Positions 1 to 64,000 of a DNA stretch of 64,000 bases are shown in pieces. The stretch's first letter is position 1; every line of letters begins with the position of its first letter. Both the position numbers and the translations under genes were made by a program. The notes under the pieces were generated by a model that was not told the DNA's origin, did not search any database, and was given only the letters and a program-made list of their open reading frames with translations. The DNA is from Selaginella tamariscina (lineage: Eukaryota; Streptophyta; Lycopodiopsida; Selaginellales; Selaginellaceae), in the NCBI GenBank assembly GCA_003024785.1, contig PUQB01000167.1, positions 396,674 through 460,673 on the forward strand. Direction: 5' to 3'.

Positions 1-369
1 TGGAAAATATCAGGATGTCGTCTAGGTACATGATGACAAACAAATCCAAGAAGTCCCGGAAAATATCATTAGCCATGTGCTGGAACACAGCAGGTGCATT
101 TGTCAGGCCGAACGGCATTACTACGTACTCGAAATATCCGTAGCGTGTACGAAAAGCTGTTTTCCACTCGTCCCTTCTCGAATTCGGATGAGATTGTACG
201 CTCCTCTTAAATCGATCTTTGTGAAGTACCGGGCACCAGAAAGACGTTCGAGCATGTCGGAGACGAGCAGGAGAGGATACTTGTTTGGAATGGTGACCTT
301 ATTCAGATCTCGGTAGTCCACCATGAGCCGGAGACTTTCATCCTTCTTGGAAACAAAGAATACTGAAGC
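1..369 (-). pseudogene. Ty3/gypsy reverse transcriptase, palm part, cut by an LTR element
   Basis: Read on the minus strand this is the middle of a Ty3/gypsy reverse transcriptase. Visible motifs in order are [57 protein letters not shown] and, after a frameshift near 121-130, MPFGLTNAP and the catalytic YLDD box (17-28). The family copies retroelement RNA into DNA. The upstream part of the same gene resumes at 7645 and continues to 7976; the two halves were separated by the LTR retrotransposon at 370-7644. Joined across the gap, the reading goes straight from SRSLAS to VFFVSKK, as in intact relatives. The gene runs off the left edge of the window, so RNase H and integrase would lie outside. 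The frameshift marks it as dead. Confidence 0.9.
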
Positions 370-781
370 TGTCATAGTTTTTACTATGACTCAACCCTTT
401 ACTTTGGACGTTGACTGTTGTTACCTACTGTACTATGTTGATAAGCCTTAGGTGTAGAAGAAACAGGCCCACTTAGTGCACTTGGATATCTAGTGATGGT
501 CCGGCCGGGTGTCATTAGGTATTTGCAAGAAACTCTGGGCGAAGCTAGCACTTCCATCTAGAAAACTCTTACCTTGGTTTTTCGTGTCCCGGTTGGATTA
601 ATGGCTATCTCCAGTGAGTTCGGCATGTTGGATATGCTTAGAAATACCCCCAAGTTTGACAGGTTAGGGTTTAGGGGTCAATGGATAACTCAAGTATGTT
701 CCTCTGGGAATGAGATTTCAATGCTAGCCCACTTATGTAAACAGGAAAATAGGGGGGGGCCTCTGTCACATAAATAAGGTA

Positions 782-788
782 GTATATA
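782..788 (+). promoter_or_regulatory. Possible TATA box of the 5' LTR
   Basis: The sequence gtatatagg lies downstream of an AT-rich stretch (cataaataagg) about 410 bases into the LTR and is conserved in the 3' LTR near 6290. It is the best candidate for the LTR promoter. No transcript evidence is available from sequence alone. Confidence 0.35.
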
Positions 789-1845
789 GGAGTGAGGGTT
801 CCTGGGTTCATGACTGAGCTCGTTACTCTTCTCCCGGTGCAAGCTCTAGTTTGTGTCGTTAAGGCACAACCCTCTATTGTGCCGCTTTAACTTCCAGATG
901 CCAGGGTACGTCCCACCTTCGGGGTAGCTTACCCTTAACGTTGGCGAATCCATGCCTGGGAGGTCTTGTCGGAATGCACGTTCCAAGAGGCAGAGGTTGA
1001 GGCTTGTCTCCAGCCTCCTCCTCCACGTCAAGCTAGACGTTGCACTCATGGCCAAGTGAGGCACATCCGTGTCCTTGACCAACTATGGGTGTGGGATCTT
1101 GTTTGACAGGTACACAGTACCAATTCCTGAGGGTTCATTGAGGGATTCTAGAGTTGGCATTTAGGAGCCACGTTTGTGGTACTTGGTGCAACTCTTGAAT
1201 CTAAGGGCTATGGCATGATAGCCCACATCGGGGAAGGCAGTGTCACATGGAGATGTGACACTAGGCTAAACGTCACATGGTACAACGCCTGAGGCACGTC
1301 CTTTGGGGTTATGTCATGGGCTTGTCGCCAAGGGGTTGGATACTTTAGCAAACAGACATGCTTGTGCTTGCACTAGGGTGCTAAGCCTTGGGCATCCGCT
1401 CAAGGGAGGTTAGGTCTCATAACTAGGTGTGCTTTGGCACACTTGGCTAGGGGAGTGTTCTCCTTGGATTTCTAGGGTTGAACAACCTAAACATGTTAGC
1501 AGGAGCCCTTTCGTGAGGCACTCGCAAGGTCATGTGCTTAGGGTTATCCCAAACCTAGCCTTAGGAGTTTGCTTAGCAGAACACTCGTGTCCGCCTACGG
1601 CACACACTCGTGTCCTCACTAAGTACTAACCCTAGGTCTAGGGTATAACTTGGCCACTCAAACCCTTAGGGGTTAGTCGTGGTTCAGGGTACCCCTTGTC
1701 GCCCTAAAGGGGTTGTACTCCCGGATGAGGGTGATTCCTCAAGGGATAAGTGACAATGCCTTAGCTTTGTCCAGGGGTATGTGTGGAACACACGTCTCCT
1801 TGATGGGGGTTAGGGCATGAGCATGTCTAGGTCTTCTAGGGCAAG

Positions 1846-1992
1846 ACCCTAAGTCAACTAGGGTTATCCCTCAAGGGTTTTGGGGTAGACACTCTAGGGA
1901 GACTTAGGCTAAACCCTAAGTCAACTAGGGTTATCCCTCAAGGGTTCTGGGGGTAGACATTCTAGGGAGACTTAGGCTAAACCCTAAGTCTC
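1846..1992 (+). repeat. Tandem repeat within the LTR, unit about 67 bp
   Basis: The unit begins accctaagtcaactaggg and restarts at 1913 and, partly, at 1981. The same repeat occurs in the 3' LTR around 7349-7495. Confidence 0.85.
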
Positions 1993-2143
1993 CTGTCCAC
2001 TTGGGCATTAGAGTCTAACCCTAGGGGTCGTTGGGGTTGTTTTGGGAAACTTAGCGTTGCTCACACAGGGTGATGACGCCAAATGGCCACCTGGCAGCCA
2101 TGTGTTGCCACGTGTTGGCCCTTTGGGTTAAAACTCTGACAAT

Positions 2144-2156
2144 TGGTATCGGAGCC
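2144..2156 (+). other. Primer binding site (initiator Met tRNA type)
   Basis: TGGTATCGGAGCC begins two bases after the 5' LTR. It differs by one base from TGGTATCAGAGCC, the complement of the initiator tRNA-Met 3' end used to prime many plant LTR elements. Confidence 0.8.
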
Positions 2157-5100
2157 TATTCTCTACGGTCAGTAGGACTACCTAAAGTGTAGTGTATTTT
2201 AGGGTTTAGTTAGTTCTAAATTCTTGAAGTACTCTATCACTTTCGGCTAATGTCTGAATTCTGCGTGGAGAGTTGGTCCTGAGATCTATAACTCTTTAGA
2301 GTACACCTACTTCATAAGTGGGTGTGGGTTATGGACTCGAATGTCAAAGGTAGCACTTGGAAGGCAACTTCCAAGTTGTATGCCAGGTTACTTTACCTTA
2401 AGGTTGTCCAGGTTTTTTACCATATGTTTCCACAAGACGTGGCGTGTTAGTTTGTTCTGGTTTACAAACTAAGTCTTGTGAAGTGGATCATGTGATATGC
2501 TAAGCTTACTCATTATTGAAAATTTTTTTTTTTCTTTAAGGTGTTTGAATTTGGGATAACACATGATTTGGAAACAGACAGTGTTCTTTGAATTTTGGCT
2601 TATGTCAAGATTTAATATCGGATCCAACTATAGTGTTCAAACGGGGAAAGACTTATGTTCAAATGTGCGTCTTTGACTTCAGAACAAAGGGGCATATTCA
2701 AACATAAGAGGGAATACTACATTTTGACATAAAGTGTAAAATAGCTCTTATTATAGTGCATGTTTTCGAGAGTGTAACTCTAAAAGCAAACTATGGTGAT
2801 GAACTTATAATACAACTGAATGTCGAATATTAATATATGATGAATATGTTAAGCAGTTGGTTCGAAGATCCAATGTAATCAAAGTATTGTCCGATGGACG
2901 TAATACTTTGATGACGCTAGCTGCAAGTAACATTAGGTGAAATAGTTTACTAAGTTCAAGTCGTTTGATTTGAACAAAGTACAACTTGAAACCTTAGTTG
3001 GTTGTAGGCGCGCACTTTGTATTCAAGTTAGTTAACTCAACTAACTTGATTATAAAGTTATCTCATGTGGAATCTTAAGAATGGGATAGAATAATATATT
3101 TTAGCAATAGACGGATTTAATGTTGCATCCCTATCAATGCAACTTTTGGGATAGATATATGATCTATCAGAAAGAGTAATGTTGGAAACATACGTTTACA
3201 TTTTCAGTTTATTGAGTAATAAGGACTTGCATAGTGAAGGCGTTCGGTGCACACTTGTGCATTTTCATTATAAACTCTTTAATCTTGAAATCTATAATGT
3301 TGTTTGCAATGTGGGGATAAGCTCTTGAACAAGGGTGATTCCTTGGTTAGGAAGAGCATGATTTGGGATTCTCCACTCTGCTTATTGACTAAGTAAGGAA
3401 ACTTGCTAAGTTTAATAAGTTATGTGTGGTGGTGTTAAATGAGTCGAAAGTTAGTTGGGTATACATTTTGGAGGTTTAAGTGCATGTACCTCCTCAAAGA
3501 GTTGGTGTTCGATGAGAATTGAAAAGTTGATATTGATTTTCAATATCAATTTCATTTTAGAGTCGAATACGATTATTCAAAAGACGGTTTCTTGACTCTG
3601 TATCATGGTTGAAAATGTGGGCACTTAAAGAACAAAAAAGTATGTATCTTCAATCTTTCGGAATATTGAAAAATAGAACTATTCTTGACTCAAGATTTGA
3701 TAGTATTCCTTGGGTTAGTTGTTCGTTCTATCTCAAGGTTTGATGGTGTTCCTTGAGTTGGTTCAATAATATAATATTGTGTAGCGGGATTAGCTCAAGA
3801 AGATGGTGTCCCTTCTTAATGTTTGCAGTTCAAGGTTCGTCCAATATCCGGTTTGAGAATATGAGGTTTCCTATCACCTCATCAATGACTTATCAAAGTA
3901 TGGTATGATATCTCTTCAATATTGAGTTTGGAGCACTCAATATCAAACTTGATAATGATCACATGAGGTGGCCGTAATCATATAACATAAAGACTCAAGT
4001 GGATTTGAGTCTGACACTTTGGTAAGGCACTACCTTAGTGTTATAACTTGAAACGTGTTTTCAAGTTAGTTGAGAAATGAGACATTTCTCAATATATATT
4101 GCTTGAGGGGCAATGTGATACTTTTTGGATTGCTAGGTGTCTAGAGTGAATAATGTATCTTAGTTCATGAACTAGATATTTTATTCATGTTTGGGGAGAT
4201 CTATTGAATTATAAGGTATGACTAAAACATGAAGTTGATATAACACTTCAGTGTTATGATAACATTTATGTGAAGGTTGATATCTTACTAAATTAAATAG
4301 ATAAACCAGACACTAGTTCATGATTCCTCTTAGTCTCTGAACAAGATCCTCTGAATACTGTCATAACATTTTATGTCCATCTTAAAATTGAAGTTCGGTT
4401 CATGTAAACTAAGACCATATCTATAATGTAGTTGTAGCATTTTAATAAATTGATATGATTGTAAATTTATATCCACTAGTATAACAACTAGTTGATAAAC
4501 TTAGGATTTGAACGTTTAAACAATCATTATCCATTCGAGAGTATCAATATCAAAATTGTGACTATTTATAAAATAAGGATTAGTTTTAAAAGATGTTTAT
4601 CAAAAACACTAGTTGCTTCAATTAGTGAAAATGCTATACTTCGGTATAGTGTTAAGAAACATTACGAAATCAATTTCAAAGTTGAAAATTGATATAATGT
4701 TATGGAGGCGTGCAGTATTACGAGTTCAGGGAGACTCTTATCGTGGAAACTAAGTTCTAAAATTCGGTATTTTGAACTTAGTACGATAAGGAGTTAGGAA
4801 GTATTGAACAACATCTAGTACGATGTGCTCTTTGGGGAATGAGTATAAGAAAGTGACAATTAAAAGATGTGTTATCTAAAGGTTGTCGATTGAGGCACTA
4901 GAGATGGGTTGAATTCTTTGGTTTCCACATTGGTTTGTAAGAAAGGTATGTTAGCTTATCTGGTCCCTGAACTGGTTGGTGTTAGAAAGAGTACAAAGTT
5001 GGTTGCGAAAGATGAATAGTAGTGCTATCACACTTGGTTGCGGATTTGACTAATTTGATTCCTATCGGGAATAAATTTATGTTAATAACACACCAAGTGG

Positions 5101-5860
5101 ATGGCAGTTGGCAAATTGGCAAGACCTTATTGTATACATGTGTACAGCCATGCGCCTCTATGATCGCCTCTGGCCAGATTGACATGTTTACAAAGAACAG
5201 GGTTTTACGAATTGTACTCTTGTATCCGAAAAGAGCTTGATTCTGATAAAAGTTTCATACTTAGTCTAGCGAAGCTATACACTAACGAGGGGTAGGTATA
5301 GTAGCAGACCCTTATGAAAAGGGGTAATGAGAAAACCGAGGGATGCACAAATGTGAAGCTATAATACCGTAACATGTGGAAATGTGGAACAATTGGAGAA
5401 ACGAGAAGGCATTTGGTTAAGCACTTGAGATGGACGTCAAAGTGCTTGTTGTGCGCTAAGATGACAAGGTCGTCAATAGCGTTTGATATTAAGGAATAAA
5501 GCAAGTCTTTATTTCTTGTTAACCAAGGGGCCGGCAACAACACTAGCTAGAGGCCTCTAATATAAATTCTAGTTAAGTAAAGAAATTAACCATTGTGTTG
5601 TGTGTGTCGGGTGACAGACCTTTGCAGACGTGCAAAAGGTCTCCAAGTGACTTCATGTCGCAGGTGGTGCCTCCGGCAGCTAGGTTTACGACTTAGTGAA
5701 CGACGGTTCTGAAGTACTTGGTTTCGCGTAATGCAAGGGGGGTAATAAACTTATGTGAACTTTTGGCTGACTCCGCATAGAGTGATATGTTAGTTTTGGT
5801 TAGTTTTCTCTAACATTATCTAGTCTTGGAGTTGGACGTCAACGAGGACGTTGACATTTT
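2157..5860 (+). other. Internal region of the LTR element, no coding found
   Basis: About 3.7 kb of moderately AT-rich DNA. All frames are interrupted and none shows gag, protease, RT, RNase H or integrase motifs. Short phrases recur, such as a 'caaggtttgatggtgttccttg' type phrase around 3690-3760. A template-only (non-autonomous) internal region is the simplest reading. Confidence 0.7.
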
Positions 5861-5875
5861 CAAAGGCGGGGAGTG
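5861..5875 (+). other. Polypurine tract
   Basis: caaaggcggggagtg lies directly before the 3' LTR, where plus-strand priming takes place. Confidence 0.75.
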
Positions 5876-7644
5876 TGTCATAGTTTTTACTATGACTCCC
5901 CTTTACTTTGGACGTTGACTGTTGTTACCTACTGTACTATGTTGATAAGCCCTAGATGTAGAAGAAACAGGCCCGCTTAGTGCACTTGGATATCTAGTGA
6001 TGGTCCGGCGGGTGTCATTAGGTATTTGCAAGAAACTCTGGGCGAAGCTAGCACTTCCATCTAGAAAACTCTTACCTTGGTTTTCCGTGTCCCGGTTGGA
6101 TTAATGGCTAGTTCCGGTGAGTTCGGCATGTCGGATATGCTTAGAAATACCCCCAGGTTTGACAGGTTAGGGTTTAGGGGTCGATGGATAACTCACCAAG
6201 TATGTTCCCTCTGGGAATGAGATTTCAGTGCTAGCCCACTTATGTAAACAGGAAAACAGGGGGGGGGCCTCTGTCACATAAATAAGGTAGTATATAGGAG
6301 TGAGGGTTCCTGGGTTCATGACTGAGCTCGTTACTCTTCTCCCGGTGCAAGCTCTAGCTTGTGTCGTTAAGGCACAACCCTCTGTTGTGCCGCCCTAACT
6401 TCCAGATGCCAGGGGTACGTCCCACCTTCGGGGTAGCTTACCCTTAACGTTGGCGAATCCATGCCTGGGAGGTCTTGTCGGAATGCACGTTCCAAGAGGC
6501 AGAGGTTGAGGCTTGTCTCCAGCCTCCTCCTCCACGTCAAGCTAGTGTGCACTCATGGCCAAGCAAGGCACATCCGTGTCCTTGTCCAACTATGGGTGTG
6601 GGATCTTGTTTGACAGGTTCACAGTACCATTCCTGAGGGTTCATTGAGGGGTTCTAGAGTTGGCATTTAGGAGCCACGTTTGTGGTACTTGGTGCAACTC
6701 TTGAATCTAAGGGCTATGGCATGATAGCCCACATCGGGGAAGGCAGTGTCACATGGAGATGTGACACTGGGCTAAACGTCACATGGTACAACGCCTGAGG
6801 CACGCCCTTTGGGGTTATGTCATGGGCTTGTCGCCAAGGGGTTGGATACTTTAGCAAACAGACATGCTTGTGCTTGCACTAGGGTGCTAAGCCTTGGGCA
6901 TCCGCTCAAGGGAGGTTAGGTCTCATAACTAGGTGTGCTTTGGCACACTTGGCTAGGGGAGTGTTCTCCTTGGAATTCAAGGGTTGAACAACCTAAACAT
7001 GTTAGCAGGAGCCCTTTCGTGAGGCACTCGCAAGGTCATGTGCTTAGGGTTATCCCAAACCTAGCCTTAGGGAGTTTGCTTAGCAAACACTCGTGTCCGC
7101 CTACGGCACACACTCGTGTCCTCACTAAGTACTACCCTAGGTCTAGGGTATAACTTGGCCACTCAAACCCTTAGGGGTTAGTCGTGGTTCAGGGTACCCC
7201 TTGTCGCCCTAAAGGGGTTGTACTCCCGGATGAGGGTGATTCCTCAAGGGTAAGTGACAATGCCTTAGCTTGTCCAGGGGTATGTGTGGAACACACGTCT
7301 CCTTGATGGGGGTTAGGGCATGAGCCTGTCTAGGTCTTCTAGGGCAAGACCCTAAGTCAACTAGGGTTATCCCTCAAGGGTTTTGGGGGTAGACACTCTA
7401 GGGGACTTAGGCTAAACCCTAAGTCAACTAGGGTTATCCCTCAAGGGTTCTGGGGGTAGACATTCTAGGGAGACTTAGGCTAAACCCTAAGTCTCCTGTC
7501 CACTTGGGCATTAGAGTCTAACCCTAGGGGTCGTTGGGGTTGTTTTGGGAAACTTAGCGTTGCTCACACAGGGTGATGACGCTGAATGGCCACCTGGCAG
7601 CCATGTGTTGCCACGTGTTGGCCCTTTGGGTTAAAACTCTGACA
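5876..7644 (+). repeat. 3' LTR
   Basis: A near-identical copy of 370-2141 with a few substitutions and small indels. It ends CTGACA and is followed by the AAAGC target duplication and the gypsy RT sequence. Confidence 0.92.
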
Positions 7645-7976
7645 AAAGCACTAGCCAGTGATCGCGAATGACAGATAAATCCGGTGACAAGATTCTCCTT
7701 AATGTATTTCCTCAATGTCTCCAACTCTGTTGGTGAGAGACCGTAAATGGGACCGAAGGACGGCTGCTTACCCTCAACGAGATCGATAGGACAGTCGTAC
7801 TCACGGTGCAGTGGCAAGGCAGAAGCTTTCTTTTTGTCAAAGACGTCTGCAAAATCGGCATACTGCTTTGGTAAGGCAGGAGGAACAGAAACATCCTTAA
7901 CAGAGCAGGGATAGACTTTGATCGCGAACACGGATGCTGGGTCATGTCGGCTATCTTTCTTGAACTGCTTCAAGGT
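7645..7976 (-). pseudogene. Ty3/gypsy reverse transcriptase, N-terminal part
   Basis: Read on the minus strand this is the protease-RT linker and the start of RT: LPKQYADFADVFDKKKASAL, HREYDCPIDLVEGKQPSFG, PIYGLSPTELETLRKYIKEN and GFICHSRSLAS. These are the standard landmarks before the RT palm. The frame breaks off where the LTR element inserted and resumes in 1-369. It sits just downstream of the protease (7989-8411), in the normal gypsy order. It is non-functional because of the insertion. Confidence 0.88.
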
Positions 7977-7988
7977 GATATGCGAGAC

Positions 7989-8411
7989 TCAAAGTGGAGG
8001 AGGAACTGGAATAGGATCGGAATCAAAGAGTGTGGTTGGAGTTGAAACAGTTGGAAAACTGTTCATGAAACGTTCTCTCCAACCAGGATCCACCAACTCG
8101 ATCCACGGCAAACCAAGGATAATCGTAGAGTCTGGAATAGAAACAACATTGAAGGAGATGTTGCACACAGCACCGCAAGCAACGACCTCAACGAACTCCA
8201 TGTCATTTATTACTGCTCCAGATTTGATATCTCGTCCATCAACGACCCATACAGAACCAGGAGTCTTCAAATGATGTAGACGGATCCCGTGCTTGACAAC
8301 AAAATTCTTGTCGATGAAATTTGCGTTCGCTCCGCTATCCACCAAAGCTTTACCAGAGAACTCCACCTCTGGTGTCTTCAGCTGCACCGGAACATGGAAC
8401 GGCTTGCACAC
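7989..8411 (-). pseudogene. Ty3/gypsy aspartic protease domain
   Basis: A minus-strand frame of about 140 codons with the retroviral-type aspartic protease signature ALVDSGANANFIDKNF (active-site D-S-G) and the later flap/ILGLPW segment (TIILGLPWIELVDPGW). The domain cleaves the Gag-Pol precursor. It lies between gag (8513-9418) and RT (7645-7976). A frameshift separates it from gag, so the polyprotein is not continuous. Confidence 0.85.
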
Positions 8412-8512
8412 CTTCGTGGATGGAATGGATCCAAGATGAGGAAGGGAAGATGTTATGAGTGAAGAGCCTTGAGGAATATGAGTTGTTCCACGGCAATCCA
8501 GCCGGACGGCTC

Positions 8513-9418
8513 CTATTCGGGCTGGATCTTCTCGTTTCCCGATAGCACAGCAAGGGCCACTTCACGAGCTTGTTTTGAATGTGGATGACAATTCTCCAAC
8601 TTGTGGTACGGGTCCCCACAGTACAAACAAAGCTTGTACTGAATCCGCTTTTGACGTTTGGTTGGCAAAAGCTTGCCTCGGCGTGATCGCCCTAATTCCA
8701 TCGGGGATGGTTCTACTGAGGAAGATGATGAATCAGCATATGAGGGAACAGGGACTGCAGAAATGGAAGAAGATGGCACCAAGAAGAAAGAAGGATGCTG
8801 ATGTTCTTGTTTCCGCTCGATCAACCGGTTGTCACAACGAATTGCCAACTCGATCATGCTGGTGAGGGTTTCCGGAACCGCAAAATTCAACAACATGTCT
8901 TTGACCTCGTCCTGCAACCCCGACCGGAAAACCTCCTTGAGAGCACGATCTCCCCATGTGACATCACAAGCAAGAAGTTGAAACTTCGATGCGTACTCTG
9001 CTACCGACATACCCCCTTGGTGAAGCTGACGGAGTTTGGTGATGGCAGCACTCTCACGATCCACGTCACTGAACATCGCCGTGAATCGTTCCACAAACTC
9101 GTCAAAATTCCCAAGGATTGGATCATTGTTCTCCAGCAAGGCTGAGAACCATGAAAGAGCAGAACCAGAAAGCAGCGACCCGATCAATCCAACCTTAATG
9201 GGTTCTGTGCTGTAGCGCCTCGGCTACATCACGATCCATAGATGAACTTGATTGAGAAAACCTCGGAACTTCGATCGGGTACCATTGAACTTTTTGGGCA
9301 TATTGATCTTTAGCTCTGGAGAATTCGCACGCTGTCGGAGCCGATCATTCTCCAGGTGTAGTTGTTCGAGCTACTACTAGAGGGCAGCAACTTGCTCATG
9401 AAGAGCATGCTCAGACAT
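8513..9418 (-). pseudogene. Ty3/gypsy gag with CCHC zinc knuckle
   Basis: The frame starts at ATG 9418 (MSEHALHEQVAAL). It shows the gag phrases INMPKKFNGTRSKFRGFLNQ, LLSGSALSWFSALLE and MSVAEYASKFQLLACDVTW. It ends with a basic stretch and the zinc knuckle CLYCGDPYHKLENC (C-x2-C-x4-H-x4-C), which packages the element RNA. Three stop codons in a row follow the first 13 codons and another lies near 9220, so only 9187-8513 is a long open frame. The size and motif order fit a plant chromovirus-like gag. It is a dead copy. Confidence 0.87.
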
Positions 9419-9425
9419 GATGAGT

Positions 9426-9545
9426 TGAAGAAGAAAAATCAAAAGAAAAATAGAAGAAAAATCAAAAGAAAAATAGAAGAAAATTAGAAAAGAAAAAGAA
9501 AAGAAAAAATCGAAAAGAAAATTGAAAAGAAAGAAAGAAAGAAAA
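9426..9545 (+). repeat. Purine-rich low-complexity tract
   Basis: Irregular repeats of agaaaaatcaaaagaaaaat fill the leader between the gypsy LTR and gag. It has no coding meaning. Confidence 0.8.
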
Positions 9546-9599
9546 TGGGATCGATGACAAGCAGAAACAGAAGCTTGTCACTACCTAGAATCATTCAAA

Positions 9600-9905
9600 C
9601 TGTCACGACCTTGTGCAAAGGGCGAAACCTTTAGAACAAGGGCGGAACCTTGAAAGGAGGAGATTGTATTCAAGAAAGAAATGAATACAAAATGAAACAC
9701 AAGGCCGAAGACTGGTGTTGAATAATTCTGAAAAACCTAGAACTGGAACCCTGTTTATATATCTGAGGTCCTGAGGATTGTATGGTCCACAACTGGTCTA
9801 GAATGTGTGATCCACAACTGGTTTGGAATGTGTGGTCCACAATTGGTCTGGAACATGCATATGAATATACGCCTTGCTGTTGATGGTGTAGTTCAGCATC
9901 CAGGA
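9600..9905 (-). repeat. Proximal part of the gypsy 5' LTR (minus strand)
   Basis: On the minus strand the segment ends GGTCGTGACA (9609-9600), a TG...CA-type LTR end, followed by the leader and gag. It carries a TATA-like TATATAAAC (9753-9762) about 150 bases before the end and a T-rich stretch near 9670-9690, as in an LTR R-U5 region. A unit of about 28 bp with tggtccacaactggt is repeated three times at 9780-9855. The distal part of the LTR is cut by the LINE at 9923. The LTR start is not identified. Confidence 0.5.
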
Positions 9906-10562
9906 TCATACGGACCAGTTGGGACCAGGATCATACGGACCAGCTTTAGTCCGGGCCTCGCCTTAGATATAGTGGAAGAGCCGCTGGGGATGTCGTCGAG
10001 TCAGTGGTACTTCATTCGGGGCTGCACCATGTGGGCCATTTGGCGCTCACGAAACGCAGGGGTGTTCAAGGGGAGGAGGTGGACGACTCAGCGCGCAGTT
10101 GTCTTCTTCTGGACTACACTAGTATCGGCAGTGGCTTCCCACCATGAGGTTTCTTGGGAACGAGGTGATCTGGAGGAGCGAGACTTACTAGAAAGACAGT
10201 GGCTTCCACTGCTTGGAGTGAAACTTCAACGTCAGGTGAAGTGGAGATGGAGCCCACCTAGGTGGTTAGTGGATTCCCACGGATGAGGAACCAGGTGCGT
10301 ATAAGCTTTCTGGTGCTGGCATTGTCCTGCCTGGCTATCGTGGCTGCTGACGTGGCTGCCGACGTGGCTGCCGACGTGGCTGCTGACGTGGCTGCTGACG
10401 TAGTGAGGTGGTGGAACATGGTCTAAGGTGTACATAGTATTCTTTAGTTAGCTAGCGAAGTAGTACAAACGGCATAGTATGTAGGGGAAAAAACTTGGAA
10501 TTGTTGGTTGTAATTTTGCCCCATGAATAAACTTCTAACATTTCTTCATACGGACCAGTTGG
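9906..10562 (+). mobile_element. 5'-truncated LINE (L1-type) with 17-bp target duplication
   Basis: TCATACGGACCAGTTGG occurs at 9906-9922 and again at 10546-10562, bounding about 620 bp. The open frame inside ends with residues typical of the C-terminal tail of plant LINE ORF2 (IWRSRNAGVFKG, then a W-rich tail RQVKWRWSPPRWLV, ending near 10286). An AATAAA-like signal (gaataaac) lies at 10525, and there is no long poly-A tail. ORF2 normally supplies the endonuclease and reverse transcriptase; only its last ~110 codons remain. A further partial copy of the target phrase at 9930-9943 shows that a 25-bp tandem duplication exists at the left edge. Confidence 0.72.
10345..10402 (+). repeat. 12-bp minisatellite (GCTGACGTGGCT)n
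   Basis: Five to six units with GCTG/GCCG variation, in the 3' untranslated tail of the LINE fragment. Confidence 0.85.
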
Positions 10563-10626
10563 TTAACACATGTGTGTGTTAGCCAAAAGGTCTCGGATTT
10601 AAGTTCCATGAAAGGCAAAAAATAAT

Positions 10627-11748
10627 TGTCAGAGTTTTTAAATGCCAACCTTGGAATCCCTATCTTGGTGCCATGAAGATAGCTTGCCAAAGTTTTTAAA
10701 TGCCAACCTTGGAATCCCTATCTTGGTGCCATGAAGATAGCTTGCCAAATGCCAACCTTGGAATCCCTATCTTGGTGCCATGAAGATAGCTTGCCAAATG
10801 CCAACCTTGGAATCCCTATCTAGAAACCCCACATTATCTGGTAATTTTACTTGGTGCCATGAAGATAGCTTGCCAAATGCCAACCTTGGAATCCCTATCT
10901 AGAAACCCCCACATTATCTGGTAAAGTACCCATGTCAGGAACCCGGCACTTAAGAACTCATATCCCCGTCCAAGTCCACGGTCAAGGCTCACCTCATGAG
11001 CTAGGATGTGTGGGCTAGCCAAGCTGCAAATATCATTCCTAGCTTCGCATGGATGAAGCAGCCAAAGCAAGGCCTCATCTATTAGTCTTGCGGAATGTGA
11101 ACTCAGGCAATCTTTCTAGGTTTGTGAGCGGGTTAACAGTTCCAAAAATTGACTAACTCCTTGAACTGATGTACCCGGTCATAAGGGTAAACTAATCTGA
11201 AGGTGGAACATACCCTTATTATGTGGAAGTTAGGGTGGCACAACGGAGAGTTTGCCTTAATGACACAAGCTTAGCTTGCACTAGTAAAAGAATAACGAGC
11301 TCTCTTTTGAACCTAAGAAGTCTTACTACATATACTGTACCTTATTTATGTGATGGAGCCCCCCCTTATTTTCCTAATTGAGTAAGTGGGCTAGCACGGA
11401 ATGCCAACCCTTAATGAAATGAGATGAACTAAACCTACTAACCCTAAACCTAACCCCTAGCAATAGGGCAACCCTAGGGTTAGGTCAACCCTAGGGGTGT
11501 CCCTAACCCTTTTGAGCTATACTTTTTAAAAAAAACTTAATTGGAATGTTAAACTGAGGGAGAATTTTCTAATTGGAAATGCTAGCTTTGCCTAGAGTTT
11601 CTTACAAATACCTAACGACACTCGAGCAGTTAGATACCCAAGCGCAATACGCGGGCCTATTTTTTCTACACTTTCGTCAACACAACTCTGTAGGTAGCAT
11701 TAGTTAACCTTTAAAATAAAAGGTCAAGTGATAGTAAAAACTATGATA
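10627..11748 (-). mobile_element. Solo LTR related to the 370-7644 element
   Basis: Read in reverse it matches the family LTR: it begins TGTCAGAGTTTTTAAATGCC, the reverse complement of the LTR end, and runs to agtaaaaactatgata, the mutated LTR start. It shares the stretches aacgagctctcttttgaac and catatactgtaccttatttatgtga. It is shorter than 1.77 kb because of internal deletion and is expanded at one end by a tandem array. No matching target duplication is visible. It sits in the intron of a GST fragment: the bases after 11749 match the GST intron at 15448. Confidence 0.75.
10628..10920 (+). repeat. Tandem repeat of about 47-58 bp
   Basis: Five units built on aatgccaaccttggaatccc followed by tatcttggtgccatgaagat, inside the solo LTR. 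Two of the units carry the extra phrase agaaaccccacattatctgg. Confidence 0.85.
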
Positions 11749-11846
11749 GTGCATCTATGTGTGAAATACTATATAGTACTTATTCCTTTTCACATTTATT
11801 AGATAATATATACCTCTATGTGTGTGTATGGTGGTTTTTTTAACAG

Positions 11847-12020
11847 ATATTTGAGTCCATGATGCAATATGTTCGTGCAACTGAAGAAGAATGCAAAAGA
11901 AAAAAGACTTTTACGAGTCTTATGAAAGTTGAAGATGGTTTAGCAAAGAAGTTTGCTAAGGGTTCGTTTTTTGGAGGTGAGAGCATGGGATTTGCTGATA
12001 TTATGATCGCTCTATTCTAA
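11847..12020 (+). pseudogene. Tau-class glutathione S-transferase, second exon (first copy)
   Basis: After the acceptor tttttttaacag the sequence reads IFESMMQYVRATEEECKRKK and then EDGLAKKFAKGSFFGGESMG followed by FADIMIALF and a stop. This is the GST C-terminal all-alpha domain, where tau enzymes carry FFGG-x-S-x-G-x-x-D. The enzyme family conjugates glutathione to electrophiles. The first exon is absent; its place is taken by the solo LTR. A second copy of the gene lies at 15155-15646. The fragment is open to its stop but has no promoter or N-terminal domain, so it is a pseudogene. Confidence 0.72.
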
Positions 12021-12148
12021 TATCCTCAAATATTTCAAATCGCTCAGTCGTACACACACACACGTATGATGTAGTTTTCTTAGGTTAATGATAAATGTAC
12101 ACCACTAACGATAAATTAAAGTAGGATTAGGTCGAAGTTGCAAGGGAC

Positions 12149-12306
12149 ATGGTGGACAGTGTTGTTGTGACGCCAGAAGGCGGTAAGTGTGGTTCTAAAC
12201 AAGTTTGTCCCGCCACAAGGCAAGGCTGCCAAAAGAATTCTGGCGATAGTTGAGAAGAAAGGGCGGACTGGCTATCTTTACACAAAGGACTATCACTTTC
12301 ATTCCA
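12149..12306 (+). pseudogene. Crinkler-like gene, first-exon fragment (first copy)
   Basis: The segment is a diverged duplicate of 15794-15990: ATG, then MVDSVVVTP, then in a shifted frame GKAAKRILAIVEKKGRTGYL and TITFIP-type sequence. It lies about 130 bases after the GST exon, as in the second copy. It breaks off where the copia remnant begins, so only the start of the gene survives. A frameshift between the first codons and the GKAAKR segment is common to both copies; it may reflect an old mutation or a missed splice. Confidence 0.6.
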
Positions 12307-12309
12307 TAC

Positions 12310-14889
12310 CAATGTCAGTGGCATGGTAGCAGTTGCAACAACATGAAGAGAAGTACTTTATGGTACTAGTTGATGACTATTTTAGGTAAACATTTGTGTA
12401 TCTTTTCACAACCAAGAGTCAGGTGCTTGGAAAATGTAGGATATGGACACAAGAAGTAGAGAAGGAAACTAGATTGGAACTAGGAATTCTCATGTGTGAC
12501 AATGTAAAGGAGTATGTGTCCCAAGAATTTCAAAAAACTCTTAATGAAGGAGGGGTGCGAAGACAATTGGTGGTGACTTATGACACATCACACCAGCGGG
12601 GTAGCAGAGAGGAAAATCCAGACGTTTGAGGGAATCTGCATACTCCATGTTGAAGTTCACTGGGCTTGCTGACTATTTTTGGGGGAGATGCCATTAAACA
12701 ACTACATATTATGTTCAAAACCAAGCACCAATTGTAGCAGTTAAAGGAAGGACACTTGAAAAAGTTTGGATAGAAAGAAAGCCAAATATCAACCACCTAC
12801 GAATTTGGATGTTTAGCATGTGCCAATGTACCAATAGAGAAGAGGCTGAAAACGAACTATCATGCAAGAAGATGCATTTTTTGTGGGATACAATTAGGAA
12901 GCAAAAGCATACCAGTTGGTGGATGCAAGAACGCAAAAGTACATGGTTAGCAAGGTGTGACATTTGATGAAGCTGCTATGGGAGCAAGATCAACATGCTG
13001 ATGTTGTAGGACTTTTTCAAGATGAGACTTAAGTCACAAATTTGTCTGGATCTTCATCCAAATATCATTGACCATGAACCAAGCCAAAGCACACACCATA
13101 CCAAACACACAATAGCAACAAACCAAATCATCCTAAAGTTGAAGGGGTTCTTCCAACATAGTCATCGTCGAATGAATCACCAGGAGAGAAGTTCTAGAGC
13201 AAGTGTTAACAAGAAAGATCTCAACGACCACACCAACCAACAGAGAGATGGTTGGAGTACATGCAATCTAAGGCCAAGTTTTGCCTAGATGTTAGCCAAT
13301 GCAAGCTCAAACTTGAGGAGGAATGCTCAAGTTGGTGGCAAGCTGAGACTATGTTGCTGAAGCTTTTGTATCAGAGTTGTTAAAATCGATGACAGTGAAG
13401 GAACCCATGGAAGGACACATGCAAGTGATTGGAAGAAAGCAATGGATGAAGAGATTCAGTCCACAACTAAAGACTACAGTTGATGAACAAGTAAGCAAAT
13501 TTAGAGTTAGGATAGTTGCAAGAGGCTTAACACAAAAGTAGGGGGATTGATTATGATGAGACTTTCAATCCAGTGGCAAAAATGACATCAATCCGGGTGG
13601 TATTAGCTTTGGCAGCTCAAGAGGATTTTGAAGTACATCAGATGGATGTAAAAAACAACATTTCTCAATGGTGAGCTTGAGGTACATGCAACAACTTGAA
13701 AGTTATGTTCAGAAAGGTTATGAAAACATTTGGTTGTCGACTCAAGAAGGCATTGTATGGGTTGAAGCAGAGTTCGAGGCTTGGTACAAACGAATAGATA
13801 GCTTTCTCAAGGGGCATGGATATATCAGTGCACCACAGAGTGGGAATGTATATGCAAAGTATGATGAGCATGAATTAATGATTGTTGTGGTACTTGTCGA
13901 CGATTTAATCACGACTGGGAATAGGATTGTAGTGGTGAATAGGTTGAAGCAAGCACTTTCTCAAACCTTCAGGATGACAAATCTGGGAGATATCCAGACC
14001 TGCTTTGGATTACAAGTGGTTCGAGATAAGAAGCAAGGAGGCTGCTTCTTCATCATGCTAAAGTAGTGGCTAGAGTATGTCGAGGTTTGGGATGGAGAAT
14101 GCTACTTTAGACAAGCCTGCAGCTGTAAAACATTAGGTTATCCAAGAGCATGGAACTAGAAACGACCCAAGAGCAAGGAGAAATGAAGGATGTTCTGTAT
14201 AGGAATGCTATGGGGGCTTAATGTACTTAATGGTGAGCAGCATGGCAGATATTGCAGTAGCAATTGGACTGGCGAGTAGATTCATGCAAACCTAGGAAAG
14301 GACCACTGGCTAATAGTAAAGAGAATCATTAGGTATCTCCAAGGAACACAAGACATGGGAATACTTTATGGATTATACTCAAACGACCCAGAGGTGACTT
14401 TAGTAGCTTTTGTAGACTCCGATTGGGCTGGAGATCCCAAACAACAGGAGGTCAACAACATGATTCTCTATCATGTTGCATGGAGGGGCAATAACTTGGA
14501 CGAGCTGCAAACAGACAAGTGTTGCTCTCTCCTCATGTGAGGCAGAGTACATGGCTACATCTGTTATAGTTCGGGAATAGACAGTTTTTGGGGGAGCTGG
14601 GATATGAACATAGGAGGCAACTATTGTGGACAATGATAATTGTAGCAGCATTGCACTTACAGCAAATCTGATTCTTCATAAAAGATCGAAGCACATCAAC
14701 ATGCATCAGCACTACACCAGAGATCAGGTGCCTGAAGGAGTGATCAACATGGAGTACTGTTCAACTAAGGAAATGCCTGCAGACATACTCACAAAACCTC
14801 TAGGACGAAAAACCTTCATCAAGCATCGTCAAACTCTGGGTATGGTTAGTCTTTCATCTATTATAAGGTTGGCAACAAGAAAGCCATAG
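12310..14889 (+). pseudogene. Ty1/copia pol remnant (integrase, RT, RNase H)
   Basis: The plus strand shows copia landmarks in order. Integrase core: KYFMVLVDDYFR near 12350, and DNVKEYVSQEFQKTLNEGGV at about 12499. RT: AALKYG-type KALYGLKQSSRAWYK equivalents near 13740, then YAKYDEHELMIVVVLVDDLI at 13855-13914 with the LVDD catalytic box, and FRMTNLGDIQTCFGLQV. RNase H: LVAFVDSDWAGDPKQ at 14401, and SKHINMHQHYTRD and PADILTKPLGRKTF before the end. Many frameshifts and stops interrupt it, gag and both LTRs are missing, and its left edge truncates the Crinkler fragment. It is an old, incomplete copy. Confidence 0.88.
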
Positions 14890-15154
14890 TTGTAGTGTAG
14901 AGCAGGGTACAAATGCTATTAAAACAGTAGACATGGGGAACACATTTTGAGCAGAATGAGGCAGTGTTAGGAGTGGGCCGTACACAGTATGGCACTAGAT
15001 GTAACCAGTTGTTTTTTTCTTTAACATAAACAAAAGAAAAAAGGGACTTTGTGCAAGAACCTAGTAACTTATGTCTGATTCAAGATTTGTCATAAACAAG
15101 TTATATAACCAAGCCACATCAGAAAGGCAACAAGTGCATATTCACACTGCATAA

Positions 15155-15646
15155 ATGCCACAGAAGAAGTAAAGCTCCTCACAGCATTCGGCACGCGAGC
15201 ACACATCGCTCTGGAGCATCAAATATGACGTCCTCCCGCAGGATCTAAAAAATAAGAGCAAATTGCTCATGGATTCAAATCCTGTTCACAAGAAGATCCC
15301 TGTTTTAATCCATAATGGCAAACCCGTTGCTGAATCCTCCATCATTTTACATTATGTGGATGAAACTTGGCCTGAAAAGCTCCATTTCTTCCTTATGATC
15401 CGTTTGAGCGTTCTCACCAGCGGTTCTGGGGTGACTTTGTCTGCGTGTGCGTGTGTGAAATACTATATAGTACTTATTCCTTTTTATATTTATTGGATAT
15501 ATATATGTATGATGGGTTTTTTTTTGAGTCCATGATGCGATATGTTCGTCGCAACTGAACAAGATGCACAAGCAGCCGCCAAGAAAGACTTTTACGAGAG
15601 CAATGGTTGAGAGCATGGGATTTGCGGATATTACGATCGCTCCGTT
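15155..15646 (+). pseudogene. Tau-class glutathione S-transferase pseudogene (second copy)
   Basis: Exon 1 (15155 to about 15440) reads ATEEVKLLTAFGTRAHIALE, then after a frameshift DVLPQDLKNKSKLLMDSNPV and HKKIPVLIHNGKPVAESSII, then a further frameshift before YDPFERS and RFWGDF. NPVHKKIPVLIHNGKP-ES is the tau-class thioredoxin-fold core that binds glutathione. Exon 2 (about 15520-15646) gives the second domain (ATEQDAQAAAKKDFYES, then ESMGFADITIAPF and stop), but its splice acceptor is deleted compared with 11847. The start codon has lost a G (atgcc for atggcc). At least three frameshifts make it dead, although the first exon is the best preserved part. Confidence 0.8.
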
Positions 15647-15793
15647 CTGATATCCTCAATTATTTCAAATCATCTCACTCGTACACACACGTATGCTGTA
15701 ACAGAGATAACCCACAATACATATATTTTAATAGGTTAACAATAAGAACGAGCAAATAAATTAAATTAGGGTTAGGTCGAAGTTGCAACGGAC

Positions 15794-18700
15794 ATGGCGG
15801 ACAGTGTTGTTGTGACGCTAGAGAGACGGCAGTGTGGTTTCCAAACAAGTCTGTTCGCCACAAGGCAAGGCTGCCAAAAGAATTCTGGCGATAGTTGAGA
15901 GGAAAGGGCGGACTGGCTATCTCCAGAGGGATGGGTTTGATCTGGACGACGATGATCTTGTTTATCCAGGGACTATCACTTTCATTCCTTCAGGCAAGTT
16001 ATTTGTATCTGCTTGGCCATTGACTGGCCATGGCGTTCCTTCTGGTGTGTAAACGCTTTTGTTTATTTTTGCAGGCCCTCCTGCGACCACGAGTGGAGCA
16101 TCAGGTACCCAATATTCTTCCAAAACATTATCTAGTTTTGTGCTTGTGTGCCTCCTTGCTATGCCCTGGAGCTGGTGTCATGGACCACCAGATGTTTTCC
16201 ATTGTTGTCGGTGTTTAGTAGATCATTTGTGTGTCGGTGGGCTTTTTTGCCGCTTGATTTGGCTTGATTTCTCCATGTTTTGCCCTCTATAGCCGATTTG
16301 TGATATAGTTTCTTTTGGATTGTGATTTTGCCCGTTGTGTGTGGTGTCTTGGCGTCTGTGTGTGTCTTGCTTTCGCTATGGTGTCTTGAGAGGTAATTGT
16401 TGTTAGATGTCATCCTTTTTCTTGTTGGCTTATGGGGTCTTGTGTGAGAGGTTTCTGGTTGTGCTTTGGATCTGTTATTGCTGGTCTAGATTTTGTGTGC
16501 TTTGCGGGTGTACGTGGCTTTAGCCATGCCTATATGTAGCACTGACAAATCTGTGTTTGTTTTTGCAGCTCCTGCCCTGCCCCTGATCATGCTGGTAAGT
16601 TTTATTTATGTTTTGGTTACTTCTGTTACTTGTGGTCTCCTATCCCGTCGTGTTACTGGTCGACTTTCGTTGCCTATTGGATCTGGATGCTTGCATTCTC
16701 TAGCTTGTGCGTTTTTCTTTTCCTGGTTCTGTGCATTGTTGTTTTTTCGCAATTACGTGTTTCCTCGCAAATGCCCCCTGTCTGCCCTTGTGTCGGTCTT
16801 TGTCTTCAGAGGTTTGAAACCCTGTCTCATATTGCTATGGCTTTGCCTGTGTCGACTTCATGGTATCTTCATGCCTCTTGATTTTGTGACATTCTTATAT
16901 TAGAAACTGGTCGGTTTTTGACTGGCGACGGCTTTGTGTAGCATCTCCGGAGCAGATATTCGAAGCCTGGGTGGATCGGAGAAAGGACTTTTTCAAACAC
17001 GATTTTGAGCTACCTCTATCCAAGAATTTTGGGGGTCGTTTAGCTTCGAAGGTCAACCTGCCTTGCATTGGGAAGAGTCCATGTTTACTGCTTCATGGTT
17101 TGGAACCTGGCATCACCAAACATGAGAATTGCAAAGCAGGATACGGGCAGCAGCGATTTGGCAAGAACCTTTTTCCGGTGCTGGGTGTCAGCGGGTGTGG
17201 AAAAACACGTCTGGCATACGAACTACTGGCGCATACTTTTGGCTTTTACTTGGTTGCTGACGTTGACAAGAATGGTGGCTCCAGCGATATAAGTAGCCTG
17301 CAAAATGGACCTGAGTACGGATTTTCGGCCGTGGACAACACTGCAATGGCTGAGCTGGCTACGTTACAGATTATTCTGGCTAGGCTAATGATCTTTAGCA
17401 CAGTCAGAAAAGCGTCACCGGTTTCACTCCTTGCCGCTGGCTTATGATGCAGGCATGTTTCATAGAATTCGTTGGTTATGACCCATTCTTAGAGCTGTCT
17501 GTGGCACTCGAGGCATGCTCAAGGGACTCTATACAGCACTCAATTGACAAGCTGTGGCTAGATGAAGCTGTTTGGGTGCTCGACGAGGCCCAAGTTCTTG
17601 GTACAGGACGAAAGCTATTTCAGTCGGCTAAGACAAAACACCGGAGGCATGCCTTCTCTCCCATCCTGACAAGCCTTTTGTATCCTAGTGACCGGGCACA
17701 GATTCAGAAGCATATAGTGGTGATCCTGGGCACAGGGCTGAGCTTCTTGAGATTGGAGGAATCCATTGCATCAAAGCTTGCCTGGTTTAGAACGGACATG
17801 ACAAGAGACGAATTGTTTATTTGGGACTTGCACACTAGCTGGTCTGAAGAAACTATCCAGGAGTACGTATCATCTTTATTGGAGGTGGATGCTGCGGTGG
17901 TTGCAGAAACGTGCAAGTGGCTTGTTGGTCGCAGGAGGCCCGTAGCGACACTCGTGGAGCTGATATTACTCTCTGGAGACTTGCCAGGGGTGTACTGGCA
18001 GAGTTTGTGCGAGTGTGTACACGAGAGAACGTAGCTGGGTCCTTCTATGGTAGCATAGCAAAGCTCTATTATGATGAGGATAGACAGGGGAGCTTCTATC
18101 TGCGAGGAGGTCAGCCCGTGGATTTTGCTCAAGTTCTTAGAACAGTGGCTACATTTGTTCTAACTGTGGGGATGGCGAGATTATTGGTGAACGCAATGAT
18201 CTTCTATTAGTTGAATATGGGCTCGGGAATGTGACCAGGTTGGAACGGAACAGGCTAGTCTTCACCATTGATGAGCCGTTGGTGAAGGAAGCCATGACGT
18301 GCTTCGCGTGGCAGAAAGGTCTTGTAGCCCATCGGCTGAAGAGTCACATGACGTTGACAGTGGATGTTCCAAGCATTGGTGGTCGCATTTGGGAGAAATT
18401 GGCTTGTTTGGACATGGAGGAATGGTTCAGAACACTTCCGAGGCTTGAAGATTGTCCATGTTTCCAACGACGAGAGGATATACCGCGGGCATGGAGGACT
18501 AAACGTGTGGAACTTTTTGGAGTGCGGCCTGATCTCTTGGCAGTAGAGTCAACTGTGGATATACAGGACTTCATAAATGGGACAGGGATTTGGAAGTTCT
18601 ACTCGTTTGACGATCAGTCTGGTCCTGACATAATGTTCTTTTTGAAGATTAATGGAAAGCTGGTCCCCGTCTTCTGCCAGTTTAAGCTGAGAAAAGACTC

Positions 18701-19009
18701 TCTGTAGCCGAGGCTAACAAGGCTGTGAGAACAACAAAGGTTGGTAAAATGTACCCGCACAACAAGGACAAACGGGACATGCTTTTGAACGTGTGCAACG
18801 ATGGTTACATCTCTATGGTGATCGTGTTTCCTGCAACAGTCGATCGTGAGAAGCAGAAAAACAAGAGCAATGTGGCAGCAGAGAAACGGAGGTTGATTGG
18901 GTACGTGCAGGAGGCGCACATGGAAGCTATGTTTGCAGGAAGTCACGAGCTTCTTTGTGCATTAAAGGGTGTTGAGATTCGCCCTGGTAACCGACCCAGA
19001 CTCGCATGA
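15794..19009 (+). pseudogene. Crinkler-like gene: P-loop NTPase plus PD-(D/E)xK-like nuclease domain
   Basis: I read a multi-exon gene. Exon 1 (15794-15993) gives MADSVVVTL, then after a frame change GKAAKRILAIVERKGRTGYL and LVYPGTITFIPS. Exons 2 and 3 are tiny (16075-16104, 16569-16594). Exon 4 starts at 16956 with IFEAWVDRRKDFFKHDFELP. The intron after exon 1 is GC-AG (TTCAG|GCAAGT); the others are GT-AG. Exon 4 holds a Walker A GVSGCGKT (17184-17207) and a Walker B-like VWVLDEAQVL (about 17565). It ends in a domain with GPDIMFFL and VFCQFK (about 18620-18683), the D-x(n)-QxK pattern of restriction-endonuclease-fold nucleases. This order is that of the NTPase-nuclease class of Crinkler (CRN) proteins, known as effectors in oomycetes and found elsewhere in eukaryotes. 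Exon 4 changes frame near 17444, 17950, 18215 and 18705, so it is broken or misassembled. Confidence 0.65.
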
Positions 19010-19850
19010 ATTGACCTTGTTCTTGGAAGTCCGAGCAAGGTAAACAGGTCATTTTTCAATGGTTTATAAGAGGACAAGCCAAAAGTTTCAAGCATGTAAC
19101 GCTAAAAATAATACATACTAATACTTTTTCTTTTTCTTTAAATTTTTACATTAGTTTAATGAAATATAAAATGTTTTGATTTAATTAAAACTCAATTGAT
19201 AAGTTAGCACCATGCGCTGCTCCATGAACATCAGCATCGGAGGCCCATTGTGGTATAGCTGTTCACATGTAAACAGGTGCACACGATTCTTATACACACA
19301 ATGTACAATATGCATGGTCCTTGATATGTATATATTTAATATATATCAATTATATGTGCACCATTTTTCAAACATATATGTATATATATGAATTTTAATT
19401 TTTGATTATCCTACACTTCTACTACAACATGCCCACACAAAACATGTTTAAGTAATATACATATAAACAATATGCATTATTTTTTATAACATGTGTATGT
19501 TAAATGTATTTATAAATCCCATCCCAAAAACCCTAATTAATATAATAAAAAAACCATTACACGTCGTAAAGGTAAAGAGCAGGAATAAAATTTGTGAATA
19601 TTCACTGTGGTACTCCATTTGCATTATCCAACGGTTCAAAAATTAATATGAAATATTCACTTTATATGCTTTCATATATTTGTGTTGCATCTACGTTATA
19701 GTTTAGATATATGATTTGTCACAACAATATTATTTAATCACTTCCATTTTTGCATTTTAAAATTTTATATAATAAGGGGTTAAGAGTTCTTGAAATTCCT
19801 GACAAATGAAAATGACTAGGATAATGGCCAAGAGACTAATTATATGGAGG
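19010..19850. other. AT-rich stretch without genes
   Basis: No open frame or RNA gene is visible. It contains a dispersed repeat (19436-19785) described separately. Confidence 0.7.
19436..19785 (+). repeat. Dispersed repeat, copy 1 (inverted copy at 55160-55500)
   Basis: It shares runs such as gtgaatattcac, atatgaaatattcactttat, atgctttcatatatttgtgt and tgcatctacgttatagttta with the reverse complement of 55160-55500. It has no coding capacity; nature unknown, possibly a piece of an AT-rich element. Confidence 0.75.
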
Positions 19851-19899
19851 AACGAGAGCAAGCCAAAACAAGCCAAGCAAGCAAAGGGGAACAAGTGGA

Positions 19900-22720
19900 G
19901 ACCCTGAAGTCGTCATGAAAGTGAGTGAGAGACAACACATCCCTGGAGCAGGAACAACCCAAGTACTGAAAACCCCAAGAGAAGGACGGAGGCCCCCAAC
20001 CATGGAACCCATAGAGGCGGTCCCTCTAGTAGTAGGCCCTCATTATTGCTGGATTCAACACTAGAAGGAGGATAAGGGGAGTGATTCCAAGGAGGAGCTC
20101 AACAATACCTACCAGCATTTCCATGCCAATGGGCAGTGGGCCTCATCGACTCCCTTTAGACTCACAAAGGCCTTAAACCGACTTGGAGAAGCAGTGGTGG
20201 TGTACAACAACCTGGATATCATGGGCTTAGCTAAGGAGCACGATGCCATAATAGCTAAGCTTACAAAAGGCCGCACAAAAGGAAGCCAAGGAATACAAGG
20301 AATTGCTCCTCCAAGGAGTCCAACAATGCCAGAGTTTTAATCCAAAGGGCCAACACGTGGCAACACGTGGCTACCAGGTGGCCATTCGGTGTCATCACCC
20401 TGTGTGAGCAACGCTAAATTTTCCAGAACAACCCCAACGACTCCTAAGGTTAGACTCTAATACCCAAGTGGACAGGAGACTTAAGGTTTAGCCTAAGTCT
20501 CCCTAGAATGTCTACCCCAGAACCCTTGAGAGATAACCCTAGTAAAAGACCTAGACAGGCTCATGCCCTAACCCCCATCAAGGAGACGTGTGTTCCACAC
20601 ATACCCCTGGACAGAGCTAAGGCATCGTCACTTACCCCTTGAGGAATCACCTCATCCGGGAGTACAACCCCTTTAAGGCGATAAGGGGTACCTGAACCAC
20701 GACTAACCCCTAAGGGTTTGAGTGGCCAAATTATACCCTAGACCTAGGGCTAGTACTTAGTGAGGACACAAGTGTGCGCTGTAGGCAGACATGAGTGTTT
20801 TGCTAAGCAAACTCCCTAAGGCTAGGTTTGGGATAACCTTAAGCACATGACCTTGTGAGTGCCTCACGAAAGGGCTCCTGCTAACATGTTTAGGTTGTTC
20901 AACCCTGAATTCGAAGGAGAACACTCCCCTAGCCAAGTGTGCCAAAGCACACCTAGTTATGAGACCTAACCTCCCTTGAGCGGATGCCCAAGGCTTAGCA
21001 CCCTAGTGCAAGCACAAGCATGTCTGTTTGCTAAAGTATCCAACCCCCTTGGCAACAAGCCCATGACATAACCCCAAAGGGGCGTGCCTCAGGTGTTGTA
21101 CCATGTGACATTTAGCCCAGTGTCACATCTTCATGTGACACTGCCTTTCCCGATGTGGGCTATCATGCCATAGCCCTTAGATTCAAGAGTTGCATCAAGT
21201 GCCATAAACATGGCTCCCAAATGCCAACTCTAGAACCCCTCAATTATCCCTCAAGACTCAGTAAGGAAACCTTGTCAATCAAGAACCCATGCCCACAGTT
21301 GGACAAGGACACGAACGTGCCCTGGTTAGCTGTGAGTGTTGCTCCTAGCTTGACATGGAAGAGGAGGCTGGAGATAAGCCTCAACCTCTGCTTTTTGGAA
21401 CGTGCATCCCGACAAGTCCTCCCATGCATGGATTCGCCAACGTTAAGGGTAAGCTACCCCGAAGGTGGGACGTACCCCTGTCGTCTGGAAGTTAGGGCGG
21501 TACAACAGAGGGTTATACCTTAATGACATAAGCTGAAGCTTGCACCGATAGAAGAGCAACAAACTCAGTCATGAACCCAAGAGCTCTCCTACATATACTC
21601 TACCTTATTTATGTGACGGAGCCCCCCCCTTCTTTCCTATATGTGTAAGTGGGCTGGCACTAAATGCCAACCCCTTAGTTAATGAGATGAGTTTGCACAC
21701 TAACCCCTACCTCTAAACCCTAACCAAGGGGGGGTGGAGGTTTTAGGGCGTGGGTTAGGGCAACCCTAGGGGTGTTTCTAACCCTATTTAATATGCCAAA
21801 CTCATCTTAATTAGGACGTCAAAATTGGGGGTGGGTTTTCTAGAAGGTAAGTGCTACCTTCGCTTAGAGTTTCTCGCGACATTTAAAGATAGCTGGCCAG
21901 ACTACCCTTAAACACCTAAGTGCACTAAGCGGGGCTGTTTCTCACTACATCTAGGGTCCGTCAACATAGTACAGTAAGTAACAATAGTCAATGTCCAAAG
22001 TAAAGGGTTGAGTCATAGTAAAAACTATGACAAACAATATGAGATTATAGAGTACGCAGAAGAGGCTTGGAGCCCACTAGTTATGGGCCTTGGTAAGCTA
22101 CATGAAAGGTATGATGGCCTCTAGAGGCTCCATGACCAACTCATGCATGACCGTGAGCATGCCCTAGCAGAGAAAGAGCGGCAAATCCACAAGCTTGTGA
22201 CAAGGATCGAACAAAGGGAGAGGGAGCTCATGGAAACACAAGAGAAGCTGGCAATAATTAGGGAGGAATGTACCAGCACACCACCCAACTCACAAAGCGA
22301 GAGTAGGAGTTGTTCGAGGCCAAGGCAAAACTCGCGACCGATCCACGCCAATAGAGCTATTGGTGATCATTTTGTTCTAGCAAAACAAGGGGGAGGAGCG
22401 TGCTTGAGTGGCTGAAGCCCAACATGACTAGCTATGAACCACCATCAAGGAGCTAGGGGAGCACACCCAACAACAGGCCCAACTGCTTGCAGTAAAGCAG
22501 CAAAAGCTACAACACTCGCTTGAGCAAATTCAGGAGTTGGAGGCCTAGCTGATAGAGACCCAGGAGCTGCAAGCAAGGTACGAGGCAAAGCTATAAGGAG
22601 CTACCAAATGACGAGATGCAACAATTTCCTCTTTGAAATTGAAGTTGGCCACAGTAGAGAACAAAGCTACCACCTATCTATCGCAAGCACTACGGAGTAA
22701 GCTAGGGAGAGAGAACACAT
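19900..22720 (+). pseudogene. Coiled-coil reading frame interrupted by a solo LTR
   Basis: Removing the solo LTR at 20327-22032 joins a plus-strand frame: KEAKEYKELLLQGVQQ on the left continues directly into YEIIEYAEEAWSPLVMGLGK on the right. It goes on as REHALAEKERQIHKLVTRIE, QRERELMETQEKLAIIREE and, after stops, QQKLQHSLEQIQELEA. The high content of E, K, Q and L in heptads predicts a long coiled coil. Upstream, about 20110-20260, a related frame reads FRLTKALNRLGEAVVVYNNL and DIMGLAKEHDAIIAKL. I do not recognise a family; a retroelement gag or an unknown structural protein are both possible. Several stops and frameshifts make it a pseudogene. Confidence 0.5.
20327..22032 (-). mobile_element. 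Solo LTR with 5-bp target duplication AACAA
   Basis: The reverse complement is a full family LTR: it starts TGCCAGAGTTTTAA (LTR end, one mutation) and ends gagtcatagtaaaaactatg aca (LTR start). It is flanked by AACAA at 20322-20326 and 22033-22037. Length 1706 bp, against 1.77 kb for the LTRs at the left of the window. It is the product of recombination between the two LTRs of an inserted element, inside the coiled-coil frame. Confidence 0.93.
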
Positions 22721-22729
22721 GACCCGAGG

Positions 22730-23370
22730 ATGTGCCAACAAGTAAGTTCGGGCATCTAGTTTGATGGTGGTTAACCACCATCAAACGTCCAACTGGTGTG
22801 AATGAGCAACAACCTAGAAAGGAGACGACGAACGGAGGAGTGGGGGACATACAACAGGTGTAGATCGATAGTGATAGTTGTCAAGCGGCACTGGTAGTAG
22901 ACTAGATTTGATTGTCTATACCAACTACCAAGGTACTAAGGACAACACGCATAAGGGAGGTGCATTATGTCAGTAAAATAGACCACAGCATAGGGCGGGC
23001 CCAATGGGGGAGTGCCACCTGTCATATGCCCAACCCACTATATAAGCAGGAAGGTAAACAATGGGTCGGGGTCCTTCTAGTCCGTCTTCTTGTTTGTATC
23101 TTGCTTCAACCATCTATGGGGAAAGGGCCACCTTGTATCTCTAAGAGGCAATATATACATCTTTTTGTCTACTGTTGCCATCCCCATCCTCCTTCCTTTC
23201 CTATTCTTGCCCCACTCTTGCAGGAACCTGCACTCTAGCAGAGGGGGAACTCCACTCCACTAGTAAATGGACCCTTGTAGTGTTCAGGTAGAGGCCACTA
23301 CTACTCCCAGCATCCCGAAGCAACAGTCGGACACCCTAGCCCAGAACCCTGAGATTAGGCGTTGGTAACA
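22730..23370. other. Non-coding stretch before transposon A
   Basis: No gene is recognised. It holds a perfect 26-bp palindrome at 22760-22785 (half-site TTTGATGGTGG, centre TTAA) and a TATA-like ctatataagcagg at 23038. The promoter-like element could belong to an LTR I cannot delimit. Confidence 0.5.
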
Positions 23371-23374
23371 ATGT

Positions 23375-23401
23375 ATGCACGTTGTAACTAAAGTGGGCAT
23401 G
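23375..23401 (+). repeat. Left terminal inverted repeat of A
   Basis: It begins ATGCACGTTGTAACTAAAG and ends TGGGCATG. The same sequence starts B (37064) and, with a G lost, D (63084). The right-end version has A for C at position 6 and A for G at position 19. Palindromic GAATATTC motifs follow within about 170 bp. Confidence 0.85.
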
Positions 23402-23663
23402 ATACGTGAAAATGGGAATATAAAATAAATTACTAATTAATACTTAAGTTTTAATTATTAATTAATCATTTAATTAATATGTAATTAAGCCTTAAATATT
23501 AATTAATTAATTAATTAATCCTTCAATAACCTTACTTAGTAAGGAATATTCCTAAAATATCTTAGAATATTCATATTATTCTAAAAATAGTTTACAATAA
23601 TGAAGAAATACTATCAAACATAATTACAAATGAAATCATTTTCTTATCAACATGTTAATTTTT

Positions 23664-26600
23664 TTATAAATACTTTCTTTCTATCATACAAAGAAATCTT
23701 TTCATTTTGTCTAAATCATCACTCTCCGGATTAATCAAATCATTTTGGTCAATATCTTGATGTTGTTGCCACCACTTAACACTCTCACGAATGCAATTGG
23801 GAGTTGCCATCCTTGTTAATACATAAGATGTGATAAGAGAAGGTCTGCATAAAGGCTCATCTAAAAACTGACGTTCCTTAAGAATAATATTATAAAGCGC
23901 CCGGTTGCTATCCTTCATTTTATAAAATTCAATATCACGAGAAAGAAAAGCTTCAGGAAATGTATGATACGGTGGATACTGCTCACAAAAATTTTCGAGA
24001 TTCTTCTTTCTGAGGCACGTATCCAAGTAGTTCACTAGCTCATCCATGATATCGGTATCAGAATATGGATCGAAAGTGATTGGATGAATACAAGCAATGT
24101 TTTGGTTGAGCATAGCCTTCTGAGGAGAGTCGTCTACTACTAATCTGTGCATTCTTCATTATCCTTAAGCGACTGATCTCCCCATGAGTCCCAATTATTC
24201 TTTCATTCTTGAAGAAGTATGGCTTGCTTTCCTTTCTTATATTGTGAAATTCGAGAGGTTTATACACATTCGCTGGTCAAAAATCCAATCTTTACGAATC
24301 ACCTCTTCTGCAACACTACAATGTTTCTTAAGTAAATTCAACAGCGGTGTTAAGTTATGAATCTGCATGCATGACCAAATCCCCACAAGCGCACCCATCT
24401 CCTTAAGCTTTTGAAAGAGACGATCCAACCCTGGACGAAAAATAATATCATATCGAAATTTACCATGACAAGGAATGAAATCTCCTTGTTTGATTTCTTT
24501 TTTTATCCTCGGGCCTTTGTCGATGAAGCAGAACACCATTGACATCCAACAACACAATATGGCCATGAGTAACATGAGATAGCGTTGCCTCTTGAATACT
24601 TTGCAAATCACTTGTTTGCTCCCTTTCACATTTATCCGTTGCCACTATCTCGTTGCCTATCCCTTCATCATTTAATTGTACATCATCCTTACAAGATTCA
24701 GATATTGCATGCGCTGAAGAAATTGATTTCGGAATGAAGCCAATAAAAATGATGATGAAGTGGCCCCCATGGTAACGATGTTTTGAGCTGCATTATTATC
24801 CATTTCCTGCATGAACTCTGTCATTCTGACATGTGGCACAAGAAATTGTCGCCAAACCCCTCTCTTACCTCATGGCAATGCTGAAAATCCATGTTCTCAA
24901 TTATTTCATTACATCTGCAAAATGATAATTAGCTGACCTTAAAATTATCAAGGTATATTATTTACCTTGTTAATGTGTGACCCATGTTTGAACTAAAAGC
25001 TTCATTAATCCTTGAGAATTTATTTTCTGTACAAATATAAAAGAAATATACAAAAATGCCTTATGTTACACTCATTTACAACTATTCATCACTCTATCAA
25101 TTCATTATCAATTCTTCTTCGCTATTACCTTCTGAGTGAGGCGAAGAAGGTCTAAGCCGCTTGTGAGATGGTTCAAGATCTTCTGCATCTTCTATTGATG
25201 TTTCCATGGGTCCTGGAGTGTGCGAATGTTCTGTACTCCTCGAGATAACTTCCGGTCTAATATCTGATTGAAGTTCGTTCTCAGACTCCGAGATTGAACC
25301 AGATTCACCTTCAGAGCTATCGCACTTATCTGGAGGGAACTTTCTCAAATACGCCTTTATGGATCGTTGGGGTACTCAGTTGAGACCCAATCTATCCACT
25401 TGTTCAGGTCCTCAACCATGGTCTTATCCTTTTCAACGGCAAACACACATGTATGCCGAAGGTAACACTCCTTCAAGACGGACCCCCTAGTGCAGTAGTC
25501 AAAAACCCACGCATCACTGTGAGGACCCCTGATCAAGTTGACGATGCTCCGTGCCGCTTGACTTGTAATGTTTGGATAACGTACATTGCCGAATACGTCA
25601 CTCATACCTATCGGTGTATCGGATGGAGGTTCAGGGCCGTTGGAGTGCAAACAGATGCCTGGCCAGTCATTTGGAAGCTTGAAATTGTTTGGCGCATTCC
25701 TAACAACCAAGTGAACAACGTATCAATGCACTTGGGATTAGCATCGTTCATATAAAATCCTGTCCAACGATGTCTATTCTTCTTGGCGAAGGCGAAGGCA
25801 AAAGTATCGGTGACATGAGCAAGAATCAAGAAATAAATACCTGAAAAAGTAGGTATCAGTGAAGAGCGCAAGCATGAATTCAATAATAAATACCTTCTAT
25901 GTATATGCTTGCACGGCTAAGTTTCTCCACCAGATCCTCTAGTGCCCTATCTGTCGAAAGATTTTTTGACACCCGCCGATCCATCACGAACAATTGAAAC
26001 GGTTTCCTACAAGCAGTGATGTTACCCCATAAAGTCTCCGAATCTAACAACAAACATCTGTAGGGCTTGTCGTGATTCGTAGCATCCTCCTTTATAAGGT
26101 TCAATTCGGTTCTCCGCTGCTGAAGGACTGCCATAAGAGAAGGCGTCATCCCAATGTTCTCCTTTTTGGCGTTGGCGTGCAATAGATTCTTGCCAGATCT
26201 TCCGATTGGTTCACCCATTCGACAAGCATATCATCGTTCGTCACATGCAAATATTTGCTACCTCTTCATATGTTGAAGTCGAGGTCCAACCCAGTTTGTG
26301 GCAGTGTATTCCCAACCACTCCTTGAAATGCCTGACCGTCTTCAACTCCATTGCCTTGAGATGAAAAGGAGAGGTTGGGCTGCTGTTATTAATTTGTAGT
26401 TTGCCATCGATCACCAAATCAGCCAAGACTTCCATCTCCTCCATCGTTGTTCCATTTAAAGGCTTCAACCATGTGAGCTTGAAATCGTTGTCTACATCCT
26501 TTGTAGATTGAACAGACTTAGCCTTCGGCGTCTTACTGGGTTTCTTTGCAGACTTTTCTGAGGGCTCCCCTTCACTTGTCTGCTTCTTCTTCAGTGTTCC

Positions 26601-28194
26601 TTTTGAAAAGGATTCCATAATCCCCAACCATTTGGCAAAGATCCTATCTTCGGGGCAAGAAATCAACATCATCAGAAAGGATGTTTCCTTCCCGCCCACC
26701 TGGGCAAAATCAACTGCTGCAATTTCTTCAACTCTCTGAGGAAAAAGACAGATTAATATACCGGCGAGATAAATCCCGCCCAAACAATTTGCTTACCCGG
26801 TATTCCGCAGATTGTGTATTCCCTGCGGTAGCTCTTTGTGGTCGCTGAAGAGATTCCCACACGGCTCGCGTGTGTTTAAACTTCTCCCATATTTTGCTGT
26901 TGTAGTGGTTGGTGTCGGCAGCGTCCCATTCCGCCGATAACTTATGGTACTGCTCGATTGTGAGATTCGGCTTAGCTAAAAACGCCGATCTTTTTGTCAG
27001 CTTCTCACGGGTATGCTCGGAAAGTTTTGTTGCCATCGTTCCTTTGTTGTGTTCTCGAGAAGTCGTTGGGCTGCCGTTATTGTGTGCTGGCCACTAATGA
27101 TGTAGTACTTGATAGATTTTTATTCTCCGTCTGAATCTTCATGAGTTGTTCTGGTGTTGTGATCCAGACTTTGTCAGCGCCCTTCCTTCTTTCATAGTAT
27201 GGACACAAAACAGCATTATGTGGAACGGTATAAGAATTGTCGTCCTTCATCTTCTCCATGAGCTCAGCTACACGTTCCTGGTTGAGTGGCCTGTAATTGA
27301 AGTTTGGGTTGACGCTGCAATATTTAACCCTACAAGGATAAATCTTATCATCCAACATCATTTCCTTGTGACTTATTGCAGCATGAGATGCCACAGGTGC
27401 AGCTGACAAAACGATTGATGATTTTCTTTTGCGATCCGAATCAACATGTGTGATCCCCGACTGCAGCTGTTCTAGTGTTCTCGGCACACTCTTCCAGCTC
27501 CCGAAGCTCCTAAGCAAATTGAACGTGATCTGTAGAGAACCTGAGACCGAGCCACCCTCTCAATCTCCTTATGATGTCGCTGTGTTCTTCTTCAATGTGA
27601 AGAGGGAAGATTGCTCCACTTGCTGATTTTCTGTATTGTGAAGCAATATCTCCTGACAATACACCTACTCGATGAGTCTGAAGATCTTCGAAGTAGACAT
27701 CCAGATGGATCCCCTCCATAGATGGGCTTTCGTTGAGTTGAAGAAGAACTCCAAGGTCAACATCATTAGTGAACACGTGAACGTCATTATCCACAAGTCG
27801 ACAAAACCACCCGAAATTAATGTTGTAACTGACGACCTCTGGATCCGAGAACGTGACATTGGATGGAACAAGGCATATGTGTCGAGCATCGTCCAATCTG
27901 GGTTCGCAGCCTGCTTTCGGGTGCTTGACTAGCGAATCTACTTTCCATTGTTTTGCTTGTCCATGAGATGTGACAGAGGTTAATTTGACAGCAGCCATGG
28001 TTGCTCCAATGCGCTTCCCATTTATCTTAAAATATGGCCAAGTTGATTCCAGAATCCCCCTGCCCATCTCTTCTCCTGCTCTTGTCTTTAATGTCACCTC
28101 AATTCCACATCTGAATACAAAAATGATTAGTTCAAGTATCCGAGTATAACAGATTTTATTTTAATTCTTACCCAGAATTTGACGACGACTCCAT
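23664..28194 (-). pseudogene. Transposon A leftward gene: Tnp1-like, ParB-like, methyltransferase-like and FCP1-like phosphatase domains
   Basis: I read six minus-strand exons: from ATG 28194 to 28172, 28110-26797, 26735-25894, 25840-25129, 25026-24966 and 24914-23664, with GT-AG introns of 51-102 bp; about 1,400 codons if unbroken. Order: (1) an N-terminal segment with GRGILES and INGKRIGATMAAVKL, resembling the Tnp1/En-Spm accessory domain; (2) a ParB/sulfiredoxin-like domain, NYRPLNQERVAELMEKMKDD then SGQHTITAAQRL (intact in copy B); (3) a segment ending VFDYCTRGSVLKEC and VFAVEKD, like motif I of N6/N4 DNA methyltransferases, but with DSETLWG where the catalytic DPPY/W is expected; (4) an FCP1/NIF HAD phosphatase-like domain with DVNGVLLH (24527-24550), RPGLDRLFQKLKEMGALVGI and VVDDSPQ. 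Frameshifts at different places from copy B interrupt A. The join of (3) to (4) by the 25027-25128 intron is inferred; without it, a stop after EEELIMN (25097) would separate two genes. Confidence 0.6.
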
Positions 28195-28336
28195 ACTAAT
28201 GACTCGATCTCCTTGTTTGATCAAATCGTCCTTCTGCAAAATAATACACTATGAATACAAATTATATAAAAACGCACACACACTTGTATAAACCCGAATA
28301 TACAAAAATAATACACAGAGAGAAGTAGACGTAATT

Positions 28337-28422
28337 AACTGTCCGAAGCTCACATTTGTGTTAGTGCAAAAGAAAGATAACATTTCGTTTTAGAACCACC
28401 ACAAATGTGAGCTCTGGACAGT
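28337..28422. other. Stem-loop upstream of the leftward gene (copy A)
   Basis: AACTGTCCGAAGCTCACATT (28337) continuing to TTGTG pairs with a near-perfect inverted copy at 28399-28422: a 24-bp stem with a loop of about 38 bases. It lies in the presumed leader of the leftward gene and is conserved in copy B (42042-42127). Confidence 0.75.
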
Positions 28423-28531
28423 TTTACATAGATTCCTAGCTTTTACTCGAAATATTATGATAAGATGATAAAAGTAAATAAAATGAGATATGCAACTTAT
28501 ATATACTAATACACATATATATTCACATGGA

Positions 28532-30088
28532 AGGTGCGGCGGGATTAATCTCGCCACCCCTTCAATGCCTCCTGAAAGAGTGGGCGGGATTAATCTCGCC
28601 ACCTTTCTGGAGGCCTTGAACGGGAGTGCGGAATTAATCTTGCCACCCTTCTCGGTCTCAGAGAGAACTGGGCAGGATTTATTTCTCACACCCCTTCAGT
28701 GACTCCAGAAAGGAGGCGGGATTAATCTCGCCCACCATGTAAGGGATGGTTAAATGAATTTCCACCCTTCCCAGTTCCTCCATTGGTATGTTGTAAACCT
28801 TCTACGTCTCAGACAGAAACGTTTGGGATTGGTCCACTCACCAATGGAGAAAAAGGAAGGGTGGCGGATTCATTCTCCAACAGGCATTGAAGACTCGGCG
28901 GGATTAATCCCGCCGCCCAGGGCCTTCACTCGGTCCCTATGCGGCGGGATTAATCCCGCCGGACGCCAATTCCCTGCGCGGAATCGGGCGGGATTAATCC
29001 CGCCGCCTAGGCACTTCAGGCAGGCCAATGGCGGCGGATAAATCCCGCCCGATTCCGCACAGGGAATTGGCGTCCGGCGGGATTAATCCGCGCCTAGGCC
29101 TTCAGGCAGGCCAATGGCGGCGGGATAAATCCCGCCGATTCGCGCAGGGAATGGCGTCGCGGGATTAATCCCGCCTCCCAGGCCCTTCACTCGGGCCTTA
29201 GTCGGCGGGATTAATCCCACCGAACGGCAATGCCCTGTGCAAAATCTTGCGGGATTAATCCCGCCACCTAGGCCCTTCAGGCAGGCCAATGGCGGCGGGA
29301 TAAATCCCGCCCGATTCCGCGCAGGCATGCGTACGCAGCGGGATTAATCCCGCCCACCATGTAAGGGATGGTGAAATTAATCCCACCACCCTTCTCAGTT
29401 CCCTCCATTGGTATTTTGTAAACCTTCTCCGTCTCAGACAGAGTTAGTCATGATTGATTCAACATACCAATGGAGGAAAAACAGAAGGTGACGGGATTAA
29501 TCCCGTCACCGGGTAATGAAGGTTCGGAGAGACTAATCCCGCCGCCCTCTCGTAAATCATGCGCTCAACATATATATTGGATGCGGCATTTTGAACAGGG
29601 ATGGGTGGGGGCGGGATTAATCCGCCGCTTATATCCTGCGGAAGTGCCTGAGCGGCGGGATTAATCCCGCCGCCCTCCGCGAAGGGCATGAGCGTGGGGC
29701 CGGATTAATCCCGCCGTTCATGTCCTGCGTGAATTCCCTGGGCGGCGGGATTAATCCCGCTGCCTTACGTGCAGGACATGTCATGCAGGCTCTTCGGTTA
29801 GCCTTCCATGCAGGATCTTTTATGCAGGCTCTTCGGTTAGCCTCATGAGCGGCGGGATTAATCCGCCGCCCATCCCGTAATGCCCTGCGCGGAATCCGGC
29901 GGGATTAATCCCGCCCATTAGGGCCTTCACACAGGCCATTGCCGGCAAGATAAATCCCGCCGCATTCCGCGCAGGGCATGAGTGAGCGGCGGATTAATCC
30001 CGCCGCTCTTTGGTTTGTCCTAGAGCGGCGGGATTAATCTCGCCGCCATGGCCTCAACCATATAGCGGCGGGATTAATCCCGCCGCTC
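28532..30088. repeat. Palindrome array 1 of transposon A
   Basis: I count about 27 copies of GGCGGGATTAATCCCGCC and close variants (GGCGGGATAAATCCCGCC, one-base deletions, ...ATCTCGCC) spaced mostly 40-60 bp apart. Perfect copies lie for example at 28897-28914, 28943-28960 and 28987-29004. Spacers share phrases such as cccttcactcgg and aggcaggccaatgg. Two long imperfect hairpins (around 28750-28880 and 29380-29510) are embedded. The array sits between the 5' ends of the two divergent genes. Frames here translate to GGINPA/GLIPPP strings and are not genes. Confidence 0.92.
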
Positions 30089-30089
30089 G

Positions 30090-30163
30090 AGGGGCTTAGC
30101 GTGTGTGCGAGAGTAAAATTAATAAATAAAAAAATTATACAGATAAAACACACACAATATATA

Positions 30164-30219
<56 letters not shown>

Positions 30220-30857
30220 ATGTGTATGTATGTATGTATAGGAGTGTACGTGTGTGTGCAAGAGATAGATAAATAAATAAATTATACAGTACTGGTACAC
30301 ATAATATATGTGTGTACATAGGTATATATATGTGTGTATATGTATATCGTGTGTATGCGTGTGAGCGAAACAAATAAAATCATACAGATAAACAAACACA
30401 CACACACATATATATACACAGGAGTGTGCGTGTGTGTGCGAAAGATAAAACTAATAAATAAATAAAATTATACAGATAAACACACAATATATATGTGTGT
30501 ATATAGATATATAATCCATAGAGAAAGAGAGAGAGTCTGTGAATATATAAGCATATATATAAACTAGTGTTGTATGTATGTAATATGTATATAGGTAATA
30601 TATATGTGTATATGTATATTGTGTGTATGCGTGTGTGAGTGAAACAAATAAATCATACAGATAAACAAACACACACATACACACATATACATACACAGGA
30701 GTGTGCGTGTGTGTGCGAGAGATAAAACTAATAAATAAATAAAATTATACAGATAAACACACACATATATATATGTGTGTATATAGATATATAACCCATA
30801 TGAATATATAAGCATATATAAACTAGTGTTGTATACTATTTGTTAATATGCATTGAT

Positions 30858-30907
<50 letters not shown>

Positions 30908-31200
30908 GTAGTGCGTGTGTGTGGGAGAGATAGATCAATAAAAAAAAATTTACAGATACTGGTACACATAATATATGTATGTATATAGGTATATATATAT
31001 ATATGTGTATATGTATATTGTGTGTATGCGTGTGTGAGCGAAACATAAAATCATACAGATAAACAAACACACACCCACACACACATATACATACACAGGA
31101 GTGTGCGTGTGTGTGCAAGAGATAAAACTAATAAATAAATTTATACGCACACTCCTATACATATATATACATACACACACACAACACAACACACATCTCA
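30090..31200. repeat. TG/TA-rich block of transposon A
   Basis: (TG)n, (TA)n and mixed repeats arranged in about six diverged units of 150-300 bp. Each carries the phrase ggagtgtgcgtgtgtgtgcg followed by agataaaactaataaataaa. Strings of I, Y, H and T in translated frames are artefacts. Confidence 0.88.
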
Positions 31201-31529
31201 CCTGTGTGCACAGCCGCCGCCGATTTCACAGTATAAGAATATACCTAAAAAAGGAATTAAATATATATATTAACCCTAATAGAATATTCCTTCTGAGAAT
31301 ATACTTAAACCCTAAAAAGAATAAAATATAGATTTGCCCTAAACGAATATTCTTTCATTATATTATTAGCGTGTGCGTGTGCGTGAGTGTATCACATACA
31401 CCCCAAAATATAAATCATGCAGGGATTTAACATGTGTGTGTCCATGAGAGTGTTAAAGTGTCATCTGTATCAATACATACATACACATTGCATATATTAA
31501 TACACATAATATACAGACATACATACATA

Positions 31530-32106
31530 TTACATGGGTTTAGGGTTTAGGGTTTTGGATTTAGGATGGATCACATGGTGTGTATGTATGAGAGAAGAGA
31601 GAGTGTTGAAAAATTATTTTTGTACACATTGCATATATTAGTACACATATATACTTACACATATTATACAAGATATACATACATAGTATATGAGAGAGAG
31701 AGACAGTACATATTATGGATCATGCATGGTGTGTATTATACACACAGACATACATACATATTAGTACATAATATTAAAGAGACCGAGTACATATTATAGA
31801 TCATGCATGGTGTGTATGTTTGAGAGAAGAGAGACAGTACATATTAACATGGATCATGCATGTGTGTATATATGAGAGAAGACAGAAAGTACACATATAC
31901 ATACAGAGTACACATATATAACATACACACGTGTATACACACAGACATCATACATATTACATGAGTAAATTCATTGTGTTACATATTAGGGTTTAGGGTT
32001 TAGGGTTTAGGATGGATCATGCATGGTGTGAAGAGAGAGTGTTGAAAAATTATTTTTGTGCACACATGTATACACAGGGTTTAGGGTTTAGAGTTTAGGG
32101 TTTGCT
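31530..32106. repeat. Telomere-like (TTTAGGG) clusters and CATGCATG repeats in transposon A
   Basis: Three short runs of GGGTTTAGGGTTTAGGG (31536-31556, 31987-32012, 32077-32103) match the common plant telomere unit. Between them a repeat of about 60-130 bp carries gatcatgcatggtgtgtatg and gagagaagagagacagtaca. Copies B and C carry the same set. Confidence 0.8.
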
Positions 32107-32379
32107 CCAACAAGCTTAATATAAATATTACACATATAAATTCAATGTGTTACATACACACAGATTGAGTACATATATCATGCGTTGAACATGATGTTTT
32201 AATAAAGAAGTAACATATTTCTTCAGTTTGGTTTAGGGTTGTGCATGTGTGTGCATATGTGTTTTGTAAGTTCTTGTAATGCGTGTGTAAATTTATGATG
32301 TTTATATATGTGTGCAAAACAAACATCGAATAATTAAGAAAAAATATTAATAAACACACTATGAACATATTTTAAATTA

Positions 32380-33080
32380 TACATAATAATATTAATTTTA
32401 TCTAATATATAGCCATATATAGTTTTAATAATATATATTAATTTAATATTGATAAAAAGGTTTAACATTGAAATATTCTTGAAATAATAAGAAATTAATT
32501 GAGAAAATCCCATTAATATACAAATGTAAATTAAGTACTCAAATAATTAACTAAATTAATTATCATAATCATGTTAATATTGGAATATTCTTGGAATAAT
32601 AAGAAAATAATAAAGAATATCCCATTAATATAAAGAAGATTAATACTCAAGTAATTAAGGAAATGATATTAAATATATATTATTAAAACTATATATGACT
32701 ATATATTAGATAAAATGATATTATGTATAATTTAAAATATGTTCATAGTGTGTATTAATTTAATATTGATAATAAGGTTTAACACATGAATATTCTTGAA
32801 ATAATAACAAATTAATTGAGAAAATCCCATTAATATATACAAATGTAAATAATTACTGCAATAATTAAGAACAAGACTAATTTAATTATGATAATCAGGT
32901 TTAATATTAGAATATTCTTCAAATATTAATAAAATATTAAAGAATATCCCATTGATACTAGGAAATGAAAACTAAATACTCGAGTAATTAAGAAAATAAT
33001 AATAATAACAGACTATGAATATATTTTAAATGATACATAATAATATATCAATTTATTTATTGTATAAGTATATATTTATA
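32380..33080. repeat. AT-rich tandem array of transposon A
   Basis: About four diverged units of 120-200 bp, each with aatattcttgaaataataa-like sequence followed by aatcccattaatata and a tact-caa-aattaa phrase. Copy C has a longer version (60830-61800). Confidence 0.75.
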
Positions 33081-33299
33081 TATAATATAAATATACTTGA
33101 ATACTAAGAATGTAGAATATAGTCTAAAATTTCGTAATATTAAACAGCTTGAATCACTTGAATAACATTAAATGCAATTTTAAAATACTCATTGGAACTG
33201 GAGAGTATATGTCAGAGTGTCGGATATTTGGTCAACTCATCTTAAATTTTATTTTCTGTTCTTTTTAAAAAATTTGAATTTCTGACATATGTATTGTCG

Positions 33300-33499
33300 G
33301 TCTGACATGTAAATTTGAAAATGCATTTAATTTCCCACTCAAATTCAGATCTGGTTCTTTCTCCGGCAAGGGTTTCTTCATTTCTGTATTTTTCACTCTT
33401 TAGATCTTCTTTTTTCTTCATAGTGATCATCTCAGGAGCGAGATTAAATTGGGTGCTATTCTTTATAGGAAAGCACGGCGCCTTCAGTGCTGTTTACAA
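33300..33499 (+). other. 5' exon of the rightward transposase gene (copy A)
   Basis: A stretch conserved in A, B (to 46772) and C (from 60319) ends in the splice donor CAA|GTAAGT. The acceptor tttatgtgcag at 34258-34268 lies just before the transposase ATG. The intron (33500-34268) contains palindrome array 2. The exon is probably mostly untranslated: its open frame (MKMHLISHSNSDLVLSPARV...) would have to pass through the acceptor and I cannot show that it does. Confidence 0.5.
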
Positions 33500-33659
33500 G
33501 TAAGTATTATAAACAAATTTAAAAATACTTATAAAGATTCACTCTCTTACATTCTCTCTTAAAATTACAATTTAGGGGTTTAGGAATGCATTAGGATTAA
33601 AATATTCCGTTAGAATTATCCCGTTTAAATATCCTTTTAACTTAATATCTAGGTTAACC

Positions 33660-34121
33660 GGGCGCGGGATTAATCCGGCCATTTCTTTTTCGCCTCTTCG
33701 AAGAGGTGGCGGGATTAATCCCGCCACCATCTCTCGGGCAATGCTTCTCCGCACTGAAAAAGAGTGGCGGGATTAATCCGCCGATAACCTTCTCAACTGA
33801 TGAAGAGTTACCAGAATTTATTAAAAAGTTGTCGGGGATTAATCCCAACCATTTTAGGAGGCAGGGAAGGGGTGGCAGGATTAATCTCGCCACCACATCC
33901 CTGTTTAAGGATTTGAGGACAGGATTTATCCCGAGATCTCTTTGAAATCATAGTTTTGGAGAGAGTTATGTGCGGGTTTAATCCCGCCACCCATTCCCCG
34001 TCGTAAGAATTGTGGGCGGGATTAATCCCGCCGACTCTCTCCGAAGGGGTTGAGTCGGCGGCAGGATTAATCCCGCCGACCGTTCCTGTCGGAGGATTCG
34101 TGGGCGGGATTAATCCCGCCC
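33660..34121. repeat. Palindrome array 2 of transposon A, inside transposase intron 1
   Basis: About ten copies of GGCGGGATTAATCCCGCC and variants. Perfect cores lie near 33709, 34014 and 34103. Spacers differ from those of array 1 (cctcttcgaagaggt, ctctctccgaaggggttgag). Confidence 0.9.
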
Positions 34122-34274
34122 ATCAGTTATATTAATCAAACATGAGATATTATCTTTAAACATAATTATGTATTATTGCATATGCATATTATTAAGTAAC
34201 CGTAATTCAGATTTCTTAAAAATATTACATAAACAGATATCATAAATAATACAATTATTTATGTGCAGGACAAT

Positions 34275-37060
34275 ATGTTTAATACTGAGATAAAGTATGT
34301 CTTCTTCGGAACAACGAGATAGTTGGCACTAGAACTGTGGAAGTTCGAGATAATAATGCATCATGTCAAATATTGCCCAAGGATCTTGTGTGTACGTATG
34401 GGTGAACACCATTTATAAGCATGTTGAGGTTCTGGGAATGGAATTTGAGGAGGGTTCTCCTGTATTGTGGAATTGGATGAAGTCAAGGCTGACACAGAAT
34501 ATGCAGAGTCACAAACAAAAGTAGCACGAGTTTACCAAGAATGATGGCTTGCCTGCTGTGATGGATGAGGTGATTCTCTTTCTTCGTGAGATTGAAGTCG
34601 GAAGAGGCATCATCACAGCTATAAATCCAATGGAAGCAGTGTCAGAAAGAAACTAGGTCCGACTTCGTGGGTAGTTGTGACAGAGGTTTTCACCTAATGG
34701 CACATTGTATCTGGATCCTCGTGAGGTGGCGAACATCTGAATTAAGACGGCAAGATGGTTCAACATATTCTGGGTTGGATTTCAATAATAACACCCGGAA
34801 GAACAACTCATATTTAAGAGGTTCCTTGCATTGGTCCTATTGTAGAAAAAGGCGATTCATGGGTTGTAGATCTTCCCCTGCAAGTTTCAGCAAGGTAAAG
34901 ATGGATCACACTTCCGAAAGTGTTACGCATTTCCACGATTGACTGTTGCAAGAAGAAGTGTTGTCAGATGCAGACCGGAATGAAATTACCCAATGTAGAC
35001 ATGTCTTTCGTATGCTCACCCAAAAGTAAAGGCATGAGTTTGTATATCTGCACTAACTGGGTGTATTGATGGAATGGCCTCGGACACAGGTTATCAGAGT
35101 ACATCCATGGTATTTAATAAGGTGGCCATCTGCTTCAAAGCTTGGTACAGTATATACGGGATCCCAAAGACCACGTTCTACCGTCGGAGGATGAGTGGCT
35201 AGATGGAGCGCGAACCTCAGTTCATGGGAACACTGCTTGGTCAACACCCGCTCTCACATCATGGCAGCCATAGAGATACTCAAGGCTTTTGTGGAAGCAA
35301 ATGCAGACAGGATGCCTCACAAATGCCGAACCACAAATGCAGGGGTCAGGGAAAATCTCAAGGTTTTTGCCTTTCAATCTACACTCAATTGAACTGTGTG
35401 AACATGTGAACAAGTGCCTCAGTTTGATGGGGCTCCAAGCAATCTGCACTGGTACCTTCAACAACATATGGAATACTCATTTTAAGGATGTGGAGATTGC
35501 AAAACACTCTAGCTTTTCTAAGTGTGACACTTGTACATCATTGAAGGCTGCAGAGGCTTGTGCAAAAACCTTGGTGGAGATCACTACCATTAAAGGAAGA
35601 TGGAGGCCCACATGATTGCACAACAAACTTGCCGGTCTCAGTACTATGCACACCGCATGCTTTCTGTGTCACGCCCATCAGAGTACCTGTGCTTGATCCA
35701 TGACAAGATGGATCATTCAAAGACCAGCATTCCAAAGCTCTTTGCAACACCAAAGTGCCTTGGAAATGTCATGAAACTTCCGATTTCATTGACAGGTGTG
35801 CTAACACATGGACACGGTTGTGAGTCATATGGACACTTTTCACTTCCACATTGGTCTAGCGACTCCAATTTCACTATTGGGTCGTTAGCCATGTGTTTCA
35901 GAAACCTTGAAGCCCACTCACAGACAAGTCCTATCAGTGATCTCAAAGTGAAGAAACAACACCTTCAACCTTTACATAATGCTCTCATGAACACATCTGC
36001 ACTTGAGGCTACTTGGGAATATGAGAGGCATTGTCAACAGCCTGCACAGAAAATAGATGGCCCTGTTGAGAGTTCTGGTTCAGTGGAGGGATCTAGCTCA
36101 AATAGTGTACATGTGTCCTCAACATCAAATAAGCTTCCTCGTCATTTGCTTTTACAGATGGATAATTGTGCAGGCGAGAACAAAAATAGGTAAATCATTT
36201 TACTTAAGGGTTTCTCAAGCTCATACTTACTTTTATTTTCTAGATATGTGCTAGCATACTTGTCAATGCTTGTTGCCAAAGGTGTGTTTGAAACAATCAC
36301 GCTCAGTTTCCTTATGGTTGGTCACACTCATGAAGATATTGATGCGTTCTTCAGCAAGGTCTCCAACTCTACAAAAAGGACAAGTGCACTTACCTTACCG
36401 CATATGATGAATCTTTTTGAAAATTGCATCTCCAAAAAAAGTTGTGCTTTGCTTGTGACTGAGGTGCCAGACTTCAAAAAATTTCTCAAGGAGTATATAA
36501 AAGAAGGGAGTGATTCTTTAGTTGGTCACCTTGTGCCGCTACAATTCTTTTTCTCCATACGAGATGGTATACCTATTATGCAGTACAAGTTACGGCCATC
36601 AGAGCAGGAGTGGTTACCGAAAGAGGGCTTAATGCTCTTCAAAAGTGGAGAGGATGGAAAGCCACTTCTCCCAGAAGGACAACCAGACCCTATTCCATTG
36701 AGTGCCCAGCTCAAGGAACAAGAGGTTATTATTGATGGCATCAAAAAATATGTGGCATGGGTTCAAAAATCGATGCCAAAGAATTCTGATAAGGCAACTG
36801 GTTACTCAGAACTATATAAGCATGTGGTGACTATTGGGAGACTGTTGTTCGAGAGTTGGAAGGGCCTACTATCACAAGTACAGAATTGCAACACCCTTTT
36901 GGCCTAAAACAAGGTGGCGAGAGGAGATTGAAATGACATCACTGAGCACAGACGACATAGAAGCCAGTAGTGATGTGGAAGTGCAAACCCCACACTTTGT
37001 TGGACAAAGGAACCAAAAACCTAAAGCATACTTTGATTGCTGCAAGGATCTTCAAAAACT
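34275..37060 (+). pseudogene. Transposon A transposase-like gene (DUF7869-type), interrupted by B
   Basis: The start ATG (34275) follows the acceptor at 34268. N-terminal region (from copies B and C): FNTGDKVCLLR, EIVGTGTVEV and VYVWVNTIYKHVEVLG, resembling the Tnp1/En-Spm accessory domain. The middle has SFSKCDTCTSLKAAEACAKT, a Cys-rich segment, and HDKMDHSKTSIPK. The core has QMDNCAGENKNRYVLAYLS and FLMVGHTHEDIDAFFSKVS, with a 54-bp intron (36190-36243) inside the former. These are hallmarks of DUF7869-type proteins, thought to have an RNase-H/DDE-like fold; the D in MDKMD, MDNC and HEDID are candidate metal ligands. Copy A has several frameshifts, chiefly before 35600. It is cut after DLQKL by the insertion of B (TSD TAAT, 37060-37063); its last exon part lies at 50375-50487 (inverted) and 51287-51485. 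Confidence 0.7.
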
Positions 37061-37063
37061 AAT
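37060..37063 (+). repeat. Target duplication TAAT of transposon B (left)
   Basis: TAAT precedes B's terminus ATGCACG (37064). The partner is ATTA at 50488-50491, the reverse complement, because that flank was inverted. The gene sequence of A continues from it without loss. Confidence 0.8.
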
Positions 37064-37351
37064 ATGCACGTTGTAACTAAAGTGGGCATGATACGTGAAA
37101 ATGGGAATATAAAATAAATTACTAATTAATACTTAAGTTTTAATTATTAATTAATCATTTAATTAATATGTAATTAAGCCTTAAATATTAATTAATTAAT
37201 TAATTAATCCTTCAATAACCTTACTTAGTAAGGAATATTCCTAAAATATCTTAGAATATTCATATTATTCTAAAAATAGTTTACAATAATGAAGAAATAC
37301 TATCAAACATAATTACAAATGAAATCATTTTCTTATCAACATGTTAATTTT

Positions 37352-40300
37352 TTATAAATACTTTCTTTCTATCATACAAAGAAATCTTTTCATTTTGTCT
37401 AAATCATCACTCTCCGGATTAATCAAATCATTTTGGTCAATATCTTGATGTTGTTGCCACCACTTAACACTCTCACGAATGCAATTGGGAGTTGCCATCC
37501 TTGTTAATACATAAGATGTGATAAGAGAAGGTCTGCATAAAGGCTCATCTAAAAACTGACGTTCCTTAAGAATAATATTATAAAGCGCCCGGTTGCTATC
37601 CTTCATTTTATAAAATTCAATATCACGAGAAAGAAAAGCTTCAGGAAATGTATGATACGGTGGATACTGCTCACAAAAATTTTCGAGATTCTTCTTTCTG
37701 AGGCACGTATCCAAGTAGTTCACTAGCTCATCCATGATATCGGTATCAGAATATGGATCGAAAGTGATTGGATGAATACAAGCAATGTTTTGGTTGAGCA
37801 TAGCCTTCTGAGGAGAGTCGTCTACTACTAAGATATGTGCATTCTTCGTTATCCTTAAGCGACTGATCTCCCCATGAGTCCCAATTATTCTTTCATTCTT
37901 GAAGAAGTATGGCTTGCTTTCCTTTCTTATATTGTGAAATTCGAGAGGTTTATGACACATTCGCTGGTCAAAAATCCAATCTTTACGAATCACCTCTTCT
38001 GCAACACTACAATGTTTCTTAAGTAAACTCAACAGCGGTGTTAAGTTATGAATCTGCATGCATGACCAAATCCCCACAAGCGCACCCATCTCCTTAAGCT
38101 TTTGAAAGAGACGATCCAACCCTGGACGAAAAATAATATCATATCGAAATTTACCATGACAAGGAATGAAATCTCCTTGTTTGATTTCTTTTTTTCTATC
38201 CTGGGCCTTTGTCGATGAAGCAGAACACCATTGACATCCAACAACACAATATGGCCATGAGTAACATGAGATAGCGTTGCCTCTTGAATACTTTGCAAAT
38301 CACTTGTTTGCTCCCTTTCACATTTATCCGTTGCCACTATTCGTTGCCTATCCCTTCATCATTTAATTGTACATCATCCTTACAAGATTCAGATATTGCA
38401 TGCGCTGAAGAAATTGATTTCGGAACTGAAGCCAATAAAAATGATGATGCAAAAACTGAAGTGGCCCCCATGGTAACGATGTTTTGAGCTGCATTATTAT
38501 CCATTTCCTGCATGAACTCTGTCATTCTGACATGTGGCACAGAAATTTCGCCAAACCCCTCTCTTACCTCATGGCAATGCTGAAAATCCATGTTCTCAAT
38601 TATTTCATTACATCTGCAAAATGATAATTAGCTGACCTTAAAATTATCAAGGTATATTATTTACCTTGTTAATGTGTGACCCATGTTTGAACTAAAAGCT
38701 TCATTAATCCTTGAGAATTTATTTTCTGTACAAATATAAAAGAAATATACAAAAATGCCTTATGTTACACTCATTTACAACTATTCATCACTCTATCAAT
38801 TCATTATCAATTCTTCTTCGCTATTACCTTCTGAATGAGGCGAAGAAGGTCTAAGCCGCTTGTGAGATGGTTCAAGATCTTCTGCATCTTCTATTGATGT
38901 TTCCATGGGTCCTGGAGTGTGCGAATGTTCTGTACTCCTCGAGATAACTTCCGGTCTAATATCTGATTGATGTTCGTTCTCAGACTCCGAGATTGAACCA
39001 GATTCACCTTCAGAGCTATCGCACTTATCTGGAGGGAACTTTCTCAAATACGCCTTTATGGAATTCGTTGGGGTACTCAGTTGAGACCCAATCTATCCAC
39101 TTGTTCAGGTCCTCAACCATGGTCTTATCCTTCTCAACGGCAAACACACATGTATGCCGAAGGTAACACTCCTTCAAGACGGACCCCCTAGTGCAGTAGT
39201 CAAAAACCCACGCATCACTGTGAGGACCCCTGATCAAGTTGACGATGCTCCGTGCCGCTTGACTTGTAATGTTTGGATAACGTACATTGCCGAATACGTC
39301 ACTCATACCTATCGGTGTATCGGATGGAGGTTCAGGGCCGTTGGAGTGCAAACAGATGCCTGGCCAGTCATTTGGAAGCTTGAAATTGTTTGGCGCATTC
39401 CTAACAACCAAGTGAACAACAGTATCAATGCACTTGGGATTAGCATCGTTCATATAAAATCCTGTCCAACGATGTCTATTCTTCTTGGCGAAGGCGAAGG
39501 CAAAAGTATCGGTGACATGAGCAAGAATCAAGAAATAAATACCTGAAAAAGTAGGTATCAGTGAAGAGCGCAAGCATGAATTCAATAATAAATACCTTCT
39601 ATGTATATGCTTGCACGGCTAAGTTTCTCCACCAGATCCTCTAGTGCCCTATCTGTCGAAAGATTTTTTGACACCCGCCGATCCATCACGAACAATTGAA
39701 ACGGTTTCCTACAAGCAGTGATGTTACCCCATAAAGTCTCCGAATCTAACAACAAACATCTGTAGGGCTTGTCGTGATTCGTAGCATCCTCCTTTATAAG
39801 GTTCAATTCGGTTCTCCGCTGCTGAAGGACTGCCATAAGAGAAGGCGTCATCCCAATGTTCTCCTTTTTGGCGTTGGCGTGCAATAGATTCTTGCCTAGA
39901 TCTTCCGATTGGTTCACCCATTCGACAAGCATATCATCGTTCGTCACATGCAAATATTTGCTAACCTCTTCATATGTTGAAGTCGAGGTCCAACCCAGTT
40001 TGTGGCAGTGTATTCCCAACCACTCCTTGAAATGCCTGACCGTCTTCAACTCCATTGCCTTGAGATGAAAAGGAGAGGTTGGGCTGCTGTTATTAATTTG
40101 TAGTTTGCCATCGATCACCAAATCAGCCAAGACTTCCATCTCCTCCATCGTTGTTCCATTTAAAGGCTTCAACCATGTGAGCTTGAAATCGTTGTCTACA
40201 TCCTTTGTAGATTGAACAGACTTAGCCTTCGGCGTCTTACTGGGTTTCTTTGCAGACTTTTCTGAGGGCTCCCCTTCACTTGTCTGCTTCTTCTTCAGTG

Positions 40301-41899
40301 TTCCTTTTGAAAAGGATTCCATAATCCCCAACCATTTGGCAAAGATCCTATCTTCGGGGCAAGAAATCAACATCATCAGAAATGATGTTTCCTTCCCGCC
40401 CACCTGGGCAAAATCAACTGCTGCAATTTCTTCAACTCTCTGAGGAAAAAGACAGATTAATATACCGGCGAGATAAATCCCGCCCAAACAATTTGCTTAC
40501 CCGGTATTCCGCAGATTGTGTATTCCCTGCGGTAGCTCTTTGTGGTCGCTGAAGAGATTCCCACACGGCTCGCGTGTGTTTAAACTTCTCCCATATTTTG
40601 CTGTTGTAGTGGTTGGTGTCGGCAGCGTCCCATTCCGCCGATAACTTATGGTACTGCTCGATTGTGAGATTCGGCTTAGCTAAAAACGCCGATCTTTTTG
40701 TCAGCTTCTCACGGGTATGCTCGGAAAGTTTTGTTGCCATCGTTCCTTTGTTGTGTTCATCGAGAAGTCGTTGGGCTGCCGTTATTGTGTGCTGGCCACT
40801 AATGATGTAGTACTTGATAGATCTTTTATTCTCCGTCTGAATCTTCATGAGTTGTTCTGGTGTTGTGATCCAGACTTTGTCAGCACCCTTCCTTCTTTCA
40901 TAGTATGGACACAAAACAGCATTATGTGGAACGGTATAAGAATTGTCGTCCTTCATCTTCTCCATGAGCTCAGCTACACGTTCCTGGTTGAGTGGCCTGT
41001 AATTGAAGTTTGGGTTGACGCTGCAATATTTAACCCTACAAGGATAAATCTTATCATCCAACATCATTTCCTTGTGACTTATTGCAGCATGAGATGCCAC
41101 AGGTGCAGCTGACAAACGATTGATGATTTTCTTTTGCGATCCGAATCAACATGTGTGATCCCCGACTGCAGCTGTTCTAGTGTTCTCGGCACACTCTTCC
41201 AGCTCCCAAGCTTCCTAAGCAAATTGAACGTGATCTGTAGAGAACCTGAGACCGAGCCACCCTCCAATCTCCATTATGATGTCGCTGTGTTCTTCTTCAA
41301 TGTGAAGAGGGAAGATTGCTCCACTTGCTGATTTTCTGTATTGTGAAGCAATATCCTCCTGACAATACACCTATCGATGAGTCTGAAGATCTTCGAAGTA
41401 GACATCCAGATGGATCCCCTCCATAGATGGGGCTTTCGTTGAGTTGAAGAAGAACTCCAAGGTCAACATCATTAGTGAACACGTGAACGTCATTATCCAC
41501 AAGTCGACAAAACCACCCGAGATTAATGTTGTAACTGACGACCTCTGGATCCGAGAACGTGACATTGGATGGAACAAGGCATATCTGTCGAGCATCGTCC
41601 AATCTGGGTTCGCAGCCTGCTTTCGGGTGCTTGACTAGCGAATCTACTTTCCATTGTTTTGCTTGTCCATGAGATGTGACAGAGGTTAATTTGACAGCAC
41701 CATGGTTGCTCCAATGCGCTTCCCATTTATCTTAAAATATGGCCAAGTTGATTCCAGAATCCCCCTGCCCATCTCTTCTCCTGCTCTTGTCTTTAATGTC
41801 ACCTCAATTCCACATCTGAATACAAAAATGATTAGTTCAAGTATCCGAGTATAACAGATTTTATTTTAATTCTTACCCAGAATTTGACGACGACTCCAT
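37352..41899 (-). pseudogene. Transposon B leftward gene: Tnp1-like, ParB-like, methyltransferase-like, FCP1-like phosphatase
   Basis: The exon structure is the same as in A: ATG 41899 to 41877, 41815-40501, 40439-39596, 39542-38828, 38725-38665, 38613-37352. B preserves parts that are broken in A: 41115-40501 is open through the whole ParB-like segment (SGQHTITAAQRLLDEHNKGT), 40439-39596 is open for about 280 codons, and 38119-37352 is an uninterrupted 255-codon phosphatase C-terminal part (RLFQKLKEMGALVGIWSCM, then ILVVDDSPQKAMLNQNIACI, then a 150-residue helical tail). A one-base deletion near 38340 and others near 41110 and 41700 break the frame, at different places from A. In the HAD motif DVNGVLL (38221-38239) the usual second Asp is Asn, as in some plant FCP1-like paralogues; the nucleophile Asp is kept. 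The role of the product in transposition is unknown. Confidence 0.62.
40440..40500 (-). other. 61-bp intron carrying one palindrome variant (copy B)
   Basis: Donor ACCGG|GTAAGC and acceptor TTTTTCCTCAG enclose GGCGGGATTTATCTCGCC, a variant of the array palindrome. The same intron in A is 26736-26796. It splits the ParB-side exon from the next one. Confidence 0.75.
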
Positions 41900-42236
41900 A
41901 CTAATGACTCGATCTCCTTGTTTGATCAAATCGTCCTTCTGCAAAATAATACACTATAAATATAAATTATATAAAAACGCACACACACTTGTATAAACCC
42001 GAATATACAAAAATAATACACAGAGAGAAGTAGACGTAATTAACTGTCCGAAGCTCACATTTGTGTTAGTGCAAAAGAAAGATAACATTTCGTTTTAGAA
42101 CCACCACAAATGTGAGCTCTGGACAGTTTTACATAGATTCCTAGCTTTTACTCGAAATATTATGATAAGATGATAAAAGTAAATAAAATGAGATATGCAA
42201 CTTATATATACTAATACACATATATATTCACATGGA

Positions 42237-43626
42237 AGGTGCGGCGGGATTAATCTCGCCACCCCTTCAATGCCTCCTGAAAGAGTGGGCGGGATTAATC
42301 TCGCCACCTTTCTGGAGGCCTTGAACGGGAGTGCGGAATTAATCTTGCCACCCTTCTCGGTCTCAGAGAGAACTGGGCAGGATTTATTTCTCACACCCCT
42401 TCAGTGACTCCAGAAAGGAGGCGGGATTAATCTCGCCCACCATGTAAGGGATGGTTAAATGAATCTCGCCACCCTTCCCAGTCCTCCATTGGTATGTTGT
42501 AAACCTTCTACGTCTTAGACAGAAACGTTTGGGATTGGTCCAACTCACCAATGGAGGAAAAAGGAAGGGTGGCGAGATTCATTTCTCCAACAGGCATTGA
42601 AGACTCGGCGGGATTAATCCCGCCGCCCAGGGCCTTCACTCGTCCCTATGCGGCGGGATTAATCCCGCCGGACGCCAATTCCCTGCGCGGAATCGGGCGG
42701 GATTAATCCCGCCGCCTAGGCACTTCAGGCAGGCCAATGGCGGCGGGATAAATCCCGCCCGATTCGCACAGGGATTGGCGTCGGCGGGATTAATCCCGCC
42801 TCCCAGGCCCTTCACTCGGGCCTTAGTCGGCGGGATTAATCCCGCCGAACGCCAATGCCCTGTGCGAAATCTTGCGGGATTAATCCCGCCGCCTAGGCCC
42901 TTCAGGCAGGCCAATGGCGGCGGGATAAATCCCGCCCGATTCCGCGCAGGGCATGCGTACGCGGCGGGATTAATCCCGCCCACCATGTAAGGGATGGTGA
43001 AATTAATCCCACCACCCTTCTCAGTTCCCTCCATTGGTATTTTGTAAACCTTCTCCGTCTCAGACAGAGTTAGTCGGGATTGATTCAACATACCAATGGG
43101 GTAAGAAGGTCGGGATTAATCTCGCCACCGGGTAATGAAGGTTCGGAGGCTAATCCCGCCGCCCTCTCGTAAATCATGCGCTCACACATATATATTGGCT
43201 GCGGCATTTTTGAACAGGGATGGGTGGGGGCGGGATTAATCCCGCCGCCCAGGAAGTGCCTGAGCGGCGGGATTAATCCCGCCGCCCTCCGCGAAGGGCA
43301 TGAGCGTGGGGCCGGATTAATCCCGCCGTTCATGTCCTGCGTGAATTCCCTGGGCGGCGGGATTAATCCCGCCGCTCTACGACAAACCGAAGAGCGGCGG
43401 GATTAATCCGCCGCCCATTCCCTGTAAATGCCCTGCGCGGAATCCGGCGGGATTAATCCCGCCCATTAGAACCTTCACACAGGCCATTGCCGGCGAGATA
43501 AATCCCGCCGCATTCGCGCAGGGCATGGATGAGCGGCGGGATTAATCCCGCCGCCAGGCCCCACCATAGCGGCGGGATTAATCCCGCCGCCGGCTTCTAT
43601 AGCGGCGGGATTAATCCCGCCGCCTC
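42237..43626. repeat. Palindrome array 1 of transposon B
   Basis: Same unit and order as in A (28532-30088), with fewer one-base deletions and without the tcttcggttagcc duplication seen in A at 29780-29845. The last units lie at 43533-43622 and are all close to perfect. Confidence 0.92.
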
Positions 43627-43639
43627 GGGGCTTAGCGAG

Positions 43640-44330
43640 ATAAAAACACACACATATATATATGTGTGTGTGTATATATATAATATATGTATTATGTATG
43701 TATGTATAGGAGTGTACGTGTGTGTGCAAGAGATAGATAAATAAATAAAATTATACAGTACTGGTACACCTAATATATGTGTGTACATAGGTATATATAT
43801 GTGTGTATATGTATATCGTGTGTATGCGTGTGAGCGAAACAAATAAAATCATACAGATAAACAAACACACACACACACATATATATACACAGGAGTGTGC
43901 GTGTGTGTGCGAAAGATAAAACTAATAAATAAATAAAATTATACAGATAAACACACACATATATGTGTGTATATAGATATATAATCTATAGAGAAAGAGA
44001 GAGAGTCTGTGAATATATAAGCATATATATAAACTAGTGTTGTATGTATGTATATATGTATATAGGTATATATATATGTGTATATGTATATTGTGTGTAT
44101 GCGTGTGTGAGCGAAACAAATAAAATCATACAGATAAACAAACACACACACACACACATATACATACACAGGAGTGTGCGTGTGTGTGCGAGAGATAAAA
44201 CTAATAAATAAATAAAATTATACAGATAAACACACACATATATATATGTGTGTATATAGATATATAACCCATATGAATATATAAGCATATATATAAACTA
44301 GTGTTGTATACTATTTGTTAATATGCATTG

Positions 44331-44429
<99 letters not shown>

Positions 44430-44730
44430 GCAGTGTGCGTGTGTGTGGGAGAGATAGATCAATAAAAAAAATTTACAGATACTGGTACATAATATATTGT
44501 ATGTATATATGTATATAGGTATATATTATATGTGTATATGTATATCGTGTGTATGCGTGTGTGAGCGAAAAAAATAAAATCATACAGATAAACAAACACA
44601 CACCCAACACAACATATAATACACAGGAGTGTGCGTGTGTGTGCGAGAGATAAAACTATAAATAAATTTATACGCACACTCCTATACATATATACATACA
44701 TACACACACACACACACAGAGATCTCACCT
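43640..44730. repeat. TG/TA-rich block of transposon B
   Basis: Counterpart of 30090-31200. It includes the longest pure runs: (TA)n at 44332-44366 and (TG)n at 44379-44427. Confidence 0.9.
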
Positions 44731-45327
44731 GTGTTGCACAAGCCGCCGCCGCGATTTCACAGCCGCCCCTCTTGAAACCATAAGAATATACCTAAACCCT
44801 AAAGGAATTAAATATATATATTAACCCTAATAGAATATTCCTTCTGAGAATATACTTAAACCCTAAAAAGAATAAAATATAGATTCGCCCTAAACGAATA
44901 TTCTTTCATTATATTATTAGCGCGTGCGTGTGCGTGGGTGTATCACATACACCTCAAAAATATAAATCATGCAGGGATTTAACATGTGTGTGTCCATGAG
45001 AGTGTTAAAGTTTCATGTGTATCAATACATACATACACATTGCATATATTAATACACATAATATATACATACACACGTGTATACACACAGACATACACAC
45101 ATATTTAATATTAGAGAGACCGAGTACATATTATAGATCATGCATGGTGTATTTGTTTGAGAGAAGAGAGACAGTACATATTAACATGGATCATGCATGG
45201 TGTGTATGTATGAGAGAAGACAAAAAGTACACATATATACATACAGAGTACACATATATACATGCACACGTGTATACACACAGACATACATACATATTAC
45301 ATGAGTAAATTCATTGTGTTACATATT

Positions 45328-45354
45328 AGGGTTTAGGGTTTAGGGTTTAGGGTT
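45328..45354 (+). repeat. Telomere-like run in transposon B
   Basis: Four consecutive TTAGGGT/TTTAGGG units. The two further clusters seen in A are missing here through a deletion of the repeat block between them. Confidence 0.85.
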
Positions 45355-45639
45355 TGCTCCCAACAAGCTTAATATAAATATTACACATGTAAATTCAATG
45401 TGTTACATACAGTCACACAGATTGAGTACATATATCATACATGCGTTGAACATGATGTTTTCAATAAAGAAGCAACTTATTTCTTCAGTTTGGTTTAGGG
45501 TTGTGCATGTGTGTGCATATGTGTTTTTGTAAGTTCTTGTAATGCGTGTGTAAATTTATGATTGTGTTTATATATGGTGCAAAACAAACATCGAATAATT
45601 AAGAAAATAATATTAATAAACACACTATGAACATATTTT

Positions 45640-46400
45640 AAATTATATAATAATATATGATTTTATCTAATATATAGCCATATATAGTTTTAATAATATA
45701 TATTAATTTAATATTGATAAAAAGGTTTAACATTGAAATATTCTTGAAATAATAAGAAATTAATTGAGAAAATCCCATTAATATATACAAATGTAAATTA
45801 AGTACTCAATAATTAACTAAATTAATTATCATAATCATGTTTAATATTGGAATATTCTTAGAATAATAAGAAAATAATAAAGAATATCCCATTAATATAA
45901 AGAAGATTAATTACTCAAGTAATTAAGGAAATGATATTAATATATATATTATTAAAACTATATATGACTATATATTAGATAAAATGATGTATTATTATGT
46001 ATAATTTAAAATATGTTCATAGTGTGTATTAATTTAATATTGATAATAAGGTTTAACACATGAATATTCTTGAAATAATAACAAAATTAATTGAGAAAAT
46101 CCCATTAATATATACAAATGTAGAATAATTACTGCAATAATTAAGAACAAGACTAATTTAATTTGATAATCAGGTTTAATATTAGATATTCTTCAAATAT
46201 TAATAAAATATTAAAGAATATCCCATTGATACTAGGAATGAAAACTAAATACTCGAGTAATTAAGAAAATAATAATAATAAACAGACTATGAATATATTT
46301 TAAATGATACATTAATATATCAATTTATTTATTGTATAAGTATATATTTATATATAATATAAATATACTTGAATACTAAGAATGTAGAATATAGTCTAAA
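45640..46400. repeat. AT-rich tandem array of transposon B
   Basis: Counterpart of 32380-33080, with the same 120-200 bp units carrying aatattcttgaaataataa and cccattaatata. Confidence 0.75.
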
Positions 46401-46934
46401 ATTTCGTAATATTAAACAGCTTGAATCACTTGAATAACATTAAATGCAATTTTAAAATACTCATTGGAACTGGAGAGTATATATGTCAGAGTGTCGAATA
46501 TTTGTGTCAACTCATCTTAAATTTTATTTCTGTTCTTTTTAAAAATTTGAATTTCTGACATATGTATTGTCGGTCTGACATGTAAATTTGAAAATGCATT
46601 TAATTTCCCACTCAAATTCAGATCTGGTTCTTTCTCCGGCAAGGGTTTCTTCATTTCTGTATTTTTCACTCTTTAAATCTTCTTTTTTCTTCATAGTGAT
46701 CATCTCAGGAGCGAGATTAAATTGGGTGCTATTCTTTATAGGAAAGCACGGCGCCTTCAGTGCTGTTTACAAGTAAGTATTATAAACAATTTAAAAATAC
46801 TTATAAAGATTCACTCTCTTACTTCTCTCTTAAAATTACAATTTAGGGGTTTAGGAATGCATTAGGATTATAATATATTCTGTTAGGAATTTATCCCGTT
46901 TAAATATCCTTTTAATTTAATATTAGGTTAACCG

Positions 46935-47408
46935 GGGGGCGGGATTAATCCGGCCATTTCTTTTTCGCCTCTTCGAAGAGGTGGCGGGATTAATCCCGCC
47001 ACCATCTCTCGGGCAATGCTTCTCCGCCACTGAAAAAGAGTGGCGGGATTAATCCCGCCGATAACCTTCTCAACTGATGAAGAGTTACCAGAATTTATTA
47101 AAAAGAGTTGTCGGCGGGATTAATCCCGCCAACCATTTTAGGAGGCAGGGAAGGGGTGGCAGGATTAATCTCGCCACCACATCCCTGTTTTAAGGATTTG
47201 AGGACAGGATTTATCCCGAGATCTCTTTGAAATCATAGTTTTGGAGAGAGTTATGTGCGGGTTTAATCCCGCCACCCATTCCCCGTCGTAAGAATTGTGG
47301 GCGGGATTAATCCCGCCGACTCTCTCCGAAGGGGTTGAGTCGGCGGCAGGATTAATCCCGCCACCGTTCCTCGTCGGAGGGATTCGTGGGCGGGATTAAT
47401 CCCGCCCA
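46935..47408. repeat. Palindrome array 2 of transposon B, inside transposase intron 1
   Basis: Ten or eleven copies, better preserved than in A. It lies in the intron 46773-47554 (donor CAA|GTAAGT, acceptor TTTATGTGCAG). Confidence 0.9.
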
Positions 47409-47560
47409 TCAGTTGTATTAATCAAACATGAGATATTATCTTTAAACATAATTATGTATTATTGCATATGCATATTATTAAGTAACTGTAATTCAGATTT
47501 CTTAAAAATATTGCATAAACAGATATCATAAATAATACAATTATTTATGTGCAGGACAAT

Positions 47561-50374
47561 ATGTTTAATACTGGAGATAAAGTATGTCTTCTTCGAACAA
47601 CGAGATAGTTGGCACTGGAACTGTGGAAGTTCGAGATAATAATGCATCATGTCACAATATTGCCCAAGGATCTTGTGTGTACGTATGGGTGAACACCATT
47701 TATAAGCATGTTGAGGTTCTGGGAATGGAATTTGAGGAGGGTTCTCCTGTATTGTGGAATTTGGATGAAGTCAAGGCTGACACAGAATATGCAGAGTCAC
47801 AAACAAATAGTAGCACGAGTTTACCAGATGATGGCTTGCCTGCTGTAATGGATGAGGTGATTCTCTTTCTTCGTGAGATTGAAGTCGGAAGAGGCATCAT
47901 CACAGTTATAAATCCAATGGAAGCAGTGTTCAGAAGAGAAACTAGGGTCCGACTTCGTGGGTGTAGTTGTGACAGAGGTTTCACCTAATGGCACATTGTA
48001 TCCTGGATCCCTCGTGAGGTGGCGAACATCTGAATTAAGACGGCAAGATGGTTCAACATATTCTGGGTTGGATTTCAATAATACAACCCGGAAGAACAAC
48101 TCATATTTGAAGAGGTTCCTTGCATTGGTCCTATTGTAAGAAAAAGGCGATTCATGGGTTGTAGATCTTCCCCTGCAAGTTTCAGCAAGAGGGTAAAGAT
48201 GGATCCTACATCTTCCGAAAGTGTTACAAGCATTTCCACGATTGACTGTTGCAAGAAGAAGTGTTGTAGATGGCAGACCGGAATGAAATTACCCAATGTA
48301 GACATGTCTTTCGTATGCTCACCCAAAGCAAAGGCATGAGTTTGTATATGCTGCACTAACTGGGTGTATTGATGGAATGGCCTCGGACACAGGTTATCAG
48401 AGTACATCCATGGTATTTAATAAGGTGGCCATCTGCTTCAAAGCTTGGTACAGTATATACGGGATCTCAAAGACCATGTTCTACCGTCGGAGGGATGAGT
48501 GGCTAGATGGAGCGCGAACCTCAGTTCATGGGAACACTGGCTTGGTCAAAACCCGCTCTCACATCATGGCAGCCATAGAGATACTCAAGGCTTTTGTGGA
48601 AGCAAATGTAGACAGGATGCCTCACAAATGCCGAACCACAAATGCAGGGGTCAGGGAAAATCTCAAGGTTTTACCTTCAATCTACACTCAATTGAAGCTG
48701 TGTGAACATGTGAACAAGTGCCTCAGTTTGATGGGGCTCCAACAATCTGCACTGGTACCTTCAACAACACATATGGAATACTCATTTTAAGGATGTGGAG
48801 ATTGCAAAACACTCTAGCTTTTCTAAGTGTGACACTTGTACATCATTGAAGGCTGCAGAGGCTTGTGCAAAAACCTTGGTGGAGATCACTACCATTCAAA
48901 GGAAGATGGAGGCCCACAATGATTGCACAACAAACTTGCCGGTCTCAGTACTATGCACACCGCATGCTTTCTGTGTCACGCCCATCAGAGTACCTGTGCT
49001 TGATCCATGACAAGATGGATCATTCAAGACCAGCATTCCAAAGCTCTTTACAACACCAAAGTGCCTTGGAAATGTCATGAAACTTCCGATTTCATTGACA
49101 GGTGTGCTAACACATGGACACGGTTGTGAGTCATATGGACACTTTTCACTTCCACATTGGTCTAGCGACTCCAATTTCACTATTGGGTCGTTAGCCATGT
49201 GTTTCAGAAACCTTGAAGCCCACTCACAGACAAGTCCTATCAGTGATCTCAAAGTGAAGAAACAAACCTTCAACTTTACATAATGCTCTCATGAACACAT
49301 CTGCACTTGAGGCTACTTGGGAATATGAGAGGCATTGTCAGCAACCTGCACAAAAACAGATGGCCCTATTGAGAGTTCAGGTTCAGTGGAGGGATTTAGC
49401 TCAAATAGTGTACATGTGTCCTCAACATCAAATAGCTTCCTCGTCATTTGCTTTTACAGATGGATAATTGTGCAGGCGAGAACAAAAATAGGTAAATCAT
49501 TTTACTTAAGGGTTTCTCAAGCTCATACTTACTTTTATTTTCTAGATATGTGCTAGCATACTTGTCAAATGCTTGTTGCCAAAGGTGTGTTTGAAACAAT
49601 CACGCTCAATTTCCTTATGGTTGGTCACACTCATGAAGATATTGATGCGTTCTTCAGCAAGTCTCCAACTCTACAAAAAGGACAAGTGCACTTACCTTAC
49701 CGCATATGATGAATTTTTTGAAAATTGCATCTCCAAAAAAAGTTGTGCTTTGCTTGTGACTGAGGTGCCAGACTTCAAAAATTTCTCAAAGAGTATAATA
49801 AAAGAAGGGAGTGATTCTTTAGTTGGTCACCTTGTGCCGCTACAATTCTTTTCTCCATACGAGATGGTATACCTATTATGCAGTACAAGTTACGGCCATC
49901 AGAGCAGGAGTGGTTACCGAAAGGGCTTAATGCTCTTCAAAAGTGGAGAGGATGGAAAGCCACTTCTCCCAGAAGGACAACCAGACCCTATTCCATTAAG
50001 TGCCAGCTCAAGGAACAAGAGGTTATTATTGATGGCATCAAAAAATATGTGGCATGGGTTCAAAAATCGATGCCAAAGAATTCTGATAAGGCAACTGGTT
50101 ACTCAGAACTATATAAGCATGTGGTCAACTATTGGGAGACTGTTGTTCGAGAGTTGGAAGGGCCTACTGTCACAAGTACAGAATTGCAACACCCTTTTTG
50201 GCCTAAAACAAGGTGGCGAGAGGAGATTGAAATGACATCACTGAGCACAGACGACATAGAAGCCAGTAGTGATGTGGAAGTGCAAACCCCACATTTTGTT
50301 GGACAAAGGAACCAAAACCTAAAGCATACTTTGATTGCTGCAAGGATCTTCAAAAACTAATGATGGTTCTCATT
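47561..50374 (+). pseudogene. Transposon B transposase-like gene (DUF7869-type)
   Basis: It starts at ATG 47561 after the acceptor at 47554. The N-terminal Tnp1-like part is open to about 47930 (134 codons). Later frames are shifted several times, for instance near 47930, 48690, 49270 and 49650, but all domain motifs are present: FRKSW-type helix-turn segment GISKTMFYRRRDEWLDGART, CDTCTSLKAAEACAKTL, MDNCAGENKNR before the 54-bp intron (49492-49545), and VGHTHEDIDAFFSK. The end of the gene, ending MFSEA, is inverted at 51286-50997. Copy C gives the cleanest N-terminal half. Confidence 0.7.
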
Positions 50375-51286
50375 AGAACCATGCAACCTTAACAATACTA
50401 TTTTTTGTGATTACTTCAGGTGTGTCGATAATTTGACCCATCCAAATAGGCTGATTATATGACGCATCTGGAGTAATGAGAACCATCATTAATGCAAGTT
50501 GTAACTAAAATGGGCATGGCTATAGTCCCATTTCCTAATAATTAGCAATTTTAGCTATTTAATTAGCATTTTCTAATATTAAAGGAATATTCTTTAGAAT
50601 ATATATTAAAAAACAGAATATTCTTTAGAATATCTATTTTGTAATCGACCCTTTAATAAATTATAGCATTCATTGAACAAAAACTAATAACATTATAAAA
50701 GTAAAAGGTATTAAATTATATAATATATTGCCTAATATAACAATTAAGGAAGAGCATAAGAGGTACATTATATAAATATTGATGTTGTTATTAAAATATT
50801 AATATTTAAATATAACATTATTAATTAAAAATTGTAGTAGTAATAATATATATATTAAAATCCTATAATAATATAGTCATCTTCCATATCATTTTTTAAA
50901 TTTATATAGTTAAGTATACAATTTGGTACTATTATTAAAGAGTTTATAATAATTATGAATATTAAATATATGATATTTTATAATTTTGTAATTGCTTTAA
51001 GCTTCAGAAAACATACATTCCCTTGCAGTTTTGTTAATCGTGACTTTATCAACGCTTCTTGACATCCACCCATATCGAATGGATTTAACATTTATAAAAC
51101 ATGCTGGGTCTTTTTTGATTGGGAGACCATGTTTTCTCTAGGCATCCATTATATTTTTTCGCTCTCCTTCTCGTGTCGCCTTTTTTGTGGTTTGAACCAT
51201 GCAACCTTAACAATACTATTTTTTGTGATTACTTCAGGTGTGTCAATAATTTGACCCATCCAAATAGGCTGATTATATGACGCATC
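50375..51286 (-). other. Inverted segment joining the right ends of A and B
   Basis: In its present order the segment reads: reversed piece of A's transposase gene (50375-50487), reversed TAAT (50488-50491), reversed B right end (50492 to about 51180) and reversed end of B's transposase gene (to 51286). The left breakpoint follows gatggttctcatta, the right one precedes agaaaccacaaaaaagg. Together with 51287-51990 it forms a near-perfect inverted repeat with arms of about 700 bp. Confidence 0.8.
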
Positions 51287-51990
51287 TGAGAAACCACAAA
51301 AAAGGCGACACGAGAAGGAGAGCGAAAAATATAATGGATGCCTAGAGAAAACATGGTCTCCCAATCAAAAAGACCCAGCATGTTTTATAAATGTTAAATC
51401 CATTCGATATAGGTGGATGTCAAGAAGCGTTGATAAAGTCACGATTAACAAAACTGCAAGGGAATGTATGTTTTCTGAAGCTTAAAGCAATTACAAAATT
51501 ATAAAATATCATATATTTAATATTCATAATTATTATAAACTCTTTAATAATAGTACCAAATTGTATACTTAACTATATAAATTTAAAAAATGATATGGAA
51601 GATTGACTATATTATTATAGGATTTTATATATATATTATTACTACTACAAATTTTAATTAATAATGTTATATTTAAATATTAATATTTTAATAACAACAT
51701 CAATATTTATATAATGTACCTCTTATGCTCTTCCTTAATTGTTATATTATGCAATATATTATATAATTTAATACCTTCTACTTTATAATGTTATTAATTT
51801 TTTTTCAATGAATGCTATAATTTATTAAAGGGTAGAATACAAAATAGAATATTCTAAAGAATATTCTATTTTCAAACATATATTCTAAAGAATATTCCTT
51901 TAATATTAGAAAATGCTAATTAAATAGCTAAAATTGCTAATTATTAGGAAATGGGACTATAGCCATGCCCATTTTAGTTACAACTTGCAT
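51287..51990 (+). other. End of A's transposase gene and A's right terminal region
   Basis: It reads through KRRHEKESEK and SVDKVTINKTARECMFSEA to a stop near 51485, then about 500 bp of AT-rich sequence with GAATATTC motifs, ending in the right terminal repeat CAACTTGCAT and the ATGT duplication. Confidence 0.8.
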
Positions 51991-52047
51991 ATGTCATGGT
52001 GACTACCAAGACCACCTAAGTCAACCCACATTTGGCATGCGGAGTCC

Positions 52048-52690
52048 TTAACAACTAAACTCATCCGTCTTCCCTCTCATCCGATTGAAACTCCATCGCA
52101 TGAGTAAAAGATGGCCCCAATTGAATGTCTTCACTATGTGAATGTTCCATATGTCCACAAACTCTTTCATGTTTACCTGTAACTTTTGAGAGAGCACAAC
52201 CTTTATGCTCTCACGTTGCCAAGAACATGCCATGTTCAATACTCTTTAAGTCTTCTAATGCCATTGTGTAAAGTTTGAAATACCAAGATATCTTTTCAAA
52301 CAACATTTGCCACCAAGCCTCGATCTGCTGTAAGTCTAAATAAAAAGTATAATGAACAAATGAAGTTTCAGATTGGTACAGGGTTTCTTGTCGAGCTTCC
52401 AACCTATACTTCCTAACAAGTATTCATATCTTTTTGTACAAGGGTATGCTCCATCAAAATGAATGAGGCATGGACAACCATAATTGCGTATAACTTTAGT
52501 ATATCCATGGAATATTATTATGAACTTCTTATTTATGCTAACTATGTGATCAATAACATATCAAGTCGCTCCATCTATTATGGCGTGCACATAAACACCC
52601 TAAGGCACAAATTTATAATAAATTGCATACATAAAGATGTCACAGAGGCCTTTGAATGTGTTACATACCTCATCATTCATGTGCCATAGA
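52048..52690 (-). pseudogene. Integrase-like DDE transposase remnant
   Basis: Minus-strand frames read, with shifts, VIDHIVSINKKFIIIFHGYT, KVIRNYGCPCLIHFDGAY, QQIEAWWQMLFEKISWYF and VLSQKLQVNMKEFVDIWNIH. The pattern of D-G-x-Y/N, then I-E-x-W-W-x-x-L/M, then W-N-x-H recalls the integrase-core family whose members read R-I-E-R-L-W ... W-N-x-H in DNA transposons such as Ginger-like elements. I see no intact DDE triad, no termini and no long open frame, so this is a decayed fragment and the family call is tentative. Confidence 0.4.
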
Positions 52691-52699
52691 AGCATATGC

Positions 52700-55160
52700 C
52701 TAGTCACTGTGTAAACACGTCTCAAAATTCTTTGGGGACTTTGTTGCTGCAATTATTCTTTTGAATATCAACCTCATTGCAATTGCAACCAAATTGCGGC
52801 CGATTTAAAATTCAAAAGTTTGAAGTTTTACTTGACAAAATCTTATACCCTAGCTAGTCTTGTTCTTGTATAGAGAAATGAATACAAGAATGATTAATGT
52901 AATCATAAGAATATTTTTATAAAGATACACTTCCTTCCAGCCAAGATTGTGTAAACCCTCATTACTAAACCATTTTCCCACACCCAATGCTTCACAAACT
53001 CCTTCATTAATCATTCTTCTTTCTTCTTTCAACAAAGTCTTTTCTATACTTAACTTCGTGCACCTCAAAAGTCTTTTTCTAAAACAAGTTCCGTGCTTGT
53101 AATTCTACCATTCTAAATCATATAATTCCCTATAAAAGAAATTATGATTAACTTTTAATATATTTTGAATTTATGAGATGGACCATTCTTTAGCTTTCTT
53201 ACTGTTTATCCAAAAAAATGAGATCTTCATCTTTAACAAAATGGTAACACCTCAATAACCGTTTGTTCACTCTTATACCTATGAACCAACTGAATGTAAG
53301 CACATAAATCAGCTAAATTTAAATGCATGACTTTAAGAACCCTAAATTAATAAGCTTTTTAAATAATCTCCATGCCAAGTCATTTCCATGCAAACATATT
53401 ACATGTCACCTCACTTAAGTATATTTAAGGTTTCCCAACAAATAGGGTCCATATTGTTCCTAGCCAATGAAATTAATTAAACTACTCAATTTTAATTGTA
53501 AAACTTAATTATAATTAATAATATATAGAAGTAGAATCTGAACTTAAGATGGTTCTTAAAGGTTGATTGAGGTAAACTTGAAAATGGTTCTTAAAGGTTG
53601 GTCAAGACATGGTTGTAATATTGTCATATACGATTAATTAAATATTAAAAAAAAATCACTATAGTTATATTCATTTATGGTTTTGTATCTATAAAAACAT
53701 AGATTGAAAAGTATGATGAACGATTGTGATAAGAAATACATAAAGTAATTAAAAAATGTTGAACCTATTAATGTGGTTTAAGTAATTGGGAACAATTAAT
53801 GTGAGTTAGTTTTGCTACATAGGCTATTAACAAATGTCATACATTTTATCTTAAAGGTTTTGTAAATGAGTATGATAAGTTAATACATCCATACAAATTA
53901 AAAAGAAAAATTACTTAAGTTTTAAAATGTGGTAAAAGAAAATACAATAACTAATTTTAAACTAATCAAATATGAACATTTTCACATTTGGATTATTAGG
54001 TTGTTGCTATGATATATATTTGCAAAACATAAGATGCTTTGTTTATACACTAATTAAAAGAGGTTTACTTCTACTTGATAATTTGTAAAGAAAAATAATG
54101 AATTATAAAAAATACAGGTTTATACAAAGTATATAAATAGTGATATATAGTACATTTTTGTAGAAAAGATTTTAAAACATGAAACATAAAATACAATTAA
54201 AGAAAACAAAATTGTTGATATTATAAAAAAGAATAAAAATAAATAATATATATATACATATTTGAATTATGTGTGTGTGTGGTGTGGTTTTCTCAATTTA
54301 TAAACTCTTTACTTTTGAACTCTCTTTGGTTTACAAATGCTAATTAAAATGTAATATAATAACTCATAAAGTATTTTAATGTTTCTAGTGCTTCTTATTT
54401 ATTATATTATACTAATATATAATAATATTATTTCATTTTAACTTTTTATAAAATTTAAAAATTAATGGAAATAATATAACAGTATAAAATTCTAGTATAT
54501 ACTTAAAATATGCACTATTTCCTAAAGTTCTTAATTTCCAATATTTGTGTCAATTATATATATGTCTATTTGTTATTCACATGATCATGAATGTGTGCCC
54601 CCCATAATATATGTACAATAATAATATTAAATTTTTGTAATAAAATAACCTTGAGGTTCTAAAATGTGATGCTTTTAAATAAATTATTTTAAGAAGAAAG
54701 TTTTTTAATTTGGAAACCTGGGGAATAATTTGGTTGGAAAATGGTAATTTTGGGGTTTAATATATTAGCTCATAAAGTATTTATTAATAATATTATTTCG
54801 TGTTTAAATTTTGTTAAATTTATCATTTATTGCATATGTCACAAATAAAGTCTTGTATAAGAACTTCAATGAAGGAATGACAATTCTCTTGGAATATAAC
54901 TTGAAAGTCCTAATGGATGTATAAATTTCTATACCAAAGTGATTATAACAATTTCATTACAGAATTAATCACATGTAGAAATTTAAAAAGAAAGAAAAAT
55001 AACCTTACATACAAAACTTTGTTTAAGACTTAGTTATAAACTCCATGATTTCTTGGAGGTAGCGTTTTCCTGTGTCACATATCATAATCGCATGTGTATC
55101 AGTGTAGGGTTTAGGATTTAAGATGTTAAACCCAAAACTCGGGGATAATTTGTTTAAAAC
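52700..55160. other. AT-rich intergenic stretch
   Basis: No coding frame, RNA gene or known repeat is recognised. It is strongly AT-rich with short microsatellites, for example (TA)n at 54247-54256 and (TG)n at 54271-54281. Confidence 0.6.
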
Positions 55161-55500
55161 CTTCGACGAATAAAATTATATATAAGATTTAAAAATGCAA
55201 AAATGTAGGTGCTTAAATAATATTGTTGTGATCACAAATCATGTATATAAACTATAACGTAGATGCAACACAAATATATGAAAGCATATAAAGTGAATAT
55301 TTCATATTAGAAAGTTTTTGAACCGATGGATAATGCACCACAATGAATATTCACAAATTTTTTTCTTGCTCTTTACCTTTATGACGTGTAATGGTTTTTT
55401 AGTTTTTTTGGGATTGAAGATATATACATTTAACATACACATGTTATAAAAATAATGCATATTGTTTTATATGTATATTACCTAAACATTGTTATAAGAG
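55160..55500 (-). repeat. Dispersed repeat, copy 2 (inverted relative to 19436-19785)
   Basis: The reverse complement matches 19436-19785 along its length with indels, including catttttgcattttaaaattt-type and acacgtcataaaggtaaagagc-type sequence. Confidence 0.75.
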
Positions 55501-55526
55501 AGATATATCTATGTTCATATGTGTGG

Positions 55527-55719
55527 TGTCAAAGTTTTGACTTAATGTCACAAAGGCGGCTTGACCCTGGACTCCTCTCTTTGAAAACCCACAGAATCTG
55601 GTAAAGTAATCCATATTAAGAACCCAACCCTTAGAAACTTAAGCCCCTAGCTGACAAAGTCCTTAAACGAGGCTTACATTGTGAATCAGGTTATGTGAAC
55701 CAGCTGAGCTATAAGTATC
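55527..55719 (-). repeat. LTR fragment interrupted by transposon C
   Basis: It begins TGTCAAAGTTTTGAC, like the reverse-strand LTR end, and contains agaatctggtaaagtaatcc and cccctagctgacaaagtcc, parallel to 10913-11035 of the solo LTR. It stops exactly at C's terminus (ATGCAAG, 55720). Confidence 0.6.
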
Positions 55720-56215
55720 ATGCAAGTTGTAACTAAAATGGGCATGGCTATAGTCCCATTTCCTAATAATTAGCAATTTTAGCTATTTAATTAGCATTTT
55801 CTAATATTAAAGGAATATTCTTTTAGAATATATGTTTGAAAATAGAATATTCTTTAGAATATTCTATTTTGTTTAATAAATTATAGCATTCATTGAAAAA
55901 AATTAATAACATTATAAAAGTAGAAGGTATTAATTATAATAATATATTGCCTAATATAACAATTAAGGAAGAGTATAAGAGGTACATTATATAAATATGA
56001 TGTTGTTATTAAAATATTAATATTTAAATATAACATTATTAATTAAAAATTTGTAGTAGTAATAATATATATATAAACCTATATATAATATAGTCAATCT
56101 TCCATATCATTTTTTTAAATTTATATAGTTAAGTATACAATTTGGTACTATTATTAAAGAGTTTATAATAATTATGAATATTAAATATATGATATTTTAT
56201 AATTTTGTAATTGCT

Positions 56216-59200
56216 TTAAGCTTCAGAAAACATACATTCCCTTGCAGTTTTGTTAATCGTGACTTTATCAACGCTTCTTGACATCCACCCATATCGAATG
56301 GATTTAACATTTATAAAACATGCTGGGTCTTTTTGATTGGGAGACCATGTTTTCTCTAGGCATCCATTATATTTTTCGCTCTCCTTCTCGTGTCGCCTTT
56401 TTTGTGGTTTGAACCATGCAACCTTAACAATACTATTTTTTGTGATTACTTCAGGTGTGTCGATAATTTGACCCATCCAAATAGGCTGATTATATGACGC
56501 ATTTGGAGTAATGAGAACCATCATTAGTTTTTGAAGATCCTTGCAGCAATCAAAGTATGCTTTAGGTTTTTGGTTCCTTTGTCCAACAAAGTGTGGGGTT
56601 TGCACTTCCACATCACTACTGGCTTCTATGTCGTCTGTGCTCAGTGATGTCATTTCAATCTCCTCTCGCCACCTTGTTTTAGGCCAAAAAGGGTGTTGCA
56701 ATTCTGTACTTGTGACAGTAGGCCCTTCCAACTCTCGAACAACAGTCTCCCAATAGTCAACCACATGCTTATATAGTTCTGAGTAACCAGTTGCCTTATC
56801 AGAATTCTTTGGCATCGATTTTTGAACCCATGCCACATATTTTTTGATGCCATCAATAATAACCTCTTGTTCCTTGAGCTGGCACTCAATGGAATAGGGT
56901 CTGGTTGTCCTTCTGGGAGAAGTGGCTTTCCATCCTCTCCACTTTTGAAGAGCATTAAGCCCTCTTTCGGTAACCACTCCTGCTCTGATGGCCGTAACTT
57001 GTACTGCATAATAGGTATACCATCTCGTATGGAGAAAAAGAATTGTAGCGGCACAAGGTGACCAACTAAAGAATCACTCCCTTCTTTTATATACTCCTTG
57101 AGAAATTTTTTTGAAGTCTGGCACCTCAGTCACAAGCAAAGCACAACTTTTTTTGGAGATGCAATTTTCAAAAAGATTCATCATATGCGGTAAGGTAAGT
57201 GCATTGTCCTTTTTGTAGAGTTGGAGACCTTGCTGAAGAACGCATCAATATCTTCATGAGTGTGACCAACCATAAGGAAACTGAGCGTGATTGTTTCAAA
57301 CACACCTTTGGCAACAAGCATTGACAAGTATGCTAGCACATATCTAGAAAATAAAAGTAAGTATGAGCTTGAGAAACCCTTAAATAAAATGATTTACCTA
57401 TTTTTGTTCTCGCCTGCACAATTATCCATCTGTAAAAGCAAATGACGAGGAAGCTTATTTGATGTTGAGGACACATGTACACTATTTGAGCTAGATCCCC
57501 CACTGAACCTGAACTCTCAACAGGGCCATCTATTTTCTGTGCAGGCTGTTGACAATGCCTCTCATATTCCCAAGTAGCCTCAAGTGTAGAAGTGTTCATG
57601 AGAGCATTATGTAAAGGTTGAAGGTGTTGTTTTTTCACTTTGAGATTACTGATAGGACTTGTCTGTGAGTGGGCTTCAAGGTTTCTGAAACATGGCTAAC
57701 GACCCAATAGTGAAATTGGAGTCGCTAGACCAATGTGGAAGTGAAAAGTGTCCATATGACTCACAACCGTGTCCATGTGTTAGCACACATGTCAATGAAA
57801 TCGAAGTTTCATAACATTTCCAAGGCACTTTGGTGTTGCAAAGAGCTTTGGAATGCTGGTCTTTGAATGATCCATCTTGTCATGGATCAAGCACATGTAC
57901 TCTGATGGGTGACACAGAAAGCATGCGGTGTGCATAGTACTGAGACCGGCAAGTTTGTTGTGCAATCATGTGGGCCTCCATCTTCTTTTGAATGGTAGTG
58001 ATCTCCACCAAGGTTTTTGCACAAGCCTCTGCAGCCTTCAATGATGTACAAGTGTCACACTTGGAAAAGCTAGAGTGTTTTGCAATCTCCACATCCTTAA
58101 AATGAGTATTCCATATGTTGTTGAAGGTACCAGTGCAGATTGCTTGGAGCCCCATCAAACTGAGGCACTTGTTCACATGTTCACACAGCTTCAATTGAGT
58201 GTAGATTGAAGGCAAAACCTTGAGATTTTCCCTGACCCTTGCATTTGTGGTTCGGCATTTGTGAGGCATCCTGTCTGCATTTGCTTCCACAAAAGCCTTG
58301 AGTATCTCTATGGCTGCCATGATGTGAGAGCGGGGTTTTGACCAAGCGAGTGTTCCCATGAACTGAGGTTCGCGCTCCATCTAGCCACTCATCCCTCCGA
58401 CGGTAGAACATGGTCTTTGGGATCCCGTATATACTGTACCAAGCTTTGAAGCAGATGGCCACCTTATTAAATACCATGGATGTACTCTGATAACCTGTGT
58501 CCGAGGCCATTCCATCAATACACCCAGTTAGTGCAGCATATACAAACTCATGCCTTTGCTTTTGGGTGAGCATACGAAAGACATGTCTACATTGGGTAAT
58601 TTCATTCCGGTCTGCCATCTGACAACACTTCTTCTTGCAACAGTCAATCGTGGAAATGCTCGTAACACTTTCGGAAGATGTAGGATCCATCTTTACCCTC
58701 TTGCTGAAACTTGCAGGGGAAGATCTACAACCCATGAATCGCCTTTTTCTTACAATAGGACCAATGCAAGGAACCTCTTCAAATATGAGTTGTTCTTCCG
58801 GGTTGTTATTATTGAAATCCAACCCAGAATATGTTGAACCATCTTGCCGTCTTAATTCAGATGTTCGCCACCTCACGAGGGATCCAGGATACAATGTGCC
58901 ATTAGGTGAAACCTCTGTCACAACTACACCCACGAAGTCGGACCCTAGTTTCTCTTCTGACACTGCTTCCATTGGATTTATAGCTGTGATGATGCCTCTT
59001 CCGACTTCAATCTCACGAAGAAAGAGAATCACCTCATCCATCACAGCAGGCAAGCCATCATCTGGTAAACTCGTGCTACTATTTGTTTGTGACTCTGCAT
59101 ATTCTGTGTCAGCCTTGACTTCATCCAAATTCCACAATACAGGAGAACCCTCCTCAAATTCCATTCCCAGAACCTCAACATGCTTGTAAATGGTGTTCAC

Positions 59201-59329
59201 CCATACGTACACACAAGATCCTTGGGCAATATTGTGACATGATGCATTATTATCTCGAACTTCCACAGTTCCAGTGCCAACTATCTCGTTGTTCCGAAGA
59301 AGACATACTTTATCTCCAGTATTAAACAT
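56216..59329 (-). pseudogene. Transposon C transposase-like gene (DUF7869-type), best preserved N-terminal half
   Basis: From ATG 59329 (acceptor cag at 59336-59338) the frame is open for 383 codons to 58181. It covers the Tnp1-like domain (FNTGDKVCLLRNNEIVGTGT, YVWVNTIYKHVEVLG), an acidic linker, and the segment with CKKKCCQMADRNEITQCRHV and FKAWYSIYGIPKTMFYRRRD. A frameshift near 58330 passes to the frame with CDTCTSLKAAEACAKTLVE. The DNCAGENKNR and VGHTHEDIDAFFS motifs follow, split by the 54-bp intron 57344-57397. The C-terminal 253-codon frame 56977-56216 is intact and shows the full tail WMGQIIDTPEVITKNSIVKV ... ARECMFSEA. A complete protein would have roughly 1,000 residues. The protein is presumed to cut and join element ends in the nucleus. 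Confidence 0.72.
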
Positions 59330-59478
59330 ATTGTCCTGCACATAAATAATTGTATTATTTATGATATCTGTTTATGCAATATTTCTAAGAAATCTGAATT
59401 ACGGTTACTTAATAATATGCATATGCAATAATACATAATTATGTTTAGAGATAATATCTCATGTTTGATTAATACAAC

Positions 59479-60155
59479 TGATGGGCGGGATTAATCCCGC
59501 CCACGGGGTTGCGCCTTGACGACACAAGCTTAGCCTACACCGGTAGGAGGTTAACGAGCTCTCTTTTGAACTATATAAGCATGTGGTTGATTATTGGGAA
59601 ACTGTTGGTCGAGAGTTGGAAGGGCCTACTGTCACAAATCCCTCCGACGAGGAACGGTCACAAATCCCTCGTCGGAGAGAGTCGGCGCGATTAATCCCGC
59701 CGGACTCCCCCGAGGAGGAAGAGGCGGCGGGATTAATCTCGCCGGCTCTTCCTTGTCGGAAGGAGTCCAAGGCGGGATTAATCCCGCCCACAATTCTTAC
59801 GACGAGGAATGGGTGGCGGGATTAAACCCCACATAACTCTCTCCAAAACTATGATTTCAAAGAGATCTCGGGATAAATCCTGTCCCCAAATCCTTAAAAC
59901 AGGGATGTGGTGGCGAGATTAATCCCGCCACCCCTTCCCTGCCTCCTAAAATGGTTGGTGGGATTAATCCCGCCGACAACTCTTTGTAATAAATTCTGGT
60001 AACTCTTCATCAGTTGAGAAGGTTATCGGCGGGATTAATCCCGCCACTCTTTTTCAATGGCGGAGAAGCATTGCCCGAGAGATGGTGACGGGATTAATCC
60101 CGCCACCTCTTCGAAGAGGCGAAAAAGAAATGGCCGGATTAATCCTGCCGCCCGG
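59479..60155. repeat. Palindrome array 2 of transposon C with a foreign insert
   Basis: About ten palindrome copies in reverse order to A and B. Between the first unit (59483-59502) and the second, a piece of about 140 bp (59503-59640) interrupts the array; see findings. Confidence 0.88.
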
Positions 60156-60829
60156 TTAACCTAGAATATTAAGTTAAAAGGATATTTAAATGGGATAAAT
60201 CCCTAACGGAATATATTATAATCCTAATGCATTCCTAAACCCCTAAATTGTAATTTTAAGAGAGAATGTAAGAGAGTGAATCTTTATAAGTATTTTTAAA
60301 TTTGTTTATAATACTTACTTGTAAACAGCACTGAAGGCGCCGTGCTTTCCTATAAAGAATAGCACCCAATTTAATCTCGCTCCTGAGATGATCACTATGA
60401 AGAAAAAAGAAGATCTAAAGAGTGAAAAATACAAAATGAAGAAACCCTTGCCGGAGAAAGAACCAGATCTGAATTTGAGTGGGAAATTAAATGCATTTTC
60501 AAATTTACATGTCAGACCGACAATACAAATGTCAGAAATTCAAATTTTTTAAAAAAGAACAGAAAATAAAATTTAAGATGAGTTGACACAAATATCCAAC
60601 ACTCTGACATATATACTCTCCAGTTCTAATGAGTATTTTAAAATTGCATTTAATGTTATTCAAGTGATTCAAGCTGTTTAATATTACGAAATTTTAGACT
60701 ATATTCTACATTCTTAGTATTCAAGTATATTATATATATATATATATATATATAAATTATACTTATACAATAAATAAATTGATATATTATTATGTATCAT
60801 TTAAAATATATTCATAGTCTGTTTATTAT

Positions 60830-61800
60830 TATTATTCTTAATTACTCGAGTATTTAGTTTTCATTTCCTAGTATCAATGGGATATTCTTTATTATTTTAT
60901 TAATATTTGAAGAATATTCTAATATTAAACCTGATTATCATAATTAAATTAGTCTTGTTCTTAATTATTGCAGTAATTATTCTACATTTGTATATATTAA
61001 TGGGATTTTCTCAATTAATTTGTTATTATTTCAAGAATATTCATGTGTTGAACCTTATTATCAATATTAAATTAATATATATTATTAAAACTATATATGA
61101 CTATATATTAGATAAAATGATGTATTTATTATGTATAATTTAAAATATGTTCATAGTGTGTATATTAAATCATTTCCTTAATTACTTGAGTAATTAATCT
61201 TCTTTATATTAATGGGATATTCTTTTTATTATTTTTTATTATTCCAAGAATATTCCAATATTAAACATGATTATGATAATTAATTTAATTAATTATTTGA
61301 GTACTTAATTTACATTTGTATATATTAATGGGATTTTCTCAATTAATTTGTTATTATTTCAAGAATATTCATGTGTTGAACCTTATTATCAATATTAAAT
61401 TAAATATATTATTAAAACTATATATGACTATATATTAGATAAAATGATGTATTATTATGTATAATTTAAAATATGTTCATAGTGTGTATATTAATATCAT
61501 TTCCTTAATTACTTGAGTAATTAATCTTCTTTATATTAATGGGATATTCTTTTTTTTCTTATTATTCCAAGAATATTCCAATATTAAACATGATTATGAT
61601 AATTAATTTAATTAATTATTTGAGTACTTAATTTACATTTGTATATATTAATGGGATTTTCTCAATTAATTTCTTATTATTTCAAAAATATTCAATGTTA
61701 AACCTTTTTATCAATATTAAATTAATATATATTATTAAAACTATATATGGCTATATATTAGATAAATCATATATTATTATGTATATTTAAAATATGTTCA
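60830..61800. repeat. Expanded AT-rich tandem array of transposon C
   Basis: Units with tattaatgggatattctt and tattaatgggattttctcaa alternate. One 350-bp segment (near 61070-61330) is duplicated at 61390-61640, which makes this array longer than those in A and B. Confidence 0.78.
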
Positions 61801-62066
61801 TAGTGTGTTTATTAATATTATTTTCTTAATTATTCGATGTTTGTTTGCACACATATATAAACATAATCATAAATTTACACACGCATTATAAGAACTTATA
61901 AAAACACATATGCACACACATGCACAACCCTAAAACCAAACTGAAGAAATATGTTGCTTTATTGAAAACATCATGTTTAATGCATGTATGATATATGTAT
62001 TCAATCTGTGTGTATGTAACACATTGAATTTACATGTGTAATATTTATATTAAGCTTGTTGGGAGC

Positions 62067-62645
62067 AAACCCTAAACCCTAAACCCTAAACCCTGTGTAT
62101 ACATGTGTGTACAAAAATAATTTTCAACACTCTTCTCTTCACACCATGCATGATCCATCCTAAACCCTAAACCCTAAACCCTAATATGTAACACAATGAA
62201 TTTACTCATGTAATATGTATGTATGTCTGTGTGTATACACGTGTGTATGTATATATGTGTACTCTGTATGTATATATGTGTACTTTCTGTCTTCTCTCAT
62301 ACATACACACCATGCATGATCCATGTTAATATGTACTGTCTCTCTTCTCTCAAACATACAACCATGCATGATCTATAATATGTACTCGATCTCTCTAATA
62401 TTATGTACTAATATGTATGTATGTCTGTGTTTAATACACACCATGCATGATCCATAATATGTACTGTCTCTCTTCTCTCATATATTATGTATGTATATCT
62501 GTGTATAATTATATAATATATATGTGTAAGTATATGTGTACTAATATATGCAATGTGTACAAAAATAATTTTTCAACACTCTCTTCTCTCTCATACATAC
62601 ACACCATGCATGATCCATCCTAAATCCAAAACCCTAAACCTAAAC
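62067..62645. repeat. Telomere-like clusters and CATGCATG repeats in transposon C
   Basis: CCCTAAA runs at 62067-62094 and 62160-62184, a weaker one at 62625-62645, and between them repeats with accatgcatgatccat. This is the same set as in A in reverse orientation. Confidence 0.8.
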
Positions 62646-63083
62646 CCATGTAATATGTATGTATGTCTGTTATACACGTGTGTATGTATATATTATGTGT
62701 ATTAATATATGCAATGTGTATGTATGTATTGATACACATGAAACTTTAACACTCTCATGGACATACACATGTTAAATCCCTGTATGATTTATATTTTTGG
62801 GGTGTATGTGATACACCCACGCACACGCACGCGCTAATAATATAATGAAAGAATATTCGTTTAGGGCGAATCTATATTTTATTCTTTTTAGGGTTTAAGT
62901 ATATTCTCAGAAGGAATATTCTATTAGGGTTAATATATATATTTAATTCCTCTAGGGTTTAGGTATATTCTTAGGGTTTCAAGAGGCGGCGGCTGTGAAA
63001 TCGGCGGCGGCGGCTGTGCACACAGGTGAGATCTCTGTGTGTGTGTGTTGTGTGTGTCTGTGTATATATAGGAGTGTGCGTAT

Positions 63084-64000
63084 ATCACGTTGTAACTAAA
63101 GTGGGCATGATACGTGAAAATGGGAATATAAAATAAATTACTAATTAATACTTAAGTTTTAATTATTAATTAATCATTTAATTAATGTAATTAAGCCTTA
63201 AATATTAATTAATTAATTAATTAATCCTTCAATAACCTTACTTAGTAAGGAATATTCCTAAATATCTAGAATATTCATATTATTTCTAAAAATAGTTTAC
63301 AATAATGAAGAAATACTATCAAACATAATTATAAATGAAATCATTTTCTTATCAACATATAATTTTTTATAATACTTTCTTTCTATCATACAAAGAAATC
63401 TTTTCATTTTGTCTAAATCATCACTCTCCGGATTAATCAAATCATTTTGGTCAATATCTTGATGTTGTTGCCACCACTTAACACTCTCATCGAATGTAAT
63501 TGGGAGTTGCCATCCTTGTTAATACATAAGATGTGATAAGAGAGGTCTGCATAAGGCTCATCTAAAAACTGACGTTCCTTAAGAATAATATTATAAGCGC
63601 CCGGTTGCTATCCTTCATTTTATAAAATTCAATATCACGAGAAAGAAAAGCTTCAGGAAATGTATGATACGGTGGATACTGCTCACAAAAATTTTCGAGA
63701 TTCTTCTTTCTGAGGCACGTATCCAAGTAATCACTAACTCATCCATGATATCGGTATCAGAATATGGATCGAAAGTGATTGGATGAATACAAGCAATGTT
63801 TTGGTTGAGCATAGCCTTTCTGAGGAGAGTCGTCTACTACTAACATCTGTGCGTTCTTCATTATCCTTAAGCGACTGATCTCCCCATGAGTCCCAATTAT
63901 TCTTTCATTCTTGAAGAAGTACGGCTTGCTTTCCTTTCTATATTGTGAAATTCGAGAGGTTTATAACATATTCGCTGGTCAAAAATCCAATCCTTTATGA
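63084..64000 (+). mobile_element. Transposon D, left end only
   Basis: It begins AT-CACGTTGTAACTAAAGTG (the G of ATGCAC is lost) and continues like 23375 and 37064 into the phosphatase end of the leftward gene on the minus strand. Frame-breaking indels are frequent. It leaves the window at 64000. It was inserted into the TG block of C: the preceding bases ggagtgtgcgtat are C sequence. Confidence 0.8.
63365..64000 (-). pseudogene. Transposon D leftward gene, C-terminal phosphatase part (partial)
   Basis: The minus strand again encodes VVDDS-, AMLNQNIACIHPITFDPYSD and TDIMDELV, the FCP1-like C-terminal half. One-base deletions near 63370, 63540, 63595 and 63730 break the frame. The N-terminal parts lie outside the window. 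Confidence 0.7.

Follow-up and report, generated by a model that had tools for sequence, protein, structure and literature searches.

A family of DNA transposons about 14 kb long, flanked by 4-bp target duplications and with a predicted DUF7869 transposase and internal palindrome arrays, in Selaginella tamariscina

The analysed stretch of the Selaginella tamariscina genome (the window, 64,000 nucleotides) contains four elements, A to D, which very probably represent one family of cut-and-paste DNA transposons of about 14 kb. These elements would have an autonomous plan, with a DUF7869 transposase, insertion at sites staggered by 4 bp and, with less certainty, a palindrome-binding protein of their own. 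The initial annotation had proposed a transposon family of this size, with target duplications of 4 bp and nesting of one copy in another, and this reading is backed by the termini, the duplications, an empty target site and a transposase gene of the DD(D/E) type.

Organization of the nested elements

The near-identical elements A and B, with net lengths of 14,501 and 14,111 bp, share the terminal motif ATGCA[C/A]GTTGTAACTAAA, which with up to two mismatches was found five times in the window against 0.01 expected. Of six ends listed initially, those at 23375, 37064, 50492 and 55720 on the plus strand and at 51990 on the minus strand are exact, while the one at 63084 (plus strand) is short by one base. 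The left and right termini are identical at 25 of the 27 outermost bases, with little likeness further in. Element B is inserted within A, and each has its own duplication, ATGT and TAAT, respectively (Table 1). ATGT was confirmed on both flanks of A. TAAT was confirmed on the left of B, but the right copy reads ATTA because the right end of B and the remainder of A lie in an inverted segment of 915 bp, which had been overlooked. Read backwards, this segment gives CTTGCAT followed by TAATGATGG at the right junction of B. One copy of the unoccupied target, AAAAACTAATGATGG, survives in B (50352-50366) and another in C (56518-56532, minus strand), and TAAT is therefore a genuine target duplication. 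No empty site was found for the insertion of A itself, and both duplications are legible for two of the four insertions in the window (A and B). Also overlooked was the origin of the ends at 55720 and 63084 in a further copy, C, broken by the fourth copy, D.

Two other interpretations of the right-hand region were rejected. The segments 50492-51193 and 51291-51990 are not a long terminal inverted repeat of 700 bp, but a pair of right ends that the inversion has turned toward each other. The same facing ends make up the supposed small foldback element at 50492-51990, and the ATTA preceding 50492 is the duplication of B read backwards.

It is quite improbable that the nested layout or the inversion is an error of a repeat-rich assembly. 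Copies B and C differ by 22 one-base gaps, 15 of them in homopolymers, and an unrelated pair of LTRs likewise shows 12 such gaps, nine in homopolymers, as noisy long reads would produce. However, both the duplications and the restored junctions of the inversion fit, one junction being identical to C and the other departing from it at two small points; such agreement is not expected of a misassembly. Typical long reads also exceed the 915 bp of the inverted piece.

Rfam and tRNA scans across the window found nothing. Short repeats of the plant telomere type, similar to that in the AT-rich center of B (Table 1), are present in A (31539-31552 and 31992-32005) and C (62070-62090 and 62165-62178).

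Table 1. Coordinates of the elements and their features in the window
Feature	Positions	Strand	Comment
Left target duplication of A	23371..23374	.	ATGT
Left part of element A, ending where B is inserted	23375..37063	+	Final four bases (TAAT) are the left duplication of B
Phosphatase-like gene, A copy	about 23667-24644
Gene 1, A copy	about 25360-28160
Array 1 of A	28538..30084	.	18 sites with ≤1 mismatch; upstream of the recognized coding part of gene 1
Array 2 of A	33663..34120	.	4 sites with ≤1 and 7 with ≤2 mismatches; upstream of the recognized coding part of the transposase
Transposase gene, A copy	34267 to about 37059	+
DUF7869 core of the A transposase	36194..36907	+	PF25273, E 4.1e-27, 95.5 bits (cut-off 26)
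Left target duplication of B	37060..37063	.	TAAT
Element B, left end to inversion breakpoint	37064..50375	+
NIF/FCP1-like phosphatase gene of B	37355..38355	-	After gene 1
Gene 1 of B	39028..41865	-	Apparently multi-exon (splicing by eye), frameshifted, no homologue found
Array 1 of B	42243..43621	.	20 sites with ≤1 mismatch
Telomere-type repeat (TTTAGGG)3	45332..45352	.	AT-rich center of B
Array 2 of B	46938..47406	.	7 sites with ≤1 mismatch
Transposase gene of B, recognized coding part	47553..50362	+	One 54-bp GT-AG intron; frameshifted; upstream exon possible
Inverted 915-bp segment	50376..51290	-	Both junctions, once reversed, agree with C, where the sequence is uninterrupted
Remainder of A (in inverted segment)	50376-50487
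Right target duplication of B (in inverted segment)	50488-50491		ATTA
Right end of B (in inverted segment)	50492-51290
Right end of A	51291..51990	+
Right target duplication of A	51991..51994	.	ATGT
Element C, right half	55720..63083	-	Interrupted by D at 63083; TATC flanks the right end
Transposase gene, C copy	59337 down to about 56522	-
Array 2 of C	59484..60149	.	8 sites with ≤1 and 9 with ≤2 mismatches
Element D, left end	63084..64000	+	Continues past the window; end short by one base; preceded by GTAT

Predicted transposase and its relatives

The plus-strand gene is predicted to encode a DD(D/E) transposase, given its conserved acidic residues D192, D353 and D395 (candidates for the third catalytic acid being E392, D393 and D395) and the RNase H-like topology of the core in the predicted structure. 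In A, besides the DUF7869 core, the upstream open reading frame 35594-36193 also matched PF25273 (E 8.2e-14). The 54-bp GT-AG intron is clear from the three copies, all three of which are frameshifted. The N-terminal part showed a weak similarity to Transposase_23 (E 0.041, 14.2 bits, under the 21-bit cut-off). As for structural comparison, VIA-align considers the candidates of Foldseek alone, and a family missing from its list is uninformative.

Relatives turned up in bryophytes and animals as well as in protist transcriptomes and metagenomes; where a plant source is named, in three cases, it is a liverwort or a moss. Descent of the transposase from viruses or phages was rejected, with no match among 50,697 phage records (queried with one of the relatives), none confirmed of 22 pattern matches in viral contigs (queried with a 36-row alignment) and none in BFVD at E 0.001. 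Exact scans of the viral contigs for the palindrome described below and for the element end hit one contig each, at one site, which we read as chance.

Three loci were confirmed out of 52 pattern matches in prokaryotic genome contigs, all in metagenome bins, and these probably represent eukaryotic contamination. One of them, L003, contains an intact open reading frame of 947 amino acids and a palindrome of different sequence repeated five times around the transposase gene (≤3 mismatches; 0 of 200 shuffles, with the pattern derived from this locus itself). Perfect palindromes with arms of at least 8 numbered 1, 0 and 3 in L003, L004 and L005, where 40 shuffles of each locus reached up to 3, 3 and 2, and those of L005 are tandem copies. 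Repeated palindromes were not shown to be a general trait of DUF7869 loci.

Additional genes

Two divergent multi-exon genes had been proposed. Both are present and divergent, but only the intron of the transposase is clear, the others having been judged by eye from broken frames, and a third, phosphatase-like gene is possible. The open reading frame 37355-38299 of the latter matched PF03031 (E 3.4e-9, 37 bits against a cut-off of 21.8). Its score with the NCBIfam dullard-like model was below the cut-off (E 0.038, 13.8 bits versus 139), and no match was found among PDB sequences at E 0.01.

No relatives of gene 1 were found in 5.8 billion proteins. Its reading through yielded 5333 candidates and none at E 0.001, with exons joined by eye, which may weaken the match of a relative. 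Inspection by eye suggested that its product could be ParB or a DNA methyltransferase, and the resemblance to ParB motifs (YRPLNQERVAEL...YYIISGQHTITAAQ) is by eye alone; neither assignment was supported by profile and sequence searches. There was no ParB match in Pfam, PHROGs, NCBIfam, PDB sequences or phages, and the single one in a plasmid collection was at chance level (E 6). A single-sequence fold model of one stretch of gene 1 was too poor for use (pLDDT 38.3).

Palindrome arrays

An 18-bp palindrome, GGCGGGATTAATCCCGCC, occurs 57 times when one mismatch is allowed. The several repeat blocks reported initially are real, but their extent was understated. The palindromes had been overlooked. 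They form two arrays per element with a common spacing of 44-46 bp and unconserved spacers. Among the literature matches listed, no title pointed to anything similar in transposons, which does not prove absence from print.

The arrays are rather likely to be operator or anti-silencing sites for a protein of the element. Less likely, they would be a neutral tandem repeat, its 18-bp unit being resistant to decay, or RNA hairpins such as small-RNA precursors. In favor of this alternative, the RNA fold of a 131-nt stretch with three sites is very stable (-77.5 kcal/mol, z -6.5), and array 1 at up to two mismatches has 19 sites in A versus 22 in B, which suggests tandem expansion. On the other hand, a neutral tandem repeat should preserve unit and spacer equally, whereas in the ungapped comparison of copies the spacers are near-random and only the sites and their spacing are kept; an RNA hairpin would permit compensatory changes rather than hold one fixed sequence.

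Superfamily placement

CACTA elements have CACTA-type ends and duplications of 3 bp, while hAT and KDZ/Zisupton elements duplicate 8 bp. The exclusion of these groups in the initial annotation held: the 4-bp duplications are incompatible with all of them, and the ATGCA ends with CACTA/EnSpm. The element protein TNPA of CACTA/EnSpm binds repeated short sites, and the weak Transposase_23 match is a second point of likeness; however, the arrays of A, B and C are internal rather than subterminal.

The initial lead to Sola is the best available, and the nearest named superfamily by description is Sola (Sola1 of Physcomitrella, Sola2 of amoebozoa), a placement made from printed features. Sola elements are described as combining a DDD transposase with 4-bp duplications; their inverted termini vary greatly in length, some exceed 15 kb, and they are reported from the moss Physcomitrella (PMC10741241, PMC9033089, PMC3627910) as well as Capsicum (PMC9033089). 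There is a substantial, though less than even, chance that the family lies outside Sola, either in another superfamily or in a separate one that DUF7869 transposases and 4-bp duplications would define. Neither the palindrome arrays nor the additional genes of A and B (gene 1 and the one resembling phosphatases) appear in these descriptions of Sola, the domain is broadly distributed from animals to bryophytes and protist transcriptomes, and neither its name nor six motif strings were found in 5.39 million open-licence papers. Nevertheless, the absence of a Pfam name says nothing about names in Repbase, and Sola as described is matched in duplication length and size, in the predicted DDD-type triad and in the presence of relatives in bryophytes.

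Proposed mechanism and implications

Mutator elements make target duplications of about 9 bp and thus differ from this family, as do the VANDAL elements of that group in both duplication and transposase. VANDAL elements are described as plant transposons that, next to a transposase, encode a further, fast-changing protein and carry short motifs in non-coding arrays (PMC5735166). The VANC21 motif has nine bases, against the 18-bp palindrome here, and no kinship of gene 1 with VANC is evident.

Transposition may proceed as follows. The product of the plus-strand gene, a putative DUF7869-type DD(D/E) transposase, would recognize the ends, which resemble each other across some 27 bp, and integrate the element where the two strands are cut 4 bp apart, generating the 4-bp duplications. 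The family has inserted into itself at least twice, B into A and D, with only its left end in the window, into C. The palindromes, upstream of the recognized coding parts of both divergent genes, most likely bind a dimeric DNA-binding protein encoded by the element, which could be the product of gene 1 or the transposase. Such a protein could act on the promoters of the element or against host silencing, as VANC does on the motif arrays of VANDAL.

A bolder and unlikely extension is that, across the DUF7869 lineage, a fast-evolving gene 1 protein binds evenly spaced arrays next to both genes in a sequence-specific anti-silencing or partition-like complex, similar to ParB-parS, that protects and regulates the element. 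If true, L003 with its own repeated palindrome would be an independent instance.

Linking DUF7869, a widespread domain whose name is absent from the searched open-licence literature, to exact ends, 4-bp duplications and an RNase H-like predicted fold makes it a testable transposase family across bryophytes and animals. Apparent selection on binding sites and their spacing within a transposon is seen with unusual clarity in the palindrome arrays, and they allow a concrete test of whether plant elements beyond the Mutator group may encode their own sequence-specific control or anti-silencing.

Ends and nesting of the copies

Five of the six element ends listed in the initial annotation match ATGCA[C/A]GTTGTAACTAAA exactly (23375, 37064, 50492 and 55720 on the plus strand, 51990 on the minus strand), while the one at 63084 is one base short. 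Left-type ends read ATGCACG... and right-type ends ATGCAAG...; 25 of their first 27 bases are identical, with little likeness further in. In self-comparison, the left part of copy A (23374-37066) recurs within 37063-50365, where copy B lies, and a third copy, C, was found in reverse orientation within 55720-63084.

Both duplications are readable for A and B only. ATGT on either side of A was confirmed by reading the flanks. TAAT, also reported on both sides of B, directly precedes B at 37060-37063, but does not follow its right end in the order given. An inversion spans 50376-51290. Turned back to its original orientation, this segment runs from the right end of B through TAAT into the 112 bp that A otherwise lacks, and then connects to 51291-51990, the right end of A. 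Of the two restored junctions, one matches the uninterrupted copy C exactly and the other with two small differences. C and B itself each contain one copy of the unoccupied target AAAAACTAATGATGG, which establishes TAAT as a target duplication. The empty site of A was not found. The proposed nesting thus stands, B being placed within A by its ends, duplications and empty site. TATC is found at the right end of C, which is broken at 63083 by the left end of copy D; A and B have ...GTGCGTATAAATTT at the corresponding position. With B inside A and D inside C, there were therefore two self-insertions in about 40 kb. The 915-bp inversion is clean, with no large loss, and its breakpoints fall within the two elements, away from their ends; it may stem from end-joining, replication template switching or misassembly.

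A, B and C differ by 0.6%-2.0% substitutions in the compared stretches, plus many one-base gaps. Relative to their majority sequence, 33, 16 and 7 of 2,756 transposase coding columns are missing in A, B and C, respectively, and each transposase copy is therefore frameshifted. Substitutions in this gene show no concentration at third codon positions. Since a similar gap mix is seen in an LTR pair of the window that is unrelated to the elements, decay and sequencing error are indistinguishable in these copies.

Gene content and relatives

In A, the plus-strand gene contains two ORFs matching Pfam DUF7869 (E 4.1e-27 and 8.2e-14), separated by a 54-bp GT-AG intron. Searching with residues 220-860 of the 922 obtained by reading through this gene yielded 97 relatives at E 0.001, 96 of them with precomputed PF25273; the best showed 51% identity across 85% of the searched region. 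A profile built from 49 relatives retrieved at least 85 rows at E 1e-5 among 7,989 scored candidates. Named plant relatives were the liverworts Riccia sorocarpa and Calypogeia fissa and the moss Ceratodon purpureus; named animals include Mytilus, Branchiostoma, Exaiptasia and Holothuria. A 51-row tree, made by a quick method and flagged for long branches, grouped the window transposase with relatives P0001 and P0002 (support 100), within a 13-row group containing Calypogeia (support 97). By these relatives and this tree, a host among bryophytes or comparable non-seed plants would be likely.

Among metagenome-bin loci, L003 carries an intact 947-aa DUF7869 ORF ringed by a different, 21-bp palindrome, with five sites when up to 3 mismatches are allowed, against 0 in 200 shuffles. 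In L005, two palindromes recur in tandem (4989-5146) downstream of a DUF7869-related ORF.

The minus-strand gene 1 is multi-exon in appearance; a search of about 5.8 billion proteins found no relative of it at E 0.001. Motifs seen by eye had suggested a ParB-like or methyltransferase-like product; neither was supported by any library. A phosphatase-like gene (PF03031, 37 bits versus a cut-off of 21.8) lies between the left end and gene 1.

Among other features of the window, the direct repeats are probably LTRs of a retrotransposon, and the inverted pair is possibly a small non-autonomous repeat. ORFs of the frame-broken gene had no match in Pfam.

Coordinates of additional features (window positions, except L003)
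Feature	Position	Strand	Remarks
Direct repeats, ~1.77 kb	370-2142; 5876-7645		97% identical, starts 5.5 kb apart
Related inverted copy	20324-22032	minus	
Ty3-type gag and protease ORFs	7992-9223	minus	Retrotrans_gag E 3.3e-17, aspartyl protease E ~1e-4
Frame-broken gene	16890-18707	plus	P-loop-like stretch SGCGKTRLAYELL
Plant telomere-type TTTAGGG repeats	31539-31552; 31992-32005; 45332-45352; 62070-62090; 62165-62178		AT-rich element centre
Inverted pair outside elements	19441-19775; 55176-55493	second minus	85% identical
L003 21-bp palindrome	34-54; 114-134; 489-509; 3573-3593; 4071-4091		

Palindrome arrays

There are 30 exact matches to the 18-bp palindrome GGCGGGATTAATCCCGCC, and 57 at up to 1 mismatch (0 in 100 shuffles). 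At up to 2 mismatches, 66 of 68 sites are inside five array blocks; the remaining two fall within gene 1, at 26763 in A and at 40467 in B. Array 1 is upstream of the recognised coding part of gene 1, and array 2 of that of the transposase; array 2 might be inside an intron, because the transposase gene may have one more exon further upstream. Among spacings below 250 bp, 30 of 61 are 44-46 bp. Among 47 sites chosen only by their left half, the right half carried 1.30-2.0 bits versus 0.01-0.70 in the flanks; for 54 sites picked on the right half, the left half carried 1.12-2.0 versus 0.03-0.62. At 42-47 bp spacing, site identity was 91% in A (n = 13) and 94% in B (n = 17), against 31% and 32% for spacers compared without gaps. 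Samples from A, B and C are mutual copies and not independent, but the site/spacer contrast holds within a single element too. Conserved palindromes with kept spacing and free spacers have the look of protein-binding arrays. The nearest documented parallel is offered by the VANC proteins that VANDAL elements encode in Arabidopsis (PMC5735166): they recognise and bind a short motif that has built up in tandem in non-coding regions, and they cause methylation to be lost.

Affiliation of the element

Sola elements, according to PMC10741241, have DDD transposases and 4-bp duplications, occur in Physcomitrella, are mostly 2-9 kb with some above 15 kb, and bear terminal repeats of 11 bp to 1124 bp. 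Sola1 is tabulated for Physcomitrella, as well as Capsicum, in PMC9033089, and PMC3627910 gives AT-rich 4-bp duplications for Sola2. Compared by these printed features, the Selaginella element agrees with Sola on the points that could be tested, and we lean slightly towards placing it in Sola.
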